From the IMG/VR virus record IMGVR_UViG_3300009314_000709, positions 1 to 64,000 of that record: a stretch of DNA of 64,000 nucleotides. One strand, written 5' to 3'. Below are positions 1-64,000 of the stretch, in pieces (positions within the stretch are counted from its first letter, which is position 1; the number at the start of each line of letters is the position of its first letter). The notes under the pieces were generated by a model. The model saw only the letters and a program-made list of their open reading frames with translations. It was not told where the DNA came from and ran no database searches. Made by a program: the position numbers and the translations under genes. Origin of the DNA: a virus.

Positions 1-121
1 GGCGGGGGGAGAGGGGTGGTGAGATGAAATGACCTGCCGTCGCCCAGAAAAACTACAGTCAGAGTGGGGCCACAGACGATAACTACACTATGAATTGCAC
101 CCAGAGGAACTCACTTACAGT

Positions 122-1750
122 ATGAGTAGCAAGTACATTATGGTAGTCGGCGGTGTCATCAGCGGCACTGGGAAAGGCATCTCAGCAGCGAGTCTTGGTC
201 TTCTATTGAAAATGCGGGGCAGCGCCGTCCAGGTAGCCAAGTTCGATCCTTACCTCAACTTGAACGCTGGAACCATGAACCCTCGCCAGCATGGCGAGGT
301 GTTTCTTTGTAATGACGGTACGGAAACCGATCTTGATCTAGGGCATTACGAACGCATCACGGGTCTTGAAGTCTCTGCGAAGAACATTTGGACCAGTGGT
401 GTGATGTACAAAGAAATTCTCGACGACGAAGAAGAGGGCAAGTACCTTGGCCAGACAGTACAGATCATTCCACACGTGACAGACAAGATACAAGCTCGGC
501 TGAAGATGCTTGGCGAGGGTGCCGACATAGTGATCGTGGAGATTGGAGGCACGGTGGGAGATTTGGAATCCGGTCCCTATTACGAAGCCATCCGCCAGTT
601 CAAGCAGAAGCAACCAGATGACGTACTGCTTGTTTTGGTTGCTCCGATTCTTTGGGTGCCCACAATCAAGGAACACAAAACGAAGCCGCTTCAGAATGCT
701 GTCAAGGCAATGCAGTCGCATGGATTGCAGACTGATATGTTATTGTGCCGTGTTGATGGTATAGTTCCTGATCGAACCTTGGACAAGGTTGCGAACTTGA
801 CGAACATACCACGTGAGGCCGTCTTCCAGGCCCCAGATGTTTCCTCGATATATCAAGTGCCTATTGAGTTCTACAATCGCCACATTGATGACTTCGTAGC
901 AGATCGTTTTCATCTGCGCCGCAATGGTGTGAGGATACACAAATACCGTGACCTGGTTGAGAAGTACATACACGCCGAAGAGTTACCAGAGATTGAAATT
1001 GGAATCGTTGGTAAGTACGAGAACTGCGACGAAGCATACCTCTCCCTGAAAGAGGCGATCTATCATGCTGGTGTATCCAACAGTGCCAGAGTAAAGGTCA
1101 GATGGATATCTGCCGAAGCGTTGGAGAGCGCCAAAGACTTCCGTGGTGTTTGGCATCATTTCAATGGCCTGTCTGGAGCGATTGTTCCTGGAGGGTTTGA
1201 TAGTCGTGGCGTAGAGGGAAAGATCAGGGCTGCGGGATATTGTCGAGAGAAAAGGATTCCATATTTAGGGATTTGCCTTGGGCTGCAATGTGCGGTAATT
1301 GAGTTTGCTCGGCATATTGGCATGGAGAACGCCACAAGCACTGAATTTGATCCCAAGACGAATACGCCTGTTATTCACTTCGTTCCCGGCCAAGAGGCTA
1401 TTAGGAAGAAGTGTGGGACAATGCGACTGGGGGCATACGACTGCATCGTAGAGAAAGACACGCTCGCTCGTACATTATACAAAAAGCGGTTGATCTTTGA
1501 GCGGCACCGTCACAGATACGAAGTAAACGATGAGTACGTTGAGAAGTATGCCGAGAACGGGTTCTATGTATCAGGAAGGCATCCTGATACTAACTTAATA
1601 GAGATCATGGAACTGGACCAAGAGGGGCATCCATTCTTCATAGGAACACAGGCTCACCCGGAGTTTCGATCACGACTTGGTTCACCGAATCCTCTGTTTG
1701 ATGGATTGATTGCTGCTGCTATGGAATTCAGCGAGAAAGATGATAGATAG
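122..1750 (+). CDS. pyrG: CTP synthase
   Basis: Makes CTP from UTP, ATP and glutamine in the cytoplasm. The 542-residue product matches the usual length (E. coli about 545). The N-terminal synthetase domain has the signature GGVISGTGKG with the ATP-contacting lysine at residue 18. The C-terminal class I glutaminase domain has the nucleophile in GICLGLQ (Cys about 385) and the His-Glu pair in QAHPEF (about 511-515). The ATG at 122 is preferred over an upstream TTG at 95 because MSSKYIMVVGG aligns with the family N-terminus. It is followed after 3 nt by the next gene. Phage copies presumably boost the CTP pool for replication. All key residues appear intact. Confidence 0.96.
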   Translation: MSSKYIMVVGGVISGTGKGISAASLGLLLKMRGSAVQVAKFDPYLNLNAGTMNPRQHGEVFLCNDGTETDLDLGHYERITGLEVSAKNIWTSGVMYKEILDDEEEGKYLGQTVQIIPHVTDKIQARLKMLGEGADIVIVEIGGTVGDLESGPYYEAIRQFKQKQPDDVLLVLVAPILWVPTIKEHKTKPLQNAVKAMQSHGLQTDMLLCRVDGIVPDRTLDKVANLTNIPREAVFQAPDVSSIYQVPIEFYNRHIDDFVADRFHLRRNGVRIHKYRDLVEKYIHAEELPEIEIGIVGKYENCDEAYLSLKEAIYHAGVSNSARVKVRWISAEALESAKDFRGVWHHFNGLSGAIVPGGFDSRGVEGKIRAAGYCREKRIPYLGICLGLQCAVIEFARHIGMENATSTEFDPKTNTPVIHFVPGQEAIRKKCGTMRLGAYDCIVEKDTLARTLYKKRLIFERHRHRYEVNDEYVEKYAENGFYVSGRHPDTNLIEIMELDQEGHPFFIGTQAHPEFRSRLGSPNPLFDGLIAAAMEFSEKDDR

Positions 1751-1753
1751 ATT

Positions 1754-2134
1754 ATGCGATTGGATTTCACTCTTTATTTGCTAAACGAACAGCGGGCATA
1801 TTTAGGCCAAAAACTAGGCGACATCCTCACAGCCGTCCAGAACCTACACGATGACGCTGCTAATCTTGGCACAAGACAACTCACAAAAGCCACCGATGGT
1901 ATCGTGAAGCAGATACGGCGCATCATCAAAGATGACTGGCCGGATACTGAACTTCCCACTCTACAAAGTCTCCAACGAGTTGCAGTTGCTTTGGCAAAAG
2001 CGATTGACGAAAATGCCGACCTGAAGGATGTGATAGCCGGAGCCGCCCAAGAACTACAAAAGGCATCTGGCGATCTCGAAGAACCTGTTAACACCCTCGG
2101 TAGTGAAGATGAGCCGCCCGCCGACGAATCGTGA
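1754..2134 (+). CDS. hypothetical helical protein
   Basis: 126 residues, not recognised. The composition (Leu, Ala, Asp, Lys) suggests a mostly helical soluble protein with an acidic C-terminus (GSEDEPPADES). It starts 3 nt after the CTP synthase stop, so the two are probably co-transcribed. A longer opposite-strand frame covers the same bases but lacks context and a plausible product. Confidence 0.7.
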   Translation: MRLDFTLYLLNEQRAYLGQKLGDILTAVQNLHDDAANLGTRQLTKATDGIVKQIRRIIKDDWPDTELPTLQSLQRVAVALAKAIDENADLKDVIAGAAQELQKASGDLEEPVNTLGSEDEPPADES

Positions 2135-2203
2135 TTGACTGGTTTTATCAGTAAATCTATAACGGCGGCTCGATGATTTGTTACCTTGCCACGAGGATTT
2201 CTC

Positions 2204-4501
2204 ATGTGTGGAATTGTAGGGTTTATTGGTGAGCCCTTAGACAGCCGATTGGCGTTTGAGTTGTCAACAAACCTATTGGCGAGAACTGAAATACGGGGCG
2301 ATGATGCTTCGGGGTATTGGGCTTGTGACACGTTGCCAGAAGATCAAGGGTGTGTTTACTGGACGAAGGCCCCCAAGAAAGCCAGCGACTTCGTTAAGGG
2401 CGACGGCTGGCAGGCGATCAAAGATATTAAGCTGAATCTTCTTATCTCACATTGTCGCCGATCTACAGTCCGAGGCAGCGAAAACAAGAACCGCAACAAC
2501 CATCCATTCCTAAGTAGCGATTCTCGCACAGCGCTTGTTCATAATGGTAACGTCCCCGAGTTTGATTCGCTTCGGAGCGACTATGATGTAATGAGCGAAT
2601 GCGACAGCGAGATTCTACTTCGTATGATGGAGCGTGGTCCTCATTACAATCTTGAATACCTGCGGCAACAACTTGGACGCCTCAAAGGCAGTGGCGAGAA
2701 AGCTATCAAAGATTGCCCGGATGAAGAAGTCCCATTGTGGAGCCACAGTCTTCTCGGACTCGTCGACATCTTTGCTCGAATCAATTACGGCGCAATGGCC
2801 GTAGCGATTGGAGAACGGTGGGAAGACGGAACACGAGCCCTCTGGTTATTCCGTGATCGAGAAAGGCCGCTACAAGTCATAGACATGCGGGAATCTCTCA
2901 ATCAGGTCTACGTTGTTTCCGAAAAGCGAATTTGGCGAGAAGCGGTCGAAGCGACACCAAACGCCAGACGGTACGTCAAAGGCTCGACTCCGATCATTGA
3001 ATTTCCGCCGATGTACATCTGGCTGCTGACCTACCGGGAGGGCGAGAAAAACAAGTTTGGCGTGAGGAAGTTCCGCATCAATCGCCAGCGCCGTCACGAT
3101 ACAACATTCGAGGAAGAGCGCCCAGACGATTTGGTTCAGCCAACAAACCGGGGGGCGATTCGTGTTGTCACAAATCTCAAGCACGACCACGAACAAGATC
3201 ACACAAATGGCGTCACGGCGCACGAACCGACCGCCTCCGACAGCACACCAGTAAAGAAGAGCGACGACAAAGGAAAGAAAACCGAGTCAAAAAAAAACGT
3301 AAGCGCCCCCTCACCGCCCACCCACACTTCTTCACCGGAGCCCGACGAGACCTCAAACCAGACGTATGAAGACTGGCCGGGGGAAGTCTACCCTTTTGTG
3401 AGCCGCTACCTGACTACCTTCTTTGAAATGCCGACCGCCGAAAGAAGCCGTCCGGCCATGAGTCAGGTGGTACAATTGCGAACCACCGCATATTCGCCCA
3501 GTCTTAGCATCCCTGATCCAAGCGACAAAGCGATTGTACTAGGCAATCCGCACTACCGAGACTGGGCTAATGCGCTCAAAGCCAAACATGGCTGGCATGA
3601 TCGAGTCCGCCAATCAGAGGGCGTAGCCAAGCGAGACATAATATCTCTCTGGGTCATCCTTAGAGAAGCCCGAGAAGCCTGGCAAGCTATGCCTAGTGAT
3701 GAGCCGGTCTCCGCCTTCACGAACAACCTAGCTCCCACAGATTGCTTCGAGCACATGATACGGTTGATCGACGCTCGTACCAAAGTGTCGCATAGACCGT
3801 GGCCAACGGGAATGACCGCTGGGCTAACGGATACCTTCAAAACACTGCAAGAGCAACTGACGGAAGCAGCGGTACGTCTTCGGGATCAGGATGAAGAATT
3901 TCCCGACATGACGAACTACGAGGCAGAACTTACGAAGGATCATTACCACCGGTGGGCCAAAGTTCTCCAGGCACGACATCAATGGAACGATGCGGCCTGG
4001 AGAAACGGTATCGATGTTAAGTTGTTCTTCTTACTCTCCGAAGTACACAACTCCTGGAGAGGGCATATGCGAACCGTGTATGCCGACGTTCCATTTGATG
4101 CCGATGATCCACCGAGCATGGCCTGTGAAGCTATTGGGGCTGCGAATGCTCAAGTACGAGTGCGGAAGCCGCCCTTTGAAGACGACGAGGAAGAAGACGA
4201 AGGCGAGAACGGAGATCACGAAGTAGAGCGTCCCCTAGGCGTGATAAGGACCGACAGAATGACTGTACACGAATCAGAACCAGGCCAACTCGACATGGAT
4301 AAAGTGGAAGAGTTCAATGACTCTCTCCACAAGTTACGAGAAATTCTTGCCGGGATTGATACCGGCGTAAACGAGTTGATCCGAGAAAAGACAATCAACA
4401 ACACCGAATTGCACGAGATTGTCGACAGCCTCAAGGATGCTGTGCAAGACATGGAAGGACTGAACATCATCGCCGAGAGCTACACGAAACAAGCAACTTA
4501 A
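2204..4501 (+). CDS. class II glutamine amidotransferase with duplicated C-terminal domain
   Basis: The start is fixed by family chemistry: ATG at 2204 gives MCGIVGF, with the nucleophile Cys2 exposed after Met removal, and GAGGA lies 7 nt upstream. The N-terminal third is an Ntn-hydrolase glutaminase like those of asparagine synthase and GlmS, with RGDDASG, HNGN and CDSE motifs; it releases ammonia from glutamine. After a charged linker rich in Lys, Ser and Pro (about residues 340-400) come two copies of an unrecognised module (HYRDWANALKAKHGW near 448, HYHRWAKVLQARHQW near 577). The C-terminus is an acidic coiled-coil-like segment. No synthetase domain is fused, so the ammonia acceptor must be elsewhere. 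Phage class II amidotransferases are known to accompany COOH-NH2 ligases, and one lies at 48517. Confidence 0.88.
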   Translation: MCGIVGFIGEPLDSRLAFELSTNLLARTEIRGDDASGYWACDTLPEDQGCVYWTKAPKKASDFVKGDGWQAIKDIKLNLLISHCRRSTVRGSENKNRNNHPFLSSDSRTALVHNGNVPEFDSLRSDYDVMSECDSEILLRMMERGPHYNLEYLRQQLGRLKGSGEKAIKDCPDEEVPLWSHSLLGLVDIFARINYGAMAVAIGERWEDGTRALWLFRDRERPLQVIDMRESLNQVYVVSEKRIWREAVEATPNARRYVKGSTPIIEFPPMYIWLLTYREGEKNKFGVRKFRINRQRRHDTTFEEERPDDLVQPTNRGAIRVVTNLKHDHEQDHTNGVTAHEPTASDSTPVKKSDDKGKKTESKKNVSAPSPPTHTSSPEPDETSNQTYEDWPGEVYPFVSRYLTTFFEMPTAERSRPAMSQVVQLRTTAYSPSLSIPDPSDKAIVLGNPHYRDWANALKAKHGWHDRVRQSEGVAKRDIISLWVILREAREAWQAMPSDEPVSAFTNNLAPTDCFEHMIRLIDARTKVSHRPWPTGMTAGLTDTFKTLQEQLTEAAVRLRDQDEEFPDMTNYEAELTKDHYHRWAKVLQARHQWNDAAWRNGIDVKLFFLLSEVHNSWRGHMRTVYADVPFDADDPPSMACEAIGAANAQVRVRKPPFEDDEEEDEGENGDHEVERPLGVIRTDRMTVHESEPGQLDMDKVEEFNDSLHKLREILAGIDTGVNELIREKTINNTELHEIVDSLKDAVQDMEGLNIIAESYTKQAT

Positions 4502-4510
4502 TCGGAATAT

Positions 4511-4539
4511 GCGCACTCCTTTAGTTTGTAGGAGTGTGC
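4511..4539 (+). promoter_or_regulatory. hairpin covering a ribosome binding site
   Basis: Ten-base arms (4511-4520 and 4530-4539, one G-T pair) enclose a 9-nt loop. The 3' arm holds AGGAG, the only ribosome binding site for the ATG at 4541. When folded, the structure would hide the site, so it may control translation of the nuclease. It could also be a weak terminator, but no T-tract follows. Confidence 0.5.
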
Positions 4540-4540
4540 T

Positions 4541-5101
4541 ATGCCCGATGATGATTTCGCATATGAGGTTGACAACGTTCTCGCCGAGGCGGAAAAGCAA
4601 AAACGCTCAAAGAAAAAGAAGAACTCAGGTGACAAAGGCGACCGTGGCGAGCGGATGCTGTGCCAGGTTCTCAACAGGCATTTTGACACCAATGAATTCA
4701 CACGTGTTTTGGGTAGCGGCAACCGATGGAGCCAAGTTGAGTTTGTTAAGAAGGATTACATAGGTGATGTCGTATGCCCGGACGATTTTAGGTTCGTTGT
4801 TGAATGTAAATTCGGGTACACCGACGAACTTGATCTGTACTCAGCTATAGCGAGCGGACATTACCTGCTCGACGAATGGACCAGCAAGGCCGAAGACTAT
4901 GCGGAACGATCTGGCCGTGATCCTATCATTTGTTGGAAACGTGAGTATCTTCCTTGGCTCGGTATCGTAAAGACAAGCGCCTTAGACCAAGAATTCGATT
5001 TCCAGTTTAAGTACAGAAATTGGACCAGCACGGCGCTAGACAACCTACTCGCACTAGGTAAGGAGTTCTTCTATGTCCGACAAGGCAAAGAGGATGGATG
5101 A
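4541..5101 (+). CDS. PD-(D/E)XK family nuclease (resolvase-like)
   Basis: 186 residues. After a basic lysine-rich stretch (about residues 18-32) the order GERML, RVLGSGNRWSQ, GDVV and VECKFG reproduces the PD-(D/E)XK core: Glu in the first helix, Asp before the second strand and E-x-K in the third. This layout is typical of Holliday-junction resolvases and of Vsr/RecB-like phage endonucleases. The likely role is cleavage of branched or foreign DNA. Its stop overlaps the next gene by 29 nt. The exact substrate cannot be read from the sequence. Confidence 0.75.
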   Translation: MPDDDFAYEVDNVLAEAEKQKRSKKKKNSGDKGDRGERMLCQVLNRHFDTNEFTRVLGSGNRWSQVEFVKKDYIGDVVCPDDFRFVVECKFGYTDELDLYSAIASGHYLLDEWTSKAEDYAERSGRDPIICWKREYLPWLGIVKTSALDQEFDFQFKYRNWTSTALDNLLALGKEFFYVRQGKEDG

Positions 5102-5360
5102 ACGCTATCGGGAGGAACTTCAACTTGAACTTAGTCTTCGAGTACCGAGGTTCCAAAAGACCTACGACGAAGACGTAGCCCACTTCTTGTACTCCAAAGG
5201 CTATGGCTACCATGACGTGGCAATGGCGCTAATCGCACTACAACGCAAAACAAATGAGCAAGACCCGCAGTACGGACGATGGGTTGAGGGCGGCTGTGGT
5301 GATGAGCTTTTCGTCGAGACAGACACCGAGTGCCTGGACTCACGTGAAATACTTGACTGA
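5073..5360 (+). CDS. hypothetical protein
   Basis: 95 residues, acidic C-terminus, not recognised. AAGGAG lies about 7 nt before the ATG. It overlaps the end of the nuclease gene by 29 nt, so translation is probably coupled. Confidence 0.65.
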   Translation: MSDKAKRMDERYREELQLELSLRVPRFQKTYDEDVAHFLYSKGYGYHDVAMALIALQRKTNEQDPQYGRWVEGGCGDELFVETDTECLDSREILD

Positions 5361-5520
5361 GATTTGTTAAGGAATAATCGGCGACGTGCCGATTACATAG
5401 TGTGGGAGAAAATACCGTGGGGTCGCTGACTCCGGCCCTGAAGACTAATGCCCAATGCGGTTGAGGGTACTCCCAGCCCGTCGTTTCCAACACGGCGGAC
5501 AACCCCAAGGAGAGTTTAGA

Positions 5521-6372
5521 ATGCCTTACTCGCAACGTTTTGTCGCCTCCGTCGTCGTTGACGGACAGGTTCAGAAAGAGAGCCCTGATGGCTCGGTCGA
5601 AATTCCTTTCGGCTCCGAGTACACCCTTCGTTTCCGCAACAAGCACCGTAACCGTCGTGCCGTTGTAAAGCTCTGGATTGACGGTGAGGAGCAATCCATA
5701 GGTGGGTACGTGATCCCGCCTAGCTCGTTCAAAGATATCGAGCGGAATAGCCACTCACCGCACAGGTTCAAGCTGGTTAATCCCCACTCCGCTGACGCCC
5801 AGGCGCACGGTAAGGATGAACACAACGTCGAAGGTTACAACGGCGTTGTGGAAGCAAGGTTCTACCTCGAAAAAGAACAGCCGCAGGAAGTCCACCATCA
5901 CCACCATCACCACCATGACCACTACCATCCCGTGCCACGACCACCACGGCGTCCGCCGTGGCAACCGTACCCCTACGAGACTTTCTCGTTGGATGCGAAG
6001 AGGGACTCGGGAGGGCCACGTGGACAAAGCGCCGGTGGTGAACAGGAGATGAGGACATGCTCTACAAACGCAGCCGACTACGACGAGGCTGAGTGCGCAC
6101 CCGAATTTCTATCGATGGGTGCCACCGAAGCGGAAGCAGCGCCAAAGAGAGCCAGCGCTAAGCGGGCCATGCGGCGTAGCACTGTCGCCGGTGTGACTGT
6201 TGAAGGGAGCAGGTCGAGCCAAACCTTCCGCAAGGTGGATATTGATCTGGAAGAACAATTCACACCCATCAAGTTGATCTTGAAGGGTTATCACGCCGGT
6301 CCCACGGAAGTGGACGAAGTGGAAGTGCTAGACGACGCCGACGTGGTCGAGGCCACTTCAAAAAAAGCCTAA
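5521..6372 (+). CDS. His-rich phage protein, zero-frame product
   Basis: 283 residues. The ATG at 5521 is chosen because AAGGAG sits 7-12 nt upstream and MPYSQRFVASVVVDG looks like a true N-terminus; an ORF start at 5455 has no such site. Residues 1-120 look like a beta-rich domain of a type seen in large phages, of unknown function. They are followed by eight consecutive histidines then DHYH (about 124-135) and a Pro/Arg-rich linker. The C-terminus is acidic. The last sense codons contain seven adenines, and a -1 shift there adds a zinc ribbon (see next entry). The His tract suggests metal binding. A 160-nt gap upstream holds a small hairpin (5373-5391) but no recognised gene. Confidence 0.8.
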   Translation: MPYSQRFVASVVVDGQVQKESPDGSVEIPFGSEYTLRFRNKHRNRRAVVKLWIDGEEQSIGGYVIPPSSFKDIERNSHSPHRFKLVNPHSADAQAHGKDEHNVEGYNGVVEARFYLEKEQPQEVHHHHHHHHDHYHPVPRPPRRPPWQPYPYETFSLDAKRDSGGPRGQSAGGEQEMRTCSTNAADYDEAECAPEFLSMGATEAEAAPKRASAKRAMRRSTVAGVTVEGSRSSQTFRKVDIDLEEQFTPIKLILKGYHAGPTEVDEVEVLDDADVVEATSKKA

Positions 6373-6485
6373 CGGCGACTGCTAGGCCAACGTCCGCAGT
6401 CGCCACAAGCTACTGCTCGAACTGTGGTGCAAAGAGGAAGCCCCCAGGGGCGAAATATTGCCATGTCTGCGGTCACAAGTACTAG
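6360..6485 (+). promoter_or_regulatory. candidate -1 programmed frameshift site and zinc-ribbon extension
   Basis: The run A AAA AAA (6360-6366) is in the correct phase for tandem tRNA slippage (TCA AAA AAA GCC). After a 7-nt spacer comes a perfect 9-bp stem (6374-6382 with 6396-6404, 13-nt loop). The zero frame stops at 6370-6372. The -1 frame stays open for 39 codons to a TAG at 6483-6485. It encodes two CxxC knuckles (CSNCG and CHVCG) spaced as in a zinc ribbon. The -1 frame has no ATG, GTG or TTG before the ribbon, so it cannot easily be a separate gene. Confidence 0.72.
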
Positions 6486-6502
6486 AGGTGGTTTACCACA
6501 AG

Positions 6503-6537
6503 AAACCCCGCCCCGGCCGTTGGCCGGGGCGGGGTTT
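6503..6537 (+). terminator. strong hairpin terminator
   Basis: A perfect 16-bp GC-rich stem (6503-6518 with 6522-6537) with a 3-nt loop lies just after the zinc-ribbon stop. No long T-run follows on either strand, but the position between genes fits a terminator. Confidence 0.8.
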
Positions 6538-6559
6538 CGCTTTATGAAAAGGTAGCACG

Positions 6560-7045
6560 ATGCCTAAGTCCTTCGCTCTCGCCCTGAATCACCACATGGT
6601 TGGACAACTCGCTGGCCCTGGTGACTTTCCTTTACCGGCCACGCCGAAACCGATAGACCTCTCTTTGATCGAGTTTGAGCGTGAACCTCGCAACGGAGAG
6701 AAAACATTCATTGAAGGCTTCTGGTTTGATGCTACTTGGTATGATTTGCTCTCCCAAGCGTCCACCGAAGCGCAAATGCGAGAAGTCGCTCGCCACATGT
6801 CCCTAGAGCAGCTATCGCATGACTTTGCTACAGTTAGTTACCAAGACGATGTATCCACGATAAGCCAGGCTACTCGCAACACGGTTATCAAGGTCGTCGA
6901 GGAAGAGTTAACGGGCCGAAAATCTACATCCCAGCTTCCACCTCGTGGGTTACTCGATCCAGATTACGTGCCGCCAACCAAACGCCAAAGGTCAAACGAA
7001 GCGCCCGAACCCGAGATCACGACAGAAAGAGACATCATCCTTTAA
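6560..7045 (+). CDS. hypothetical protein
   Basis: 161 residues, not recognised. AAGGT lies 7 nt before the ATG. A Pro-rich opening is followed by a mixed alpha/beta region and a basic C-terminus. It follows the terminator, so it probably has its own promoter, and it converges on the acetyltransferase gene. Confidence 0.65.
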   Translation: MPKSFALALNHHMVGQLAGPGDFPLPATPKPIDLSLIEFEREPRNGEKTFIEGFWFDATWYDLLSQASTEAQMREVARHMSLEQLSHDFATVSYQDDVSTISQATRNTVIKVVEEELTGRKSTSQLPPRGLLDPDYVPPTKRQRSNEAPEPEITTERDIIL

Positions 7046-7103
7046 CTGTGTGCAAAGCGATGGCTCGCCGCAGATAATCTTCACACCATTCATTAACATG
7101 AAA

Positions 7104-7688
7104 TCAAGCCTTTTGTGGCATCAAGCTCTTATCTCCATGTTTCGCCATAATCTTTCTGTAACCTGCACGAGTCATCCGTTCTCCAGCATCTGTCATTTGA
7201 CCAATCTGCATTTTTCCTGACAGGAATCTGGGATCGTTTTCCATAAACATGACTAGCAAATCAGACCCAATTCCCAGTTTCTGGTATGGTCGCTCGACCC
7301 AAACTCCAATCGTACCGAATTCGTTGCTCGTAAAACCAACGGGCTCCTCATTGACAAAGGCAACGATTGTCTGATCGTGCGTAGGAAGTCCGCTGTTTCG
7401 GATTTCCTCATCTGTCATATCAACAACTAACCCTCGTGCGTCTCGTTTGATATCTCCATTAACGTCGTGAGCAACATACGCATTCTTTTTACCAGACTGC
7501 CGGAACTCTACCATATGCGGCCCGTACTCTTTAGAGGAAAGCAAGACAGGATATTTCGATTTGGGGCCTAGCCAAGACAATCCCCCAGGTTCCTCATATC
7601 GCTCGTAAGATGAGGCGGGAATCCATCCAGTTTTATGGTGTTGCAGAAACTCGTCTTCGGTGGTTTCTAGCCATCGCTTGAAGTTCAT
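7104..7688 (-). CDS. GNAT-family N-acetyltransferase with capsid-targeting-like N-terminus
   Basis: 194 residues. Residues 115-150 hold the acetyl-CoA binding motif A of GNAT enzymes (VERPYQKLGIGSDLL), preceded by a typical strand (GTIGVWV). The family moves an acetyl group from acetyl-CoA to an amine; the substrate is unknown. The N-terminus MNFKRWLETTEDEF belongs to the short motif shared by many proteins here, so it may be packaged in the virion. There is no ribosome binding site. Instead CTATATATCTG (7690-7700) ends one base before the ATG, which hints at a leaderless message. Confidence 0.75.
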   Translation of the reverse strand: MNFKRWLETTEDEFLQHHKTGWIPASSYERYEEPGGLSWLGPKSKYPVLLSSKEYGPHMVEFRQSGKKNAYVAHDVNGDIKRDARGLVVDMTDEEIRNSGLPTHDQTIVAFVNEEPVGFTSNEFGTIGVWVERPYQKLGIGSDLLVMFMENDPRFLSGKMQIGQMTDAGERMTRAGYRKIMAKHGDKSLMPQKA

Positions 7689-7689
7689 G

Positions 7690-7700
7690 CAGATATATAG
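7690..7700 (-). promoter_or_regulatory. candidate late promoter element
   Basis: CTATATATCTG immediately upstream of the acetyltransferase start. The identical 11-mer lies just upstream of the neck protein gene at 26872. The A/T core resembles the single -10-like element used by gp55-type sigma factors. Confidence 0.4.
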
Positions 7701-7708
7701 CAGGCAAC

Positions 7709-8458
7709 TTAGTGATATATCTGGATTGGTTGCTTGTCGCTGATGAAAATGTTAGGCCCGAGGCGGGCTTCAAACCACACGTTGTAGAGACCGCAATCGA
7801 AGTCCGAGTCTTCCGTCGTGTCGAGCAGGTAGTAACCAGTGCACCCGTCACGTTCGGTGATCTGTTCTCGATCCACGATCAAACGCAGGTCTTCTTCCTC
7901 CGGCAGACAATCTCCACACTTCTGTTCGATGGAGAGGTAGAGCAAGCCCGCCACGGCCATATTCTCGTAGTATCGTTGTTTGTCCGTTCCCCTGGGCACA
8001 TCCGGCCGCACGGTAACTTCCAGGTACTTCTTGCTCCCGATTACAACTTGATTTGGTCGGAACTCGAAACTGAAGTCATGGACGATAGGCGCACTGTCGG
8101 TGAACCAGATTGTAGGCAGGATGCGGAAGGACATTGGGGATTGGCAAACGGACGACCCTTCCTCGAAGACCACATACCAGTCGTCTTGGAAATTCCCTTG
8201 TGTGAAGAGCGGCACATCTAATGGCAGATCGATGTGGTATTGACCTACATCATCCTTGACGATATCAGCGGCTTCAACGGTTTGTACCAAGCTGCGCCCC
8301 AGCGGATTCTCGCTAGTTGCTTCTACAACATACAGCTTGTAGATTTCTACTTTTTGAAGCTCATCCGGGTCAGCGAAATCACTTCCATTGAAAGCAAAGA
8401 ATTTCAAGCGAACAGTATCGCCAACCAAGGGGTTCTGGTTACGTTCTTTGAGGGCCAT
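7709..8458 (-). CDS. putative virion structural protein
   Basis: 249 residues, beta-rich in appearance, no family recognised. AGGACG precedes the ATG by about 6 nt. It sits directly downstream of the gp26-like hub gene and its small partner, so a baseplate or tail role is likely from position only. Four cysteines between about residues 180 and 225 (KCGDC, DGC, DCG) may bind metal. Confidence 0.6.
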   Translation of the reverse strand: MALKERNQNPLVGDTVRLKFFAFNGSDFADPDELQKVEIYKLYVVEATSENPLGRSLVQTVEAADIVKDDVGQYHIDLPLDVPLFTQGNFQDDWYVVFEEGSSVCQSPMSFRILPTIWFTDSAPIVHDFSFEFRPNQVVIGSKKYLEVTVRPDVPRGTDKQRYYENMAVAGLLYLSIEQKCGDCLPEEEDLRLIVDREQITERDGCTGYYLLDTTEDSDFDCGLYNVWFEARLGPNIFISDKQPIQIYH

Positions 8459-8465
8459 ATTCGTC

Positions 8466-8636
8466 CTAGTTATTCTTATTCAGTTCCTTATGTTCCTTCT
8501 CACGCTGCTCTACGAACTGGTCGATAAAAAACCGACGTTCGATTGGACTGAGCGTTAGCTTTATGACATTGATCGGTTGTCTCAAGTGGTAGGCGATGAA
8601 GAACATTTCTTCCCACAACCACTTGTTGTATGTCAT
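8466..8636 (-). CDS. small protein translationally coupled to baseplate hub gene
   Basis: 56 residues (starts MTYNKWLWEEMFFIAYH). Its ATG overlaps the stop of the gp26-like gene as ATGA, and its stop lies 8 nt before the next ATG, so it fits the operon exactly. It has an aromatic amphipathic N-terminus and a very charged C-terminus (QREKEHKELNKNN). Because it is short and overlaps another frame, it is easily missed. It may be a tail-assembly chaperone-like partner, but this is a guess from position. Confidence 0.65.
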   Translation of the reverse strand: MTYNKWLWEEMFFIAYHLRQPINVIKLTLSPIERRFFIDQFVEQREKEHKELNKNN

Positions 8637-9898
8637 AGCGGCTCGATCTCTGTCCTTTCCTTGGGGAAGAAAAAATTGGCTTCGTACGGAAGTTCAACAG
8701 GGAACTCCGCCCCACAAGCTGGACAAGGCACAATCAATTCTGTATCTACGCCAAATGGTGGATTATTTAGCGTGTTGCGAATGTAGTTAATGTCCGCAAC
8801 CGGTAGTCGCTCCATCAATGACTGAATGGCATGTCGGTTGTTCACCTTAGCGTTGTCATTGCCAATCTCATCAATAAGGATGGACGCCTTGTACAAGAAG
8901 GAGTCATCTGTAGCGTTAGAGAACTTCGTTTTTCGGTCCCGGTACGCTGAGATTTCAGTTTCGTGAGCGCCTGTCATCAGATGATACCTGAACGTAAACC
9001 TTGTCTTGGGCAACGTCTTGGCCAGGGTATCTTCGTGGAAGTTATCTGGGCAGTAATCTACCGGCAAGTTCAGATCAATATCATGGTCGAATGTGTGGCC
9101 ACATTCTGGACACTTGACGGTCACTTCATAGACGTTGCCGTACGAAATACCACGCAAGTAAATCAACAGGTACGTCCGATCCACGCTCAGTAGCTTTTCT
9201 GGGTTGATATCTTTCTCCATCAAGCAATTGCGGAAAATCATTTCAATACCACGTCCTTGCCGCATCAACCGAGCGGTTGAAAGAATCGTCTCTTCCTGGC
9301 CTGTCATGGGGCGAACATGGACTTCGCCGCTCATCGGTTGATCTTCGTCATGGTAAAAACGGCCTCTCGATGGAAGTGGTACCCTTTCGTAATTCTGGGT
9401 ATTCAACGCAGTGAGCAAGGCGTTAAGATGCGGATCATTCGTCATCAACTCACCAGGCTGCAATGGTTTCATGTTGCTCTGCTGATGCGGAGGCAACTGT
9501 TGCGGTGTTTGAAATGGGGCATTGGAATTAGGCTGTGATTGCGCCTGCGGCCCACCTTGCTCTTCTACTTGGGAGGCGTTTACTTCAGATAGGCGTTGTT
9601 GCAGCATTTGCTGCATACCAGGTGGCATTTGGCCCGTCACCGAAATACCATCCATTGGCCGAGGCTCCGCCTGGGTCGCTACAGGATCATCTGGCACGCT
9701 TACACCAGCTTGACGCTGCGTTTCCAAAACATCATTCAGCGATGCGGTAGGTTGTTGGGCTGCTAACTTTGCTTTATCTACGGACTCGGGAGCCGGTGCA
9801 GCTTCCGATGCCTCTGCTTCACCCGTGATCTCTGATGGATCAATCTTTACTTTCTTCTTCGATTCTTGACGGAAGGTCTTGTCTTTCTCGTCTGCCAT
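8633..9898 (-). CDS. baseplate hub protein, T4 gp26-like
   Basis: 421 residues. The region from about 195 carries the T4 baseplate family pattern: LPSRGRFY, then RPMTGQEE, a helical section, and two CxxC pairs (VKCPECGHTF and VPCPACGAEF) that should form a zinc site. T4 gp26 is a hub component needed to build the baseplate centre. The first 190 residues are a low-complexity extension rich in Gln, Ala and Pro, absent from the 208-residue T4 protein. GAGGAG lies before the start. It is the first gene of a minus-strand run (gp26, small partner, virion protein). Confidence 0.82.
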   Translation of the reverse strand: MADEKDKTFRQESKKKVKIDPSEITGEAEASEAAPAPESVDKAKLAAQQPTASLNDVLETQRQAGVSVPDDPVATQAEPRPMDGISVTGQMPPGMQQMLQQRLSEVNASQVEEQGGPQAQSQPNSNAPFQTPQQLPPHQQSNMKPLQPGELMTNDPHLNALLTALNTQNYERVPLPSRGRFYHDEDQPMSGEVHVRPMTGQEETILSTARLMRQGRGIEMIFRNCLMEKDINPEKLLSVDRTYLLIYLRGISYGNVYEVTVKCPECGHTFDHDIDLNLPVDYCPDNFHEDTLAKTLPKTRFTFRYHLMTGAHETEISAYRDRKTKFSNATDDSFLYKASILIDEIGNDNAKVNNRHAIQSLMERLPVADINYIRNTLNNPPFGVDTELIVPCPACGAEFPVELPYEANFFFPKERTEIEPL

Positions 9899-9958
9899 AT
9901 TTGCTCCTCTTTGTAGCCTTAGCTTACTCTTTGATTATAGTAACGTGCGAGAATTGTT

Positions 9959-10327
9959 ATGCAGATCGACAACAATAATATCGACCAGTTGATCCTTCAA
10001 GATAAGCAAATCCAGAGGGAATTGGATCATTTCAAAGGGCTCTTCGATCAATGGGTATTAGGAACCAAAGTCCCGGCTCTGCGTTTCCTCGCACAGAAGT
10101 CCCGGTTGGAGTTGTTGGAACATCTGAACACCCAAACTAACATAGCAATTCTGGAAAGATACTTTAACGAAAAGGTAAGCGTTCAGACGATTGATTATCA
10201 TATAGCCCGACATCACAAAGTGCCGATCAAGGAAGTTGAAGTGGCTCTAAATGAAATGGAGGGCTTCACCAACAATGTCAGCATAAGTAGGGATGCTGAG
10301 CACGCTTATATATCCTTCTGGAGGTGA
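9959..10327 (+). CDS. hypothetical protein
   Basis: 122 residues, not recognised. It looks helical, with a charged coiled-coil-like opening (QLILQDKQIQRELDHFKGLF). It is transcribed divergently from the gp26-like gene across a 60-nt A/T-rich gap that probably holds promoters for both directions. It opens a run of small, mostly membrane-associated genes. Confidence 0.65.
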   Translation: MQIDNNNIDQLILQDKQIQRELDHFKGLFDQWVLGTKVPALRFLAQKSRLELLEHLNTQTNIAILERYFNEKVSVQTIDYHIARHHKVPIKEVEVALNEMEGFTNNVSISRDAEHAYISFWR

Positions 10328-10332
10328 AAATT

Positions 10333-10542
10333 ATGGGGTTTGAGGTTGTTCTGATATTGGCGTCCGTATTGATGGCTCTAGTATGGACATTCAGTGGTTA
10401 TCGCCAACAAGATCGGAACCTCGCAATGCTGCATCATGGCCGGAGTTTGCAGTGGTTTATGATCGCTTTGGGGCTGCTCTTATTCAATAGGCTCATGGTA
10501 GAAATTGAAGTTGTCAAATTATTGATGATAGGAGGTGGTTGA
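10333..10542 (+). CDS. small membrane protein, two transmembrane segments
   Basis: 69 residues from the ATG at 10333, chosen because GGAGGTG ends 7 nt before it; an overlapping GTG at 10324 lies inside that site. Two hydrophobic segments (residues about 3-20 and 40-57) flank a short basic loop. Function unknown. Confidence 0.65.
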   Translation: MGFEVVLILASVLMALVWTFSGYRQQDRNLAMLHHGRSLQWFMIALGLLLFNRLMVEIEVVKLLMIGGG

Positions 10543-10934
10543 TGTTTACTATCGCTGTACTAGTTTTCTTCGCCCTCGGCCTAGTTGGGCTGACCCACAT
10601 CATTGTGGATAGCACAATCATGTCCAAATGGCGCAAGTATGTCAAAGATAACGACATACCATTCTTGTTTGGATACAAACTTTATGACATGGTTAGCTGT
10701 CATCAATGCGCTGGCTTCTGGGTGGGCTTAGTTGGTTGGCCTTGGGCACTGCCCTTCCTGTCAATTGAATGGTCATTCCTCAAGATACTAGTTCTTCCCG
10801 TCATTGCACTCTTATCAGGTTGTGCTATCAGCTTGCTTACTATGACCAGCCGGGCGTTGATTGATTGGCTGACGCTGAACGTGCAGATACCAGAGGAGCT
10901 TTGGAATGAGCCAGAAACGACTGACGAGGCTTAA
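10542..10934 (+). CDS. membrane protein, DUF1360-like
   Basis: 130 residues with about three hydrophobic segments and the pattern SCHQCAGFWVG, reminiscent of the DUF1360 family, whose function is unknown. The ATG at 10542 follows AGGAGGTGG. It overlaps the previous stop and the next start, so it lies inside a translationally coupled run. Confidence 0.65.
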   Translation: MFTIAVLVFFALGLVGLTHIIVDSTIMSKWRKYVKDNDIPFLFGYKLYDMVSCHQCAGFWVGLVGWPWALPFLSIEWSFLKILVLPVIALLSGCAISLLTMTSRALIDWLTLNVQIPEELWNEPETTDEA

Positions 10935-11289
10935 TGTCAAACATGCTATTCTAACCGATACTAGGTTTCGAGACCTGTTCCCGGAACTGAAAAAAGAAAT
11001 CGCTAAGGTACTAAGCAATCCATCGTGTGCGTGTAATGTTCCCTTCTATGACCGGTTTTTCAAATACAAAGATCGCCTGGCAAAATACTTCTCAGGTCAC
11101 GAAATCAAAGCGCCCCAAGAAGAAGCCGTCGAAGAGAACCAGAACCATTGGAATGTCATCAACTGTAAAGTTGACGAGCTAGAAGAAGTGCTTAACAAAC
11201 TACACAAAGTAGGTCGGGTCCAAATCGCCGTGGCCCGATACCAAGATGAATTAACCGTGATCGTAAATGATACAGGAATTGTGTTTTGA
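10906..11289 (+). CDS. hypothetical protein
   Basis: 127 residues, charged and soluble, not recognised. It has one possible thiol pair (CAC). It overlaps the preceding membrane gene by 29 nt and the next start by 4 nt. Confidence 0.62.
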   Translation: MSQKRLTRLNVKHAILTDTRFRDLFPELKKEIAKVLSNPSCACNVPFYDRFFKYKDRLAKYFSGHEIKAPQEEAVEENQNHWNVINCKVDELEEVLNKLHKVGRVQIAVARYQDELTVIVNDTGIVF

Positions 11290-11549
11290 TCTTAGAACTA
11301 TCAGTATTCCTTGCCGCTACCCTCCTAACAGGACTATGCTCCATCCTGGAAGTAGGATGGGTAGATGGAATCGTCAAGAACAACGCTTTAAGAACAGCGA
11401 TAATCGATGCCGGTATCTCAGCAGTGTACTTCATTGGCCTGTATTTTGCCTTTGCTGAAAAGTACCCAATCGCACTGCCAGGAATGGTGATAGGGGGAAG
11501 TCTTGGAGTATACATTGGCGTGAAAATGAAAGAAAGACGTGAACAGTGA
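11286..11549 (+). CDS. small membrane protein
   Basis: 87 residues with three hydrophobic segments and a basic tail (KMKERREQ). It starts at a TTG overlapping the previous TGA (TTGA), typical of translational coupling. Function unknown. Confidence 0.6.
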   Translation: MILELSVFLAATLLTGLCSILEVGWVDGIVKNNALRTAIIDAGISAVYFIGLYFAFAEKYPIALPGMVIGGSLGVYIGVKMKERREQ

Positions 11550-11776
11550 ATGGCGTATTTGCAAATGTGATGCTTGGATACTTAGCAATCGGCATACTGT
11601 GGTTCTTCTATGTGATGTGGCGGTACATAGCAAACAAACAACAAGGTGACGATGGCCTGTTGATTGCGTGTGTTTTCCAATGGCCGCTCACCCTAGGACC
11701 ACATATCCGTCGCCGATTGTGGTGCGGGCCAGGAAAGTATGATGTCCTCTGGTTCGACGGAAAAATGCATAAATGA
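11546..11776 (+). CDS. small membrane protein
   Basis: 76 residues starting at a GTG that overlaps the previous stop. One transmembrane segment (about 8-28) is followed by a basic soluble part. Its stop overlaps the thymidylate synthase start (ATGA). Confidence 0.6.
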   Translation: MNGVFANVMLGYLAIGILWFFYVMWRYIANKQQGDDGLLIACVFQWPLTLGPHIRRRLWCGPGKYDVLWFDGKMHK

Positions 11777-12690
11777 ACTATATTCTCCAGCCGTATGATG
11801 ATGCCCTTTCAGAAATCCTTGAATATGGAGTTCGCAAAGAGAACCGTACTGGTGTTGATACGCTAGCCATATTCGGGATGCAAAAACGTTATAATATCAG
11901 CACACACTTTCCGCTTCTTACGAAGCGGAAAGTGTGGCCCAAAGCAATCTTCGCCGAACTTCTCTGGGTGCTTTCCGGCTCTACCAACAACGAAGACCTA
12001 CAAGAGCTAGGTTCAAACATTTGGACACCGTGGGTTGATGCTGAGTTTGAATTAAAACACGGTTACACCTCTGGGAGCTTCGGCCCAGTTTACGGTTTTC
12101 AGTTAAGGCACTTTGGGGGCTACTATGCACACGGCAGACGCCCTAAGAAAAAGACCTGGCGGGAAGTCTTGTTGGACTACCTTTCTTTTAACCAACCACT
12201 CTGGGAATATGGCGAAAAGGGATTCGATCAACTCGCCTACATGATGAAAGAACTCAAAGAGAACCCAAATTCTCGACGCATACTCTGGTCGTTATGGAAT
12301 CCCAAAAGTATGCATAAAATGCGGCTTCCGCCATGTCACTTTACTTTCCAGTTATTCGTTCACGAAGACAAGTTGAGCGGACACTTAACACAACGTAGTT
12401 GCGATTTTCCGGTGGGCGTGCCTGCAAATGTTCAGTTCTACAGCGCCCTTGTGTACATGTTTGCGCAACAAGCGGGCTACAAGCCGCACGAGTTGGTTCA
12501 CACATCGGTAGATAGCCACATCTACGTCAATCAAATAGAAGCGGTGGAGGAATACCTAGCAAGACCCGCCCCGGACTCACCCCGTTTGGAGCTAAAAAAG
12601 GCAGATGACATCTTTTCTTACAAAATGGAAGACTTCACCATCGTTGACTACAGTCCAGAGTCGAAATTGTCGATACCAGTAGCAGTATGA
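11773..12690 (+). CDS. thyA: thymidylate synthase
   Basis: Methylates dUMP to dTMP with methylene-tetrahydrofolate. The 305-residue product has the ThyA catalytic cysteine in LPPCHFTFQL (Cys188), the dUMP-binding RSCDFPVGVPAN and the DSHIYVNQ segment. It is somewhat longer than the E. coli enzyme (264). It sits two genes upstream of the DHFR gene that regenerates its cofactor. A 15-bp perfect inverted repeat (11903-11936) lies inside the coding sequence. Confidence 0.96.
   Translation: MNYILQPYDDALSEILEYGVRKENRTGVDTLAIFGMQKRYNISTHFPLLTKRKVWPKAIFAELLWVLSGSTNNEDLQELGSNIWTPWVDAEFELKHGYTSGSFGPVYGFQLRHFGGYYAHGRRPKKKTWREVLLDYLSFNQPLWEYGEKGFDQLAYMMKELKENPNSRRILWSLWNPKSMHKMRLPPCHFTFQLFVHEDKLSGHLTQRSCDFPVGVPANVQFYSALVYMFAQQAGYKPHELVHTSVDSHIYVNQIEAVEEYLARPAPDSPRLELKKADDIFSYKMEDFTIVDYSPESKLSIPVAV
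11903..11936. repeat. 15-bp inverted repeat inside thyA
   Basis: Arms 11903-11917 and 11922-11936 are perfect complements around a 4-nt loop (TTAC). It is intragenic, with no T-tract, so it is not an obvious terminator. Confidence 0.8.
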
Positions 12691-12908
12691 GTGATCCCTC
12701 TGCAATTGAACGATTAAAGGCTGACGCTGCCCGGTGGGCGTATGTGCGAGATAACTTAGTTAGAATGCATAGTCCCAAGATGAATGGCCAACATAGTTAT
12801 CGGTTCTCGCCCCTTTACCGCTATACAGGGCAAACGATAGAGATTGCGATAGATAAGGCAATCGAAGATACCAATAGAAGGAAGAAAGAGGCACAAGACG
12901 ATAGATGA
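12687..12908 (+). CDS. hypothetical protein
   Basis: 73 residues, charged, not recognised. ATGA overlap with the thyA stop. Small phage proteins beginning with a similar IERLKADAARWAYVRD helix are common, but no function can be assigned. Confidence 0.6.
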   Translation: MSDPSAIERLKADAARWAYVRDNLVRMHSPKMNGQHSYRFSPLYRYTGQTIEIAIDKAIEDTNRRKKEAQDDR

Positions 12909-12977
12909 TAGCAGTGTATGGGATTATTTTCATTTATATTCTATATACTGAAAACTCCTATTAAATGAGTTGATGAA

Positions 12978-13232
12978 ATGAAATCCTTTGAAACATGGGT
13001 TGAAGAAAATCAATTGAATGAAATTCCAGTCCCAGATCCTTCAAACGTATCAAGAATGGGATCGGCAATGGCGGGGACGGGAGCGAAGTTCGATTTGGGC
13101 GGATGCCACTTGCAACTTGTAGGGAACCAATTGCACATATCTCGCCGAGCGGGCGGTGCTGAAAATGTGGTGCTTTTAGCGCTATCTCCCCAGCAGGTTC
13201 AACAAATGACAGCCGAACTGGAACTTACATAA
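12978..13232 (+). CDS. small protein with capsid-targeting-like N-terminus
   Basis: 84 residues. MKSFETWVEENQLNE is one of the clearest copies of the N-terminal motif shared across the window and closely recalls the targeting peptide of T4 internal proteins. The rest is a small Gly/Ala-rich domain of unknown role. CTATATACTG lies about 20 nt upstream in an A/T-rich leader and may be a late promoter. Confidence 0.65.
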   Translation: MKSFETWVEENQLNEIPVPDPSNVSRMGSAMAGTGAKFDLGGCHLQLVGNQLHISRRAGGAENVVLLALSPQQVQQMTAELELT

Positions 13233-13405
13233 AAAATTTACAACGAGCATTTGAAACCGCCCAGTTAACACTACGGTCAAAGCGAGAATTACCGTTTTCG
13301 GTAATTGGTCTTGATGTTGACTTTCAAATTTCACCCACACCAACATTTTTAGATGGCGGGCAAGCGATAGCTTGCAGACAAAGGAAGTTTCTTGATTTTG
13401 AGCAA

Positions 13406-13588
13406 ATGAGAACGGTGCTCAACAACATCGTAAATCAAGGCGGTAAGTTGTACATGTATAAATTGTACGAGCAAGACGAGTACGGTATGGACATGCATCT
13501 AACAGGGCGAAAAAGGTATTACCTGAGTTACGCTAATCGAACCCCAACAGTCGGTGAAGGAGATGGCAACACTCCTCGTAGCGTATGA
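13406..13588 (+). CDS. hypothetical protein, start uncertain
   Basis: 60 residues from the first ATG. The same frame is open back to 13163 and encodes sensible protein there, but has no ATG, GTG or TTG before 13406. The gene may therefore be 5'-truncated, use an unusual start, or have been joined to the preceding gene before an indel. It overlaps the DHFR start. Confidence 0.4.
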   Translation: MRTVLNNIVNQGGKLYMYKLYEQDEYGMDMHLTGRKRYYLSYANRTPTVGEGDGNTPRSV

Positions 13589-14222
13589 TGAAAACGGCGT
13601 CATCGGAAATGAAGGCCAAATCCCCTGGCACTTGCCAGGGGATTTGGCTCAGTTCAAAAAACGCACGATGGGGCAGGCTGTCATCATGGGCCGCAAGACT
13701 TGGGACAGCTTGCCAGAGAAACCCCTGCCCGCCCGACTTAACATCGTGCTCACACGTAATCCAGAGAAGTTCCTAGAGAGCCATGAGCTATCTGAGGAAC
13801 TAGCTGTTCTCGACAATATCACAGACGCCATTGACGAAGCAGAGCAAAGAGACAAACACCCATACATCATCGGCGGCGCTCAAATCTACGAAGAGGCTTG
13901 GAAACATGGCCTTGTAGATACGATTATCGCAACCGAGGTAGAGGGTACACATGAGGGCGATACACACTTTCCGCTCTTAGAGGAAGGACACGCATGGATG
14001 TGTACAACCTTAGAGGAGCATGAAGGTTTCCAAATAGTCGAACACAAGCATTTTGATGCCGTGGCAGACGAGGTGTGGGACTTACGAGAAGAGGTTGTCC
14101 GGTTAAAGAAAGCACTGCGTAAAGCAAGAGCCCAGCTTGCCTCGTATACGAGGCAAGCTGGGCGGCGGTTTCGGGATGAATCGGACTACGTTCAATACCA
14201 TGATGAAGAATACGAGAGGTAA
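13563..14222 (+). CDS. folA: dihydrofolate reductase with C-terminal extension
   Basis: Reduces dihydrofolate made by ThyA. From ATG 13563 the product is 219 residues. Landmarks are LLVAYDENGVIG, IPWHLPGDLAQFKKRT (active-site acidic residue), VIMGRKTWDSLP and the later IIGGAQIY. An upstream in-frame GTG at 13554 is possible. The usual enzyme ends near 160 residues. Here about 55 more form a charged helix (LREEVVRLKKALRKARAQ) of unknown role. Two long inverted repeats lie inside the gene (13615-13648 and 14130-14163), the second in the extension. Confidence 0.94.
   Translation: MATLLVAYDENGVIGNEGQIPWHLPGDLAQFKKRTMGQAVIMGRKTWDSLPEKPLPARLNIVLTRNPEKFLESHELSEELAVLDNITDAIDEAEQRDKHPYIIGGAQIYEEAWKHGLVDTIIATEVEGTHEGDTHFPLLEEGHAWMCTTLEEHEGFQIVEHKHFDAVADEVWDLREEVVRLKKALRKARAQLASYTRQAGRRFRDESDYVQYHDEEYER
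13615..13648. repeat. 15-bp inverted repeat inside folA
   Basis: Perfect arms 13615-13629 and 13634-13648 around a 4-nt loop (ACTT). Lies over the codons for the catalytic IPWHLPGDLA segment. Confidence 0.85.
14130..14163. repeat. 34-bp perfect palindrome inside folA
   Basis: All 34 bases are self-complementary with no loop (centre TATA). It lies in the sequence for the C-terminal extension of DHFR. Confidence 0.9.
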
Positions 14223-14225
14223 ATG

Positions 14226-14792
14226 ATGGATTATCAAATAGTGACTTTAGATGAGCCTGGCGGAGAGATGATGCGAGATACTGATGTGTATGTCGTCACT
14301 GACAACACATTCTTGCCCAATCTTACCGTAAGTCAAACTGTGCTACATCCTGGGCAAAGCACAAAAGGTCATTCGCACGAACGGTTAGATGAGGTATACA
14401 TTTTCATTAGTGGATTGGGATTCATGGAATTGGGTTCTCAGGATGTGGCCGAGGACACAATAACCGTGCGGCCTGGCGATATGATCTTCATTCGTGGTGG
14501 CGCTTTTTATCGAGTACACAATAAGGAAAGACGTATAACGCCCGGCAACGCAAAAGTAGATACTTACAAAAAGGATTTGGTATTCACCTGCATCTTTCAG
14601 AAGTATGAAAGAGAAGAAGCGGGCAAGCGAGAAGAGGAGGATAGACGAGTAGAAAAGAAAGTGAATGAGTACCTTGACAGTCTGACCGCAGAAACTTTTT
14701 CACCTATCCTGGATGGTAGTCGTGGTCACTTGAGGGCTCAGTTTCGCAAAGAAGTTAGAAAAGAAATGGCCGCAGAGGAGAAAGAGAAATGA
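14226..14792 (+). CDS. cupin-domain protein
   Basis: 188 residues from the second ATG of an ATGATG pair. Residues 40-105 form a cupin barrel: HPGQSTKGHSHERLDEVYIFISGLG (metal-binding histidines and Glu) and VRPGDMIFIRGGAFYRVHN. Cupins of this phosphomannose-isomerase-like type bind metals or sugars. The C-terminal 60 residues are a highly charged helix. The substrate is unknown; sugar-nucleotide genes elsewhere in the window make a sugar role possible. Confidence 0.78.
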   Translation: MDYQIVTLDEPGGEMMRDTDVYVVTDNTFLPNLTVSQTVLHPGQSTKGHSHERLDEVYIFISGLGFMELGSQDVAEDTITVRPGDMIFIRGGAFYRVHNKERRITPGNAKVDTYKKDLVFTCIFQKYEREEAGKREEEDRRVEKKVNEYLDSLTAETFSPILDGSRGHLRAQFRKEVRKEMAAEEKEK

Positions 14793-15268
14793 TGCGTGTC
14801 ATCAATGGATTGCTTATTCTATCACTGGTGGTGGCTGGACTGGCCTTTGTGCACTTTGAATTCATCAAGCCTGGTCTGGAGGAGAATCGTCAGCTTCAAG
14901 AGCAGTTGGAATCCAGCACTGTCGAACAACAGATTCATCCTTCGCTTCCGTTGCGAAACCTGGAACGCATTGCCACCATGCCCGAAGATCGTGTTGCTCG
15001 GCGGGTAATTGACATGATGGTAGGGGAGACCGCCTTTGTTGCCAGAGGGGCTTTGGTGGTTGATGAGCCAAAGCGTTGTTGGCTTCATCCCCAAGCGGTA
15101 GCAGGGGCGACTATATCAGATCAGTCTCTAGTGACATTCATGCTCAAGATCACACGTGTAGCAGACGGGTTCGAGGTGGAGATCAACGATGCTTCAAAAT
15201 ACCGTTGGACACCTGAACTCAGTGTTCCTGCATCTTATTTTCCGGTGGTTAAGATAAGTAGCTATTAG
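14789..15268 (+). CDS. membrane-anchored protein of unknown function
   Basis: 159 residues. One N-terminal transmembrane helix (about 5-25) is followed by a short coiled coil (LEENRQLQEQLE) and a globular part that should face the periplasm. The start overlaps the cupin stop (ATGA). It overlaps the convergent gene at 15265 by 4 nt. Confidence 0.62.
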   Translation: MMRVINGLLILSLVVAGLAFVHFEFIKPGLEENRQLQEQLESSTVEQQIHPSLPLRNLERIATMPEDRVARRVIDMMVGETAFVARGALVVDEPKRCWLHPQAVAGATISDQSLVTFMLKITRVADGFEVEINDASKYRWTPELSVPASYFPVVKISSY

Positions 15269-16029
15269 GCTCCACCAGCCACCATACCAGTACCGATAAG
15301 GCCACCAGTTCCCAAAGCCTTTGCCCAACCAGGATGTTTCTTAGCAAACCCTCTCCACTTATCACCAAGTCCGCCAACAGCGCCTCGAATACCGGCTTGC
15401 CTACTAAGTGTTTTCGACCGACCCATTCGTTGGCCAAGTCGTTCAGCACCCCGGCCGACTGCGCCTAACAGTCCTTTTTCCTGACCTACGTCTTTTCCCC
15501 ATGCTTGGACTTTTTGGACTACGCCGCCAGCCTTCATAGCATCAGTGTCGTGTCGATCTTGTAATTGTTTGTCAAGCTGTTCAGAACCTTGTCTCACCTG
15601 CTTTAAGAATTTTTGTATTATCTGTGCGCTTTGTACCCCTTTTGCTGTGTCAACGCCCATTGTTTGGGCTTGAGTAAGTGCTTGCGTAAGATCAGCAACA
15701 GCGTTGATCGCTTTTTCATACGCTGGGGTAATTTGATGTGCCTGACCTTTGCCAAACCATCCACGTATTCCTTTATCTGCACGTTGACCTAGCTTAGCGC
15801 CACCTACTGCACCGCCGACAGTTCCCATTGGGCCGAGAATAGAACCTAGGGCACCTCCGCCAACAGCGCCCACCATACTACCCACACCTTCTTGAATGTC
15901 AAGTTCAAGGATTTCTATGAGGTCATTGATGGGCTCTAAACTCAAGTTGTTGTCTACAATGTAGACCGCACATTCCCAGATGATACGATCAAGTTCTCGT
16001 TGCTCAAAGTAAGTTTGAAACGTGCTCAT
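15265..16029 (-). CDS. glycine-rich protein with capsid-targeting-like N-terminus
   Basis: 254 residues. It begins MSTFQTYFEQRELDRII, a copy of the shared N-terminal motif. A Gly-zipper region (GSMVGAVGGGALGSILG, about 50-85) could insert into membranes, followed by helical and basic segments. It is a paralogue of 38239-38811, with the same order (motif, LD-II, LIE/LLE, Gly zipper, helix). A packaged or membrane-interacting protein is plausible. Confidence 0.65.
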   Translation of the reverse strand: MSTFQTYFEQRELDRIIWECAVYIVDNNLSLEPINDLIEILELDIQEGVGSMVGAVGGGALGSILGPMGTVGGAVGGAKLGQRADKGIRGWFGKGQAHQITPAYEKAINAVADLTQALTQAQTMGVDTAKGVQSAQIIQKFLKQVRQGSEQLDKQLQDRHDTDAMKAGGVVQKVQAWGKDVGQEKGLLGAVGRGAERLGQRMGRSKTLSRQAGIRGAVGGLGDKWRGFAKKHPGWAKALGTGGLIGTGMVAGGA

Positions 16030-16030
16030 G

Positions 16031-16261
16031 TTATGATCCTTGCGAATTGAGTTGGGTGCCTACGATTTGTAATATTTGCTGAGCCTGCCTTACTTTTCCA
16101 AGCAGATCACCAGCATTAGGCATTTGTCCTCTCAGCACATCATGTAGTTGTTCTATTGCTTGGGCGGCTGTAGCGTGTGCCTGAGTGGTTGGATTGGTGT
16201 CGAACATCTCTGAGAGCGAGCGACGTTGGTAGTACTCATCGAAACTGATAGCCACGGTCAT
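16031..16261 (-). CDS. small helical protein with capsid-targeting-like N-terminus
   Basis: 76 residues, MTVAISFDEYYQRRSLSEM then amphipathic helices. Similar to 42079-42459 (same opening, Thr-x-Pro, LH segment). Upstream on the minus strand CATAAATA precedes the ATG by 7 nt with no ribosome binding site, again consistent with a gp55-type late promoter and a leaderless message. Confidence 0.6.
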   Translation of the reverse strand: MTVAISFDEYYQRRSLSEMFDTNPTTQAHATAAQAIEQLHDVLRGQMPNAGDLLGKVRQAQQILQIVGTQLNSQGS

Positions 16262-16267
16262 AGTATC

Positions 16268-17236
16268 TTATTTATGTATACCGGGCATTTTTACGATGGT
16301 TTGTTTTCCTTGTTTTAAGCGTTGGCAGCCAGCGATCATCTTGTCGGGGTATTCTTGATACTTGGGAAGTTCGATAGGCCACTTGTCATGTTCCTGTCGA
16401 CGAGAACCAAGGACAATCGCATTACGATAGAACTGCTGAGCTTTTTCGTAATTGGCCAACCGGTGGTAGTAAATGTCACCGAGAAGACACCAAAATTCGG
16501 CCATCACTGGATTGACAGCCAAGCACTCCAAGATATGCTTCAGTGCTTGATTAGCATCCTTCTTGATATGACAAAGCACAATTGCTATATAGTACTTCAT
16601 CATCAATGTGGACTTTCTCACTGCTCGTTCGGTGAAAAGGTACTTGGAAGCATAACCCAGAAAGTGATCCCAATCTTGTTGCGAAAGATAATGGAACGCT
16701 AGGTAGTAAGGCGGTTCGGGGCTAGCTGGTTGTTGCTGAGACCATTCTTTTAAGATGTCGATAGAGACACAGCGATCTCCATCTCCGTACAACATTCCAC
16801 TCAAAACCTCAGCATCATCATCGTTGATATTAAGGTATTCGTAAATCGGATTTATGAATGAGATGTTGAGCGACTTGTGCCAAAGCCGTACCTCGTAGGA
16901 GACTGTATTGTTCTTCAGTATTGGCATGAAGTAAGCTGCCGGATCGCCATCCAAAACGGCTTTGATTCCCGCAGGATCGGTGACAATCTCCCAAGGCTCT
17001 AACACCATCTGCCATTCATACTCCGATTGATTGGACAGTCGGTTACGAAGTTCAGCAAAATTGCTGACCTGGCCGACATTGAAGACCTGCAAACCAAGAC
17101 CTCGGCAGAGATCGCTAGAGCCATCTTCTGAACCGATATCCGCAATCAGAAATTCTGGACTTAGCGTAGCGAGTGAATCAAACGCCCGGCACACAGTCTG
17201 TATGTCGTTACGCACTAGTATCTGGCATGTCAGCAT
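16268..17236 (-). CDS. glycosyltransferase family 2-like with TPR-like C-terminus
   Basis: 322 residues. The N-terminus (MLTCQILVRNDIQTV, LIADIGSEDGSSD) has the nucleotide-sugar binding layout of GT2 enzymes of the type that glycosylate from within the host cytoplasm. The classical DxD is not clear. Residues about 190-290 form helical repeats (HILECLAVNPVMAEFWCLLGDIYYHRLANYEKAQQFYRNAI) typical of TPRs. It overlaps the next upstream gene by 29 nt. One of several glycosyltransferases in the window. Confidence 0.72.
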   Translation of the reverse strand: MLTCQILVRNDIQTVCRAFDSLATLSPEFLIADIGSEDGSSDLCRGLGLQVFNVGQVSNFAELRNRLSNQSEYEWQMVLEPWEIVTDPAGIKAVLDGDPAAYFMPILKNNTVSYEVRLWHKSLNISFINPIYEYLNINDDDAEVLSGMLYGDGDRCVSIDILKEWSQQQPASPEPPYYLAFHYLSQQDWDHFLGYASKYLFTERAVRKSTLMMKYYIAIVLCHIKKDANQALKHILECLAVNPVMAEFWCLLGDIYYHRLANYEKAQQFYRNAIVLGSRRQEHDKWPIELPKYQEYPDKMIAGCQRLKQGKQTIVKMPGIHK

Positions 17237-17411
17237 CTAATCTTCCCCAGGGAGCAGACGGTAGTTCATCGAACACTTCCTTTAGTAAGAAAGTAAAAGC
17301 GTTTGCTTCATCGTGCTTACCTAGCTTTTCGTAATAGGTACGTAGATCACGATAAGGCTTGGGGGCGTGCGGGTTGTCGAGTAGAGCTTTGTAAAGTGCC
17401 GATATTTCCAT
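17208..17411 (-). CDS. hypothetical TPR-like small protein
   Basis: 67 residues from the ATG at 17411; the ORF extends upstream to 17474, but the product from this Met (MEISALYKALLDNPHAPKPYRDL) looks natural. The text resembles one TPR unit (YEKLGKHDEANAF). Probably a partner of the adjacent glycosyltransferase, which it overlaps. Confidence 0.55.
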   Translation of the reverse strand: MEISALYKALLDNPHAPKPYRDLRTYYEKLGKHDEANAFTFLLKEVFDELPSAPWGRLDADMPDTSA

Positions 17412-17533
17412 TTTCACATAATAGACTGAAATTCCGACAAGATTTGACAAAAAAAATGACTTTGCTGCACACATACACTAGATGGGGTTTTCTGCTTCAA
17501 TTTCAACAGCGGCTTTCTAGTATAAGGGTGGCT

Positions 17534-18025
17534 ATGGCGAATGAATACATTATTAACTCAAAGCTCGAAGAAACCATTGCTAGGTTTCAGCAAGCCAAGT
17601 TGAGACGGTCTGAAAGTCGAGAGTTTCAGCAGGAATACGATAAGTTACAGGAACAGCTAGCGTATTTCTTTTACGAGCTATCCGAGAACATCATCAAGGC
17701 TTTCAATTTCAAGCTGATCGATTATGACGACGCCCTCCAAGAGGGCGTTTTAATTGCTCTACAGAAAGTTGACAGGTTCGATCACAATTACATTGGCAAG
17801 AATGGTAAGAAGGCAAAAGCCTTCAACTACATGACAACTTGTATCCTGAATCACTTTCGCCAACTCTATCGTGGCGCTAAAAACCATTACGAGCTACAAC
17901 GCAAATACTATGACCACCTCATTGACAAGTTGGATTATGTAATGCGTGATTGGGGAACGAACGGACAGACTAGAGCGACGTACAAACAAGTTACGCAACG
18001 ACGTGATGGTAACTTTAGAATGTGA
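17534..18025 (+). CDS. late sigma factor, T4 gp55-like
   Basis: 163 residues from ATG 17534 (AAGGGTGG upstream). The segment DALQEGVLIALQKVDRFD, then AFNYMTTCILNHFRQLYRGAKNHYEL, is the sigma-2-like core of T4 gp55. That protein directs host RNA polymerase to late promoters whose only element is an A/T-rich box near -10. It should drive the structural genes nearby. A short hairpin (17730-17748) lies inside the gene. T4 gp55 is 185 residues. Confidence 0.85.
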   Translation: MANEYIINSKLEETIARFQQAKLRRSESREFQQEYDKLQEQLAYFFYELSENIIKAFNFKLIDYDDALQEGVLIALQKVDRFDHNYIGKNGKKAKAFNYMTTCILNHFRQLYRGAKNHYELQRKYYDHLIDKLDYVMRDWGTNGQTRATYKQVTQRRDGNFRM

Positions 18026-18064
18026 TGCGCTATTTGCGCTTTTTAGGTGGGTTTATCTAAAGAT

Positions 18065-18361
18065 ATGAAGTTCATCAGACGATACCATACATATCCGACA
18101 CACGAACGTGAGAGGAGGAAGGTGACTGAGTTTATTCGTGAGCTAGAGATAAAAGAGCTAATAGATAAGCTAGTTCAGCATGGTCATGGGGATATTGTTA
18201 ACGCCTTCTTGTTGAATGATACCAAATGCTACACAAAGAAGGGTCGCTTAAACAAGAGCGGTGCTTGCCGTGTCCTAGATTTCAAGCCCAAACAACTTGA
18301 CGATACATTTGCCCTTATGCGCAAGTTGCTTGAGCCTGATTTATGCGAAGAAGAGAGTTAG
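18065..18361 (+). CDS. hypothetical basic protein next to late sigma gene
   Basis: 98 residues from ATG 18065. Charged, helical, with a Lys-rich centre. No family recognised. Its place directly after the gp55-like gene suggests a transcription partner, but it does not resemble T4 gp33. Confidence 0.55.
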   Translation: MKFIRRYHTYPTHERERRKVTEFIRELEIKELIDKLVQHGHGDIVNAFLLNDTKCYTKKGRLNKSGACRVLDFKPKQLDDTFALMRKLLEPDLCEEES

Positions 18362-18922
18362 TTATTCTAGGTAAGCCCGATCATACCGCAAACTAATCTC
18401 CAAGAGAACTATCGACATGTCACCCATATCAAGGTCGCCGAAGTTGACCTCACGGGGGTAGCAGTTTTCAAACTTCCATTTTTCGGTGACTTTACCGCAG
18501 CCGTCGTACATGCACAAGACCGCATTTCGCTTAAAGAAGTCACCTCCATGTAAATTCGGGTCAAATACTGGTTTCCACTCTTCCCCTCCCTCCGGTTTGG
18601 GGTCGTAGGCTTGCTTCACCCACTCAAAGACTTTATTTTCGTTCGGACGAGTGTCATATAGTGTAAGTTGTAATGGCTTCCAATCTCCCATCACTGGATA
18701 GAAGATGTGTTGTACCAAATGCGAGACTTGCTGTTCTTTGAACTCCAATTGGGGACGAGCGGCTTTCAAAGGTGGCAAAGCATTGGAAACACCAGAAACG
18801 CCTTCGATTTGCAAGAGCCAACGGTTCTTAACTTTCGGGAAGCAGGCACCCATGCCTTCTAACCCAAAATCCAAGCCCATATTGTCTCTATCGGTACATG
18901 TCGGATAGGTCGGTGGCGGCAT
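18362..18922 (-). CDS. tail tube protein paralogue 1 (gp19-like)
   Basis: 186 residues. Carries the gp19 family pattern near the C-terminus: NAVLCMYDGCGKVTEKWKFENCYPREVNFGDLD, then IVLLEISLRYDRA. Tail tube proteins stack as hexamers inside the sheath. This is the most divergent of three adjacent copies. Its ATG follows the stop of the next copy without a gap. One copy may be the main tube and others tube-end or hub caps. Confidence 0.8.
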   Translation of the reverse strand: MPPPTYPTCTDRDNMGLDFGLEGMGACFPKVKNRWLLQIEGVSGVSNALPPLKAARPQLEFKEQQVSHLVQHIFYPVMGDWKPLQLTLYDTRPNENKVFEWVKQAYDPKPEGGEEWKPVFDPNLHGGDFFKRNAVLCMYDGCGKVTEKWKFENCYPREVNFGDLDMGDMSIVLLEISLRYDRAYLE

Positions 18923-19507
18923 CTACAAACATCCTTCGCAGCATGGTGAGGGATCGACTCCACCGCATCCTACGATGTACTTAACTTGTGAGTATCGTAA
19001 AGTCATTTCGATATCGGCGATATTGGAAGAGCTATAATCTAGGTCGTTAAAGTTAACAGCCTGTGGCCAGGCATCTAGTAAGGTCCAGATTTCCATCACC
19101 GTGCCGCAGCCATCATACATGGTGAGCGTGGCTTTGCCGCTGAACCCTGTTCTTTTAGATGACATCTTCTTCGATGTCGGTTCGTTGAAATCATACACGG
19201 CAAGCAGCCACGAGAGAACCTGGACTCCATTACCTTTGTTGGAGTCCAGGAACGTCACGGTAACTGGTTCCCAGGTTGCCTTGCCGGGTATCCACGTTCT
19301 GTCGTTTAGGAAGTTTATCTCGATCTCTTCAAACGAGATACTAGGACGTGCTGCGACCTTGACAAAGTGTGGGTCAATTCGGAAGGAACAGTCATAGCCC
19401 TCTACCTCAAACGTCCACCTGAATTTAGTCTTGAAGACAGTTTGAGGATCACCTATACCGACAGAGCCGATACCCATGCCTTGAGAAGCGGGGTTAAAGC
19501 CTGCCAT
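18923..19507 (-). CDS. tail tube protein paralogue 2 (gp19-like)
   Basis: 194 residues from ATG 19507, chosen because GAGGA lies 5 nt upstream and MAGFNPASQGMGIG aligns with the start of paralogue 3. It has KTKFRWTFEVEG, FVKVAARPSISFEEIEINFLNDRTWIPGKATWEPVTVTF and AWPQAVNFNDLDYSS. The C-terminus has extra cysteines (CGGVDPSPCCEGC). An 11-bp inverted repeat (19219-19250) lies inside. Confidence 0.85.
   Translation of the reverse strand: MAGFNPASQGMGIGSVGIGDPQTVFKTKFRWTFEVEGYDCSFRIDPHFVKVAARPSISFEEIEINFLNDRTWIPGKATWEPVTVTFLDSNKGNGVQVLSWLLAVYDFNEPTSKKMSSKRTGFSGKATLTMYDGCGTVMEIWTLLDAWPQAVNFNDLDYSSSNIADIEMTLRYSQVKYIVGCGGVDPSPCCEGCL
19219..19250. repeat. 11-bp inverted repeat inside tail tube gene
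   Basis: Arms 19219-19229 and 19240-19250 are perfect complements around a 10-nt loop; intragenic. Confidence 0.75.
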
Positions 19508-19664
19508 GTACGTCCTCAACAGTGTGTAATCGACATCTACGTACTCTCGTCTTAGATCAATCCATCGTTTCCAGTTGTTGACTTCTTTCACCAGGTACGT
19601 ACATTTCCGCTTATACTACGCAGCTAAAACTAAGCTGCTCGTTTCCACTTTGGCTCGATTCCTA

Positions 19665-20291
19665 CTACGTGCAAGGGAAACAGCACGGGGTGTATTCCCA
19701 TTTCGGACAGTAGTGCTCGAAGTGTACCTGCGAGTACCTAAGCGTTAGCTCAATGTCGACGGTGTCGGATGAACTGTAGTCTAGGTCGCCAAAGTTAATG
19801 GCTTGCGGCCACGCATCCTCGAATACCCATACTTCTAGCAATTCACCACAACCATCCCATAACTTCAAAGTGGCTTCACCAGCGTAGTTAATACGCTTAC
19901 TGTTCATGTACTTGCGGGTTGGCCTTGTGAAGTCAAAGACATTGGTGAGCCAGTCATACAAACCTAGGTTGCCACCAGCGGCGTCACCTGATAGATGTCC
20001 TGCGACATCCATATACGTGACCGTGATGGCTTCCCAGCTTGCTTTTCCTGGAATCCATGTCTTATCATTGAGGAAGTTAATTTCTGTTTCCTCGAATGAC
20101 AGGTTAGGTCGGGCCGCTACTTTAACAAAGTAAGGCGGGACACTAAATTGACAATCACCTGTGCCCAAAATCTCTAGCGTCCAACGGAACTTCCGTTTGT
20201 AAACTACTTGGGGATCACCAACACCAACTGGTCCGATGCCCATACCTTGCGAGTTGGGATCAAAACCTGAGTAACCAGACATAGTTGGCAT
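19665..20291 (-). CDS. tail tube protein paralogue 3 (gp19-like)
   Basis: 208 residues from ATG 20291 (GGAGAG about 8 nt upstream). Shares MGIGPVGVGDPQVVYKRKFRWTLE, ARPNLSFEETEINFLNDKTWIPGKASWEAITVTYMD and AWPQAINFGDLDYSSSDTVDIELTLRYSQV with paralogue 2. It sits directly after the sheath gene, the usual place for the main tube protein (gp18 then gp19), so this copy is the best candidate for the true tube. Confidence 0.87.
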   Translation of the reverse strand: MPTMSGYSGFDPNSQGMGIGPVGVGDPQVVYKRKFRWTLEILGTGDCQFSVPPYFVKVAARPNLSFEETEINFLNDKTWIPGKASWEAITVTYMDVAGHLSGDAAGGNLGLYDWLTNVFDFTRPTRKYMNSKRINYAGEATLKLWDGCGELLEVWVFEDAWPQAINFGDLDYSSSDTVDIELTLRYSQVHFEHYCPKWEYTPCCFPCT

Positions 20292-20327
20292 AATCAATCT
20301 CTCCTATCGGTTATGTTTAGTTGGTCG

Positions 20328-22661
20328 TTAAAAAGTATCAGCGTTTTCGCTGAACGAACCAGTGCGGTGAATCGAGAAGTCGATAAAGATGAATTCGACT
20401 GCTCGGGTTGGTTGAACACCAATTCTCGCCCGCAACTCGTTCCTATCGATTACATCGGGCGGATTCAACTCTTCATCACATTGGACTCGATAATCCGTGA
20501 GTCCTCTCTTGCCCTTGACTTCTTCCAAAACCAGTTCAGCCATGTCGACGAACTGTTGTCGCAAGATATCATCGTGGGGCTCGAAGAGGAGCAAACGACT
20601 TCGGCGAGCGATCTGTTTCTCAATGTAGATCATCATACGACGCACATTGACACGATCCAAAGCGGTCGGTCGTCGTTGTAGCGTCTTCTGGCCGAAGACC
20701 ACGAAATCCTGAATGTCACTGAATTGCACAATTGGGTTAACAGCGTTCCTGTTTCCATACATCTGGTCTCGTTCTTCGAGGCTAGGTCGTGAAAACACAT
20801 CTGAGATGTTAGGAACGATACCACGGGTTAAACCAGCGGGAGCAAACCACGGGGCTGATAGGTCATCAGATCGTGCATAGACAGCTAGAACCGAACCAGA
20901 CGGTGGAACCCACACATCAATTCGGTTGGTTGTGTCACGGTATCTCAACCACGGCCAATACATCGCACCAAAGTCATTATCGAATCGGGTCAGGTTGAGT
21001 GGGTGCACACCGTTCTGCCAGTCCACAATCTCATTGACCGTGAGCCCAAACGGTGGGTCGACGATAGTGAAGCAATCCATTCGCACGTCCCGGCACATTC
21101 GCAACTGTTCTACAATGACATCAGTTGACGCATGGCCTGGGCAGCAGAGAATATCAATATCGACTTGCTCTGGGTCGGACAAAGACCACATACCAGTCAT
21201 ACCCAGTTCGTTTCCGATAATTAGCGCATCCTGTTCTTCGGGATCAGAAGGGATGCCGTCGCTGCCACCAGAAAGATCATAGGTGCCAGCTACCGGGCTT
21301 GCTGGGTTAGCTGTGTTGTCCGTTACACGAATGAAGTCACTCACGAGTGACATGTACGATTCAACATAGAATCGGCTTGTATCATCCTTAGTCAGGCCAC
21401 CCCATGCTTCAACTTCAGCACCATTGCTAAAGATATTGAATTGGAATGTGCCATCTAGCGAGTTGTTTTCAATAACAACTTGCGTTTCATTGCCTTCAAT
21501 GCCAGGCGAGTCAGCGTCGAGGGTGAAGCTAATACCACCCGAACCTTCGGCCAAACCATTAGCTCGACCGACAGTATGAATGTCAGCATCACCAGTGGCT
21601 CCGATTGGGCTAACGCCTTCGGCGGTAATGTTAGCCAAACCAAAAATGGTATCGGCTGTGCTGGCTACCTTGACAAGCAGCTTAGAATCACGTCCAAAAG
21701 TGTCTGTCGTCAAAACCAAGTTCCCAGCACCTGTTGCCGAGGCAGTAAAGCCTTGGGCCTGGGAGTTGATTTCAAGTACGATGTCGGCAATAGCGGCATC
21801 CGTGTCTTCCAAGTCAGCGAGGTCGATGACTTGAACAATATCGTCAATCAATACGTTGTCCGTACCTTCCATGACGACTTGCAAGTTCAAATCAGCCAAG
21901 CCAGTGAAGTCATACTGCCCATCCGTCTGATATGCAGTATTTGGATATTTGGTCGCCGTTCCGGTGACTGACGCCTGCTCCATTCCTGTACCAAGGCCGC
22001 TCACATTGCCACCGGCAACGGAGTCACCGTACATAGAACCAGAGACAGAAACCATTTCGAGTTCGGCGTCTGGACCATAAGCCCATGTTGTCCGCACGGC
22101 GATCTTGTCCCCGGTAGAGTTGTAGAACTCAATTCCGTCAATGTCGGAGTCAAGCTGGTCATTCAACTCTGTTACGAGTTCGTCAGTTGTGTAAGTATCC
22201 GCCAGGACAACCAAGGTCTTGCTCGAAAGCCTTGTGTTAAGTCTCCATCGGAAGAATGCACTATCGGAAAACGTATAGGGTCCAGCCGTATCCGACTCGA
22301 TCTGTACAGTCGAGCCAGACGCAGAAACGTCCACACTCGCCGTTTGTGCTTGCTCGTCACTTACCGGGCTTTCGTCAGCTACACGCACAACGTACAGTTC
22401 GTTTGCCACAAGCAGATACTGCTCGCAAGCATAGATGAGGTACGGGTCGCTCTCATCAGGATGAGGATACCCAAACGTGCGGTGTAGTTCTCGTCTTGTT
22501 TGAATTAGCGTTGGTAAATTGATCGGGCCTTTACTGGCGAAGCCAACAAGTCCTGCCCGGTGTGGACTTGGGTTCGGCAGAATCAGACTCAAATCAGTTT
22601 CCTTGATCCGAACACTAGGGCTAATTGTATTGCTCGGTGGAAATCCCCTTAGAAGCGGCAT
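20328..22661 (-). CDS. contractile tail sheath protein (gp18-like)
   Basis: 777 residues. The N-terminus (SPSVRIKETDLSLI, then AGLVGFASKGPINLP) and the C-terminus (FGQKTLQRRPTALDRVNVRRMMIYIEKQIA through EFIFIDFSIHRTG) are classical for myophage sheath proteins. The middle, about residues 110-480, is a long Thr/Ala/Asp-rich insertion that probably forms outer surface domains. Sheath subunits surround the tube and contract on infection. GGAGAG precedes the ATG. T4 gp18 is 659 residues. Confidence 0.95.
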   Translation of the reverse strand: MPLLRGFPPSNTISPSVRIKETDLSLILPNPSPHRAGLVGFASKGPINLPTLIQTRRELHRTFGYPHPDESDPYLIYACEQYLLVANELYVVRVADESPVSDEQAQTASVDVSASGSTVQIESDTAGPYTFSDSAFFRWRLNTRLSSKTLVVLADTYTTDELVTELNDQLDSDIDGIEFYNSTGDKIAVRTTWAYGPDAELEMVSVSGSMYGDSVAGGNVSGLGTGMEQASVTGTATKYPNTAYQTDGQYDFTGLADLNLQVVMEGTDNVLIDDIVQVIDLADLEDTDAAIADIVLEINSQAQGFTASATGAGNLVLTTDTFGRDSKLLVKVASTADTIFGLANITAEGVSPIGATGDADIHTVGRANGLAEGSGGISFTLDADSPGIEGNETQVVIENNSLDGTFQFNIFSNGAEVEAWGGLTKDDTSRFYVESYMSLVSDFIRVTDNTANPASPVAGTYDLSGGSDGIPSDPEEQDALIIGNELGMTGMWSLSDPEQVDIDILCCPGHASTDVIVEQLRMCRDVRMDCFTIVDPPFGLTVNEIVDWQNGVHPLNLTRFDNDFGAMYWPWLRYRDTTNRIDVWVPPSGSVLAVYARSDDLSAPWFAPAGLTRGIVPNISDVFSRPSLEERDQMYGNRNAVNPIVQFSDIQDFVVFGQKTLQRRPTALDRVNVRRMMIYIEKQIARRSRLLLFEPHDDILRQQFVDMAELVLEEVKGKRGLTDYRVQCDEELNPPDVIDRNELRARIGVQPTRAVEFIFIDFSIHRTGSFSENADTF

Positions 22662-22662
22662 G

Positions 22663-22896
22663 TTATCTCTCCTTCTTGTGGGCTTCTTCGTTACTCTGTA
22701 TTTGTCTGGTCGTTAATAGTCCCCATTTGACATTTCGGTCTAAATACTCACTCACTACTCGCTCGTCTTCGAGTAGAACCGTCTTACGTCCTGGGATATT
22801 AAGAACTGTCATGGCCTTAGCGTGTTCTCGCCTGTCGGAAAACGACCTAACTACCAATTGCACTGGGCCAGGCGTTTTGTTTCGGACTTCAATCAT
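22663..22896 (-). CDS. small tail-associated protein
   Basis: 77 residues (MIEVRNKTPGPVQLVVRSF). Small beta-rich proteins of this type commonly sit among phage tail genes; function unknown. It overlaps the gp15-like stop as ATGA and ends 2 nt before the sheath start. Confidence 0.65.
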   Translation of the reverse strand: MIEVRNKTPGPVQLVVRSFSDRREHAKAMTVLNIPGRKTVLLEDERVVSEYLDRNVKWGLLTTRQIQSNEEAHKKER

Positions 22897-23936
22897 ATAT
22901 CCTCTCCTACAGCTTCTTCTATTCTTGCTATAACGTTTGCCACGTCTTGGTCAGTAATACTGTCCAAAATCTCAGTTCTTGTCTTTAGTACGGCCTTTCG
23001 CCTCACTATTGGCTGAGGTATATATGACTCAGCCGTTAAGTTAATTTGGAACTTAAACACACGTTTGTTCGTGTCCCCAGGTTCTGTATCTACGTTATTA
23101 CTAACCGAGTCGATCCTAACCGTACTTTCCCAGTTGGTAACACCATGTATCCTTATATACGCAAGTGGACTAAATTTCGTAGCGATCTGTTCTAGTATTT
23201 GATTCATATCTTCCCAGAACATTGTCCAGATAGTTAACGTATATCCTAGATCAACAGGAATCCCTCGTGTCATACCAAGCACTGTGTCGTGCTCGTGTTT
23301 CCATTCCCTGTGTGTCCAACTAGGCGACCCGCCAATCATGCCAACAGGATGACCTTGATCGTTGTATCGTTGAACGCCACGTTTGTAATCAACTGCCTTG
23401 TGATAGATGTATCGCTCACGAGGAAAACTGTAATCAGAAGTGTAGATGGACATCATCGGTAGGATGATGCGATCTGCTACCCCGGTGTTATCCTTTCGCA
23501 CATTGGTTTGAAGAATGACTGCAACGGCCCGCTCTTGAGAACCCCACACAATTGGGACACGGAACACCTTGCCTCGCTCGTCTGCTACATTGACGTTTTG
23601 GAAGAGCTTCCAAACCGATTCATCAATAGCACGATATCCCTTCGAGTATCTGTAGATCACAGATCGATCTGGTGGCAACTTCGGAGCATCTACCTCCTCG
23701 AATATTGTGCCTCTTAACATCGGATCACAATAATTCGGTTCGCCTAATCCTTCCTGGAGAGCCATCAAATCAGCATCAAGACCTTCAAATGAAGCGTTCG
23801 GAGCATGATGAAGATTCTCAAGTCCTTCACACGACCTAAACTGCGCAACATCTTCACAGTTCTGTGCATGTGGCTCTTTCACATTTCGATCTGACTGACG
23901 AGGTTCAGCACATTCGTTCAGTGATTTCTCAGGCAT
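22893..23936 (-). CDS. tail sheath stabiliser/terminator (gp15-like)
   Basis: 347 residues. The central part follows T4 gp15: KVFRVPIVWGSQERAVAVI, then RIILPMMSIYTSDYSFPRERY, then LGYTLTIWTMFWEDMNQILEQIATKFSPLAYIRI. gp15 caps the tail so that it can join the head. The first 100 residues are a Cys- and Glu-containing extension missing in T4 (272 residues). AAGGAG precedes the ATG and GATAAATACC, a plausible late promoter, lies further upstream. Confidence 0.78.
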   Translation of the reverse strand: MPEKSLNECAEPRQSDRNVKEPHAQNCEDVAQFRSCEGLENLHHAPNASFEGLDADLMALQEGLGEPNYCDPMLRGTIFEEVDAPKLPPDRSVIYRYSKGYRAIDESVWKLFQNVNVADERGKVFRVPIVWGSQERAVAVILQTNVRKDNTGVADRIILPMMSIYTSDYSFPRERYIYHKAVDYKRGVQRYNDQGHPVGMIGGSPSWTHREWKHEHDTVLGMTRGIPVDLGYTLTIWTMFWEDMNQILEQIATKFSPLAYIRIHGVTNWESTVRIDSVSNNVDTEPGDTNKRVFKFQINLTAESYIPQPIVRRKAVLKTRTEILDSITDQDVANVIARIEEAVGEDI

Positions 23937-24010
23937 TTTTCTCCTTTACAGAAGGTATTTATCGCCCCAACATTAAAACTCAATGTTATTAACATCATTG
24001 GAGATATGGC

Positions 24011-24700
24011 ATGATCCTAGAACACGACGGTGAGATCGTAAAAGACCTAAGATTTGACGAAACGCTCTGCAACGTGAGCAATGATCCTCAAGCGTGGCAA
24101 TTCAAAGAGGTTTACGATGCTGCCACACTTGGGTTCGAGATTGTCTGGCCTTATGACGATTGGATAGTGACTAAGAACTCACTTAAATTTTCGCCCGAGG
24201 TAAACTGTCAAGTAATGTCTGACAAGTTGTTCGCTATACGCTTTCCTTCACACGTACGTGTGAAGGAAAGCTACAACCTAATGATCTTTCCACACCACAC
24301 TTGTTTCTTTGCAATGAGTTCCTGGGGAACACACGACACACCAATCGCCATCCCACAAATAATAGAAGCCGACTGGTGGCCGGGGCATCTACAGGTTGTC
24401 TTTGTGAGGCGAAAGGCGAAGTTCGAGAAGGGAAGACCTATTGCGCAGGGTTTGGTCATTCCTAGGCGAGACATATCATTGAAGGAGATGGATAAAGACC
24501 GGAAGGAGCAACTAAAGGCTTCTTGGGAATTCATTCAACATCACAAGGACGAACTCATTACACGTAAAGTTGAGATTGATAACTTCGCCACACAAGACAA
24601 CCTTTACGCTAGGCTTTCGCAACTGAACAGTTCTGGTTTATTGCCTCCTCAAATCAAAGAGCGAAAAAACGAACCTAGCTTGAGGTTGTCATGGAAGTAG
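24011..24700 (+). CDS. DUF6065-like protein
   Basis: 229 residues. The text FPSHVRVKESYNLMIFPHH, IIEADWWPGHLQVVFVRRKAKFEKGRPIAQGLVIPR resembles DUF6065 proteins, which occur in phages and bacteria and have no known function. GGAGATATGGC precedes the ATG. It is divergent from the gp15-like gene. A 32-bp perfect palindrome lies within (24240-24271). Confidence 0.7.
   Translation: MILEHDGEIVKDLRFDETLCNVSNDPQAWQFKEVYDAATLGFEIVWPYDDWIVTKNSLKFSPEVNCQVMSDKLFAIRFPSHVRVKESYNLMIFPHHTCFFAMSSWGTHDTPIAIPQIIEADWWPGHLQVVFVRRKAKFEKGRPIAQGLVIPRRDISLKEMDKDRKEQLKASWEFIQHHKDELITRKVEIDNFATQDNLYARLSQLNSSGLLPPQIKERKNEPSLRLSWK
24240..24271. repeat. 32-bp perfect palindrome in coding sequence
   Basis: All 32 bases are self-complementary, centre CGTACG-like, no loop. 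Lies in codons 77-87 of the DUF6065-like gene. Confidence 0.9.
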
Positions 24701-24906
24701 GACTAGGGCTTCACAGATTCCCTCAGTTGCGTCCTCCCACTATTAACGGCCAACACATTCCGCCGAATTACAGAGTAAGTACGCACATTGTAGAACGGTT
24801 CCCGATATTAAGATTGACGCCACGTTGCTTCTTTAGTGATCTCCATCCTATCCCAAGGATCAGGTATAGAGACAATAGAATCAGTCAATATCGAACGACG
24901 GGCTAG
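24691..24906 (+). CDS. possible small basic protein
   Basis: 71 residues. The ATG overlaps the end of the preceding gene by 10 nt, and the frame fills the gap before the convergent gene, which it overlaps by 26 nt. Pro/Arg-rich with no recognised domain; could be spurious. Confidence 0.3.
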   Translation: MEVGLGLHRFPQLRPPTINGQHIPPNYRVSTHIVERFPILRLTPRCFFSDLHPIPRIRYRDNRISQYRTTG

Positions 24907-25420
24907 GATCGGTGTCGTGCGTCACTCGGCCTTCCCCGGTTGTCAACGACTCTTGGAATCGTTGACAATGAATTTCGATGCGGTACACCTTCCATCTGTG
25001 GAAGTCACCAAGTTTACGATCAATGATCTCCCAATGCTCCTTCAGGTGCGGAGTGAAAATACGAGAGCCAATGATTGGAAGATGGTCTAGCTTGTCGATG
25101 GTATCCTGGTAGTTTGTACTGAACACCATAGTGTCCGGTCCATCAATACCAAACAAGCCTTGCTCGAACTGGCTTGGGATTGGGTCATATACGCCCCAAA
25201 TTTCGACGGGGTGTTGTGACCAGAGCTTATCTCTGCTCTCAAGGTACAACTTGTCAATGTTAGTGATGAATACTTCATAGTACAACAAAGGCGTTCCTCC
25301 TGCACGAATTGCTTCTTGGTCCCAAAGATTGAACAAGTCGTGCGAAGGACTGTCTGGGATTAACTGACTCAATTCACCAGTGAGTTTATAGACTGTGCCG
25401 TCTTTGTTATACAGTGCCAT
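24881..25420 (-). CDS. putative neck/structural protein
   Basis: 179 residues. The opening MALYNKDGTVYKLTGE resembles that of 25903-26562 (MPLRRKDGSLYRLRGP). The order of elements (YYEVFITNIDKLY, then GVYDPIPSQFEQGLFG, then an acidic end) recalls the T4 gp14 neck protein, but similarity is weak. The location among neck and tail genes supports a virion role. A 10-bp inverted repeat (24940-24968) lies near its 3' end. Confidence 0.55.
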   Translation of the reverse strand: MALYNKDGTVYKLTGELSQLIPDSPSHDLFNLWDQEAIRAGGTPLLYYEVFITNIDKLYLESRDKLWSQHPVEIWGVYDPIPSQFEQGLFGIDGPDTMVFSTNYQDTIDKLDHLPIIGSRIFTPHLKEHWEIIDRKLGDFHRWKVYRIEIHCQRFQESLTTGEGRVTHDTDPSPSFDID

Positions 25421-25422
25421 GA

Positions 25423-25827
25423 TTACGCCAACTCAATACCTGGAGTGATAGCGATCTGTCCTCCACCACTTGGTAGCAAGAATGGGGCGGCGTCAAAACG
25501 TTCAGACCACAACAGGTTTGTGCTCGCATTGTCAGTGACATAATAACCATACACATCTGCGGTACCCGCAAAACTGAATACCTGTTGGGCGTACGAAGCT
25601 GTAGTCGTACCTGCTGCCGTAGCCACGGTCCACGATGCGCCGGTTAGTGTGGCAGCGGTGTAAGATGAATCGGCCGCTTCGTCGCCGCTGTAATCGCCAA
25701 TAATGTCATCCTCAGCAGGCGTAATGTCCGAAACGAATAAATGCATTTTCACGTCTGTAGGCGCTGTGTGGTTAAGCATGTACTTCAGTAACAGCACTTC
25801 GCCAACATCTGGGCAAACAATTGTCAT
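25423..25827 (-). CDS. putative virion structural protein
   Basis: 134 residues rich in Ala, Thr and Ser with alternating hydrophobics, typical of small phage capsid or tail decoration proteins. Not recognised further. AAAGG precedes the start. It ends 2 nt before the next gene of the same strand. Confidence 0.58.
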   Translation of the reverse strand: MTIVCPDVGEVLLLKYMLNHTAPTDVKMHLFVSDITPAEDDIIGDYSGDEAADSSYTAATLTGASWTVATAAGTTTASYAQQVFSFAGTADVYGYYVTDNASTNLLWSERFDAAPFLLPSGGGQIAITPGIELA

Positions 25828-25902
25828 TCTCTGACAACCTTTCTTATTTGGTAGTTTCTAGTCTATCTATCTAGGTATGAAGTGTTTTTGAAAGGTCGGT
25901 AA

Positions 25903-26562
25903 ATGCCACTACGAAGAAAAGACGGTAGCCTTTATCGTTTACGAGGGCCAAACAAGCTCTTGTTGCAACAAAACTTCTGGCACGATGATGAACCTATTCG
26001 GGTTCTCAACTTCAATCAGCTTGCGAAAGCGATCATTGATATCGATGCGCCGAAAAGGATTCCTGTTAAAAAAGAGGAAGCCCCAACAACGAAAGAAGGG
26101 ATCGACCGTATTATTGATTCAATAGACGAAATATCGAGTGTCGTGTTGGAAGAACCGGAGATAAAGCCACCGAAACCGAAACCGAAACCAGAGCCAAAAA
26201 AAGAACCAGAGGCGGCAACCAACGAACCCATTGTTCCGAGCAGCTTCCGTCAGTTAGATCGTCAATTATTGTACTGCCTGCCAGCAAAAGTAACGAAGTA
26301 TAAAGATGAACTGTACGGAGACGAAATAGTCAGATTAGAATACGAAGACCCATTCCGGTTCCAAGGCACGATTGCATCTTCTTCTGACACCAACATAGTC
26401 TATTGGACAACTGTTCCGCATGTAACCGAACGATCCATTATCTACCATTCTTCTCGGTATCGATGGTGGAAAGTTGATAAGGTCTTGCCTGATCCTATGG
26501 GAGATGGAACTGTTTTGCGGTGCATTCCATCTGATTTGAAACCCGATTTCAGCCACTCTTAG
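25903..26562 (+). CDS. putative structural protein with PK-rich linker
   Basis: 219 residues. The N-terminal 20 residues resemble those of 24881-25420. Residues 80-105 are a Pro-Lys/Pro-Glu linker (KPPKPKPKPEPKK). The C-terminal domain (residues about 115-215) is beta-rich and unassigned. The two proteins may share an N-terminal docking element. Confidence 0.55.
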   Translation: MPLRRKDGSLYRLRGPNKLLLQQNFWHDDEPIRVLNFNQLAKAIIDIDAPKRIPVKKEEAPTTKEGIDRIIDSIDEISSVVLEEPEIKPPKPKPKPEPKKEPEAATNEPIVPSSFRQLDRQLLYCLPAKVTKYKDELYGDEIVRLEYEDPFRFQGTIASSSDTNIVYWTTVPHVTERSIIYHSSRYRWWKVDKVLPDPMGDGTVLRCIPSDLKPDFSHS

Positions 26563-26825
26563 TTCAAAGAAGGTGGAGAAATCTTCACATTCATACCACG
26601 GTTGTGCATAACCTCGTTAACGCCATCAATAGCCTTCTGATAACCAGCGCCGTATACTTTGCCCAGTAGATTTATCACGTTCTTAGCATCGGTTTCAGTG
26701 ACAAGACTATGCGCAATACGATCTGCAATTTCATCCAAGTCTGTTGTGTATGCACCCGCACCGACCATTTCAAAGAGGTACTTCTTAATTGCTCTGCCGT
26801 AAGGATTCAGATGTGGTAGTTGCAT
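26559..26825 (-). CDS. hypothetical helical protein
   Basis: 88 residues, predicted helical, not recognised. It overlaps the preceding convergent gene by 4 nt and is divergent from the neck gene. Confidence 0.55.
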   Translation of the reverse strand: MQLPHLNPYGRAIKKYLFEMVGAGAYTTDLDEIADRIAHSLVTETDAKNVINLLGKVYGAGYQKAIDGVNEVMHNRGMNVKISPPSLN

Positions 26826-26856
26826 AGTTCACCTACGCATAATGTAGTTTGCGTTC

Positions 26857-26867
26857 CTATATATCTG
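26857..26867 (+). promoter_or_regulatory. candidate late promoter element
   Basis: CTATATATCTG, identical to the element at 7690-7700, ends 4 nt before the ATG of the neck protein gene. No Shine-Dalgarno sequence lies between, suggesting that the transcript starts at or near the ATG. Confidence 0.4.
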
Positions 26868-26871
26868 TGCT

Positions 26872-27774
26872 ATGACTACTTCATGCCCACAACAAATGCG
26901 ATTAAGCATCACAGCTACTACGAAAAATACCGAGCCATGTGGCTCTGGGAACATAAACTGCACTGATTTGAATCCCGTAGGATGTCAGTGCAATGAATCG
27001 ATTATTGGCCCTCGCAACAATCGTGAGAACGTGCGAGGGCAACTTCACGATTATATCTTGGCAAAGCTAGGTGCACCTGCGATAGAACTCGAACTGGATG
27101 AACAGCAACTCGATATTTCCATTGATGAAGCACTAGATGTCTGGGAAGACTACGCCCCAAGGGACTTCTACCAATATTACACATTCACAACTATCCCTGG
27201 TACAAGCGTTTATCAAATGCCACCCGAAATAGGACATATCAGACAAGTGTACTATAAGGAAATGGCACAGTTCGCTTTCCAATCAACAGACCTAGACGGG
27301 GCAATTCCAGTTGAGTACTTCTACCCAGGTGGTGCGTACACAAGTATCCAAGGCGGCCTCATAGACCCCATTCAACCTATCTGGGGACGCATGGGAGAAT
27401 GGGCGTTATACAAGCAGTACGAACAAATGTACTCAAAATTGTCTTCTAACCTTGGCGGTTGGGAGTGGGTTGGCGGCCGGAACACAATTAAACTCTACCC
27501 AATACCATGTAAACCACAAACAGTCATTGTCCACTACCTACAGAAGTGTAAAGACTGGGAGTGTAACTACCAGTCTATTCGTGAAGGTGCTTTGGCTTCG
27601 GCTATGATGATGGTGGGTGAGATTCGCAGCAAGTTCCAAACAATCCCTGGGCCTATGGGTGGCACGGTATTAAATGGCCAAGATATCTTGCAGCGAGGGA
27701 AAGAGATGTGGGACAGATGGGAAGAGCGGCTAATAGATAGGTACGGCGATATCTTAATGATCCTTGTAGGTTAG
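26872..27774 (+). CDS. neck protein, gp13-like
   Basis: 300 residues. After a 35-residue Cys/Thr-rich lead, the segment ILAKLGAPAIELELDEQQLDISIDEALDVWEDYAP matches the start of gp13-type neck proteins of T4-like cyanophages. It is followed by a beta-rich core and a helical C-terminus (EMWDRWEERLIDRYGDIL). These proteins close the head after packaging and connect it to the tail. A 9-bp inverted repeat (27008-27016 with 27032-27040) lies within. Confidence 0.68.
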   Translation: MTTSCPQQMRLSITATTKNTEPCGSGNINCTDLNPVGCQCNESIIGPRNNRENVRGQLHDYILAKLGAPAIELELDEQQLDISIDEALDVWEDYAPRDFYQYYTFTTIPGTSVYQMPPEIGHIRQVYYKEMAQFAFQSTDLDGAIPVEYFYPGGAYTSIQGGLIDPIQPIWGRMGEWALYKQYEQMYSKLSSNLGGWEWVGGRNTIKLYPIPCKPQTVIVHYLQKCKDWECNYQSIREGALASAMMMVGEIRSKFQTIPGPMGGTVLNGQDILQRGKEMWDRWEERLIDRYGDILMILVG

Positions 27775-27777
27775 ACT

Positions 27778-28302
27778 ATGGACTTTTATCAACTCGACGA
27801 AGCAACAACCAGATACAGTGTTGAAGTTAACTACCGCACTAATCTCAAAGAAGTGAAGGAAGGCTTCGCTAAAATGGTGCTGGGTTACGTAAGCGCCGCT
27901 TTGAAAGAGCGAGGCTTTCATGTGAAGAAGTATCTCGGAGAACATCCATATCGCCTCATCGTGTCTGCCCGCAACTGGGTAGATGGCGAGTGGGTACTGG
28001 TCGTGTCGTTCTATCCCAAGGAAGACTGTTTTGTCCTCTCCAAAGGCTTCTTCAACAAAGACCGAGATACCGTAACTGTCCAATCTAGCGAGCGATGCAA
28101 GGACGATTCCGCCGCCGATATCTTCCGCACAGTATTTAACAAGATGTCTAAACTGAAGGACGAACCAGATCACCACGTAGGTGGCTTGAAAGGCGTCAAA
28201 GGCAAAACAGGCCCCAAGAAGGGGTCAATGAGACCAACGCAGAGCTTTGAGAATCTTGCGAAATTCTTAAAACCATCACGTGAAGAGAAAATTGGAATGT
28301 GA
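27778..28302 (+). CDS. hypothetical protein
   Basis: 174 residues, alpha/beta in appearance, with a Lys/Gly-rich loop (GGLKGVKGKTGPKKGS) near the C-terminus. Starts 4 nt after the neck gene. Not recognised. Confidence 0.62.
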   Translation: MDFYQLDEATTRYSVEVNYRTNLKEVKEGFAKMVLGYVSAALKERGFHVKKYLGEHPYRLIVSARNWVDGEWVLVVSFYPKEDCFVLSKGFFNKDRDTVTVQSSERCKDDSAADIFRTVFNKMSKLKDEPDHHVGGLKGVKGKTGPKKGSMRPTQSFENLAKFLKPSREEKIGM

Positions 28303-28304
28303 TA

Positions 28305-28550
28305 ATGAAACCAATCAATTTTGAGCAATGGCTGCTAGAAAACACTGACGTTCAGATTTGCCCTACTTGCACATATCCTTTTAGTGGTGATGCCTGCCCA
28401 AACCCAGCGTGTGCCGCTAATCCTGACATTCCAGATGATGTCAAAGCGGCGCAAGCAGCAAAAGCTGATAAAGCGAGAGCGGAACAAGAAGAACGAGATA
28501 GAGTGGATAGAATTAAACGTAGAATGATGTACACACGATTCCGGCAATAG
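28305..28550 (+). CDS. small zinc-ribbon protein with capsid-targeting-like N-terminus
   Basis: 81 residues from ATG 28305. MKPINFEQWLLENTD fits the shared N-terminal motif. It is followed by CPTC and CPNPAC, a likely zinc knuckle, and a charged helix. It may be an internal virion protein that binds nucleic acid. Confidence 0.62.
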   Translation: MKPINFEQWLLENTDVQICPTCTYPFSGDACPNPACAANPDIPDDVKAAQAAKADKARAEQEERDRVDRIKRRMMYTRFRQ

Positions 28551-28556
28551 GCAAAG

Positions 28557-29192
28557 ATGTGGCACCGTATTGGCAAAAGTGGAGAAAAGGTCTGGGGTAA
28601 GCGAGGCGCAGGGTTCGCCTTTTCAGAAGGAGAGCATCTTCTACTACTCAGACGAAGTGATAAGAAAGGCAAAGGCGACCCGTGGAGCAAAACGTGGAGC
28701 TTTCCTGGTGGCAGATCAGAAGAAGACGAAACTCTGTTGGGTACTGCTCAACGAGAAACTAGGGAGGAAATTGGGAAGCTCCCTAATGGTCGGCGTCTCT
28801 CCCACATCGATTCTCAAAACGGGCGACACCTCTTCCGTACATACATCTGTAAAGTCCCTCACCGGTTCTCGTGCGATCTCAGTGACGAGCATGATGCTTA
28901 TCGATGGTTCCATTTGAACGATCTTCGGGAAGTCAATCTTCATAAGAAGACCAGAGAGACGATAGATGACGTTGTGCGCATAATCGTAAACCGCACCGGA
29001 GGGAATACACATAACGAGTCCTATATGTCAGGATTTGCGGAATACGTTAGCCTACAAGAAGTAGGCGGAGCAACCGCTGATTTGTGGGCTGGTTATCATA
29101 AGGGTGTTGATTACCAGATTGAAGGCGACCCTAGTTCAATGTACCCACAAAGAAGAGAACGTCGTAGGAAGCGCCGTCGGTCAAGAAAGTAG
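28557..29192 (+). CDS. Nudix hydrolase
   Basis: 211 residues. The Nudix box is complete (GGRSEEDETLLGTAQRETREEIG, about residues 50-72), with all metal-binding glutamates. It hydrolyses nucleoside diphosphate-linked compounds, by analogy such as oxidised nucleotides or capped RNA. The C-terminal 60 residues are an extension ending in a very basic tail (RRERRRKRRRSRK), unusual for the family and suggestive of nucleic-acid binding. Confidence 0.88.
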   Translation: MWHRIGKSGEKVWGKRGAGFAFSEGEHLLLLRRSDKKGKGDPWSKTWSFPGGRSEEDETLLGTAQRETREEIGKLPNGRRLSHIDSQNGRHLFRTYICKVPHRFSCDLSDEHDAYRWFHLNDLREVNLHKKTRETIDDVVRIIVNRTGGNTHNESYMSGFAEYVSLQEVGGATADLWAGYHKGVDYQIEGDPSSMYPQRRERRRKRRRSRK

Positions 29193-29489
29193 TTCTCGCA
29201 CTCCGCCAAGCACTCGTTCACTGATACCTTTTACTCTCTTAATATCTTCTACGCTGGCGAACGGGGCAGCCTCTATAAGTCGTTGAGCTAACTTTTCACC
29301 CACACCCGATACTTGCATCCATTCCTCAACCGACCAGTGATTGAACGCCACATCCACTTCGGGTGATGTTGTGCCGCCCTCTTCGTTCGGTTCGCAGTTC
29401 ATTAACTCTTCTCGCTGCTGTAGAAAGTTTGGTCGTGCAAGTCTATAGTTAGCTTTAGCCCAGCTTTCAAAGCTCTGAAGTTCTGTCAT
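29181..29489 (-). CDS. helix-hairpin-helix protein with capsid-targeting-like N-terminus
   Basis: 102 residues. MTELQSFESWAKANY matches the shared motif. The C-terminal half has a double helix-hairpin-helix (VSGVGEKLAQRLIEAAPFASVEDIKRVKGISERVL) like those of ComEA-type DNA-binding proteins. A packaged DNA-binding protein is likely. ATGA overlap with the upstream gene. Confidence 0.75.
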   Translation of the reverse strand: MTELQSFESWAKANYRLARPNFLQQREELMNCEPNEEGGTTSPEVDVAFNHWSVEEWMQVSGVGEKLAQRLIEAAPFASVEDIKRVKGISERVLGGVRELLS

Positions 29490-30232
29490 ACCTTACTCCG
29501 CTTAATTCCGGCCCACTTGGTACAAGTATCTACGTACACGTCGATACTTTCACCTGCATCGCCCCAAAAACCTGGCAATCGTTCAGCGGTGAGTTTGCCT
29601 TCTTTTAGGAAACACATATTCAAGTCAGTGATCTCCAATTCACCACGTTGAGATAACCTGAGTTTTTGAATATGGTTCCAAACGGTCGGCTTGTACATGT
29701 AAAGGCCGGTAGCGATAGTATTTGCTTTTGGCTTTTCCGGCTTCTCTTCAATACTCAATACGTCATACCCATCGCTCTTTTTCTTACCAAGCTCAACAAC
29801 ACCATACCATTCCGGGCGCTCAACCTCCTTGACGAAGATTTTGCAACCAGTCCTAGAAGACTCAAAAGCCTTGATCGAATCGGCAAAAGAATCTTCAAAG
29901 ATGTTATCAGCCAGGACCACAGCGATAGGCGCATCTGCCGCCCAGTCTTCCGCTAGTTTCAGAGCATGGGCGATGCCTTTTGCCTCGGATTGGTAAGCAT
30001 AATTCAGTCGCCGCAAACCAAACTCTTCGCCATTGCCCAGAATCTTGAGAAAGTAGCCAGCCGAGTTGCCCCCAACTACCAGTAGAATGTCCTCGATTCC
30101 ACTGTCGACCAGCGTCTGAATGGGCCAGTAGACCATTGGCCGGTCGTAAACGGGTAATAGGGATTTGTTCGTCACCTTTGTGAGGGGATGAAGGCGTGTC
30201 CCCATTCCGCCTGCAAGTACGATTCCTAACAT
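29486..30232 (-). CDS. sugar-1-phosphate nucleotidyltransferase (RmlA-like)
   Basis: 248 residues. GIVLAGGMGTRLHPLTKVTNKSLLPVYDRPMVYWPIQTL is the signature of glucose-1-phosphate thymidylyltransferases. Also present are VVLADNIF (metal aspartate) and IEEKPEKPKANTIATGLYMY. It activates a sugar, probably as dTDP-glucose. It is slightly short (RmlA about 290), lacking the C-terminal allosteric part. It could feed the glycosyltransferases encoded here. Confidence 0.9.
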   Translation of the reverse strand: MLGIVLAGGMGTRLHPLTKVTNKSLLPVYDRPMVYWPIQTLVDSGIEDILLVVGGNSAGYFLKILGNGEEFGLRRLNYAYQSEAKGIAHALKLAEDWAADAPIAVVLADNIFEDSFADSIKAFESSRTGCKIFVKEVERPEWYGVVELGKKKSDGYDVLSIEEKPEKPKANTIATGLYMYKPTVWNHIQKLRLSQRGELEITDLNMCFLKEGKLTAERLPGFWGDAGESIDVYVDTCTKWAGIKRSKV

Positions 30233-30338
30233 GCTTTAAGGGAGTACAGCCGACGGAAAAATTGACCTTGAGCGAGATTCTAATCCGAGGTATCTTTTTC
30301 CGTACCAACCCTTTCCCCTAATCACAGGAGCTTCGATC

Positions 30339-31514
30339 ATGCTAGCATCACTATTGCTAGTAACCACCTTAGCGGCTGGCGGCTTGACCGCTGACGACGT
30401 AGACGAACTGAGGATTATCAACGCCCTCTTCGTCGAAGCGGAAAAACTGGAAGAGAAAGGTGCACCGGTCCTCACGGAACAGGGCAAACAAGCTCTGCTT
30501 GCTCGTGCTAGCGGAATTGCTGGCGAGGAATTAGATCGAGAGAGGCTAGAGGAGCTTTCGACGACTTTCTGGGGTCGAGTGACGGGGTTCTTCACGTTCA
30601 TTAACATCATATGGGTAACGGCCGCTGTGATCGGGGTGATAGCGATCATGTGGTTGTTCGGTATCTATTTCTTGCAGCTTATTATCTCCATTCCTGCGCA
30701 AGTATGGGAGGTCGCTATTTGGCTCGCCTGTATTGGCCTTGTTACCCTTGGGTTGCGCAGCACGGACCAAACTTACGCTTTGTGGTATGTCTTTCCCGCT
30801 TGTCTCGGCATGATCGGCGCTATGATCTTGTCCCACCACATTCACATTAAGCCGGTGATCCAGAAGCGACGTAGATACGACGAAGATGAGGACATTTCAC
30901 CGCACGCTTTTGTATTGGGGGCGATATGGGCACTGGTGGCTATCCTCTTCGATAGCCAACTGATCGGCTTCATTTCGGTCGGGGCGTTTATGACGGCCGC
31001 AGGATTCTTTGCAGGTATGTACCCGATGTGTATTTGTCTAGGATTTCAAAAAGAAGACAACGGCATCGTGGCGACAGTCATTGCGGGAGCGGTTTGGGTA
31101 TTATATCTCGTACTCGGCTTGTGTTGCCCCGATCTGCCAGAGTACCAACCGTTCGTGCCAGGACTCGCTTTCCTGGGAACGTTCTGTTATTTCCTTGGCT
31201 TACTCATCATCAGCAACAAATGGTACCTCAAGTACGTGTATAATGCGCTCGATCACTACGTGCCTTTACAAGTTGTCGTCGTGATCTCCGGTATAGCGGC
31301 CTTGTACTTCGGCACTGCGATTGGATCAGCGGCCGTCGTGGGAGTTGGCGGCACCTTCTTCTACATTTGGCTGTTGCAAAAGTATTTCGAGATCGTCGCC
31401 ACAGCTAGAATTCATGCTGCCTGGGCCATGTTGTTCCTGGCCGGAATTCTTTACTTCATGGCCTGGCACGCATCGAAGAACCCGGAGTACTTCATTTTCA
31501 TGGCGAACAACTAG
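30339..31514 (+). CDS. polytopic membrane protein
   Basis: 391 residues with an N-terminal signal-like segment, a charged soluble stretch (about 20-75), then about nine to ten hydrophobic segments. No transporter family recognised. AGGAGC lies before the ATG. It is followed by a second, small membrane protein. Possible role in envelope remodelling or exclusion, not supported by any motif. Confidence 0.68.
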   Translation: MLASLLLVTTLAAGGLTADDVDELRIINALFVEAEKLEEKGAPVLTEQGKQALLARASGIAGEELDRERLEELSTTFWGRVTGFFTFINIIWVTAAVIGVIAIMWLFGIYFLQLIISIPAQVWEVAIWLACIGLVTLGLRSTDQTYALWYVFPACLGMIGAMILSHHIHIKPVIQKRRRYDEDEDISPHAFVLGAIWALVAILFDSQLIGFISVGAFMTAAGFFAGMYPMCICLGFQKEDNGIVATVIAGAVWVLYLVLGLCCPDLPEYQPFVPGLAFLGTFCYFLGLLIISNKWYLKYVYNALDHYVPLQVVVVISGIAALYFGTAIGSAAVVGVGGTFFYIWLLQKYFEIVATARIHAAWAMLFLAGILYFMAWHASKNPEYFIFMANN

Positions 31515-31529
31515 AGAGGAAGGGAGCAG

Positions 31530-31790
31530 ATGCAACGCCTCTTCGCAGTCTTTCTACTGTTTGTGACTATGGCGACTTGGCTTTTTGGCGTTCTCTGCAA
31601 CTGGAGAACGTGGGTGGTGATAGCCAGTGCAGTCTGGTTGACGATCTTGACTTACCACATCGGTTTTCTTTTTTGGGTTTTTATCTGGCTCGGTCTATTC
31701 ATCGGCATGGTCTTGCTACTGGTTGTACCGATAGCCATGAACATTAGGCTACGCACAGAGACCTATCCGAAGGATGAAGAGGCCATTTAG
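31530..31790 (+). CDS. small membrane protein
   Basis: 86 residues, at least two hydrophobic segments, acidic C-terminus. Translated from GAGGAAGGGAG 15 nt after the larger membrane protein. It overlaps the convergent ATPase gene by 4 nt. Confidence 0.6.
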   Translation: MQRLFAVFLLFVTMATWLFGVLCNWRTWVVIASAVWLTILTYHIGFLFWVFIWLGLFIGMVLLLVVPIAMNIRLRTETYPKDEEAI

Positions 31791-33109
31791 CCATCGCCCG
31801 CATCCAGACGACGGTGCAACCCGTTCTTACCTTCTTCGACGGCAAGGAGCAACTGCGATTCCCTCTCCAAGGCTGTGGTCATCGCTTCCCAGTCTTTGGC
31901 CGCCGAGCCATCCATCAAACGACGAGCACCGGTGAGGATGGCACGTAGACGGCGAGGATCATTGGTGTTTTCCTGCTCCATGATCTCCATCGCCTTCGTC
32001 ACCCATCTCTCATTCCCATTGTGCTGTCGTACTTCACGCAGTCCGATCAGTCGCAGCACATCAGGGCTAGGGCGGGGGAAGAAGATTTTTTGAGACAAAC
32101 GAGACGCCAAGGCTCCGTCGTGAAACTTCTTGAACTTGGGTAGGTTGTTAACCGTGAACATCACCAATGCCTGGTAAGGCACTTCTTCCCTGCCCCTGGT
32201 GGCCGTTGCCTTGCGAACACAGGCCGAGACATTGCAGATATCGATGAACGGTGACAACTTATCTGGGTCCGCTTTGTCCCCCTCTTCCACAATGATGAGG
32301 GAAGGCTTAGGATCAGCTTCCAATAAGACGTTCTCGAAACCCGCTTTCGTGGTCTGGCTGGCGGTGAACCTCATAACGGCCCCGTCTGGCGAATGCTCCG
32401 CAACCATTTCGTAAATCCGTTCACATACCGTAGTCTTACCCGATCCCGGCTGACCATAGTACATGATATGGGATCGCTCTAAGTAACCACTCCGCACAAA
32501 GGCACTGAGAGAATCCCAAGTCAGACGAAGCTGGGGATCGAGGCCGTAGATATCCGCCTCAAAGTAAGGTTCCCACTCGGGAGGAAGAAGGATGTGTGCT
32601 GTTTCGGCCCGCCCACCCGCTTGCAGCATCGCACGGGCTTCCTCTAGGTTAAAGTCATGGCCCCCTGGCCCGGTTGCCTTGACAACCGACCATCCTCTCG
32701 ACTTAGTTCCGGCGAATTTAGCCATCATGCCAGCGAGACGTTGCGCTCGATGAATCAACTGTGCGAGGCTATCGAACTTCGCAATCGTGTAGCGGAAATT
32801 GACCTTGCCGGTACAGATTTTCTTGAAGACACCTCCAGCCCCACTTTGCGTAACTCTGGGACGTGTTACCTCGTGGGACCAACCTGGCGTATTCCGAGTG
32901 GCGTCTTCGGCAATGGAATGGAGTTGCGCCCCGGCCGCATCGCCCGGCGACTTGGCGTACACCTTTTCCAGAGTGACGGTTAATAAGAACGTCTCGCCGA
33001 CCTTGACCGTCGCCCCGCCACTCTCATGTTGCGGAATCTGGGCAACACCGGCCGCCTTCTTCTTGACGGGTCGATGTGCGGACTTCTTTACGATCTTCTT
33101 CTTGGCCAC
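31787..33109 (-). CDS. AAA+ family ATPase
   Basis: 440 residues from a GTG start (GGGGAG upstream). The basic N-terminal tail (KKKIVKKSAHRPVKKKAAG) precedes an unknown domain of about 190 residues. The AAA+ module follows, with Walker A YYGQPGSGKTT near 220, a Walker B-like LIIVEEGDK in which the usual first Asp is Glu, a sensor-like MFTVNN and an ASRLSQKIFF arginine. AAA+ proteins remodel protein or DNA complexes; the target is unknown. It may act with the adjacent membrane proteins, but strands differ. Confidence 0.78.
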   Translation of the reverse strand: MAKKKIVKKSAHRPVKKKAAGVAQIPQHESGGATVKVGETFLLTVTLEKVYAKSPGDAAGAQLHSIAEDATRNTPGWSHEVTRPRVTQSGAGGVFKKICTGKVNFRYTIAKFDSLAQLIHRAQRLAGMMAKFAGTKSRGWSVVKATGPGGHDFNLEEARAMLQAGGRAETAHILLPPEWEPYFEADIYGLDPQLRLTWDSLSAFVRSGYLERSHIMYYGQPGSGKTTVCERIYEMVAEHSPDGAVMRFTASQTTKAGFENVLLEADPKPSLIIVEEGDKADPDKLSPFIDICNVSACVRKATATRGREEVPYQALVMFTVNNLPKFKKFHDGALASRLSQKIFFPRPSPDVLRLIGLREVRQHNGNERWVTKAMEIMEQENTNDPRRLRAILTGARRLMDGSAAKDWEAMTTALERESQLLLAVEEGKNGLHRRLDAGDG

Positions 33110-33195
33110 GGTTGGCTCCCCTTGGCAAACAATCTGCGTACTCTAAGTATAGCATAGACACCGTTCCGGGGAAACAGGTTCTCTGCCTACGCAAC

Positions 33196-33864
33196 TTATT
33201 CCGCAGCTTGGACTTGCGGCAATTTGAAGAATCGCTGAACCAATTTAACGCAGTACTGGAATCCTTCGCTCTCCTTGGGCATGAATTCCGGGTGATACTG
33301 CATCCCGAGGGCCTTGGTTTTTGGGTACCACACCACATCGTGCTCTCGGTCAGGTTCGTATTCGACGCCTGGCGGGCCTTGATAGCACGCCGAACGTCTC
33401 GGCTCGGCCCAAGCGATTGGTACGGCGTCGTCGGGAGGGAGTTGCATCTGGTGATGTGTGGAAGAGACTTCAATAAGGCGACCGTCGTCAGTGAGTATCT
33501 TGTGATAGCCGCCATGCCCAGTAATATGTTGTGCGAGCTTGCCGCCACTCATGGCACAAATGAATTGACTACCACGGCAGATGCCCGCAATGGGGATGCC
33601 TAGCCGTACGGCTGCCCGAAACACTTCGGCCTCGAACTTGTCACGCTTAGGATCATTGTATGTTCTCTCGTTTGCTTCTTCTCCGTATAGCGAAGGGGTC
33701 ACGTCTGACCCGCCTGTGAAAACTACTAGCGCAATCTCGTCTCTAGTGTCCTCGTCCGCTAAGGCTAAAGCACGAATATGGCGTTCGCCGAACGTCTGGA
33801 ATGGCAAGTAATACGACGCACCACAATCGGCGTTGTCGTTGACCATCAGTATCTTGCTACCCAT
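33196..33864 (-). CDS. class I glutamine amidotransferase-like (peptidase C26)
   Basis: 222 residues from ATG 33864. FTGGSDVTPSLYGE, the nucleophile elbow GICRGSQ and MQYHPEF give an intact Cys-His-Glu triad of the PuuD/gamma-glutamyl hydrolase type. Such enzymes release ammonia from glutamine or cleave gamma-glutamyl amides. Related proteins are known next to phage COOH-NH2 ligases, and one is encoded at 48517. Together with the class II enzyme at 2204 this gives two separate amidotransferases. Confidence 0.85.
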   Translation of the reverse strand: MGSKILMVNDNADCGASYYLPFQTFGERHIRALALADEDTRDEIALVVFTGGSDVTPSLYGEEANERTYNDPKRDKFEAEVFRAAVRLGIPIAGICRGSQFICAMSGGKLAQHITGHGGYHKILTDDGRLIEVSSTHHQMQLPPDDAVPIAWAEPRRSACYQGPPGVEYEPDREHDVVWYPKTKALGMQYHPEFMPKESEGFQYCVKLVQRFFKLPQVQAAE

Positions 33865-33871
33865 CACAGCC

Positions 33872-34294
33872 TCACTCAGTTATGTGGATGACTTCGACTT
33901 GCCTGGTGTCTACAATGTCGTCGGCTGTCTCGATAGTTCGATCTGGGCCGAGCGACCGCACCTGTAGATACTCGGCAAGACTGTCGGCGAAGTAGGTGTA
34001 CCGAAGGTTGTTGTTCCAGGAATCAACACAGGGAATCTCTCCGCTGTTTTCGTCGTTGAACCTGGCTAGGCCACCGTTCGCCGTGTTCTGCGATTCAAGA
34101 CGTGTGGCCCATTCGGAAACAAGTAATGTGGCTTCGTTGTAGTTCTCTTCCGCCCTCCGAGTACGGCTATTGGTGTCCCAGATTATCAACCCGATGAGAC
34201 CACCAAACATACAGATGACGGGGATGGTAATGAAGAGAAACCCCCACTCCTCCATGAATGAATGCTTACGATCAGATGTGTATGAGTATGGCAT
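33872..34294 (-). CDS. pseudopilin-like membrane protein
   Basis: 140 residues with one transmembrane helix (about 18-40) and a C-terminal SWNNNLRYTYFADSL, VRSLGPDRTIETADDI. The latter resembles the calcium-binding end of type II secretion pseudopilins (GspG), which are abundant in Planctomycetes. The prepilin cleavage site is not obvious. AGGAG precedes the ATG. Possibly taken from the host; role unknown. Confidence 0.55.
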   Translation of the reverse strand: MPYSYTSDRKHSFMEEWGFLFITIPVICMFGGLIGLIIWDTNSRTRRAEENYNEATLLVSEWATRLESQNTANGGLARFNDENSGEIPCVDSWNNNLRYTYFADSLAEYLQVRSLGPDRTIETADDIVDTRQVEVIHITE

Positions 34295-34311
34295 GGGACC
34301 ACTCCTGATAC

Positions 34312-34341
34312 AAAAAAAGCGGCAACGTACACGTTACCGCT
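34312..34341 (-). terminator. intrinsic terminator
   Basis: On the minus strand a 10-bp stem (34341-34332 with 34327-34318, one G-T pair, 4-nt loop) is followed by seven T. It lies downstream of the gene at 34405. Confidence 0.85.
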
Positions 34342-34404
34342 TAATCGTAGTCTCCCATCAGAACTACGCAATATCAGATTATCGTCGGTTTTATCATAAA
34401 ACCT

Positions 34405-34869
34405 TTAGATGATTTCGATGCCGTCGAGAGGGTTCTCGTTCAGCAACACGTCCGGTTGTGGTTCTTCCTTCTGAGGCTGCGTTTCGTTGAGTTTTTGCTG
34501 TTGCTTTTCGGGTTTCTGTTCCACAAACTCTACCGTACCCTCATTGGTCACAATAGGAGGTTGCTCTGTGATTAGCTTGTCAGCCATCGGTTGCTCCGTT
34601 GATTCGTTAATAGGTTGCACCTGGGCTACAGAGGGGGACTCAATAATCTTTACGAGCCGCAATTCGTTGCTCTGCACCATGAACATATAGTAGTTATCTC
34701 CGACAAATTCCTCGTTAACTGCAACTTTGCTAGTGCCTGACTTAGTTGGGCGTGGTAAAAAGAGGTCTCCGCTTGTGTTGTTGCGGAAGACGAATACGCC
34801 GTCGCCGCTCAGTGCGGACTTCCGTTTCTGAGCACGGAGAACATTTTTCTCGTATTTGTTCAGTCTCAT
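34405..34869 (-). CDS. hypothetical protein with Gln/Glu-rich tail
   Basis: 154 residues. A basic N-terminus is followed by a small globular part (VFRNNTSGDLFLPRPTKSG) and a disordered tail rich in Gln, Glu and Pro. Not recognised. GAGG precedes the ATG, and a terminator follows. Confidence 0.62.
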   Translation of the reverse strand: MRLNKYEKNVLRAQKRKSALSGDGVFVFRNNTSGDLFLPRPTKSGTSKVAVNEEFVGDNYYMFMVQSNELRLVKIIESPSVAQVQPINESTEQPMADKLITEQPPIVTNEGTVEFVEQKPEKQQQKLNETQPQKEEPQPDVLLNENPLDGIEII

Positions 34870-34969
34870 ATTGCCTCATGTTTTTGCGATTTACCACCGA
34901 TATCTTTAGTAATATAGTGTCTCTCGCTCCACCTTTCATAACAAAACCGCAAACTCGGAGGAAAACCCT

Positions 34970-35314
34970 ATGAGCGGAACCACTACTGTAGCACAGACGC
35001 CGAAGAAGTGGTGGCAAGTCTACCAAGGCGACCGGGAGTGTCGTCTCTTCAAGGCTCTGGCACGAGGCAAGCATGAGTGGCGTACTACTGATGGTTTGAT
35101 GAAAGCGGCCAAGCTGAATCAATCCGAAGTGGAAACCATCTGTGCTAAGTATGTCACTGTCGGCTTGATCCATCAACACTCGAAAGAACCTGGCAAGTGG
35201 CGTTACTGGGAACGGGCTACGGCGAAGAAGAAACAAAAAGGCATCGCCGACGAAGACAAGAGTCGCCGCATCGATGAGAAGCTCGGCACAAACTCGTCGC
35301 CTGGCGGCTGCTGA
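34970..35314 (+). CDS. putative winged-helix protein
   Basis: 114 residues. The pattern LFKALARGKHEWRTTDGLMKAAKLNQSEVETICAKYVTVGLIHQHSKEPGKWRYWER looks like a winged-helix fold (three helices and a beta wing), suggesting DNA or RNA binding. The C-terminus is basic. GGAGG precedes the ATG and a strong terminator follows, so it is a single-gene unit. Confidence 0.62.
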   Translation: MSGTTTVAQTPKKWWQVYQGDRECRLFKALARGKHEWRTTDGLMKAAKLNQSEVETICAKYVTVGLIHQHSKEPGKWRYWERATAKKKQKGIADEDKSRRIDEKLGTNSSPGGC

Positions 35315-35355
35315 GGCCCGTAATCTCTTCGCACAGTTTGTGCGGCTCGATTACG

Positions 35356-35390
35356 AAAACGCCCCGCCGAGATTCTCGGCGGGGCGTTTT
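35356..35390 (+). terminator. strong intrinsic terminator
   Basis: A perfect 16-bp stem (35356-35371 with 35375-35390) with a 3-nt loop ends in a six-T tract. The A-rich 5' side makes it usable from both directions, fitting its place between convergent genes. Confidence 0.92.
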
Positions 35391-35415
35391 TTATTGCTCT
35401 AATCAATAGGAGGTC

Positions 35416-35655
35416 TTACTTCTTATTGATTGACTGGTAGTATGGCGAGTCGGCAGCCGATGGCACCTTCCAAAGCGACGGGTATTGCCCAGCGTAGTAT
35501 TGGGGTGGATACAGCGGCTCCTTAGCGCCCGTCCGCTTACGGTTTTCGTTAGCGGCGTCCTTATCATCTCCCATTGGCAACTCAAGTTCATTTTCTGAGC
35601 AATAGAGGATGAAATCGGGAATACGTGGTTCCAGTACGGTTGTCTTTTCGCTCAT
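35416..35655 (-). CDS. hypothetical protein
   Basis: 79 residues, soluble, Tyr/Pro-rich C-terminus (PLYPPQYYAGQYPSLWKVP). Not recognised. GGAG lies before the ATG. CTATATACATC upstream may be a promoter. Confidence 0.55.
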   Translation of the reverse strand: MSEKTTVLEPRIPDFILYCSENELELPMGDDKDAANENRKRTGAKEPLYPPQYYAGQYPSLWKVPSAADSPYYQSINKK

Positions 35656-35698
35656 ATTTACAACTCCAATGACTGTTTCCTTGTGATGTATATAGCCA

Positions 35699-36679
35699 TT
35701 AGTCGATAAAAACCAAAGGGACTTCTGGCTGTCTCGGGAGTTTGGGATTTCGTTGTTTCCAATACTCTCGACAAGTATTTAGAGCTTCCTGGCTGAAATT
35801 TGAATAATGCTCCGACAATTCAGCAAAGTCGGCCAAGGGCTCAAGTGTTGGGTCTTCCTTGAGTTCGGTATACCACTCTTTCCATCCATTATCGAAGTGA
35901 ACTTGCTTCACAGTTGTGCCATAGAAATGTCGACAGCTTCGGAAGAAGTCTTCATCGACTAACGTGACCATTTTGTGTCCATTTGCTAAGAGCTTTGTCG
36001 ACACGGCGTAACCAGTATCTCCCATAGTAAGTTGGTACGATGTGTTTTCCTTCAGCGAGCGGTGCATGATGAGAAACCGTAAGTCAAATTCGTCTGACGT
36101 ACCCCAATGCTCTCCGGCTTCCCAAACCAAGGCGGTTCGCCAAAAAGCCAAGCATGGGTGAAGCCGCTTCAACGTACGGCCTTGGAACGGACCTATGCGC
36201 CAAGCAATAGCTTGCTCCGCCGAGCCAACACATCCTACTTGTGGATCAACCAGGAACGGTAGAAGAAATGGCTCGATCCAATTTGGGCCAAGAAACTCTA
36301 CGTCGGTATCAAGTGTTGCAAAGATCGGCGAAGTGACTTTTGTTACGAGGAAATCCAAAGCGGAATTGTGCGTAGTACGGTAGTCTCGTAGAATCGTTTT
36401 AGCCCTAAAATAGTCCGTCAAATACGGCTCTAGGCCATAGTGGTCAATGACCGCTTGTTGTCTTTGTTTGTACGTATCATCTGTAGGCCGGTCTTCCAAT
36501 CTCCACAACCGAACCTCTGGAAGAGCGGCCAGATATTCGTCCGACCCATCGCTACTCCCATTATCACAGCAGAGGATTTCATAAGAAAATCCGGGATGGT
36601 ATTCCCGCAGGCTCTTAACTAGAATTTCGATATGTTCAGCCGAATTATAATTAGCGACTAGAAATTGCAAGCACTTCAT
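35699..36679 (-). CDS. glycosyltransferase family 2
   Basis: 326 residues. The N-terminal nucleotide-sugar fold is clear: FLVANYNSAEHIEILVKSLREYHPGFSYEILCCDNGSSDGSDEYL, then the metal-binding ATLDTDVEF. It transfers a sugar to an unknown acceptor. AAGGA precedes the ATG. The start is back to back with the divergent gene at 36680 (CATATG), so each gene's signals lie within the other's first codons. Confidence 0.85.
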   Translation of the reverse strand: MKCLQFLVANYNSAEHIEILVKSLREYHPGFSYEILCCDNGSSDGSDEYLAALPEVRLWRLEDRPTDDTYKQRQQAVIDHYGLEPYLTDYFRAKTILRDYRTTHNSALDFLVTKVTSPIFATLDTDVEFLGPNWIEPFLLPFLVDPQVGCVGSAEQAIAWRIGPFQGRTLKRLHPCLAFWRTALVWEAGEHWGTSDEFDLRFLIMHRSLKENTSYQLTMGDTGYAVSTKLLANGHKMVTLVDEDFFRSCRHFYGTTVKQVHFDNGWKEWYTELKEDPTLEPLADFAELSEHYSNFSQEALNTCREYWKQRNPKLPRQPEVPLVFID

Positions 36680-38188
36680 ATGTCCTTCTATGGCGACATC
36701 ATCGACCGAGTACGGCGATTCAGGCTGGGTATTACTAATCCCAATGTCACTGAATCTCTAATAAAGAAGCGAGACGAGCCAAAGATGAAGGTTCATTCGG
36801 AAAATTGTCTCAAGTTGATGATCGAATATATCAACTTTCACACTGAGCCCGTTATGGCGGGCAAGTGTAAGCCAATCAACCACACGCATCTTTCAAGAGC
36901 CTTGGATCATTTTACCTGCCCCGATCCCACCTTTCCATCAAGCGTTCTTCGTGGCATACACTACATGAGATGGGAGGAGCTACTAACACAACATTTTGGT
37001 TGGGTTCCTCGGTGTAACCGACGTACAATGGAAGTGGTTCATCTTTCCGATGTGCTTGGAATGGCTAGAGAAGACGCTCTGGCCCGAGATGAAGGCGGCC
37101 TCATAGCCGTATCGGATATATCGAAGCCGGATAAAACCACACCAGCGCCGCCAAATGTATTTGACTTTATGGCGAGGCATTTAGACTCGCACAGTGTTAC
37201 TATACCGGACCACAAGGCATCACTATGGACGATCAACCGTGATATCTTGGAAGAATCGGCTTCGTTAGCTGGTTTTCTTTACCTCGATCAGTTAGACTGT
37301 GATCTTAGCACAAACGACTATGAGGATTGGGCCGACCTACTCAAGATGACATATGCCGCTGGAGAAAGGCAACCTAAGTTATCAACAGCGCTACAGGAAG
37401 CACGAGAGGCGTGGCTAAGACTCGCCGAACCGCAAACCAACGAGACTCCTGGAGAAGATGATATGAGAAGCGCCCTATTTGCCGAAGTGAAAGTCGAAGA
37501 CGCTGGTGCGGAACAGCTTTCCGATTGCGTAACAGTGACTTCCCACCAATGTGATTTCTGCAAGAAGGAGGCGTCCGTCAACGGTCGCACTGGTGCCTTG
37601 TTGCAGAGGCTTACGGGAGACAACCAGTTCTTTTGTTCCTTCTGCGTGCGCAATGACTTCCACACGAAGAAACGAAAGGACGTTCTCATACTCACGCTAC
37701 GTGCTTTGATCGGCTATCTCTACTATTTCTGCTATTTCGGCAAGACGCCAAGGCTCTTTCTTTCGGAGGTCGGGGACATGGTAACGATCCATGTAGCCAT
37801 AGGGCGACAGAATCCCCTCTTCGTATACGATCCAGATACGTTTTGTTGGTTCGTAGACTTTTCCAAGGTAGGGACTACAAAGAAGAAGGTGCCGGTTGCC
37901 GAGGTGATTCGCACCGTAAATGAGATGATCTCTGCCTTCAATCCCTACAATCATATTAAGGAATTCAAGAGCCACAAATACTCTGAACGATTTGCGGAAG
38001 CGATCATGGATTTCTATCAGCGTAGATACCGGCCGCAAGCCAAGGCAGTCTGTGCTCCCACCTTACTTCACTGCGCTTCAGATATGCGAGAACAGCAAAA
38101 AGACCACACGACAACGACGAAAAAGATCGACATTGCTGTTTTCCGTGATTTCCTGCCTGGCTCTTTCAAATTGAATCCTCGTCGCTAA
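36680..38188 (+). CDS. zinc-finger protein with repeats shared with the class II amidotransferase
   Basis: 502 residues from ATG 36680. Residues 80-115 (PDPTFPSSVLRGIHYMRWEELLTQHFGW) and about 200-245 (NDYEDWADLLKMTY through LQEAREAW) resemble the repeated module in the amidotransferase at 2204. A CxxC...CxxC zinc finger (CDFCKK and CSFC) lies near residues 290-325. A C-terminal domain of about 170 residues is unassigned. The start is uncertain: no good ribosome binding site exists, and ATG 36785 is an alternative. Confidence 0.62.
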   Translation: MSFYGDIIDRVRRFRLGITNPNVTESLIKKRDEPKMKVHSENCLKLMIEYINFHTEPVMAGKCKPINHTHLSRALDHFTCPDPTFPSSVLRGIHYMRWEELLTQHFGWVPRCNRRTMEVVHLSDVLGMAREDALARDEGGLIAVSDISKPDKTTPAPPNVFDFMARHLDSHSVTIPDHKASLWTINRDILEESASLAGFLYLDQLDCDLSTNDYEDWADLLKMTYAAGERQPKLSTALQEAREAWLRLAEPQTNETPGEDDMRSALFAEVKVEDAGAEQLSDCVTVTSHQCDFCKKEASVNGRTGALLQRLTGDNQFFCSFCVRNDFHTKKRKDVLILTLRALIGYLYYFCYFGKTPRLFLSEVGDMVTIHVAIGRQNPLFVYDPDTFCWFVDFSKVGTTKKKVPVAEVIRTVNEMISAFNPYNHIKEFKSHKYSERFAEAIMDFYQRRYRPQAKAVCAPTLLHCASDMREQQKDHTTTTKKIDIAVFRDFLPGSFKLNPRR

Positions 38189-38238
38189 AAACGCAATCGT
38201 TGTGGCTACATACTCTCAAATACAAGGGAGATGTAGCT

Positions 38239-38811
38239 ATGGCTCTAACCGAACGTCGCACTTTCGATAGTTTCCTTCAGGAAAAGCAACTTGATCCAAT
38301 CATCCAAGAGACAGCTTGGAAGCTCGTCGAGGCCCATGAAGCAGGCGTTGACATCTCACCTTACCTTGAACTTCTTGAAGCAGGTTGGGCACAAAAGGCA
38401 GGAAGCGCAATAGGTGGGGCCATTGGCACAGGGTTAGGGCGATTAGCAGGCGCAGCAACTGCCGGACTTAGCGGCGGAGTCATGCGAGGCGCTCAGCGTG
38501 CCGGTCGTGCATTGGTACATGGCCAAGAGGAAGATAATCCTTCTTTCCAACTCAAAGACGCAATTGCTTTTGTAAACAAGGCTGTTAAGGCGGCTCCGAA
38601 TATTGGTTCACAAGGAAAAGGCATCGCACAAAGTCTACAGCAAGTAACACGCCAGCTAGATCAACACATGAAGACCTTGCAGACACTTGAAAAACAACAA
38701 GGAACAGGACAACAACCAACAGGCGCAACACAGCCAGCGGCGGGCACGCCACAACCGCCACCGCTACCGCCAGTAGCACAACGGCAGCAGCGCCAGCAGC
38801 GCCGCCAGTAG
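38239..38811 (+). CDS. glycine-zipper protein with capsid-targeting-like N-terminus
   Basis: 190 residues from ATG 38239 (GGGAGA upstream). It opens MALTERRTFDSFLQEKQLD, then a Gly zipper (GSAIGGAIGTGLGRLAG) and helices; paralogue of 15265-16029. The C-terminal tail is Gln/Pro/Ala-rich and ends abruptly in QRQQRQQRRQ. In the -1 frame a sensible Pro/Ala tail and a basic end continue to 38954, so the gene may be frameshifted here. Confidence 0.62.
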   Translation: MALTERRTFDSFLQEKQLDPIIQETAWKLVEAHEAGVDISPYLELLEAGWAQKAGSAIGGAIGTGLGRLAGAATAGLSGGVMRGAQRAGRALVHGQEEDNPSFQLKDAIAFVNKAVKAAPNIGSQGKGIAQSLQQVTRQLDQHMKTLQTLEKQQGTGQQPTGATQPAAGTPQPPPLPPVAQRQQRQQRRQ

Positions 38812-38950
38812 CACAACCAGCAGCAACAGCGGCAGCACCCCAACAACCACCACCAGCTAGACGAAGACGACCAGTAGCACGAGCGCCAGGAGAAGGTCAA
38901 GCTGCGACGGCAATGAGACGAGCAGATATGGCCCGTATGACGGGTAGAGG

Positions 38951-39181
38951 TTAACGCCAATTGATTCCGTGTTTCTTGACATCGTCAAGGACACCTAACA
39001 CCGTGAGACCTATGGCCCACAACACCCACCACGGCCAATAGCTCGTGATACCTTTGACTAACCCGTGATTCCACGCCGCTACGACATAGCAGACGATGCC
39101 GACGAAAAAGAGAAGTTTGCCCAGGTGCGCCCATATACTTCCCCTACTGAAACCACGCCAAAATGCTTTTAAGGCTTCCAT
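38951..39181 (-). CDS. small membrane protein, two transmembrane segments
   Basis: 76 residues. Two hydrophobic helices (about 19-37 and 49-64) with a basic N-terminus (FWRGFSRGS) and C-terminus (KKHGINWR). GAGGT precedes the ATG. Function unknown. Confidence 0.58.
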   Translation of the reverse strand: MEALKAFWRGFSRGSIWAHLGKLLFFVGIVCYVVAAWNHGLVKGITSYWPWWVLWAIGLTVLGVLDDVKKHGINWR

Positions 39182-39187
39182 CTCAGA

Positions 39188-39310
39188 TTACCTCATATCT
39201 CGAAGCGTGTGAAGGACAAACCAGGTTGCTTCTGTACCTGCCCAACAGATGGCAAAGACACAGAAAAGGAGAACGGCAGCCATAGCCACTGCGGCAATCA
39301 CGTTCCTCAT
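39188..39310 (-). CDS. 40-residue membrane peptide
   Basis: Starts MRNVIAAVAMAAVLLFCVFA, a single transmembrane helix. AAAGGA lies 8 nt before the ATG, and the stop is 6 nt before the next start, so it fits the operon. Too short for ordinary gene calling. Confidence 0.5.
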   Translation of the reverse strand: MRNVIAAVAMAAVLLFCVFAICWAGTEATWFVLHTLRDMR

Positions 39311-39354
39311 TACTCGGTCCTTTCGTTCTCTACAACCACAGTATAGCACAGTTG

Positions 39355-40947
39355 TCAGAGAGTCGAAACAGCCGAGGCCGCTTCATCAAAGGGTTGCCAC
39401 CATTTGCCTTTTTTGCGTTGGCGGAAGAGTCTAACCGATTCATACCAAACGGTTTTCGGTGATTCGAGGCCCCATCGCCAATCGGGTACAAGAGGCAGCA
39501 TCAGAAATGTTTGTTTGCCCATACCCCCAGCTAGATGGGCCACAGACGTGTCGACTGTTACAATCAAGTCCATCTTCGAGATTAGATTAGCGGTTGAGTT
39601 GTAATCGGTAATCATGCCGCTCAAGTCCACGATTGGCATCTGTTGAGCGTTCGCTCCAAGGTCCACTTCTTCGCCTTCCCAAGTTCGCTTGCGGTTGTCT
39701 TTCTGCAAACTAAACACTTGGTATTTCTCGCTGTTAAGTTGGCAGAAAGGCCAGAATTGAGTTGCGTGGCACGACCGTTTTGAGTCGTTATGATGGATGG
39801 AGCTACCCGCCCAAACGATCCCGATTTTGAACTTGTCTTCATACGGCTTCCAGATATGCGGTTCTAGTTCTGGCGCAAACTCAGTGTCGGGCTTAACGTA
39901 AGGATCGCAAACCATGTCTTTCTCGTCATACAGTTTGAGGACACGAGGTAGGCTAGATATTGATTGGTGGTAGTCAATGTCGTAATCACAACATATGTCT
40001 TCGCTAGTAAAGGTTCCATATGTTGAAAAGGTTACAGCGGGATCAACCACCTCATCAACGAACCCTGTGCGGCGTAAAATCGTGGTCAAATCGCCCCGCT
40101 CGAAACTGGAATTCCACTCCATTACCACGTACGCTCCTTGCTCTCGTAGGTGTCGTGCAAACCGAATGAATTGAATGGCGTCCCCTGCGCCTTGTTCGGC
40201 ATACAGATAGACCACCTTATCTTCGGACAATGGCTGTCCTGTCCAAAGCGGCCAACCAGATAACTGGTCTCGGGTTTTGCTGAAGTCTGGGAACTGCGCC
40301 CATCGTGATTCATATTCCTCCCAGCCTTCTTTGTACTGCTTTGCCAACAGTAGCGCAGAAGCTCGGTTCCAGCAGGCAGGTGTAAACTCCGGCATTAGCG
40401 AGTGCACCTCTTTGAAACATTGAGCAGCTTTTTCTGGCTCCAATTCATCCAAGAGCACATTGCCGTAATTGAACTTCAACATCGGCACGTACTTTGAAGG
40501 AATCTGCATCGCTAGCGACAATGTTTTTCGAGCATCATCATAGCGGCCAGCACCTTGATGCTCCAAGGCGATATTACTACGAATCACAACTGATTCTGGA
40601 TTGAGTTGTAGAGCTTGAAGAAGAGAAGCATGTGCTCTACTCCGCTCTCCCATCGCTCCGCAAACCACGCCCATTGTGTTCCAATATTCCCAGTTATCAG
40701 GGCGCTCATCTACAAGTGTTTTCAGAATCTCATCCGCTTCTTTGTTCTTTCCCTGTTTGTGTAAACTCAATGCCAACAAGTGGTCTGCTTGGTCTGAACC
40801 AGTGATTATTCGCTTCAACTGACGAAGCAATTTTTCGGCATAAGCGAAGTCTCCTTCTTGTAGACATTCCCCCGCTTTTGCAAGAGTTTGATTCGATAGT
40901 TTTTTGATTTCCGCCACGCTGACGGTTGAAGGTTGTCTGGTTATCAT
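39355..40947 (-). CDS. TPR domain-glycosyltransferase (GT9/GT41-like)
   Basis: 530 residues from ATG 40947. The first 230 residues are TPR units (CLQEGDFAYAEKLLRQLKRI, ALSLHKQGKNKEADEILKTL, NIALEHQGAGRYDDARKTLS). The C-terminal half is a GT-B fold with YLYAEQGAGDAIQFIRF, KIGIVWAGSS and TVDTSVAHLAGGMGKQTFLMLPLVPDWRW, characteristic of TPR-linked heptosyl- or GlcNAc-transferase-like enzymes. These add sugars to proteins or surface glycans. The longer upstream frame is rejected since it runs into the divergent gene. Confidence 0.85.
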   Translation of the reverse strand: MITRQPSTVSVAEIKKLSNQTLAKAGECLQEGDFAYAEKLLRQLKRIITGSDQADHLLALSLHKQGKNKEADEILKTLVDERPDNWEYWNTMGVVCGAMGERSRAHASLLQALQLNPESVVIRSNIALEHQGAGRYDDARKTLSLAMQIPSKYVPMLKFNYGNVLLDELEPEKAAQCFKEVHSLMPEFTPACWNRASALLLAKQYKEGWEEYESRWAQFPDFSKTRDQLSGWPLWTGQPLSEDKVVYLYAEQGAGDAIQFIRFARHLREQGAYVVMEWNSSFERGDLTTILRRTGFVDEVVDPAVTFSTYGTFTSEDICCDYDIDYHQSISSLPRVLKLYDEKDMVCDPYVKPDTEFAPELEPHIWKPYEDKFKIGIVWAGSSIHHNDSKRSCHATQFWPFCQLNSEKYQVFSLQKDNRKRTWEGEEVDLGANAQQMPIVDLSGMITDYNSTANLISKMDLIVTVDTSVAHLAGGMGKQTFLMLPLVPDWRWGLESPKTVWYESVRLFRQRKKGKWWQPFDEAASAVSTL

Positions 40948-41016
40948 ATTTCGGCTAAGCCCTACTAAATAAGAAGGAGTGTCACTGTCACCGTAATATA
41001 GACAAAAGGAGCCAAA

Positions 41017-41217
41017 ATGGGATGTGGATGCAGACGTAATCAACGTCAACGACGTAACGTACAAATGGCTCGACCCAGAACGACGACTAGCAACCAGCGA
41101 GCTAATATCGCCGCAAGATCAGTATTTCAAGGTGCTGTTTCTGCCGCTACAAAGCGACAGCGAAAAAGGATTGAGAAACTGCGACGAGAGACTATTCAAT
41201 CAAAGTTCGGAAAGTGA
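41017..41217 (+). CDS. small basic phage protein (MGCGCR family)
   Basis: 66 residues, very basic, opening MGCGCRRNQRQRRN. Small proteins with this opening are common in large myophages; role unknown, possibly metal or nucleic-acid binding. AAAGGAG lies 6 nt before the ATG. Divergent from the TPR-glycosyltransferase. Confidence 0.62.
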   Translation: MGCGCRRNQRQRRNVQMARPRTTTSNQRANIAARSVFQGAVSAATKRQRKRIEKLRRETIQSKFGK

Positions 41218-42063
41218 TGACTGTCCAATATCAACCTTGGGCGAAATGTCTGGCATATGCCACAATCGAGAGTCGAGAGCTACGTTCAATCGCTGACCGT
41301 ACAACTGCCAGATCATTGTGACATCTTCTTCATACCATCGCATTACTATCTTCGCAGGAACAGCAACTTCGCCGTTCGCCAACAACTTGTGCTCGTAGAC
41401 TTCGGCGCTGCATACTAGTCGGCCTTCTTCATAGATGTAATGCCCAATGATCGCCACCTTTGCCGGGTCTATGAGGACAATGCGAAGGATAGGTCGGCGC
41501 TGCATGTTCGTCGTCTTTTCTACAATCTCCCAGTATGGACCTCTTCTTCGTGCTACCACCCCTTTAACACTCACCGGATCAAAGCCAAGTATGCTTTTGA
41601 GCCACACGGGATGAAACGGCGTCTTGAGCCTGTTATGATAAAGGTTGTCGTAGCTGGAGTAGTAAAGGGCGGCGGGTGTCATCCGACGTGACCAGAACCA
41701 GAAGTGGTCGTCGTTAGAACCAATATCCATTTCTCGCCCGCTAATGGACCGTACGAACATACGAAAGCGGCGATCCTTTTCATACCTGATCTGCCCGTTA
41801 AGGTTCATCCATCGTTTCTGTTTAACAGTGATCCTGACTCGATCACACGAGAAGCTATGTATCAACTGATTTCGGGCGTTGATTCTTTCAACAAGCTCCA
41901 GAACCTCACCGGAGAGTTCTTGTGGAGGTTGTTCCGGCAACTCAGCAATAAGCGATCCCGCAGGCGGTATAGATGGAGTTGGCCGTGTCACAAACACCAA
42001 AGCAACTAGCGAGACAACGACAACTCCTATAGCAGCAAAATCACGGACCCGATCTAAGGCCAT
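41200..42063 (-). CDS. LolA-like lipoprotein-sorting protein of planctomycete type
   Basis: 287 residues. An N-terminal membrane anchor (about 10-27) precedes a LolA/LolB-like half-barrel: LVERINARNQLIHSFSCDRVRI, then YEKDRRFRMFVRSISGREMDIGSNDDHFWFWSRRM, ALYYSSYDNL and PFHPVWLKSILG. The GSNDxxFWFW and PFxPxWL blocks are typical of planctomycete envelope proteins. It suggests transfer from a planctomycete host. In a phage it might bind lipids or modify the envelope. Confidence 0.65.
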   Translation of the reverse strand: MALDRVRDFAAIGVVVVSLVALVFVTRPTPSIPPAGSLIAELPEQPPQELSGEVLELVERINARNQLIHSFSCDRVRITVKQKRWMNLNGQIRYEKDRRFRMFVRSISGREMDIGSNDDHFWFWSRRMTPAALYYSSYDNLYHNRLKTPFHPVWLKSILGFDPVSVKGVVARRRGPYWEIVEKTTNMQRRPILRIVLIDPAKVAIIGHYIYEEGRLVCSAEVYEHKLLANGEVAVPAKIVMRWYEEDVTMIWQLYGQRLNVALDSRLWHMPDISPKVDIGQSSLSEL

Positions 42064-42078
42064 CTCTCTTCTCTGATC

Positions 42079-42459
42079 TTACATGACGACAGGGCGAGCG
42101 GGCGGCGGTTGTTCACTTCCAACTCCGCTACTAAGATAACCTGCCGTTTGTTGTGGGTCGGCCATGAGGCTACTTAATGCATTTGTTATTAGGTGTTGTA
42201 AAGCCCTCTCGGGTTTTTCTTCTATTCCTCTTTGTACTGCTCGCACATGCTTCGCATATTCGTATTCTATTTTCCGTATCTTTTCAACCAAGTCTGCATT
42301 ACCTTCGCTTTCCGCTGCCTGTCTAGCGTTTCCTAAGATACCATATGCTTGCTGCGAACTCATGGTGTGAAGGTTCTTAACAGCGTTTATAGCACTTTGC
42401 ATGGGGTCGGTGTCTGTGGTAAATTCCCTAATTGTCAACCACTCATCGAAACGTATCAT
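42079..42459 (-). CDS. helical protein with capsid-targeting-like N-terminus
   Basis: 126 residues from ATG 42459, chosen for GGGAG upstream and because MIRFDEWLTIREF is the shared motif. The remainder is helical with an Ala/Gln-rich part and a Pro-rich end. Related to 16031-16261. ACTATATAACAGG upstream is a possible late promoter. Confidence 0.6.
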   Translation of the reverse strand: MIRFDEWLTIREFTTDTDPMQSAINAVKNLHTMSSQQAYGILGNARQAAESEGNADLVEKIRKIEYEYAKHVRAVQRGIEEKPERALQHLITNALSSLMADPQQTAGYLSSGVGSEQPPPARPVVM

Positions 42460-42508
42460 TATGTGCTCCCATGAAATGTCCCTGTTATATAGTACACAGT
42501 ACGGGGAT

Positions 42509-42883
42509 TTAAGGCCATCTCTCTTCTCTGGCTTCTCGGCGACCTTCCTCATATCCTCGCTTGTATTGATAGCGATCAAAATATTTTGGGTTTGGGGAAT
42601 AGCTGTGATAGCCATCCAAATACCCCATACGATAAGCGTGCTGTGGCCCTATGCTGATTTCTGTCTTCCCATCAGAGCCAGTCTGGATATCAAGAAGCAT
42701 ACCACGGTAACGAAAACGATTCTCCCGTGGCTTTACCGGCACTACGATGTCAATTTGGGTATGACCAACAGACGGATCGCAACCCTGTGGCGGTTGGTCT
42801 TGATATTCTCTTACACCACAACCCGCTCCAAACAGTAATAGCCCTGCCGTCAAGGCCAACACCGTAATAGTTAAACTCTTCAT
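42509..42883 (-). CDS. small lipoprotein
   Basis: 124 residues. Signal peptide and lipobox (LLLFGAGC, Cys about 22) mark it for lipid attachment. The mature part is Tyr/Arg-rich (YRMGYLDGYHSY, YQYKRGYEEGRREA). Phage lipoproteins often block superinfection, but no such motif is visible. GGAGAAC precedes the ATG. Confidence 0.68.
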   Translation of the reverse strand: MKSLTITVLALTAGLLLFGAGCGVREYQDQPPQGCDPSVGHTQIDIVVPVKPRENRFRYRGMLLDIQTGSDGKTEISIGPQHAYRMGYLDGYHSYSPNPKYFDRYQYKRGYEEGRREAREERWP

Positions 42884-43030
42884 TTCGTTCTCCTGTGAAC
42901 ATTACACTGAATTTATCTATCCTCGAAGCAGGGTTAACAACAAAACGACGAAATTTTATTGTTGCCATCCTACATAGTTAGACCAGTCGCATATGCGATG
43001 TTGTACAAGAAATTTATAACGGAGACCAGG

Positions 43031-43750
43031 ATGAGTGAATTCACCAGATGGCAAATGCTAAATGAAGCTCTTGGTTTCCCGCTCGGTGTGAAGTCAGCAC
43101 AGAGCTTGGGAATCGCAGGCTTCCACCTTGAGGAAAAGAAGAAGAAAATGGGCGTTGGCGACGAAATAGCGCCACCCGATGACGACGATGAGGACGAACT
43201 GGATGTTGATGACGAGGACGAGGACGAGGACGACAAGCCAGAACTCCCCGTTGACGACGACAAGCCAGATGACGCACCAGATGCAGACAAGCCTCCATGC
43301 AGTTGTGGTAAACCCGATATAGACGATAAAGGGTTCTGCAAAAAGTGTAAGAAGCGATGCAAGAAGAATGCTAAGAAACACGCCAAAAAGGCGCTCAAGA
43401 AGGAAGATGTCTTCGGCTCCTATGAAGATAGTTCTTTCCAAGAAATGCCAGAAGTTGGCAGCGAGGAATATCGGCAAGCCTTCTTGAAGAGTCTCGAAGA
43501 TCACTTTGGTGATCCGAAACGGCGACATGGTGGCGGCGTCAATCTCGAAGAAGAAGTCGTCTTCGAGCCACAAGACAACCAATCGCCCCTCACCGAACCC
43601 AAACCGGGCGAGGCAGGGTTCGCTCCACAAACCCGCATCGGCGGCGAACTTGGCGGCCAGGATACACCGCCGAAAGCCGATTGGGAAAAGCAATGGCAGC
43701 AAGTCGGCGAGCAGTTTGTTGAGTTCTTGGCTTCTAAAGACAAGAAATAA
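43031..43750 (+). CDS. acidic zinc-knuckle protein with capsid-targeting-like N-terminus
   Basis: 239 residues from ATG 43031 (GGAGACC upstream). MSEFTRWQMLNEALG fits the shared motif. Residues about 45-85 are a run of Asp and Glu. Next is a Cys cluster (CSCGKPDIDDKGFCKKCKKRC) and a Lys-rich stretch. The rest is low complexity. The acidic-basic make-up recalls internal head or scaffold-like proteins. Confidence 0.62.
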   Translation: MSEFTRWQMLNEALGFPLGVKSAQSLGIAGFHLEEKKKKMGVGDEIAPPDDDDEDELDVDDEDEDEDDKPELPVDDDKPDDAPDADKPPCSCGKPDIDDKGFCKKCKKRCKKNAKKHAKKALKKEDVFGSYEDSSFQEMPEVGSEEYRQAFLKSLEDHFGDPKRRHGGGVNLEEEVVFEPQDNQSPLTEPKPGEAGFAPQTRIGGELGGQDTPPKADWEKQWQQVGEQFVEFLASKDKK

Positions 43751-43840
43751 TGCAGCCGGACGTGCCTCTACCGGAGATTTGATGCATTCGAGAGCATTAG
43801 GAACAGGCTTTAATCGCTACGGCCAGGGAAGCTAGCACTA

Positions 43841-43875
43841 AATCCCCTCGTCCCGCCAAGCGGGACGAGGGGATT
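43841..43875. terminator. bidirectional hairpin terminator
   Basis: A perfect 16-bp stem (43841-43856 with 43860-43875) with a 3-nt loop between convergent genes. T content after the stem is modest on each side. Confidence 0.82.
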
Positions 43876-43880
43876 ATTTG

Positions 43881-44252
43881 TCATTGCCTGATGCGAAATT
43901 TCTCCGTACCACAGTAGGGACAATATGTCCATCCCAACTCAAGTTCCTCTCTACAAAGATCGCAGAAGGGATCATCATCGTCGTGCCAGTGATCGTGTTT
44001 GATGTGGCCGTGATAAACAATCTGGCTAATGATGATGACTACGGGGATGAAGGTCAGAAGCTGCTTCATAAAGAACACGAAGCTCTCTTCGTAGACGGCC
44101 GTGATAATCAACATCCCAAAACCTAGTGCCAGCAGGATATGGTACGGTAGGGACAAGTCACGCACCTCTCTGTGCTTTTGTATCTTCCAGATTTGCAGCC
44201 AGTAGCTAAAGGCTAAAACGCCGATTGCTACGTAGGATAGTGTACTCAGCAT
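43881..44252 (-). CDS. PQ-loop-like membrane protein with C-terminal zinc ribbon
   Basis: 123 residues from ATG 44252, preferred because GGGGAGGG lies 7 nt upstream and a terminator lies inside any longer version. Three hydrophobic segments (YVAIGVLAFSYWLQIWKI, ILLALGFGMLIITAV, LLTFIPVVIII) recall half of a SemiSWEET/PQ-loop carrier. The end holds CDLC and CPYCG, a zinc ribbon, after a His/Asp-rich stretch. This combination is unusual. Confidence 0.6.
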   Translation of the reverse strand: MLSTLSYVAIGVLAFSYWLQIWKIQKHREVRDLSLPYHILLALGFGMLIITAVYEESFVFFMKQLLTFIPVVIIISQIVYHGHIKHDHWHDDDDPFCDLCREELELGWTYCPYCGTEKFRIRQ

Positions 44253-44274
44253 TTGCATACCCTCCCCGGTGCGC

Positions 44275-44314
44275 AAAAACACCCCCACCGCATAATTGCG
44301 GTGGGGGTGTTTTT
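44275..44314. terminator. intrinsic terminator
   Basis: An 18-bp stem (44275-44292 with 44297-44314, 4-nt loop) flanked by A and T runs that serve both strands. It ends the minus-strand gene at 44340. Confidence 0.92.
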
Positions 44315-44339
44315 TTGTATTCAAAGGGACTGTTGTGGA

Positions 44340-44924
44340 CTAGGCATCGGCATCGGCATCGGTTCCACCGGCTGCGGCTTGGGCTGACGTAAAGGCGGCT
44401 CGTGCGGCTTTGGTTTCGGCTTCGGCTCTCTTGATGGGGTTGGCCTCGAAGGAGGCGTCGTCGGTCTCGGTACTGGTATCTCTATCATCTTCTTCTGTCT
44501 CCGGTGACGGGAATAAGCCTATCTCTCGCAGGTAGTCCTTGAAAGCTCCTGGCAAATGAATAGGGATCGTTCGGACAAAGAGAGCTAGACCGATCAACTT
44601 TTCCTCATCTTCTACATCTTCATAGATGGATTCAGATTCTATTATTGCGTAGACGAACAGATAATCATCACTGTAGATCATTTTCCCCCGGTGGGTTTCA
44701 TTGAGCAGCCTTTTCTGACTCATGGCTCGTCGTATCTCTTTATCAAAGTAGTCGCCAGGAGTTTCATTCACTGGTGTCGCTTCTGTACTGCCAGCGTGGC
44801 TACACTTCTTACCCTCGGGTATGAACTTATAACATATCTCGTTAGTCGCCCAACCGCCGAGGATCAAAGTTCCCTTTTCGGGCTTGTCTTCCAAGTCGAG
44901 AGTGTATTGAACCCAAATCTCCAT
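44340..44924 (-). CDS. hypothetical protein
   Basis: 194 residues. The first 130 look globular (YSDDYLFVYAIIESESIYEDVEDEEKLIGLALFVRTIPIHLPG); the tail is Glu/Asp/Ala-rich and likely disordered. Not recognised. A terminator follows. Confidence 0.62.
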   Translation of the reverse strand: MEIWVQYTLDLEDKPEKGTLILGGWATNEICYKFIPEGKKCSHAGSTEATPVNETPGDYFDKEIRRAMSQKRLLNETHRGKMIYSDDYLFVYAIIESESIYEDVEDEEKLIGLALFVRTIPIHLPGAFKDYLREIGLFPSPETEEDDRDTSTETDDASFEANPIKRAEAETKAARAAFTSAQAAAGGTDADADA

Positions 44925-44926
44925 CG

Positions 44927-45760
44927 CTAAACCTGATTGTCCAAGAAGTCATTGGACACCCGAATACGTTTCAAGGATGTGAAAAACTGAGACACAACGT
45001 AACTTCGATGCAAGCCCTTCCAGACATAGATAAGGGCAGCCAAAATACCGCCTGTGGTAGTGCCCTGTTGCACGAGAATGTACACGATGCAAATCTCAGC
45101 AATGATGATGCAAATGTGTGTTATCGCCCACGTCAGCGCATCATAATCTGACTGCCGTATCAGTCTTCTTTTGATGAGCGAATAGCCTTCCTCCACTGTT
45201 TCCAGATCGTGCAGCGCAATAGCCGAACTCACGTCTTCCCGGTGCACTTGCTCTTGATGCTGTTGAGTCATTGCCCAACATGCTATCACGTACCCCGTGA
45301 AGCAACAGAAAGCAATCAGCGAGGCAAAAACAATCGTAACATCCCCGACGATAAACCAAAGGAAGCCAATGCTCACAAAGATGTCAATAATGGCGCACGC
45401 CGCCGATGGTAAGACGAATTCATAGAAATCAGCATACCTTCGTACCAATTCTTGACGACTAATGATTTTCGGAACGGCAACACGAAGTGCGACTAGTTTT
45501 CGAGCCGTCTCACCGGCCACCCTCGCCCAGACATCACCAAAAGCTCTGGTGTCGAATAACCTTCTCCCAGTCCCGATCAGCAAACCAACGATACAGATGC
45601 CAATATATCCCGCAAAGGCATACCACGACCCATCTAATGCCATATCGAGCGCCTTGCCCAGCAAGTAGGGAAGGCAAGCGAACATGACGAATTCCACCAA
45701 CAGCGTCGTGTACGTCGCTATGATGCGGAACTTATTGTCGAGAAACATTCGCCACAACAT
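44927..45760 (-). CDS. ABC-transporter-type six-TM domain without ATPase domain
   Basis: 277 residues with about six hydrophobic helices in the pattern of type IV ABC exporters (LLGKALDMALDGSW near the first loop). No Walker A, signature or Walker B is present, so it is a membrane domain alone. It could pair with a host ATPase or act as a decoy. GAGAGGG precedes the ATG. It lies immediately downstream of the RNase P RNA. Confidence 0.65.
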   Translation of the reverse strand: MLWRMFLDNKFRIIATYTTLLVEFVMFACLPYLLGKALDMALDGSWYAFAGYIGICIVGLLIGTGRRLFDTRAFGDVWARVAGETARKLVALRVAVPKIISRQELVRRYADFYEFVLPSAACAIIDIFVSIGFLWFIVGDVTIVFASLIAFCCFTGYVIACWAMTQQHQEQVHREDVSSAIALHDLETVEEGYSLIKRRLIRQSDYDALTWAITHICIIIAEICIVYILVQQGTTTGGILAALIYVWKGLHRSYVVSQFFTSLKRIRVSNDFLDNQV

Positions 45761-45784
45761 ACAACCCTCTCACACACAAAAAAC

Positions 45785-46077
45785 ACGTCAGTCTCGTACC
45801 CAGGATTCTGTTTAATGCGGCCATTTATCTGGTGGCCTCGACCCGGCTATCATAGCCCTGTTCACCGGCTAAGCCTGTTTGAGTTGCACCCTCTGGGGTC
45901 CAAGCGGATGTATGCCAGGCACATTTACCTTGGCGTGATGTCAAGCGTTTCGCTGTTTGCACTCACGCAAGCCGTGAATGGCCGATCATACACCCTCCCC
46001 CATTAGAACAGCGGTGTCCTGAAGTTCCTCACATCCTTACTGGTAGGTAAGGGTAGTGCGACCGCTCGGACTGACGT
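45785..46077 (-). ncRNA. rnpB: RNase P RNA (bacterial type)
   Basis: The 5' and 3' ends pair as a 9-bp P1 (46069-46077 with 45785-45793), followed by six T on the minus strand. The 5' conserved block reads GAGGAACTTCAGGACACC against GAGGAAAGTCCGGGCTCC in E. coli. Its P4 strand (46017-46025) pairs with TCCTGGGT (45798-45805) with compensatory changes, leaving the universally bulged U in place. The 3' block AGATAAATGGCCGC, then ACAGAATCCTGGGTA, is the family signature, and GGTGAA stands where L15 binds tRNA CCA ends. About 293 nt, shorter than E. coli (377). It matures tRNA 5' ends; no tRNA gene was found in the window. Confidence 0.85.
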
Positions 46078-46091
46078 ATCTGGTTTACAAT

Positions 46092-46295
46092 TCACCCTAC
46101 GTGTGAAAGGTGTGTGATGGTGCCATCTTCGACGACGACATTGAGCCTATTCGTACAGTAGTCGGCGGTTCCAACGTAGCATTTGCCGTCTTCTTGTAAG
46201 ATGCGTAGAGTGAAGCCCTTTGATTCTACCAGATGTTTAGCTTGATCGATTTCTAATCCGATAATGCTCTTACTGAGATATCGCTTTGCGTTCAA
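46092..46295 (-). CDS. I78-like protease-inhibitor-fold protein
   Basis: 67 residues from a TTG at 46295 overlapping the upstream TGA (TTGA), with GGGGG 5 nt before. LEIDQAKHLVESKGFTLRIL, then DYCTNRLNVVVEDGTITHL, follows the I78 inhibitor pattern (xDYxxxRLNVxVDxxGxI), common as a small protein in large phages. Probably binds a host or phage protease, or is just a small folded domain. Confidence 0.6.
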   Translation of the reverse strand: MNAKRYLSKSIIGLEIDQAKHLVESKGFTLRILQEDGKCYVGTADYCTNRLNVVVEDGTITHLSHVG

Positions 46296-47218
46296 CCGAA
46301 CCCCCAACGTTTTCTGTTCTCTCGTATGCCTGCCTCAATATCGTATTTAGGCACGAACCCGAGATGCTTCTTCGCCAAAGCCATATCACATTCAGTGTGA
46401 TCTTGGTATTTCTCAGGTTCTGGATTAGGTATATAGCATGGACCGCCCCAACTCCATTTGCTATACAAGTCAGCCAGAATATCATGGATTCGATTGAATG
46501 TTGTCGCTACCCCCGATCCGCAATTCACAACGCATGATCGATCAGCTTCCATCGCCATCAAATTCGCTCGTACCACATCATCTACGAAAATCCAGTCTCG
46601 CTTCTGTTCTCCATGCTCAAATAGTTTGACCGGCCGCCAGACGATCCTCTTGCCCACCTGATGAATCATACTGGCTCGTTTGCCTTTATGATGCTCGCCT
46701 GGGCCATAAACGTTGCAATAGCGAAGTCCTATGAAAGTGACGTGTGGATACCTGACAGATAAGTGACGAGTGACTTTTTCCAGTTCGAGCTTTGATCGAG
46801 CATAGGCATTTAGCGGATCAACCGGCCCGTCCTCTCGCTGCGGCGCTGGTGTTTTGCCATATACGGCCGTCGAAGAAGCATAGACGATCTTTTGACAACC
46901 ATTTGCTATCGCCCACTCAAAGACGTTAATAGAACTATGCACGTTCTGCCACAACATTTCCCTCTCGTCTTTGCAGGTGGTATCGTTATTCGCCGCCTGG
47001 TGGAAGAGCACATCGAGAGATTGGTGTTCATCTCGGAGAAGAGACGACATGCGGTGAAAATGCACGCCGCCGACGCCATGAAAGAACAACGCACATTCTG
47101 GAGGTAATTTGTTTTCGCAAGGGGAACCGGTAGCCAACACGAAATAACCCAGTTCGAGTAATCTCTTAACTAGGTTCGAGCCAACGAATCCCGTTCCACC
47201 TGTCACCAGCATAGCCAT
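46292..47218 (-). CDS. NAD-dependent sugar-nucleotide epimerase (HldD-like)
   Basis: 308 residues. The Rossmann motif GGTGFVGSNL, the SST and YARSK catalytic residues and RYCNVYGPGEHHKGKRASM place it among extended short-chain dehydrogenases, nearest to ADP-heptose 6-epimerase. It alters a nucleotide-activated sugar, fitting the glycosyltransferase set, notably the GT9-like enzyme at 39355. Confidence 0.88.
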   Translation of the reverse strand: MAMLVTGGTGFVGSNLVKRLLELGYFVLATGSPCENKLPPECALFFHGVGGVHFHRMSSLLRDEHQSLDVLFHQAANNDTTCKDEREMLWQNVHSSINVFEWAIANGCQKIVYASSTAVYGKTPAPQREDGPVDPLNAYARSKLELEKVTRHLSVRYPHVTFIGLRYCNVYGPGEHHKGKRASMIHQVGKRIVWRPVKLFEHGEQKRDWIFVDDVVRANLMAMEADRSCVVNCGSGVATTFNRIHDILADLYSKWSWGGPCYIPNPEPEKYQDHTECDMALAKKHLGFVPKYDIEAGIRENRKRWGFG

Positions 47219-47246
47219 TGTAAGCCTCTTGTTTGACTCACCCCAC

Positions 47247-48005
47247 CTAGCTTTCGTCGTCGTCGTCGTCTTCTTCTTCTTCTTCTTCTTCTTCGTCTTG
47301 GATTCTCTGCCGTCGCTCCCGCTCCTGCTCCTGCTCCTGCCATGACTTGTAGGCTGTCAGACGAGGATGCTCCCAGTCTTCAATTCCTAGCGAGTCGGCG
47401 AAAAATCGAGATGCTTCGATTATGTCACCGGCTGTAATTCTGTGCCCGCCATAGCGACTCTCCTTCGTGATTACATTGTAGCCACGTCTCAGTAGCGATA
47501 TCTTCATAGGTAGATATCGCTCATACCAGTCAAAACACCCATCGTCGAAGTTGTGAACCAACATGATTGGCGTATGACTCTTGGGCGCTTGAGGCACCTT
47601 GATTGGCTCAAGGATGGCCCCAGACATCGACACTGCGCCGCCGAATGGTTTTGATGCATGGGTTGCCATCTGGAGGGCCATAACACCTCCAGCCGAGAAG
47701 CCAACAACAGCGATCTTTTTGTGCGACAACCGATACGCCTTGCTTATGCGTCCTAGTAGCTTCATGCAAGCGGACCTGGCTACAGGAAGCCCCTGCACCG
47801 CTTCCTTTTGATCTGTAGCAGAGAAGGGTTGTGGGTACCAAGCAAGCCCATAAGGCTGGATGGCTACCAAGACCGTATTTGGCAACTGGAAATCCTCGGC
47901 CACCTGCATCATCAACCGAGCACTGTTATATCGACCCGCCAAAGCCAGTAACGCATAACGAACCGGCCCATTTTTTGGTTCTTTGACAATCCACTCTTCG
48001 ATCAT
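47247..48005 (-). CDS. alpha/beta hydrolase (esterase/phospholipase-like) with acidic tail
   Basis: 252 residues. Nucleophile elbow GFSAGG, the acid in HNFDDGCF and the His in GGHRI form a catalytic triad of the carboxylesterase/lysophospholipase type. The C-terminal 30 residues are Gln/Glu/Arg then a run of Glu and Asp. No signal peptide. Substrate unknown; may act on host lipids or glycan esters. Confidence 0.82.
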   Translation of the reverse strand: MIEEWIVKEPKNGPVRYALLALAGRYNSARLMMQVAEDFQLPNTVLVAIQPYGLAWYPQPFSATDQKEAVQGLPVARSACMKLLGRISKAYRLSHKKIAVVGFSAGGVMALQMATHASKPFGGAVSMSGAILEPIKVPQAPKSHTPIMLVHNFDDGCFDWYERYLPMKISLLRRGYNVITKESRYGGHRITAGDIIEASRFFADSLGIEDWEHPRLTAYKSWQEQEQERERRQRIQDEEEEEEEEDDDDDES

Positions 48006-48025
48006 AGGTCTAATTCCTATTCAAG

Positions 48026-48068
48026 TAAAAACAGGTCACACCACCAGGCTGGAGACCCTGGTGGTGTG
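48026..48068 (-). terminator. intrinsic terminator of the structured RNA
   Basis: A 12-bp stem (48037-48048 with 48057-48068) with an 8-nt loop, followed on the minus strand by ACCTGTTTTTA. Confidence 0.82.
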
Positions 48069-48074
48069 AACCTG

Positions 48075-48520
48075 ATAAGGTCTTAGGGCCGCCACCTGGC
48101 TCATCACCTGGTGACTTGTAGTTTTTATGATCGCCCTTTGGCTAGCCATGTCGTTTTACCAGAACGACACCGGGTTGTGTCATATGCTCCACTTGGCCTA
48201 GCCGTAATGCCTCAGCATGGGCGTAGGCGACCTTTCAACTTCACATCGACTGAAACTTCCCTTTGATTGTTTACACCGCTCTGGGAGCGAACGTGTCTTT
48301 GGCCCGGAGGCCACACTAATGCAAACGTACAAAAGTTCCATTTCACCGACGCTACGTGATAAGGCAAGTGATGCAACACAACAAAAAGACGACCAGGACT
48401 ACCAAACCCAGACAGTTGCTTTTCACCGCACAGTGCTTATTCGCTTCGGGGCTGTCCTCCCCTACCATGCGGCTTCCGGCGCATCAGGCCGCAGCCTGAC
48501 AGAAACACCCAAGACCTTAT
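48075..48520 (-). ncRNA. large structured RNA of unknown class
   Basis: About 446 nt without a credible reading frame. The ends pair as a 10-bp helix (48075-48084 with 48511-48520) extendable by three G-C pairs past a bulge. Inside are many hairpins, such as TCAGGC/GCCTGA, GGGG/CCCC, GGCC/GGCC, CGCTC/GAGCG and GTCGTT/AACGAC. A terminator follows on the minus strand, giving direction. The closing helix overlaps the stop codon of the COOH-NH2 ligase gene, so the RNA may be cut from that transcript. It does not look like tmRNA or a second RNase P. Comparison with large phage RNAs such as GOLLD or ROOL was not possible here. Confidence 0.65.
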
Positions 48521-49440
48521 TTCCATTGATCCAGGTTGGGGGCGTAATCCTTGGATGCTTCGTGTCCAATCCTCCAAATCACATTTTGCTCTACGTAGCG
48601 GCCAATCACGTCCATGAACTTGTCCGTCTCCCCCACGGCGGCATCGTCAATCGTGCGCCGTAATTCGTCGGGATCGATGTCTTCTTCCCAAATCTTTTCG
48701 TGAACCCGATCTTCCATCACCACCTTCGTGGCCACTGTTGCGAGATCGTACATCAGTTCGACCAATGAAGGTCGAGCTAACCAGAAGTTGCCCAAGGAGC
48801 GATATTCAACACCATACTTCTCGCACGCCCGGTGCGTCCCTGCTTTCCCATACAACCTACGTCGATCTTTCGATGTCGGGTCTTTGTCGAGCAGCAATGA
48901 CGGGATACCCAGGAAGAGATCACACATTCGGACAACCCAAACACGATCCCAGCAAATCTGGAAGATCAATTCTTCGTACTCCTCCTCGCCCATCGCCTGT
49001 GGTTTCTCAAAATCCACACCGCCGTCGTAGCCGATGTGAATGTGCCCGCCACCCGACCGAAATGTGTTGCGGCAGTCCGGTGGAACCACCACCATCATTT
49101 CATAGGCACAAAACTCTGGATCGCAACCGAACAAACGAGCATCTCTGTGCTCGCACTCTCCGTCAGGGTAATAGGCCGACGCTTGGGGTACTAACCGGAG
49201 CGGCCGGACCAGTTGAGCGTATCGTTCAATGCACTCTCGGAAGCTACCAACGACAGCTTCTCTACTGGCTTCCGGGCGAATGTTGCACTCGGCTAGCACG
49301 TTGTCGTAAAACGCCAAATGATCGTCTCCCATGTCGTAACGGTCATCTTTTGTGCCGAAAACGACGCCAATGGCGCTTTTCAAACGACCTTGTTCATCCT
49401 GCAACATGAACTCCGGGTCGGAGCCGAATGTAATTGGCAT
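48517..49440 (-). CDS. phage-type COOH-NH2 ligase
   Basis: 307 residues from ATG 49440. ITFGSDPEFML at the start and the metal-binding GGGHIHIGYDGG near 150 are hallmarks of the COOH-NH2 ligase family known from phage phiEco32, a glutamine-synthetase-like fold that joins a carboxyl to an amine with ATP. LYGKAGTHR and EYRSLGNFWL follow. It probably makes amide modifications on a peptide, protein or metabolite. Class I and class II amidotransferases elsewhere in the window could supply ammonia or remove groups. Confidence 0.85.
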   Translation of the reverse strand: MPITFGSDPEFMLQDEQGRLKSAIGVVFGTKDDRYDMGDDHLAFYDNVLAECNIRPEASREAVVGSFRECIERYAQLVRPLRLVPQASAYYPDGECEHRDARLFGCDPEFCAYEMMVVVPPDCRNTFRSGGGHIHIGYDGGVDFEKPQAMGEEEYEELIFQICWDRVWVVRMCDLFLGIPSLLLDKDPTSKDRRRLYGKAGTHRACEKYGVEYRSLGNFWLARPSLVELMYDLATVATKVVMEDRVHEKIWEEDIDPDELRRTIDDAAVGETDKFMDVIGRYVEQNVIWRIGHEASKDYAPNLDQWK

Positions 49441-49448
49441 GACGAGTC

Positions 49449-50282
49449 TCACTTCTTCTTATCGGTTTTGTCGGATTTGGGCTTATCCAAGTCACGGTGC
49501 CAGTGTTGTACGTGACTCATACTGGCACCACTTGTGAACGAACAGATACCGGTGTGGTTATGCATACTACTCGTAGTGATAGCAGGATAGTTCTTCTTTG
49601 GGTTTTTGAAAAAGATTTTGGCGTATCCGAACTTCAAAATCTTGTCTATTCCGTCCTTGGCCTGCGATAGTTGCTTCTTATCATTAGACTGGTAGGGGCT
49701 TATCTTGCCTGCTATGATCTTCTTGATTGTTTCGGCAAAGTCCTCGCCCTTCGTGTGACAAAAGCCAACACGGAGCAGCAGGGTATACAAGGATAGCATT
49801 GGCGGCGACAGTATCCAGCGATTGGAACTTTCGATGACCCACACACCACTCTTGTACCGCTTGGGCGGATTCTCTACTTGGCGAGCCTTGCTTCGCACCA
49901 GCCGCAGCTTCTTCTCAAATTGATGGAGAAAATCCATAACGTTTGGAATTTTGTCACTGAAACCACTGTCCGAAGCATTGCCCAACGCCATACGGGTTCG
50001 TCGCATGTAGAGAGGCTCACAAGTCTGTGGGTTGTAGGTGAACCCATAGATGCTTACCGACTTCTCGTGGTACGTCGCCTGGATGGCATCTTGCAGAAAA
50101 TCCTTGCAATACACCATCGGACAACATTGTTTCCAATCACGAGAGATGAAGCAATACTCCAGGCCGGTTGAATAGACTTGGGACAAACCATATTTCTTGG
50201 TAAGCCACTCAATTTTAACCGGCCGGGACGCTTTTGCGTCGTCCTTCTTCTTTGTGTCCTTCTTCATGGTAAACAACGCCAT
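49449..50282 (-). CDS. hypothetical partner of COOH-NH2 ligase
   Basis: 277 residues from ATG 50282. Basic at both ends (MKKDTKKKDDAK and KPKSDKTDKKK), with an internal domain rich in Cys, Tyr and Trp. Not recognised. Its stop lies 8 nt before the ligase start, so the pair is co-transcribed and probably acts together. Confidence 0.62.
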   Translation of the reverse strand: MALFTMKKDTKKKDDAKASRPVKIEWLTKKYGLSQVYSTGLEYCFISRDWKQCCPMVYCKDFLQDAIQATYHEKSVSIYGFTYNPQTCEPLYMRRTRMALGNASDSGFSDKIPNVMDFLHQFEKKLRLVRSKARQVENPPKRYKSGVWVIESSNRWILSPPMLSLYTLLLRVGFCHTKGEDFAETIKKIIAGKISPYQSNDKKQLSQAKDGIDKILKFGYAKIFFKNPKKNYPAITTSSMHNHTGICSFTSGASMSHVQHWHRDLDKPKSDKTDKKK

Positions 50283-50397
50283 CTTTCTGTGTTCTCCAGT
50301 TGACGGGATCATTAGTCTATCGTGAGATTCTCATACGCTCAATGTCGGTTTGTGCCTACATGTCGCAGAATGAGTAGTAGCTGCGATAGATACCCAC

Positions 50398-50769
50398 ATG
50401 AAACGTTTGCACTTTCGAGAGTATGTTAGCGAAACCGAGCAGGCGGCCCTCTTCACGGAAAACCTGAAAGAGTACGACCACGAGATCGCTTACCTGTACC
50501 AACAAAATCTTCCGATTTCATCCATAAAAAACGAGATCGGGACAACCTACGGACCAATTTCATTCGGTGAGATATACCGCTCTCTTCGGCGAAACCAGAT
50601 TTCTCCCAGCCGCCGCACAAAGCCGTTTCGAGACGATGTGGTTTACTTCGGCCAGTGCGGACTCGAACTTGAGGAAATCGCCAGACTTACAGGTTACTCC
50701 AAGAAACAAGTAAGTAATATTCTGAAGGCCGATACCGAGGCTCAACAAGATGGCCATATCAACGACTGA
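50398..50769 (+). CDS. helix-turn-helix protein, possible capsid-targeting N-terminus
   Basis: 123 residues. MKRLHFREYVSETE resembles the shared motif. Two likely HTH units follow (PISSIKNEIGTTYGPISFGEIYRSL and LELEEIARLTGYSKKQVSNIL). It should bind DNA. GATAGATA ends 5 nt before the ATG and there is no Shine-Dalgarno, as for other putative leaderless late genes. Confidence 0.62.
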   Translation: MKRLHFREYVSETEQAALFTENLKEYDHEIAYLYQQNLPISSIKNEIGTTYGPISFGEIYRSLRRNQISPSRRTKPFRDDVVYFGQCGLELEEIARLTGYSKKQVSNILKADTEAQQDGHIND

Positions 50770-51601
50770 CATTGAGTTACGTTACTCTGGCGGTCTGTTC
50801 AACAACGACCCTCTTTTGTCTATCGGCGGGTCGATAGCCCAGATCGCAATAGAAGATAACACTCTTGACAATCTCTTTGACAGCAACCCTGAGCGTGAAA
50901 CGGACGTACAGTACAGAGATTTCAGGGCAATCTATGTCATCAACAACAACACAGAAGATATCATTTATGATGTTCTCGTCTACATTAGCAAACCTGTTCA
51001 GGAACCTTCTGAGATTCTGATGGGCGTAATACGCCACAACGAAATACAGACAATTAGCTTCGTCGACTTTGCCGACATCACAAGTGGCTCTTTTACACTA
51101 AAACTTGGCAACTACATTACAAATGAAATTGCTTGGGACTCCGATACCGATGTGTTCGGCGCAAACATCCAAAGCGCCATTCGCAATATACCAGGGATGA
51201 TAGATGTAGAAGTCTACAGCCCAACCATCGCTGGCGATGCAGTCTCCTATCCTATTTACTTCGAAGGCGATGCCAGTAATAAACTACAACCCACCCTTTC
51301 GGTAAATACCAATCAATTGGCTGCCGCTGGGCAACCTGCTACAATTACGATTGCCGTCAGCCAAGCAGGGTCGCCGATAAACGATGTTGCTGTTCACGTT
51401 GCCTTCCGCAATAATCCACCAGCAGGTGTATCGTTTATCGAGACAAGCCCGGTTTTATCAGTAAATATTGGCACGCTCCGACCTGGTGAGTATTTCCCGA
51501 TCTGGCTCCAGCGCACTATTCCTGCTGCCAATCTGGCAAGTCAACCAGTATCTGAAGATAGTTTTGAGTTCGGCATTAGCGGCATGACTGGCCGAAGTTA
51601 G
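50750..51601 (+). CDS. virion structural protein
   Basis: 283 residues, beta-rich (ISTTDIELRYSGGLFNNDPLLSIGG). Proteins opening this way occur among structural genes of large phages. Residues 170-283 look like an Ig-like domain (TLSVNTNQLAAAGQPATITIAVSQAGSP). Probably tail or baseplate; the exact part is unknown. Overlaps the HTH gene by 20 nt. Confidence 0.65.
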   Translation: MAISTTDIELRYSGGLFNNDPLLSIGGSIAQIAIEDNTLDNLFDSNPERETDVQYRDFRAIYVINNNTEDIIYDVLVYISKPVQEPSEILMGVIRHNEIQTISFVDFADITSGSFTLKLGNYITNEIAWDSDTDVFGANIQSAIRNIPGMIDVEVYSPTIAGDAVSYPIYFEGDASNKLQPTLSVNTNQLAAAGQPATITIAVSQAGSPINDVAVHVAFRNNPPAGVSFIETSPVLSVNIGTLRPGEYFPIWLQRTIPAANLASQPVSEDSFEFGISGMTGRS

Positions 51602-51612
51602 ACTTTGATCCA

Positions 51613-52731
51613 ATGCAACGTTTTTCACAACCATCTGTGTACGACAAGCGACCTCATTTAGCCTTCCAAGAAGGGTTCTATGAGCGTGTGAAGGTGAAAC
51701 GACACCACCATCAGAAGTATGACCGCTACCACTATTATCTTCCCGCCCGGTTGTCTCCCGTCATCCGCTTCTTGAAAAAGTACTTCTTGGTGCTAGACCC
51801 TCTTTGCGAAGTAGACAACGAGAAAGATCGGATTCGCCAAACTGAATTTGAGTTTGCCGAAACGGCAATCCTCATACTACATCATATCCGTTGCCGCATC
51901 GCTGTCTCAAAACCAATCGTTGTCGGCAGCGAACGTTTTAGCCCATGTCCGTGGGCAGTGTTTGGCCCGACGTTAGGCGTTGCCAACAAGCTAATGAAGC
52001 ATCATTTCCTCAGTCTAAGAGATGTCTTTAGGCACTACGATGACTTCATGTGGGGTTCTGGTTACAACATTGTCAACATCGAACGACCTCACAAGATGCA
52101 CCCAGAAATGGATGGGTTAGCCGTCCTGGGTGACATTTACAACCGCTCTGCCAACTACATCCTAGCAACCGGACTCCTCCTCCTATGTGACCTGATAAAA
52201 CACTGCGGCCCAGACTCAGGTGAATTTAACCTCATCTTCACTAATGACAAGCAAAACAAGTGGGCGGATATGACTGCTTGGGAAGCGGCCCGTTATCAAG
52301 TTATACCGCCAGATTTTGAACAACTTAAAGCAAAAGCGCTTTGCGGTCGCTCTAATACTAGACAAAGGTTTGGAGGGTTGTCTGCATACCATCGGCAACA
52401 GCAGCGGCCGAGAAAACCAAAACAAGTATACTTTGACGTTGAAATTAGAGATGCGTGCATATCATCTCATTTTGATTTGACCCGAGGAGAAACATTCGAG
52501 GTACACGGAGAGAGCAAAGTAGAAGTAAAACCAAAGCGACAAACCCCTTTGCTCTTACCCTACTACGGCGACCCGGACTTGTCGCCAGACGATGTTGATG
52601 AAGACAATGAGAATGACGAAATCGCCCAAATGGACAGAGAGTTTCGACGAATAGTCGGCGATTCGCCACCTGTGACTCCCAAGCAACATAATGATTATGA
52701 ATGGCTCCGAGGTTGGCACGGTCTCGATTAG
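51613..52731 (+). CDS. hypothetical protein
   Basis: 372 residues. A His/Tyr/Arg-rich opening (VKRHHHQKYDRYHYYLPARLS) and helical core are followed by an acidic end. Not recognised. Between a structural gene and a secreted protein, all on the same strand. Confidence 0.6.
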   Translation: MQRFSQPSVYDKRPHLAFQEGFYERVKVKRHHHQKYDRYHYYLPARLSPVIRFLKKYFLVLDPLCEVDNEKDRIRQTEFEFAETAILILHHIRCRIAVSKPIVVGSERFSPCPWAVFGPTLGVANKLMKHHFLSLRDVFRHYDDFMWGSGYNIVNIERPHKMHPEMDGLAVLGDIYNRSANYILATGLLLLCDLIKHCGPDSGEFNLIFTNDKQNKWADMTAWEAARYQVIPPDFEQLKAKALCGRSNTRQRFGGLSAYHRQQQRPRKPKQVYFDVEIRDACISSHFDLTRGETFEVHGESKVEVKPKRQTPLLLPYYGDPDLSPDDVDEDNENDEIAQMDREFRRIVGDSPPVTPKQHNDYEWLRGWHGLD

Positions 52732-52739
52732 GAGGCTGA

Positions 52740-53387
52740 ATGAAACAACTACTCATTATTACGGCAATCTGGCTTCTCTTCTTCTTGCCAGTTCAAGCAC
52801 AGGAAAATCCTAAGAAATGCCCTCACACGCCGCCAAGTAAAGCACCCGCACTTGTTATCCCTGATCTCTTTGCTGTTCAGTTGGCTGTAGAAGTTGCCCA
52901 ATCTGAACTTGTAGCTTTCGAGAAACGCTTGAAGCATCTCGATGATATCGATTACTACAAGAGATGGGAGGCTTATGATACAGTAAAGCAGAAGCCTATT
53001 GCGATAAAAGACCTTGACGATAAACAAATCAGAGGATTCTTCTTATATCAAGCCGAAAAGCTACACAACAATATGCTCTTCAGTATGGATATGTGGAGAC
53101 AGTGCAGCGAGAAGTTCAAAAAGGCTAAGTTCAAAGACGATGATCCTCATAAGGAAAAGAGGGAAGAAGCATACAAGAAAGCATCAGCCAGCTTTGTATC
53201 ATTGACTACCGAAGCACGAAAACTTCACATGAAACTGGCGAAGAAACGTGAACAGATGACCGCAAGTATGATGGAAGCCTACGCAGAAAAAGACAAGCAA
53301 CTAGCAGAAGAGTTAAGAGGCTATCTCAAAGACGTGCAAAAGGAACATGACACCTTGAGGTTGATCGACCGCACACAAGGGGAATAA
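52740..53387 (+). CDS. secreted coiled-coil protein
   Basis: 215 residues. Signal peptide (MKQLLIITAIWLLFFLPVQAQ, cleavage after AQA-like VQAQ) and then Lys/Glu-rich helices likely to form a coiled coil. AGGAGG precedes the ATG. It would act in the periplasm; a spanin-like role is possible but unproven. Confidence 0.65.
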   Translation: MKQLLIITAIWLLFFLPVQAQENPKKCPHTPPSKAPALVIPDLFAVQLAVEVAQSELVAFEKRLKHLDDIDYYKRWEAYDTVKQKPIAIKDLDDKQIRGFFLYQAEKLHNNMLFSMDMWRQCSEKFKKAKFKDDDPHKEKREEAYKKASASFVSLTTEARKLHMKLAKKREQMTASMMEAYAEKDKQLAEELRGYLKDVQKEHDTLRLIDRTQGE

Positions 53388-53831
53388 ATGCATTGTCCGT
53401 TAACCGGCAAACCATGTCTGATGCCAAAAGAAGTGTTTATCACAGAAGTGAAAGATAATGATGTGCGACACTTATTCATGTGTCGACAATGTGGCGACAA
53501 GTATATCGAAGACCTAAACGATGCCGATGTTGTAACGAAGTCTTTAGAGGTCGTTTCGTCGGACGGCGACATTTCACATAACGAACATGTTCTCGACGAT
53601 GAACATATTGGCGACTTGCCAGAGAACCTACAGGAACTCCCGACACCTCAACCAATCACCGCCCCTGTCTCAACGCTTCAACAAATCAAAGCTGTTGAAG
53701 CTAAAATGCAAGCCGCTATCGACAAAGAAGATTATGAATCAGCCGCTGCCCTACGTGATATCCTTATTGAACTTCGACAACGAGATAATCCGCTAAACCT
53801 AGAGGACAACGAAGATCAAGAAGAAATCTGA
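53388..53831 (+). CDS. McsA-like protein (zinc finger and UVR motif)
   Basis: 147 residues. Four cysteines at the N-terminus (CPLTGKPC and CRQCG) form a probable zinc finger, and the C-terminus has a UVR motif (AVEAKMQAAIDKEDYESAAALRDIL). This pairing is that of McsA, the partner of protein arginine kinase McsB and Clp protease adaptor. A phage copy may bind Clp or the nucleotide-excision repair proteins. The ATG follows the previous stop directly. Confidence 0.68.
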   Translation: MHCPLTGKPCLMPKEVFITEVKDNDVRHLFMCRQCGDKYIEDLNDADVVTKSLEVVSSDGDISHNEHVLDDEHIGDLPENLQELPTPQPITAPVSTLQQIKAVEAKMQAAIDKEDYESAAALRDILIELRQRDNPLNLEDNEDQEEI

Positions 53832-54775
53832 CGTGAGGGTAAGCCTTTGAGTAGTTTGTTCAAAGTGATAATGCCAAATCCCTGGTAGAATGGATCACCA
53901 GCATATTCCTCACCTACAACGTTTATCGTGTGCTCTCGGAAAAACTGACGATAGGAGTCGGCATTGTTGATTTGTATGTCCAGGCCAACGTTCCGTTTGT
54001 AAGAGAGTAGCAAAGCGGCAAGCCCACACACGAACGGCTGAGCCATTGAAGAGCCCGACAAGATAGCCCACCAATTGTCGGGAACTGTACTCAAGATATC
54101 AACACCAGGGGCCATGAAATCCAAGTTCTTTCCTGTGTTGGTGAAGTCCGCTCGTCGCAAGTTCTTATCAATCGCCCCAATAGCAATTGTCTCTGGGTAG
54201 TTTGCCGGATAAAGCAAGTGCTCTGACTTGCCTATGTTCCCGGCTGCTACAAATACAGGGATGTTGGCTTTGTCCGCAGCCTTTAATGCCCACCTCAATG
54301 ATCGCATAGGCTTGAGAGTCCCCAGCGACATTGAGATGAAATCGACTTTCTGCTTAATAGCCCACCGAATAGCCTTTACAACATCTTCGATTTCTCCGTC
54401 TCCATAACCATCAAGCACTTTCACTGGACGTACTTTTGCTTTGGGTGCTACCCCAACCGTCCCTATGTCATTTTGCTGTGCGCAAAGAATGCCCGTTACA
54501 TGAGTACCATGTTCTCCGTCATCATCTGGTAGTACGCCTGGCCTGACAAAGTTATATCCGTCCAATAGATTGTCTTGCAAATCAGGATGGTCAAGGTCAC
54601 AGCCGGTGTCCAGTACGGCGATGGTGATACCCTCTCCCTGAGTAACGGCCCATGCTTCGGGTATGTTAAAAGTACTGACTCCCCAATCCGTCCTTTCTCT
54701 CAGTTGTTGCATGGAGATAATGTCTCGGCGCTTGTAGGGCAGTAAACTACAATGTTGTTGTGTTTCAATTGGCAT
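53816..54775 (-). CDS. subtilisin-family serine protease
   Basis: 319 residues from ATG 54775 (GGAGG upstream). The triad is complete: AVLDTGCDLDHPD, GEHGTHVTG and SGSSMAQPF, with the oxyanion Asn in AAGN. No signal peptide or long propeptide is seen, so it may act in the cytoplasm or virion. It overlaps the McsA-like gene by 16 nt. Confidence 0.92.
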   Translation of the reverse strand: MPIETQQHCSLLPYKRRDIISMQQLRERTDWGVSTFNIPEAWAVTQGEGITIAVLDTGCDLDHPDLQDNLLDGYNFVRPGVLPDDDGEHGTHVTGILCAQQNDIGTVGVAPKAKVRPVKVLDGYGDGEIEDVVKAIRWAIKQKVDFISMSLGTLKPMRSLRWALKAADKANIPVFVAAGNIGKSEHLLYPANYPETIAIGAIDKNLRRADFTNTGKNLDFMAPGVDILSTVPDNWWAILSGSSMAQPFVCGLAALLLSYKRNVGLDIQINNADSYRQFFREHTINVVGEEYAGDPFYQGFGIITLNKLLKGLPSRQISS

Positions 54776-54811
54776 CGTGCCTCCATAGTATGTAGCCACT
54801 CTGCCAACCAA

Positions 54812-54846
54812 AAACCCGCCCTTCCGAAATTCGGAAGGGCGGGTTT
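54812..54846 (-). terminator. hairpin terminator
   Basis: A 35-nt nearly perfect palindrome (17-bp arms around one base) after the peptidase gene at 54879. Followed on the minus strand by TTTTGG. Confidence 0.85.
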
Positions 54847-54878
54847 ACGCCAAAAGGAGAGATTACAGGTAACTCGCC

Positions 54879-55934
54879 TCAATACGGGAATCTAGCTCCG
54901 CCGTGATCGTATCTGGGATAGTATTTCTCATATCCTGTTATGATCTTACGTGCAGCGTAGCTAGCGTGACAACATTTGTATGCAAGTTCGCAAGCGTATT
55001 TGCTGATTTGTTCCATTCCCTTGTAGTTAATCTTGTCGGCCGTATCAGACCTACGATGGTAGTCACGGTGTGTCCCGGTATGTATGAACACTGCGGGTAC
55101 TCCCTTACGCAGGAAAGGAGTATGGTCAGAGCCACCGGCTCCCTTTTGCGTGATCCTTGATGCGAATGTGTACTTGCCGTCCAATTCGTCGACAAATCTA
55201 TACAAATCCACATCAAGATTGGTGCCAGTGACGAGGTAGGGCGCAATATTCTGTCCCAATCTACCGACCATATCTGCGTTAATCATAGCAACGTGTTTGT
55301 CGATGTCGGGATCGTCTTTCGGGAATGTTGGATTCTTTGTGTAGTAACTACTTCCAATGAGTCCGCTTTCTTCAGCGGTGTACCATTGGAATACAATGGT
55401 ACGTGGCGGTGCTTCCATCTTGGAAAAGGCTTTCGCCAAAGCCATTACCAACACTGAGCCAGAACCGTTATCATCCGCTCCTAAGCGACCATTGCCAAGA
55501 TGGTCGAGATGCGCTCCAACAACAACAATTTCGTCTTTGCGGGTCGGATCACTGCCTTCAATGTAAGCGCACAAGTTCTGATCTCGCCGAGGAACGGTTT
55601 GCCTCTCGGTTTTCAAACCCCATTCTTTACAATGACTCTCTACGTATTCAAGAGCCTTCTTGAAGCCCTCTGTATTGGGTTCTCGTCCGTCGAGTTCCGG
55701 GGAGGCGAGATAGTAGAGCCACTCTTTCTGCTCTTCCGCCGTAATCGCATCCAACGCTTGTTCAAGTGTCAAATATTCCGGCTCGGGCGGTTGTACTGGA
55801 GGTACTGGCCCTTGCGGTGGCTGTACAACAGGTGGCTCAGTGGACGGATTGAGAACATACTTATCCGCCGCCAAAGTCAATAACAACGTTAAACCGAACG
55901 CTGCCAAAGCATAGACTACATTCCTAACATTCAT
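54879..55934 (-). CDS. M28-family metallopeptidase, membrane anchored
   Basis: 351 residues from ATG 55934 (GAGGGCAAGAA upstream). N-terminal membrane helix (about 5-22), then a Pro/Gln-rich linker and an M28 aminopeptidase domain with zinc ligands in VVVGAHLDHLG, LGADDNGSGS, TAEESGLIGS, INADMVG and GSDHTPF. Should face the periplasm and cleave peptides. Together with other hydrolases it may open the host envelope. Confidence 0.9.
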   Translation of the reverse strand: MNVRNVVYALAAFGLTLLLTLAADKYVLNPSTEPPVVQPPQGPVPPVQPPEPEYLTLEQALDAITAEEQKEWLYYLASPELDGREPNTEGFKKALEYVESHCKEWGLKTERQTVPRRDQNLCAYIEGSDPTRKDEIVVVGAHLDHLGNGRLGADDNGSGSVLVMALAKAFSKMEAPPRTIVFQWYTAEESGLIGSSYYTKNPTFPKDDPDIDKHVAMINADMVGRLGQNIAPYLVTGTNLDVDLYRFVDELDGKYTFASRITQKGAGGSDHTPFLRKGVPAVFIHTGTHRDYHRRSDTADKINYKGMEQISKYACELAYKCCHASYAARKIITGYEKYYPRYDHGGARFPY

Positions 55935-55992
55935 TTCTTGCCCTCTTGTTCTAACGAACAGATGTCTACATAGGAGAGTAAGGAAGAAGGAA

Positions 55993-56619
55993 ATGCGATT
56001 CAAATTCTGGCTTCTCGAAAACGATGAGTATGACCGCCTGTTGGCCCGTTATGAGCAGGAATGGGAACCACGGCTTTTGCAGAACCCGGAGGTTCGGCAA
56101 GAACTAATGTCTGACGGCTTAGCAAAAACCGCCACCGTCCGAAGAGTCTTAGGTATATCAGAAGGCGAATCAAATTTCGCTGCAAGAGAATTCAACAATC
56201 GCCACCGAGACCCCGAAGGGGAACGACAACGCCAGCAGAGGTGGCAAGATCAGATGGCTGCCGAAGCTCAGGATGATAACTATTATCACGTAACGTTGAG
56301 AACAAGGTGGCGAAAGATTCGCCGTCAAGGGCTCCAACCTGGTGCGGAACCAGTTTTCTCAAATTACACAGGGCACTCTGCGGGAAGAATCTTCCTCACA
56401 GAGAAAGGTGGGATTAACTTCTGGAAAGAGAGAGTTGCCGCTCACGAAGAACATAATGTCGAACATCCCCAGGGTGTTGTCGTCCTTCGTATCCCAAAAA
56501 CCGCCGTAGCCAATGTAGAACTCGATGAACTTGGCACCACAGACGCCAAACACAACTCATATTACACAACAGAGTCCATCGATCCTTCTCACATCACAGT
56601 AGCCGAACAGCAGCTTTAA
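55993..56619 (+). CDS. ADP-ribosyltransferase-like protein with capsid-targeting-like N-terminus
   Basis: 208 residues. MRFKFWLLENDEYD is a clear copy of the shared motif. The C-terminal half (about 95-205) has the strand order of ADP-ribosyltransferase or KptA-like folds: YYHVTLRTRWRKIRRQGLQPG (His motif), NYTGHSAGRIFLTEKGGINFW, VVLRIPK, then HNSYYTTESIDPSHI with a final Glu. T4 packages its Alt ADP-ribosyltransferase by a similar peptide. The fold assignment is by pattern only. Confidence 0.55.
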   Translation: MRFKFWLLENDEYDRLLARYEQEWEPRLLQNPEVRQELMSDGLAKTATVRRVLGISEGESNFAAREFNNRHRDPEGERQRQQRWQDQMAAEAQDDNYYHVTLRTRWRKIRRQGLQPGAEPVFSNYTGHSAGRIFLTEKGGINFWKERVAAHEEHNVEHPQGVVVLRIPKTAVANVELDELGTTDAKHNSYYTTESIDPSHITVAEQQL

Positions 56620-56702
56620 TCTCCTCCAAAGTTTTTTCATTTTTTGCGCAAGTTTTGTTGCATCGTTGTCGATTATTCATATGGAGAACTTCAAGGAGGT
56701 AC

Positions 56703-57986
56703 ATGCTAACGGCGAATAGAATACACGAGTTCCTGGACAAATACACCATCGTTGAAGGTTTGCCAATCATCTTAGACCCTGAGCGATCCAATGGAGTTTG
56801 GGTCGTGGATATGATTACTGGCAAGAAATACCTTGATTGCACTAGTTTGTTTGGTACTGCGCCAGTCGGTTTCAATCATCACATCATGTTCCGGGAATCA
56901 CAAGAGTGCTTTGTGGGCGTGCCGCATCTCAAGATACCACACGGAGAAGTCTATACGTGTTGGTATGCAGATTTCATTGAAGCCTTCCTCAAAAAAGCCC
57001 TGCCGGATTACTTCAAGTACGTCGTTTGCTGCCCGAGCACGGACGAGGCCATAGACGCCAGCCTTAAAATTGCTTTCGACTGGAAGGCTAAGAAGCTAGG
57101 GATGGGGGATGGCTTTGCCCAATCATTCGATGTGATCCATTTCGCAGAGTCCTACCACGGTTCCTCTGTCTATGCTCTAAGTGCTAGTGATACCACTGTT
57201 CGGAGCAATCACTGCTACCCTCGTTTCAATTGGACGATGGTTCCCAATCCTAAAGTCAGGTTTCCCAGCACATCTCAAGTTGAAACCAACGAAACACATG
57301 CCCTGATTGCTATGAAAAAGGCGATTCACAAAGGGAACGTTGCCGCAATTCTCATGGAGCCGCTGCAAGACAAAGGGGGGAACAATCTATTTAGAGAAGG
57401 GTTCTTGAAGCAAGTACGAGACCTAGCAAGCGAATCCAACACACTACTAATCTTCAATGAATGTAATGTGGGATTCGGGCCATCTGGCAAATGGTGGTGC
57501 CACCAAACATTTGATATACGACCTGACTTAATGGTTTTCGGCGGCCGGACACAAGTCGCAGGTGTGGTGGCGACAGAAAAACTCGACGAAGTAAAGAGAC
57601 ATTGTTTCAATCACGAGCGCAATCGCCTTGAAACAAAGTGGGGGGGCGACTTGGCGGATATGGTGAGATGCGAAATCTACATGCAAATCATCGAAAAAGA
57701 AGACCTGCTCAAGCAGGCGAAAAAGATTGGTGAATACATGCTGGCGAAGCTAAGGGAACTCGAAGCAGTGTCAGCTAAGATTAGCAACACACGAGGTATC
57801 GGTACGTTGACTGCCTTCGATCTACCCAATTCTATGTCGAGAAACTTGGTCCTCTCATACCTGCAAAAACACATGTTAATTAGGGGCTGCGGTTTGCAGT
57901 CCATTTGCTTCCGACCGCCACTAATTTTTGGCAAGGAAGAAGCTGATCTTACTATGGATTATATCAGAAAGGCATTGATACTATGA
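56703..57986 (+). CDS. class III aminotransferase homologue, active site lost
   Basis: 427 residues from ATG 56703 (AAGGAGG upstream). It aligns along its length with L-lysine 6-aminotransferases: IILDPERSNGVWVVDMITGKKYLD, AFDWKAKKLG, FAESYHGSSVYALS, AAILMEPLQDKGGNN, and GGDLADMVRCEIYMQIIE. Yet the PLP aspartate site reads FNECNVG instead of FDEVQTG, and the lysine motif FGKKTQV reads FGGRTQV. No Schiff-base lysine remains there. It is likely a pseudoenzyme kept for binding or structure. Confidence 0.82.
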   Translation: MLTANRIHEFLDKYTIVEGLPIILDPERSNGVWVVDMITGKKYLDCTSLFGTAPVGFNHHIMFRESQECFVGVPHLKIPHGEVYTCWYADFIEAFLKKALPDYFKYVVCCPSTDEAIDASLKIAFDWKAKKLGMGDGFAQSFDVIHFAESYHGSSVYALSASDTTVRSNHCYPRFNWTMVPNPKVRFPSTSQVETNETHALIAMKKAIHKGNVAAILMEPLQDKGGNNLFREGFLKQVRDLASESNTLLIFNECNVGFGPSGKWWCHQTFDIRPDLMVFGGRTQVAGVVATEKLDEVKRHCFNHERNRLETKWGGDLADMVRCEIYMQIIEKEDLLKQAKKIGEYMLAKLRELEAVSAKISNTRGIGTLTAFDLPNSMSRNLVLSYLQKHMLIRGCGLQSICFRPPLIFGKEEADLTMDYIRKALIL

Positions 57987-58552
57987 GTTATTCCGAATGG
58001 GCAAAGAAGTTTGAGGAAGGGAAGAAGCGACCTAAACCCCACAAAACCGAGGAAGAAAAAAAGCAACTCAAACCTCACAAAATAGACAAAATAGTTTGGG
58101 AACCGATTCCCCAATCGGCAAGTGACAGGTTCGATAGAAAGTGGCCCAGCTTAGTGAATCCGTACATACCGGAAGTAGATAGACCAAGTTCTCAAGAGAA
58201 AGTTCATTTGCAGCAGAAAGCAGAGCAAGCCAAAAAACAGGCAGAATTACTTGAAGATGCTGTAATGGTTTACCGACTTTCTAGGGAAGGTCAAAATCCT
58301 CCCACAGATGTTGACCAGACCGCAGAGATGTATGACATTAGCAGGACAGACTCTGTTGAGTTGTTGCATCTCATCAGAAACATCATGGGAGATGAAGAAT
58401 ATCGTCGAGTGATCGCTAAGGTGTTCGATACAGAATCACCTCTGAAAACCGTTGAAATCCCACCGATCTATGACATACCCGATGATGTTAAAAATGCGTA
58501 TCGGGAACGAGGAATAAATCTAAGAAAGAGGTTTTCCGACGAAACTCCCTAG
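57983..58552 (+). CDS. hypothetical protein, possible capsid-targeting N-terminus
   Basis: 189 residues. MSYSEWAKKFEEG resembles the shared motif. Then come Lys/Pro repeats (KRPKPHKTEEEKKQLKPHK), a coiled-coil stretch (LQQKAEQAKKQAELLEDAV) and a helical end. ATGA overlap with the aminotransferase homologue, and 65-nt convergent overlap with the protease gene. Confidence 0.6.
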   Translation: MSYSEWAKKFEEGKKRPKPHKTEEEKKQLKPHKIDKIVWEPIPQSASDRFDRKWPSLVNPYIPEVDRPSSQEKVHLQQKAEQAKKQAELLEDAVMVYRLSREGQNPPTDVDQTAEMYDISRTDSVELLHLIRNIMGDEEYRRVIAKVFDTESPLKTVEIPPIYDIPDDVKNAYRERGINLRKRFSDETP

Positions 58553-59306
58553 CTTTTAACATCAACCTCGGCAACTTCGGCAAGGTCGTCTCTTTTTTGT
58601 AAATGGCGGCCTTGCTTTCACGTTCAGCCCATTTCTTCAAAACCGTTATGCGAACACCTTGAGAGTTGTTGAAAGTGGGAAATATCACGCCATTGATCTG
58701 GGCCGATGCAATCTTTTGCTTGATGGCAATCAGCTTCTTGTTGTGAAACACAGGTCCGCCAGAATCTCCAGGTATGGCCAACAAACCAGCACGTATAGAT
58801 ATCTCGTCAATGCCAGTGATCCGGCCATAATCCAACCTAGGAACTTCTCGACTGCCGCAACCTACTCCAATAATCTCATTGCCGAAGTAGAGTTTCTCAT
58901 CCATACCCAAGTCAGCAACAGGCATCTGCTTTTTCGATAGGAACATCATCAACGCCATGTCCCTATAGGGATGTTTAGCAATTATTCTCGCTGGATACCT
59001 TTTGCATTTTGACCTATCAATGGCAGACCAATCTTTGTAAGCAATCACGACTGCGTACGGTTCTGTAAAACGCTGAACAACGTGCTTGCATGTTAGGACG
59101 ACATTTATCCAGTCATCGCCGTCTTTTTCGCTGCGAATAATGGTACCGCTCCCAAAACCGCACCGATCAATTAGCTGTACGACCGGCCGCACACATTTTA
59201 GTTCAAGTTCTTTGTCAGGTACCCCAGCAAGCGACAAACTACTGTTAAGGGGGAGCGCAACAAATGCGAAAACAGCAGTCAAGAAAATGGTTGATGTATT
59301 ACTCAT
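58488..59306 (-). CDS. secreted trypsin-like serine protease
   Basis: 272 residues. Signal peptide (about 1-27), then a chymotrypsin fold with LTCKHVV (His), YRDMALMMF (Asp) and IPGDSGGPVF (Ser). Should act in the periplasm or outside the cell. The C-terminal 40 residues are an extra basic segment. It overlaps the convergent gene by 65 nt. Confidence 0.85.
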   Translation of the reverse strand: MSNTSTIFLTAVFAFVALPLNSSLSLAGVPDKELELKCVRPVVQLIDRCGFGSGTIIRSEKDGDDWINVVLTCKHVVQRFTEPYAVVIAYKDWSAIDRSKCKRYPARIIAKHPYRDMALMMFLSKKQMPVADLGMDEKLYFGNEIIGVGCGSREVPRLDYGRITGIDEISIRAGLLAIPGDSGGPVFHNKKLIAIKQKIASAQINGVIFPTFNNSQGVRITVLKKWAERESKAAIYKKETTLPKLPRLMLKAREFRRKTSFLDLFLVPDTHF

Positions 59307-59420
59307 ATTTCTTATCTAGGGGCGTTAGCTTGTTTTCAGGGAGGGGCTTACTCTAATATCATGCCCCATAATGAAGAATTCGCCCCGCCCCAACCTCATA
59401 GAAGTTGGGGTGGTTTAGAC

Positions 59421-59666
59421 TTATTTCTCTGCTGAGATAAATGATTGCAGATTGATCGTTACTGTAACATCACCAGCTTTTTCATTGAGTATTGTTATAC
59501 AGACTTCCCGCTTCTCTGGATCGAAGCTGAGAATCTCCCAATCATCTTCGTCTAAGCCATCGAAGAACTCTTTCTGCTTGCTGCCTTCTGTCAAGTAAGC
59601 AATGAGTGTATTCTTTGAGAGACGTTGTGTGTACTGGCACGCCCTTCGGTTGAAACTAGTTACCAT
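59421..59666 (-). CDS. hypothetical protein
   Basis: 81 residues, soluble, acidic centre (EFFDGLDEDDWEILSFDPEKREV). Not recognised. GAGGATGAC precedes the ATG. A 7-bp hairpin (59388-59410) lies downstream. Confidence 0.55.
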   Translation of the reverse strand: MVTSFNRRACQYTQRLSKNTLIAYLTEGSKQKEFFDGLDEDDWEILSFDPEKREVCITILNEKAGDVTVTINLQSFISAEK

Positions 59667-59697
59667 GTCATCCTCGTAGTCTATCCGCTATATTTAG

Positions 59698-59991
59698 CTA
59701 CAACTGAGGATTTGCTATCTGAAAACCAGTTGCTGCGACGATACCTGTACCAAACTTGGTATTGTAGATGTTCTTGATCTCATCATCTGGGTCATCTACG
59801 AAGACCACGTGTTGTTTATCGATCTTAACATTATCATTCTTACCTAAAGTAGACAACGGCATCATACCTATTGACCCGTCGGGTGTTATTGCTACAAGCA
59901 TAGCGTCTTTCAAGAGATAGTACTCTGTCTCTTGTCTTACTTGGCCAATGACGTTTTCACCAGTTACCAATTTTACGTACTTAACATCCAC
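59698..59991 (-). CDS. Sm-like domain protein
   Basis: 97 residues from a GTG start. MDVKYVKLVTGENVIGQV, YYLLKDAMLVAI, then IDKQHVVFVDDPDDEIKNIYNTKFG, has the pattern of Sm-like barrels found in T4-like cyanophages. May bind RNA; role unknown. Confidence 0.6.
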   Translation of the reverse strand: MDVKYVKLVTGENVIGQVRQETEYYLLKDAMLVAITPDGSIGMMPLSTLGKNDNVKIDKQHVVFVDDPDDEIKNIYNTKFGTGIVAATGFQIANPQL

Positions 59992-60098
59992 GTAGCACCT
60001 CTTTCATTTTGTTTGATACTTTTACGGTAGTTTGCTCGCCACACTTTAGCTAATCAGACCGTAAAACAGGGTCTGACTCAGATGGCAAATAGGATGCG

Positions 60099-60299
60099 CT
60101 AGAAATACACTACCCCTCGAAGGCCATTCTTGACTTTCTGCATTACCTGTGTCCAAGTATGGCTGTTTTCGATATTGTCTCTTATGGAGTGCGGCACAAG
60201 TAGCAATTCAATCTGCGGAAGATTACGGGGGCTGATTTGGCTGGCATCTTCCGCCTCTAGCAAACAGACAATACGGCCTTCTGACAATAGGAATTTCAT
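60099..60299 (-). CDS. hypothetical protein
   Basis: 66 residues from ATG 60299 (GGAGAGG upstream). Mixed alpha/beta, not recognised. The 100-nt gap downstream holds a 7-bp hairpin (60054-60076). Confidence 0.55.
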   Translation of the reverse strand: MKFLLSEGRIVCLLEAEDASQISPRNLPQIELLLVPHSIRDNIENSHTWTQVMQKVKNGLRGVVYF

Positions 60300-60360
60300 A
60301 GTGCCTCTCCAATTCAACGAATCCGGCTAATCTTCTTAAAGTAGTGTACTACATACGAAT

Positions 60361-60579
60361 ATGATCGATTTCTTAACATGGTGTGATTCCTGTGATTCGA
60401 CATTGCTTGAATGGTATGTTTCTGTCGGTCATTCTGAAGATTGGAGTGATCCGAAGGCATCGGACGAGCGCTTGAATGATGCAAAGTATGCTGCTCGTGG
60501 GATACGTAGCAAGTATGTCGCCAACATGAAGGCGGACGGAAAGAGAAGCACCAGAAAATCAAAGAAACGGCCTAAATAG
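60361..60579 (+). CDS. hypothetical protein
   Basis: 72 residues with a Trp/Cys-rich opening (FLTWCDSCDSTLLEWYVSVG) and a very basic end (KRSTRKSKKRPK). No ribosome binding site is seen before the ATG. Not recognised. Confidence 0.5.
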   Translation: MIDFLTWCDSCDSTLLEWYVSVGHSEDWSDPKASDERLNDAKYAARGIRSKYVANMKADGKRSTRKSKKRPK

Positions 60580-60611
60580 TCTAGCGTAATCCAGCTTACA
60601 AAGGAGTCGAA

Positions 60612-60893
60612 ATGGCGACAATTGAATTCAGAGTGAACTTGGAAACGGCTCTTCGTGAGTCAAATGTTCCAGTAACTAACCTACGAGCAGAAGGTGACAA
60701 CTTCCGAGAAACCCGTGACTCGTGGTTCCCCAATGATCTTCGCAACAACCGGATGTTCAAGCACGGTGATACGTTTACCGTGAGTGGAAGAAGGGCTAAG
60801 TACCTCAAGGACAACTATACGAGTGGTGCTTATCCACTCTTGACAATCGTTAGCGAGTCAATGGAGTTCACCGAAGCAGGGGAGATGCCCTAG
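60612..60893 (+). CDS. hypothetical protein
   Basis: 93 residues, soluble (ATIEFRVNLETALRESNVP). AAGGAG precedes the ATG. Not recognised. Its stop overlaps the next GTG start by one base. Confidence 0.6.
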   Translation: MATIEFRVNLETALRESNVPVTNLRAEGDNFRETRDSWFPNDLRNNRMFKHGDTFTVSGRRAKYLKDNYTSGAYPLLTIVSESMEFTEAGEMP

Positions 60894-61192
60894 TGAATAG
60901 CTTTGCGGACTTGTGGGAGATGGTATGCCGAGAGGGTGAGGAAGACGAGCCCCTACAGCAAGATGTCGGCGATTCCAAAGCTATCACAGTCCTTGTAAAG
61001 CAAGAACCAGAATTCTGGGAGAAGTTCGCCCAGCTTGCTCGTGCGGACCCCGAGAGTTTAGCCGGGCTACTAGGGGTCGACGAAGGCGACGTAATCACCT
61101 GGTACGGAAAAATCAAAGAGGCACAAGACGCCGCCGCCAGAGCCAAGGCGGAAAATGACAAAGACACAATGATACCAACTGGACAGATATGA
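60893..61192 (+). CDS. hypothetical helical protein
   Basis: 99 residues from a GTG overlapping the previous stop. MNSFADLWEMVCREGEED is loosely like the shared N-terminal motif. The rest is helical and acidic (PEFWEKFAQLARADPESLAGLLG). Confidence 0.58.
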   Translation: MNSFADLWEMVCREGEEDEPLQQDVGDSKAITVLVKQEPEFWEKFAQLARADPESLAGLLGVDEGDVITWYGKIKEAQDAAARAKAENDKDTMIPTGQI

Positions 61193-61205
61193 TATGAGAG
61201 GCACG

Positions 61206-61577
61206 ATGATATCTTTTGAAGACTATGCCAGAAAGTACGGCAGTCTATTCATAGAAGAAGATGGGATGGCGGCACCAGCAGCAGCGGCAGCAGCAGCGGC
61301 ACCAGCAGCGGCAGGCGGCGACCAGCAGTCACTAGCTCAAAGCGAACACCAAATGGCTCAAAGTCTTTTTGACCAGAGAGTGGCACCTATGCTACAACGC
61401 CTGTCAAATGCAGCGGCTCTTGAACAGTTTTGGGGATTAGTGACCAATGCCGTTCTTCAGCATCCCAAAATGAGTGACACGATTCGAGCGAGAATTCAAC
61501 AGAAAAAGGGCGAAACGGCGCTCTCTGGCGTCGGCCTACAATCGCAACAACCAGCGTCTACTAATGGACCAGTATAA
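61206..61577 (+). CDS. tandem paralogue A with capsid-targeting-like N-terminus
   Basis: 123 residues from ATG 61206. MISFEDYARKYGSLFIEED fits the shared motif. An Ala-rich linker (about 20-40) separates it from a helical domain (SLFDQRVAPMLQRLSNAAALEQFWGLVTNAVLQHPKMS) also present in the next gene. Probably an internal virion protein. Confidence 0.65.
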   Translation: MISFEDYARKYGSLFIEEDGMAAPAAAAAAAAPAAAGGDQQSLAQSEHQMAQSLFDQRVAPMLQRLSNAAALEQFWGLVTNAVLQHPKMSDTIRARIQQKKGETALSGVGLQSQQPASTNGPV

Positions 61578-61578
61578 T

Positions 61579-62067
61579 ATGAGAAATGTAATCAATGACA
61601 TACAGCGTATTGCTGAAGCATACGCAAATCCACTTATAGAAAAAGAGACTGAGGACGGTTCGTTGATCTCTTTCGAGGACTACAACGAAATACGAGGTTT
61701 CTTTGAGGACAACGGAGGAACCTTAGCCCCAGCTATGGGATTTGGAGAGCCAGCAACTGATGCAGACCCTGCAATGGGCATGGGCACTCCTGATGCAGCA
61801 GACTCGGAGGAACCTGCTCCATCTCCCGACGACGAAGGGGGTGATCGCAGTGAGAACAAAGCAATTCAACAACTCTTTGATCGGCGTATCAAACCAGTTC
61901 TCGTCCAGGTACAGAACCCAGCCTCCTTAGAGCAATTTTGGGGTTTAATGATGTCAGCTATTCTCAGTCACCCCAAGATGAATAGCACACTTCGACAAGA
62001 ACTCATGCGGAAGACTGGCGAGAAGTCTCTTGCGGGTGTTGGTCTTGCTACCGGCCCAGCCGCATAA
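61579..62067 (+). CDS. tandem paralogue B
   Basis: 162 residues from ATG 61579, one base after the stop of paralogue A. LISFEDYNEIRGFFEDN lies at about residues 28-45, after an extra lead. The C-terminal domain (QLFDRRIKPVLVQVQNPASLEQFWGLMMSAILSHPKMN, TGEKSLAGVGL) matches paralogue A closely. A recent duplication. Confidence 0.68.
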   Translation: MRNVINDIQRIAEAYANPLIEKETEDGSLISFEDYNEIRGFFEDNGGTLAPAMGFGEPATDADPAMGMGTPDAADSEEPAPSPDDEGGDRSENKAIQQLFDRRIKPVLVQVQNPASLEQFWGLMMSAILSHPKMNSTLRQELMRKTGEKSLAGVGLATGPAA

Positions 62068-62079
62068 ATCCATCGTTGC

Positions 62080-62145
62080 CGTCTGCAAATAGAAAGCTAT
62101 CTCCCTCTAATATCCTCATGGCGGAGATAGCTTTTTTTGCAGACG
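62080..62145 (+). terminator. two-step hairpin enclosing a start codon
   Basis: Inner arms 62093-62104 and 62123-62134 (12 bp) and outer arms 62080-62089 and 62136-62145 (10 bp) share a run of seven T. The loop contains the ATG at 62118. It looks like a terminator for the preceding genes that doubles as the leader of the next gene. Confidence 0.7.
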
Positions 62146-64000
62146 CAATCACCGATGAAAATGGGTTGCTGCCCATTTATGAGCATCTTGACTACACTTT
62201 TGATGGTGTGCAACCAGTCTCAGCAGGCGATCTCAAATCCTGCTCGCCCGAACTTGTCATTACAAATCAAGCCACATCTCTGTTAGAACTCACGAGCAAG
62301 TTCCCTGTTGTTTTCTTCTTAACAGAGCCAACGGGTTATCCTCTATTACAACCAGGCTTGTCGGTTCGACGCATCTTTCTCAATCCTCTTCGTATGCTAG
62401 AAGCGATGTTTGTGTTTTCATCTTTCGCAGCCAAGGAAATCGAGAGTGCTTATCGGATCAAGCCTATTGTTCAACTACCGATCATAAGACACGCACGGCA
62501 ACGACAACAAGGCAACAAGATTGTTCACTCTTATGTTCCGGGAAGTATTCAACAGGAGTTAACGAGGTGGAGATTTGTTCCCTACGAAAAACCATCTGAC
62601 TTCGAGGGAGCAGCACTTTATGTTGATATGACGAGTACATACGAGTGCGTAAATAGCCGCCTTTGTGTTGCAGCCGCACATGGTGTGCCTTGCGTGACGG
62701 CCGACAAGGGCTCCAATCCCGAATTGGCTAGCGGCGGTGATGTTCTCGTACCATTACACGTATCGGAAAGTAAGTGGTTAGAGGCGATTAAGGTAGGTTT
62801 GCGAGATAGACAGACCAATGGGGACAAGAACAAAAAGGCTAGCATGAGGTTTCAGAATATGGGAGACATTGACAAGCGAATTGAACGACTCACAAAACGT
62901 AAACGGGGCACATCCCTATTGCCAAAAATCGCCGCAAGACTTCAGGAAAGAAAAGCATTAGAGAAGATTGAAAAACTTAACAAGGAAAGGGCCAAGCGGA
63001 AGCCAGGTAGCTCCGTGAAAACGAAAGGACCGGTTATGGGACGAAGGGAAACGCTTGCTGAAAGAGAGCGACGAGCAAGGCGAAAACTAGAGAAGGTGCG
63101 ATCTAGGAGGAAAGAAGAGCATGGCGGGAAACCAACTTATCAAATCGTTGATACCCCATCGTGGTTTACAAACACAAAGTCCTGCGATGTATCAATCATC
63201 GTGCCAATGTACCGAAGTCGAGTGCACATCGAAAGACAAATCAGGGAGTGGGATATTCAAGATGACGGGCTTACTAAAGAAGTTATCTACGTAGACGACC
63301 TGTGTCCTCAGTACAGCGCTGAAGTCATCTTGCCTACCTGGGAAATCCACCGACAACACCTTAAAGGCAAACCGGTAGGCAAAATAATCTGCTCTCATAC
63401 GAACCGGGGATATGGACCTAACTGCAACCTTGGAGCCAAACATGCATTGGGTAGGTATCTAATCTTTCTCAATGCCGACGTTTTTGTGTTGCAGAACTGG
63501 GTCAAGCCGATGTTTGACTTGTGCGAAAACGATCCGCAAATCGGCATCGTAGGTAACATGCAGTTAGCTACTCGTGGCGAAGGAAACGTAATTGATTCTG
63601 CTGGTTCAGAATGGCATTGGACAGGCGGGCATTTTGAACACATTGGGCGCACTAGCTTTCAGACTAAACGCCTTCCTCAGCCCATGCGACTTACCACAGC
63701 CCCAAAGGAACTCAAAGTCCCCGCCGAGCGGGAAATGGTTACTGGCTGCTGCTTTATGATCCCTCGGAAAGTCTTTGACGAAATTGGCGGTTACGATGAG
63801 ATGTACAAAATCGGCTACTGGGAAGACAGCGATATGAACATGGCCGTCCGTGAAAAGGGCTACAAGATATACTTTCAACCCGAATCTAAAGTATTGCATG
63901 TTGGTGGCCACGCCAAAGCAGGCAGCCACTCTTACATGAAGCAGAATAGAAGGCGATTCTTTTTCCGTTGGGTTGATACAGGGTTCGTAGACAAAGTTGC
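62118..64000 (+). CDS. two-domain glycosyltransferase, partial
   Basis: At least 627 codons, open at the window end. Residues 1-260 look like a GT-B type transferase (AEIAFFADA, HGVPCVTADKGSNPELASGGDVLVPL). A strongly basic linker (about 260-340) follows. From about 350 a GT2 domain runs: DVSIIVPMYRSR, VIYVDDL, HTNRGYGPNCNLGAKHALGRYLIFLNADVFV (metal site), and YDEMYKIGYWEDSDMNM. Such double transferases build glycan chains. The start lies in a hairpin loop with no ribosome binding site. It is the largest glycosyltransferase of the set. Confidence 0.82.
   Translation, partial: MAEIAFFADAITDENGLLPIYEHLDYTFDGVQPVSAGDLKSCSPELVITNQATSLLELTSKFPVVFFLTEPTGYPLLQPGLSVRRIFLNPLRMLEAMFVFSSFAAKEIESAYRIKPIVQLPIIRHARQRQQGNKIVHSYVPGSIQQELTRWRFVPYEKPSDFEGAALYVDMTSTYECVNSRLCVAAAHGVPCVTADKGSNPELASGGDVLVPLHVSESKWLEAIKVGLRDRQTNGDKNKKASMRFQNMGDIDKRIERLTKRKRGTSLLPKIAARLQERKALEKIEKLNKERAKRKPGSSVKTKGPVMGRRETLAERERRARRKLEKVRSRRKEEHGGKPTYQIVDTPSWFTNTKSCDVSIIVPMYRSRVHIERQIREWDIQDDGLTKEVIYVDDLCPQYSAEVILPTWEIHRQHLKGKPVGKIICSHTNRGYGPNCNLGAKHALGRYLIFLNADVFVLQNWVKPMFDLCENDPQIGIVGNMQLATRGEGNVIDSAGSEWHWTGGHFEHIGRTSFQTKRLPQPMRLTTAPKELKVPAEREMVTGCCFMIPRKVFDEIGGYDEMYKIGYWEDSDMNMAVREKGYKIYFQPESKVLHVGGHAKAGSHSYMKQNRRRFFFRWVDTGFVDKV

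Follow-up and report, generated by a model that had tools for sequence, protein, structure and literature searches.

We identified a small domain that is carried as a tandem pair by two otherwise unrelated proteins of a T4-like phage, a class II glutamine amidotransferase (GATase, P0001) and a zinc-finger protein (P0002). Judging from profile searches and alignments, it is one real domain of about 105 residues that was previously uncatalogued, and our tentative reading is that it docks the two proteins onto one partner or onto each other. New here are the length of the module, its tandem arrangement and its insertion into two proteins that also exist without it; the result clearly shows a single domain pair present on two genes of one virus lineage and missing in its relatives.

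The analyzed DNA, called the window below, is a 64-kb stretch of a 72,432-base virus record. Sheath, gp19-like tube, gp15-like sheath stabiliser and baseplate genes make up a T4-like tail set in this record, and the counterparts of T4 gp18, gp19 and gp15 mark a contractile-tailed T4-like phage. Sheaths of named phages are only remote relatives of this one (27-38% identity, with 38% as the maximum for the best-matching pieces among the named phages listed), which points to an unsampled T4-like phage, and contigs of 343 and 532 kb among its relatives make a jumbo phage the probable source of the fragment.

A tandem module in two unrelated proteins

The first protein (765 aa; 2204..4501, plus strand) had been predicted to be a class II amidotransferase, and this assignment stands: Pfam GATase_6 (PF13522) matches at 37.9 bits against a cut-off of 27 (2.1e-9), the nucleophile Cys directly follows the Met (MCGI), and the full-length homologs L014 and L015 share 41% identity with it. 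The protein does not qualify as GlmS, PurF or AsnB, which would call for a further domain (synthase, isomerase or phosphoribosyltransferase) after the GATase part and for a score above the NCBIfam cut-off: the best NCBIfam match reaches 50.8 bits against a cut-off of 381 and covers residues 1-162 only. The protein is laid out as a GATase domain (residues 1-~325), a linker, two modules, an acidic linker and a C-terminal helical tail (residues ~690-765; 4274..4501, plus strand). Its two module copies lie at residues ~391-506 (m1; 3356..3703, plus strand) and ~512-639 (m2; 3710..4102, plus strand). The second protein (502 aa; 36680..38188, plus strand) carries two more copies, at residues ~45-147 (m3; 36797..37108, plus strand) and ~161-258 (m4; 37151..37441, plus strand), fused ahead of a zinc-finger core.

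Both open reading frames and all four motif copies were found where the original prediction had placed them, but the module is longer than the 60 or so residues it had proposed, the actual ~105 including an N-terminal helix. The proposed sequence pattern survives in part: Y, W, L and L are the only invariant positions across eight copies (m1-m4 plus two each from L014 and L015), and the PDP and the second W are missing in m4, the most divergent copy. The consensus reads roughly P.[DN]C[YF].[FY][MI]..[YF]I ... PDP[ST] ... [DH]Y..WA..LQ..[YFH]GW..R ... L..[LM]L..[AF][HR]E[TSA]W.

Several searches connect the copies of the two proteins. By blastp, residues 78-222 of P0002 align with residues 434-589 of P0001 (1.7e-5), an alignment that takes in the two copies one after the other. 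The profile check proposed in the original prediction came out in its favor: a profile of m3 and m4 recovers P0001 at 7.9e-12, and one of m1 and m2 recovers P0002 at 3.8e-4. When the profile is built from nothing but the L014 and L015 copies, P0001 is matched at 4.2e-22 and P0002 at 2.8e-13 (m3 9.6e-8, m4 1.4e-3), and a profile of these copies plus m1 and m2 (six GATase copies) finds m3 at 1.7e-11 and m4 at 8.8e-7. With these relatives-only and six-copy profiles P0002 scores 46.1 and 67.9 bits, respectively, against best values of 8.3 and 11.2 among 5000 shuffles. Leave-one-out domain E-values are 6e-7 for m1, 2e-5 for m2, 6e-4 for m3 and 0.13 for m4, and the eight-copy profile, which includes m4 itself, matches m4 at 2.2e-24. 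No further copy was found in any other ORF of the 72-kb record.

The module showed no convincing sequence match in Pfam, PHROG, NCBIfam or PDB (best PHROG E-value 0.0083, in one of the eight copies), and the cores of the two proteins are unrelated, in agreement with the earlier view of an undescribed module common to two otherwise unrelated proteins. Two candidate matches elsewhere were rejected, one to the module DNA pattern in L008 that runs antisense to a real ORF, and one found by tblastn with the module region in phage Bitten (E 0.5) that spans several small genes; the tblastn match in phage Karate had an E-value of 4.

The window copies are 17-26% identical to one another and 18-28% identical to the relatives' copies, the zinc-finger copies being equally distant from the window's GATase copies (17-26%) and from those of the relatives (18-28%). 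Between the window's GATase and those of the relatives the modules share 24-28% identity, and the GATase domains are 66-68% identical among the three phages; the copying may therefore be old, or the domain may be fast-evolving, and a tree of the eight copies has no starred branch and gives no order of duplications.

Relatives with and without the module

L014 (a 92-kb contig) and L015 (39 kb) were found in IMG/VR with a DNA pattern for VHNGN[VIL]PE, short-peptide searches of IMG/VR with single proteins having given no match, and each carries two module copies at the same GATase position as P0001. The two module-bearing relatives are syntenic with the window, G001 being collinear with it over 1-28 kb and G002 over less. 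As both of these contigs end before the P0002 locus, a P0002 with modules was observed in a single phage.

Distant relatives were collected with a neck-gene alignment that led to 32 IMG/VR loci, and 29 records were searched, the 343- and 532-kb contigs among them. The module was found in none of the 29 (one match, at E 0.16, fell in a stretch with stops). The GATase is present in 13 of them, as open frames of 342-533 aa, and the aligned module-free GATases consist of the catalytic domain and a short linker followed by the same C-terminal helical tail as in P0001. The zinc-finger core is present in seven, and all five of the records of at least 70 kb that have the core (G020, G025, G031, G038, G045) also have the GATase, although these numbers are small. 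Module-free T4-like environmental phages (G020, G025, G031, G038, G040 and others) have both the GATase with its tail and the zinc-finger core, at about 29-44% identity, but, unlike the window, carry the module in neither protein. The gene order CTP synthase, ORF, GATase, PDDEXK is kept in G020 and G031.

By these comparisons, the tandem pair sits in the GATase as an insert and in the zinc-finger protein as a fusion at the N-terminus, and among the records seen both are confined to the lineage of the window. Since the distant relatives have a module-free GATase and a module-free core, either both proteins acquired the pair in a single lineage or both lost it in the others, of which loss is the less economical. 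Cellular-genome matches to the GATase query covered the N-terminal GATase part only and were read as ordinary GlmS-type enzymes; the 80 cellular loci fetched from these matches contained no module.

A probable amidoligase context for the GATase

The record also encodes a phiEco32-like COOH-NH2 ligase without the module (48517..49452, minus strand; PF14395 1.4e-9, phrog_3815 1.5e-48), which likely acts in the GATase's biochemical pathway. An unnamed gene that overlaps it, also module-free (49449..50312, minus strand), has counterparts of 41-45% identity in G020 and G025 and stays adjacent to the ligase in relatives. In Pseudomonas phage tf and in HSd1, the GATase gene lies in one cluster with genes for a COOH-NH2 ligase, an amidoligase, an ATP-grasp protein and a gamma-glutamyl cyclotransferase (PMC3890496). 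The window has the COOH-NH2 ligase of such a system but not the gene cluster: in contrast to tf and HSd1 its genes are dispersed, the GATase lying at 2 kb and the ligase at 48 kb, 44 kb apart. COOH-NH2 ligase genes are present in G000, G020, G025, G029, G031 and G038. Amidoligase_2 was not found in the 72-kb fragment. Seven records that have the GATase do contain it, G001 with its modules among them, and the two long records lacking a GATase match (G036, G047) do not. Given the COOH-NH2 ligase in the record and Amidoligase_2 in the GATase-bearing relatives, the P0001 GATase probably supplies the ammonia in an amidoligase system whose genes are dispersed. For phiEco32, a passage in PMC10580990, citing Iyer et al. 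2009, relates the suggestion that such genes modify the cell wall against superinfection.

The phrog_4736 GATases (tf gp22, HSd1 and Podoviridae ctwe8250) share the N-terminal catalytic domain of P0001 (6.8e-15) but, unlike P0001, have no modules. Those of HSd1 (L010) and tf (L012) end in a zinc-finger-like CxxC...CxxC motif that P0001 does not have. As a separate observation, a zinc-finger-like motif and a GATase thus meet in one polypeptide in these other amidoligase-type phages.

The zinc-finger protein and its possible short form

Searched as a whole, P0002 has no family match in Pfam, PHROG or NCBIfam. Its core of about 240 aa (CxxC...CxFC; 37463..38188, plus strand) has homologs in seven records, with E-values down to 1.4e-49; their open frames measure 225-330 aa and start a little ahead of the zinc finger. 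In a seven-row alignment, C291, C294, C319 and C322 are invariant and form a predicted zinc finger, followed by an alpha/beta domain. The core is predicted well (pLDDT mostly 80-96 over residues 290-450) and showed no reliable fold match, the ferredoxin-like and cyclase-like rows at Z 3-4.3 lying within noise. This zinc-finger family of T4-like phages is undescribed.

The annotated start of P0002 at 36680 has no Shine-Dalgarno sequence, and the ATG at 36785, just before m3, has one (duplex -5.0 kcal/mol) and is the likelier start. A further internal ATG at 37463, with GGAG 8 nt upstream, falls where the module-free homologs begin; its duplex of -6.4 kcal/mol is a value equally good at 5% of internal Met codons. 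Because 37463 has a good Shine-Dalgarno sequence and 36680 none, the gene may make both a tagged long form and the untagged core, or may be the relic of a two-gene fusion.

A small gene (35416-35655) lies beside the zinc-finger gene in the window, and likewise in G020, G025 and G031. The ORF at 39355-41064 combines TPR repeats with a glycosyltransferase family 9 (heptosyltransferase-like) domain, and in G025 and G031, too, it is conserved close to the zinc-finger gene.

Predicted fold and possible role of the module

We predicted the module with AlphaFold2 from the eight copies, with an L014 copy as the first row, and obtained a compact model (pLDDT 89.5, pTM 0.82) whose predicted elements are helix 7-18, a short strand, helix 36-46, helix 60-74 (bearing DY/HYxxWxxxL), a hairpin at 79-86 and helix 88-105. 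In a model of P0002, where the homolog rows cover only the core, m3 shows the same order of elements (three helices, a hairpin and a helix) at low pLDDT (about 20-65 over the module part), and m4 appears as four helices at low confidence. Of the two results that the original prediction had named as refuting it, neither came up in the tests made.

The explanation that we favor, with a probability of roughly 0.4, is a lineage-specific docking domain, by which the zinc-finger protein and the GATase, probably of the amidoligase system, would be tied either to one partner or directly together. In one T4-like, probably jumbo, lineage the pair entered the GATase, where it separates catalytic domain and tail, and was also joined to the front of a conserved zinc-finger protein. 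The domain would dock the protein that bears it, with Y, W, L and L as putative core residues and the rest diverging much faster than the GATase domain. The shared pair would then bring an amide-transferring enzyme, working with the phage amidoligases, together with a zinc-finger factor, either via a partner or directly. Binding of a common partner is our best guess, on the indirect basis of the same lineage, the same tandem pair and the co-occurring cores. Since both cores presumably function module-free in relatives, any link between them would be a lineage-specific extra. The single phage in which P0002 bears modules and the 44 kb between GATase and ligase genes, which are clustered in tf and HSd1, also count against this explanation.

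The pair might instead have spread by duplication within the genome as a spacer or solubility segment only, with no shared partner. The modules do diverge fast and are flanked by low-complexity linkers in the GATase, relatives manage without them, and the zinc-finger copies are no closer to the GATase copies of the window than to those of the relatives. A spacer, however, would need neither a folded core kept over deep divergence nor the exact two-copy arrangement seen in all four proteins, and we consider this explanation rather unlikely.

A role in nucleic acid binding, by which a winged-helix-like domain would target both proteins to phage DNA or RNA, is also unlikely. The confident module model has the H-S-H-H-S-S-H element order of winged-helix domains, the partner core is a zinc finger, VIA places the TEAD4 DNA-binding domain (Z 3.8) first among its matches to the module model, and several weak VIA matches of the low-confidence m3 region are winged-helix domains. 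These Z values lie within the tool's stated noise, however, Foldseek gave no module match at E<=0.001 in PDB or BFVD, which would be unusual for a true winged helix, and the alignment shows no run of conserved basic residues. The module adds a confidently predicted small fold without a match in the structure libraries searched.

Homotypic pairing, in which the pairs dimerise and join the GATase and the zinc-finger protein directly with no third partner, would suit the tandem pair shared by both proteins and the co-occurrence of their cores, but the possible module-free short form from ATG 37463 speaks against it, and we regard it as improbable. Similarly improbable is the more elaborate idea of a transplantable two-copy docking tag that delivers a virus-made protein modification to the place of action of the zinc-finger protein, with the zinc-finger gene making tagged and untagged forms. 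Chance resemblance of helix-rich segments containing W and Y, to which the few invariant positions and the leave-one-out E-value of m4 might point, is refuted by the relatives-only profile match to P0002 and by shuffles that come nowhere near it, and has a negligible probability.

The docking reading offers a testable physical link between two conserved, functionally unexplained phage proteins, a GATase that probably serves the amidoligase system and a member of a zinc-finger family. Should both dock on the same protein, its identity would indicate what the amidoligase system acts on.

Other features of the record

Three gp19-like tail tube paralogs stand side by side at 18362-20297, with a similar series in relatives. 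A further ORF (L003:7980-9008; record 70979-72007, minus strand) looks like the gp19-like tail tube proteins over its residues 165-340, which match the tube protein of a relative at 6e-14; its N-terminus carries an IDVDETI motif, HAD-like in look, with no Pfam match. The same L003 stretch (record 64.9-72 kb) has genes of the sugar-acid type, for a NeuB family protein and a cytidylyltransferase, and one for an APS kinase, all assigned by N-terminal sequence only.

A short F..[WYF][LVAIFM] leader opens about 10 of 100 ORFs and occurs at 4 of 331 internal Met codons. Examples are MKSFETWVEEN, MNFKRWLETTE and MSTFQTYFEQR, and the ORFs concerned include 7104-7688, 12978-13232, 15265-16029, 28299-28550, 29181-29489, 38200-38811, 50398-50769, 55993-56619 and others. 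This leader resembles the capsid-targeting leader of T4 internal proteins.

Follow-up and report, generated by a model that had tools for sequence, protein, structure and literature searches.

Our analysis of a gene from a large myophage leads us to favor, with somewhat better than even confidence, the view that a programmed -1 ribosomal frameshift specific to one lineage makes a C-terminal zinc ribbon optional; judging from its sequence, the phage probably makes the encoded protein both with and without this tail. The DNA under study, hereafter referred to as the window, comprises the first 64,000 nucleotides of a virus record in IMG/VR that is 72,432 bases long. In the proposed mechanism, the majority of ribosomes would read the codons AAA AAA GCC at the gene end and stop at TAA, thereby releasing a protein of 283 amino acids with a complete beta-sandwich core. 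A minority would be paused by a GC-rich hairpin positioned 7 nt downstream, slip back by one base on the heptamer A_AAA_AAA, and append 39 residues ending in the zinc ribbon to yield a product of 321 amino acids. Both the slippage and its efficiency are inferred. The ancestor very probably carried the ribbon fused in frame, as the relatives do, and a formerly obligate tail would have become optional in the lineage of the window. A sequence-only reading had already proposed a programmed -1 frameshift at this position; the anatomy of the signal, the alternative frame and the identity of the zinc ribbon all stood up to our analysis, and the hairpin exceeds chance expectation, but the signal is not conserved. 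Programmed frameshifting is consequently the better of two live explanations and not a demonstrated event.

Anatomy of the slip site and the -1 frame

The zero-frame gene (5521..6372, plus strand, as are all features of this section) encodes a beta-sandwich, a His-rich disordered linker and an acidic tail, followed by a TAA stop codon. The open reading frame containing it spans 5455-6372, with the ATG at 5521 as the likely start, and its last codons are TCA AAA AAA GCC TAA. The in-phase heptamer, the spacer of 7 nt and the perfect stem of 9 bp that the sequence-only reading had described each proved exact to the base. The slippery heptamer A_AAA_AAA occupies positions 6360..6366 and, by phase count, lies in the zero-frame X_XXY_YYZ phase; the 7-nt spacer GCCTAAC (6367..6373) includes the zero-frame stop (6370-6372); and in the hairpin at 6374..6404 (about -20 kcal/mol by folding) the arms GGCGACTGC (6374-6382) and GCAGTCGCC (6396-6404) form the stem around a 13-nt loop. 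A weak Shine-Dalgarno-like GAGG (6349..6352), situated 7 nt before the heptamer, is a candidate upstream stimulator, an element that is optional in -1 frameshift cassettes.

A stop-to-stop scan shows the stretch 6246-6372 to be open in both the zero and the -1 frame. Past the heptamer, the -1 frame continues for 39 codons (6366-6482) to a TAG stop (the extension thus covers 6366..6485), and its peptide, SLTATARPTSAVATSYCSNCGAKRKPPGAKYCHVCGHKY, continues the C-terminus of the homologues. The ribbon itself, YCSNCGAKRKPPGAKYCHVCGHKY (6411..6482), matches Pfam Zn_Ribbon_1 (PF13240) at 27.1 bits, above the curated threshold of 25 (E 3.5e-6), in agreement with the earlier assignment. Equally borne out is the assertion that this frame has no start codon: from the preceding stop onward (open from 6246) it contains no ATG, GTG or TTG, and expression of the ribbon from its own start or through translational coupling is thereby ruled out.

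A terminator-like inverted repeat (6503..6537) follows the ribbon stop, and the ribbon is therefore probably carried by the same transcript as the gene. We also considered the stem as a terminator of the short product; this is ruled out because no T-run follows the stem and the terminator-like repeat lies beyond the ribbon stop. Rfam yielded no match at 6360-6410 and three weak, sub-threshold matches around the terminator-like repeat.

Several controls bracket how unusual the hairpin is. Of the 16,258 coding positions in phase, 26 (0.16%) are followed at a spacing of 5-8 nt by a perfect stem of at least 9 bp, and the local folding energy at the heptamer falls within the lowest 0.15% of coding windows. 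Dinucleotide shuffles match the folding energy in 0.05-0.2% of cases for the 40-45 nt adjoining the heptamer and in 0.85% for a 60-nt stretch; for a 74-nt stretch, 7 of 200 shuffles do so (z = -1.9). Under the harshest control, a random synonymous recoding with the -1 peptide held constant, 1.4% of the sequences match the energy and 2.6% the 9-bp stem. The phase of the heptamer, found in this register five times in the 96 predicted open reading frames of the window, contributes about a further factor of three, and any single p-value among these is inflated since the finding was chosen for its striking looks. The hairpin is well beyond local chance. Its 7-nt spacing agrees with the 5-8 nt published for stimulatory structures in bacteria, among which cases of stem-stimulated A_AAA_AAA are stated as proven (PMC4066793).

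Gene family and its C-terminal modules

The window, a fragment of a large myophage, encodes a thymidylate synthase besides a tail sheath with its stabiliser, a tail tube protein and a baseplate hub protein. A 92-kb contig (G001) is collinear with it for about 28 kb, and two others (G002, G003) are so for shorter stretches. Three tail tube-like paralogues stand in tandem at 18362-20297 on the minus strand, an arrangement also present in G001-G003. Another gene, at 2186-4501 on the plus strand, encodes a 771-aa protein with a class II glutamine amidotransferase-like domain at its N-terminus; an A9 run (3289) falls inside its open frame. The C-terminal half of the protein is similar to part of the gene at about 36.8-37.5 kb.

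The gene at 5521-6372 is a member of a large uncharacterised phage family. Profile searches of IMG/VR matched 377, 445 and 238 stretches, the 80 best being kept in each case, and among these matches relatives reside on contigs of up to 364 kb; others are found in the large phages XacN1 and RAS14/CM1. The proteins are built from a beta-sandwich (residues 1-118 of the window's protein, completed by strands at about 225-257), a long disordered linker, rich in His within the window's subgroup and in some others, and an exchangeable module at the C-terminus. Among the matches listed, most members have a zinc ribbon in this place; a charged, coiled-coil-like tail replaces it in seven loci (L013-L017, L019, L020), and L072 and L086 lack the module. 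Two family members (L090, L091) come from contigs that binning assigned to a Thermoplasmatales archaeon and a Limnochordia bacterium; these possibly are phage contigs sitting in metagenome bins. In XacN1, the family gene comes after the tail sheath gene, and a tail-associated role of the protein is a guess that we base on this position. Flexibly tethered and presumably binding zinc, the ribbon would suit contacts with nucleic acids or proteins, and its presence on only a fraction of the copies would set their stoichiometry.

No Pfam family matched the N-terminal domain in any of 32 scanned members, and matches to PHROGs were scattered and weak. AlphaFold2 predicts the sandwich confidently both in the relative L011 and in the zero-frame product of the window; the short product should accordingly be able to fold on its own, as far as the models indicate. 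The predicted fold (L011, 3001-3885; window, 5521-6369) has counterparts among the predicted proteins of large DNA viruses of eukaryotes, including Yasminevirus, Sylvanvirus, Marseillevirus, Pithovirus, iridoviruses and nimaviruses (about 20% identity, best E 4e-15); for some of these proteins, a SHOCT or RING module is annotated at the C-terminus. A search of the PDB with this fold produced no solved structure at E <= 0.001. It is possible that phages and eukaryotic viruses share an undescribed domain with swappable tails.

Among the matches listed, 159 distinct relatives have the zinc ribbon fused in frame, some of them with a degenerate knuckle. The loci that we read further comprise eight distinct relatives with another tail or none, eight copies that run off their contig, and two broken copies (about 1% of the family), of which L208 has an in-frame TGA within the gene and L151 a break of frame midway, at which there is no slip site. 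Within this set, the window holds the only copy with its ribbon behind a slip site; none of the 159 + 10 distinct classified copies among the matches listed shares it, and a frameshift conserved across the family is thereby ruled out. Compared, as the sequence-only reading had suggested, for conservation of the A7 run, the stem and the -1 frame, the homologues do not preserve the signal: in the nearest relatives among the matches (L011, L006/L010, L001/L012), an A7 run is lacking and the ribbon is fused in frame. Precisely this arrangement had been named beforehand as refuting the frameshift and marking a recent indel or sequencing error; as it turns out, it cannot tell a recent indel apart from a signal that evolved recently. 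On the sequences compared, the frame change is private to the lineage of the window.

Explanations for the private frame change

The weights that we attach to the four explanations discussed here are judgements, not computed posteriors. Programmed frameshifting draws its support from the in-phase heptamer with its spacer and stem in front of a frame without a start codon of its own, from the rarity of such a stem in coding sequence, from a comparison of about 27 kb with relatives in which no further true frame break came up, from the predicted autonomous folding of the short product, and from the existence of ribbon-less relatives. Moreover, ribbon and stop, AAGTACTAG, are retained as in the relatives, so that the -1 frame has evidently been under selection until recently. 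Against it stand the 159 in-frame relatives, none of which has a slip site among the matches listed. Runs of A are prone to indels, and this counts against programmed frameshifting as well. So does the report that A_AAA_AAA is a weaker slip site than A_AAA_AAG (PMC5009743). The lesser rarity of the stem under synonymous recoding and the choice of the finding for its looks weigh on the same side, as does a large survey in which singletons with fused homologues were mostly ascribed to sequencing errors and those at the 3' end leaned to indels (PMC3711429). A -1 cassette is recognised by a slippery X_XXY_YYZ heptamer in phase and a stimulatory structure about 5-8 nt downstream, both of which are present here, and by conservation of slip site and frame among homologues, which we did not find; with the two products predicted only, assignment of the gene to this class is provisional. 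We regard as evenly poised the fuller reading in which a constitutive ribbon, borne by a protein whose predicted fold resembles predicted proteins of large DNA viruses of eukaryotes, was turned optional by a new -1 cassette in one lineage, a reading that includes a young origin of the programmed frameshifting and an ancestral in-frame state still visible in the relatives.

Unlikely, although the most serious competitor, is a natural one-base deletion, by which replication slippage removed one A from an ancestral A8 run (TCA AAA AAA AGC) that had kept the ribbon in frame. The ribbon would then be lost or be made by incidental slippage, and the hairpin would be a chance product of a GC-rich Ala/Thr/Ser linker. 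Such a deletion is in keeping with the in-frame fusion in all 159 ribbon-bearing relatives among the matches listed, with the other broken copies in the family (L151, L208), with the ribbon-less members, whose existence indicates that ribbon loss is tolerated, and with the leaning of 3'-end singleton frameshifts to indels in that survey (PMC3711429). It leaves unexplained, however, why an in-phase heptamer and a 9-bp stem stand at ribosomal spacing, and no decay is seen in the ribbon frame. Even after a deletion, slippage on the A7 run would probably still yield a little ribbon-bearing product.

We consider it improbable that the A run contains a sequencing or assembly error and that the real phage possesses an A8 run and an ordinary in-frame fusion. 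The site is a homopolymer, and singletons with fused homologues were mostly ascribed to sequencing errors in the same survey (PMC3711429); moreover, the window derives from a single metagenomic contig. Our IMG/VR search, from which records very near the window were possibly excluded, retrieved no independent copy and no near-identical contig with either A7 or A8, and a nucleotide search among phage records gave no match. Yet apart from the gene under study, about 27 kb compared with the three relatives (G001/G002/G003) contain no true frame break, other multi-frame matches being either shadow frames or tandem paralogues, namely the tail tube-like genes at 18.4-20.3 kb; a contig error-ridden in general is ruled out by this comparison. 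Longer A runs (A9 at 3289 and A8 at 17449) lie inside long open frames, and an error would leave the stem unexplained. Transcriptional slippage, in which RNA polymerase would add one A in some transcripts and one such extra A would indeed restore the fusion without ribosomal slippage, seems to us very improbable, given that a large share of bacterial genomes shows evident selection against slippage at runs of nine (PMC1088944), that seven is short, and that the phase of the heptamer and a ribosomally spaced hairpin would be needless.

Relation to known frameshifting systems

Should programmed frameshifting be confirmed, the visibility of an in-frame ancestor in close relatives next to a new cassette would make the birth of a programmed frameshift directly studiable; should the change be an indel, it would exemplify a singleton break that mimics a full frameshift signal. 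The site shares with Escherichia coli dnaX an A-rich slippery heptamer, a downstream hairpin and a nearby zero-frame stop. In dnaX, the heptamer is A_AAA_AAG, a Shine-Dalgarno element lies upstream, and frameshifting shortens the product, whereas A_AAA_AAA in the window would lengthen it and only a weak GAGG precedes it. As in the lambda-type G/GT tail assembly chaperones, a phage gene receives a 3'-end extension through -1 frameshifting (here predicted); in contrast to these, the gene gave no match to chaperone families.

The closest likeness is to the Ig-like domains on coat and tail proteins of phages such as T3 and A2, which are optional C-terminal modules added via -1 or +1 frameshifting (PMC5009743), and from which the principle at issue here is already known. 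There, relatives variously have in-frame, -1 and +1 versions, and a chance out-of-frame landing with subsequent selection has been proposed (PMC5009743). A full-text literature search found no description of a zinc-ribbon module added by programmed frameshifting in a phage. Like the Ig-like systems, the window's gene has a small 3'-end module out of frame that is in frame in its relatives; it differs from them in its module, a zinc ribbon, and in its carrier, an uncharacterised beta-sandwich protein, and its frameshifting is a prediction from sequence. If this prediction is true, the phage habit of attaching optional C-terminal modules would widen from Ig-like domains to zinc ribbons.

Follow-up and report, generated by a model that had tools for sequence, protein, structure and literature searches.

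We identified in the genome of a tailed phage a gene whose product is probably a pseudoenzyme derived from a phage lysine 6-aminotransferase (LAT), in a lineage in which the couple formed by LAT and glutamate dehydrogenase would have been dismantled and the fold retained for a non-catalytic, most likely protein-binding, job. The gene occupies positions 56703..57986 on the plus strand of the window, the 64,000-nucleotide stretch analyzed here (positions 1 to 64,000 of IMG/VR record IMGVR_UViG_3300009314_000709), and encodes 427 amino acids in an intact frame. As judged from alignments and a structural model, the fold has been kept and the chemistry lost, with the losses concentrated in the catalytic pocket.

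Results

The window gene encodes a full-length LAT homologue

ORF 56703-57986 contains no internal stops. A Shine-Dalgarno-like AAGGAGG, read directly, lies 5' of its ATG (56693..56699, plus strand), and the ATG of a 189-aa ORF (57983..58552, plus strand) overlaps its stop codon in an ATGA (57983-57986). An earlier, sequence-only reading of this DNA had described the frame as intact and coupled to the next gene, and these features agree with it. The 189-aa ORF had no family match in Pfam or PHROG, and a scan for its relatives found none. An assembly or frame error was rejected, as such an error would not be expected to leave an open frame with around a dozen separately changed codons; a search for a second assembly of the LAT-like gene found none.

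The match of the window protein to TIGR03251 (L-lysine 6-transaminase) extends from end to end and scores 355.1 bits. The equivalog cut-off of 520.8 was not reached, although this is a weak test, in that only one of the seven scanned phage LATs with an intact K300 (M. tuberculosis LAT numbering, used throughout) passes it; for the same reason, lysine is unproven as the substrate of the K300-intact phage LATs. Membership of the class III aminotransferases was clear from Pfam PF00202 (Aminotran_3), which spans residues 20-425 with 203.3 bits against a gathering threshold of 30.5, and the nearest solved structures are those of M. tuberculosis LAT. An AlphaFold model built from 29 sequences (mean pLDDT 89.5, pTM 0.91) superimposed on LAT 2cin with a Z of 55.3 and an rmsd of 1.5 Å over 423 residues, and with a TM of 0.95 to LAT, so the window protein is predicted to have the LAT fold. 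Together, the whole-length TIGR03251 match and the model bear out the end-to-end homology to LAT that had been proposed from sequence alone. Among the viral structures of BFVD, the top match was a Gordonia phage Pupper aminotransferase with a TM of 0.72 only.

Fourteen of 16 active-site residues are replaced

According to excerpts of PMC9780415, the LAT active site consists of E243, R422, Q274, K300, R170 and F167 together with T330 and N328 of the other subunit, and the PLP pocket of G128, A129, F167, H168, E238, D271, V273, Q274 and K300, to which the other subunit adds S329 and T330; V63 lines the lysine pocket. The same excerpts describe a homodimer in which the partner supplies N328, S329 and T330 to each active site, with T330' touching the phosphate and K300, and E243 touching the substrate, and they assign the Schiff base to the first lysine of the FGKK motif alone (M. 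tuberculosis K300). Our alignment of the residue numbering likewise placed K300 at the first FGKK lysine.

The window protein differs from M. tuberculosis LAT at 14 of the 16 listed residues, with only H168 and E238 matching. Positions 128, 129, 167, 168, 170, 238, 243 and 271 are occupied by T, D, Y, H, S, E, K and N, and positions 273, 274, 300, 328, 329, 330 and 422 by C, N, G, E, T, K and C, respectively, while position 63 is F, which is also the usual residue there among phage LATs. FGGRTQV (residues 279-285) stands for FGKKTQV, so that G281-R282 (57543..57548, plus strand) replace K300-K301 and the Schiff-base lysine is Gly281; FNECNVG (residues 251-257) stands for FDEVQTG, with Asn252 (AAT, 57456..57458, plus strand) in place of D271, the holder of the PLP ring nitrogen. 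Both of these losses had been noted in the sequence-only reading, and mapping onto LAT confirmed them; the extent given there was too small, since R170S, E243K, G128T, A129D, F167Y, V273C, Q274N, N328E, S329T, T330K and R422C must be added. A misalignment at the lysine was rejected, FG-GR-TQV being gap-free in every alignment looked at.

The phosphate and substrate sites have changed in the same manner. T113-D114-E115 (57039..57047, plus strand) align with G128-A129-L130 of the phosphate-binding turn, an alignment that is less certain than elsewhere because the window protein has one extra residue there in both pairwise and three-way comparisons, and K312 (AAG, 57636..57638, plus strand) stands at the position of T330, a residue that serves the active site of the partner subunit. 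By alignment, the substrate-carboxylate arginine R170 is Ser154 (57162..57164), R422 is Cys402 (57906..57908) and the switch glutamate E243 is Lys224 (57372..57374), all on the plus strand. Charged side chains now in the pocket are D114, E115, K224, E310 and K312; on this alignment the pocket appears to have been refilled with charge and not evenly eroded. With its catalytic residues lost and its fold and frame kept, the window protein has the properties of a pseudoenzyme.

Pocket losses exceed general divergence

To compare the pocket with the rest of the protein, the window protein was aligned with 38 phage LATs, 30 bacterial LATs (the best 30 of 150 matched genomes, from 296 searched) and M. 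tuberculosis LAT (n = 69), and columns with the same residue in at least 95% of the 69 LATs were considered conserved. The window protein has lost 12 of 14 conserved active-site columns, as compared with 18 of 73 outside the active site (Fisher p 2.7e-5), which, alongside the intact model fold, substantiates the earlier suggestion of a conserved fold with a dead active site. When only phage and M. tuberculosis LATs were used, the losses were 11 of 13 active-site columns vs 19 of 72 others (p 1.2e-4). An initial version of this test, with a provisional set of active-site residues (10/10 vs 20/75), was replaced by the one based on the residues listed in the PMC9780415 excerpts. In a leave-one-out comparison, the window protein was the worst, with 30 of 85 conserved columns lost, and the LAT of L004 came next with 13 of 94. 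Position 300 is Lys in all 38 other phage rows and all 30 bacterial rows, L093 (described below) being counted apart, and chance is thereby ruled out for the K300 loss. Locus L036 (cut) and locus L040 (frameshifted) were excluded from the leave-one-out and phage/M. tuberculosis counts; the tree and the 69-LAT alignment were made without these two and without the near-duplicates L026, L029, L037, L039 and L041.

The frame has been under selection for most of its history

The nearest relative of the window protein is the LAT of L005, with 41% identity. Between the two genes pS was 0.81, i.e., saturated, and pN 0.41, values that rest on this distant pair and from which selection after the loss is not directly measurable. 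Neutral evolution was simulated by random substitution from L005, with 200 frames per identity level. Stop-free frames numbered 93/200 at 95% identity, 35/200 at 90%, 9/200 at 80%, 1/200 at 70% and 0/200 at 60%. An open frame despite saturation indicates that the gene was selected for most of its history, although this does not date the loss of catalysis.

Phage relatives include a second loss of K300

A profile scan of IMG/VR identified 39 LAT loci, and a WGG-DMVR DNA pattern a further 10 contigs. LAT homologues were thus present on 49 other IMG/VR contigs, all but one with Lys at 300, and an intact copy was also found in the 595-kb phage LR756511.1. Amongst 31 records searched with the profile, including that of the window, 30 hold a single LAT copy; in the L040 record, the LAT gene is in four frameshifted pieces. 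A single-protein scan with the window protein returned no relative, the LR756511.1 LAT as query returned L004 only, and a scan of genome contigs gave one distant class III match, L003. In L004 (7440-9185) and L035 (approximately 8001-9185), the LAT frame continues from upstream sequence in an intron- or fusion-like manner, and the upstream part in L004 looks, by eye, HNH homing endonuclease-like; neither these two loci nor the window had an Rfam match, be it to a group I intron or to another RNA.

A search for PD-FG-(not Lys)-QV, a pattern blind to residues whose codon starts with A, yielded three loci. Only L077 among them is a LAT; L085 and L086 contain unrelated genes. The L077 contig (IMGVR_UViG_3300009154_000161; 32,644 bases), listed as L093 in our comparisons, encodes a LAT with FGDKVQV, i.e., K300D, together with E243Y and R422S in an open frame. 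This protein has a 14-residue gap after HGRS and has lost the N328 segment, by two in-frame deletions, and it retains the phosphate turn along with D271, Q274 and T330. Its identity is 75% to L006 and 74% to L007, both of which keep K300, and its pN and pS against L006 (0.147 and 0.80) are similar to those of the L006/L007 pair (0.173 and 0.77). Conserved columns lost by L093 numbered 4 of 14 in the active site vs 12 of 73 elsewhere; as this excess is not significant (p 0.23), L093 is perhaps an early relic. The K300-keeping L006 (E243D, N328R) and L007 (F167V) also show departures at active-site positions.

In a tree, L093 groups with L006 and L007, and the window protein forms an isolated branch of approximately 2 changes per site. 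A sister relationship of the window protein and L093 was not supported by this tree. The separate branches suggest that the two K300 losses are independent, although long branches are hard to place and the position of the very long window branch is unsure. The sequence-only reading had recommended a search for phage homologues with the same changes, and L093 shares the loss of K300; the K224 and K312 of the window protein occur in no other sequence of the set.

The LAT-like gene lies in a contractile-tailed phage record lacking glutamate dehydrogenase

The window belongs to a 72,432-base virus record, an incomplete genome, whose genes for tail sheath, tail tube, sheath stabiliser, baseplate hub and head-tail adaptor identify a contractile-tailed phage. 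A scan with the tail-sheath protein found L046 (100%) and L047 and L048 (53%), all short contigs without LAT. The L046 sheath, on a short IMG/VR contig, is identical to that of the window over 649 residues, and by this measure L046 would belong to the phage of the window, or to a very close one, in another assembly.

Downstream of the LAT-like gene are a trypsin-like gene (PF13365; 58488..59306, minus strand), also near LAT in 14 of 40 other loci compared, a 114-base junction (59307..59420) where related loci hold a glutamate dehydrogenase gene, and a small conserved gene of cluster 16 (59421..59666, minus strand) that follows glutamate dehydrogenase in related loci. In all eight other loci holding both the trypsin-like and cluster-16 genes (L010, L012, L018, L020, L025, L033, L034 and L039; three highly similar pairs, hence approximately five independent cases), glutamate dehydrogenase lies between the two. 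L035 and L005, the latter being the nearest relative, likewise have it after the trypsin-like gene, although in L005 it is cut by the contig end. A glutamate dehydrogenase gene is absent from the window and from the 72-kb record. This absence alone means little, as 28 of 38 records are without the gene, many of them with intact LAT, and it could be ancestral. Two small genes, of clusters 2 and 6, found just 5' of LAT in 22 and 17 other loci, respectively, are missing before the window gene. A profile of the trypsin-like gene gave two loci, both on already known contigs.

Large phages commonly carry LAT, in many cases close to genes for glutamate dehydrogenase or for arginine dihydrolase and aldehyde dehydrogenase. 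Phage glutamate dehydrogenase adjoins LAT in L005, L010, L012, L018, L020, L025, L033, L034, L035 and L039, and in 16 loci (including L011, L013 and L029) LAT adjoins arginine dihydrolase/dimethylargininase-like and aldehyde dehydrogenase genes, an arrangement that looks like a cluster for amino-acid catabolism carried by viral contigs. A nucleotide-sugar dehydrogenase-like gene lies near LAT in 14 loci. In the window, three kinds of protease, i.e., a subtilase (S8), an M28 peptidase and the trypsin-like protein, are encoded close together at 53816-59306. The LAT-like gene is preceded by a 208-aa ORF (55993-56619) with no Pfam or PHROG match, which by eye may have an ADP-ribosyltransferase-like fold. 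Promoter and terminator scans of the window (6 found vs 4.6 expected, and 7 vs 3.4) were not used, and a tRNA scan of the window found none.

Discussion

LAT transfers the epsilon-amino group of lysine to 2-oxoglutarate, which glutamate dehydrogenase can regenerate from glutamate. In the scenario that we consider probable, the window protein would have arisen from the LAT that a group of large tailed phages carries in one copy. Judging from the residues replaced, PLP transamination would no longer be possible, and the lysine-deaminating couple of LAT and glutamate dehydrogenase would have been abandoned in the window lineage. The LAT fold would have had, or gained, a second and non-catalytic job, most likely as a dimer that binds another protein, and this job would now be the target of selection. 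Given the overlap of its start with the LAT-like stop, the product of ORF 57983-58552 is the first candidate for the partner. An active partner copy could lie elsewhere in the phage, since the genome is incomplete. More tentative is the broader proposal that, in large phages, the LAT fold has a job independent of catalysis, e.g., trapping or poisoning an aminotransferase of the host or serving as a scaffold for another phage protein, and that catalysis has been shed at least twice without loss of the fold.

Other readings of the gene were weighed against retention for a non-catalytic job. The sequence-only reading had named another lysine placed to bind PLP as the observation that would speak against it, and by alignment K224 and K312 do stand at active-site positions, exactly those of E243 and T330', next to the expected PLP site. 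PLP might then still be bound through K224, or through K312 from the partner, with changed chemistry or as a structural ligand, and the PLP pocket does retain H168 and E238. We consider this unlikely, however, because the phosphate turn carries Asp and Glu and both D271 and Q274 have become Asn; moreover, no other sequence of the set has equivalents of the two lysines. Likewise unlikely is a role as the inactive subunit of a heterodimer, in which the window protein would pair with an active LAT or other class III aminotransferase, whether encoded by phage or host, and tune or poison that enzyme via the shared interface. Such a role would fit the alteration of the partner-supplied residues N328, S329 and T330 (E310, T311 and K312 in the window protein), the occurrence of lysine-less fold-type-I subunits in heterodimers described in excerpts of PMC11016064, and the frequency of LAT-type genes in one sampled bacterial phylum (150/296 genomes); yet a second copy is absent from the 72-kb record of this incomplete genome, and 30 of the 31 records searched are single-copy.

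Slow decay of a relic gene with no present function would account for K300 having been lost twice, as expected were LAT dispensable, for the missing gene of the partner enzyme, glutamate dehydrogenase, and for the frameshifted copy in L040. We regard it as improbable, given that 55 of 73 conserved columns outside the pocket are kept and that the gene, free of stops and frameshifts, has a ribosome site and overlaps the next gene. Highly improbable is the sugar- or amine-binding virion part suggested in the sequence-only reading. A gene of the tail-tube cluster does lie inside five other LAT loci (L005, L010, L018, L020 and L035), its L010 member being a PHROG tail tube protein, but the tail genes of the window are more than 30 kb from the LAT-like gene, none of its neighbours within approximately 3 kb matched a virion family, and the substrate-carboxylate arginines R170 and R422 are gone.

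In the open-licence literature searched, we found no account of phage LATs or of dead phage LAT copies, in keeping with the earlier remark that phage pseudoenzymes of this class are not well known. A dead copy, a second and apparently independent loss and many intact relatives together provide a natural experiment on phage use of LAT beyond transamination. If the LAT fold does have a catalysis-independent job, it would define a class of phage-borne dead PLP enzymes absent from the open-licence papers searched.

Inactive relatives of PLP enzymes have been described mostly in eukaryotes, serving there as partners or decoys. Excerpts of PMC11016064 list AZIN1, AZIN2, SPTLC1 and PDXDC1 as mammalian proteins with a PLP fold and no catalytic lysine. 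The window protein resembles SPTLC1, AZIN1/2 and the like in having a PLP-enzyme fold without the catalytic lysine (PMC11016064, in the same excerpts), whereas those proteins are eukaryotic and belong to other families, with SPTLC1 partnering an active subunit (SPTLC2/3). With LAT itself (EC 2.6.1.36; M. tuberculosis Rv3290c, 2cin) it shares whole-length homology at 32% identity and the predicted fold, and it departs from that enzyme at most active-site residues, including the Schiff-base lysine. Ancestry and neighbours, i.e., the trypsin-like gene and cluster 16, are common to the window gene and the phage LATs of LR756511.1 and the 49 IMG/VR contigs, but the latter keep K300 in all cases except L093, and glutamate dehydrogenase is present in 10 of 38 of their records and not in that of the window. 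A further parallel is L093/L077, which has likewise lost K300, R422 and E243 in an open frame; its loss, however, is recent and on another branch, and D271, Q274, T330 and the phosphate turn, all replaced in the window protein, are there retained.
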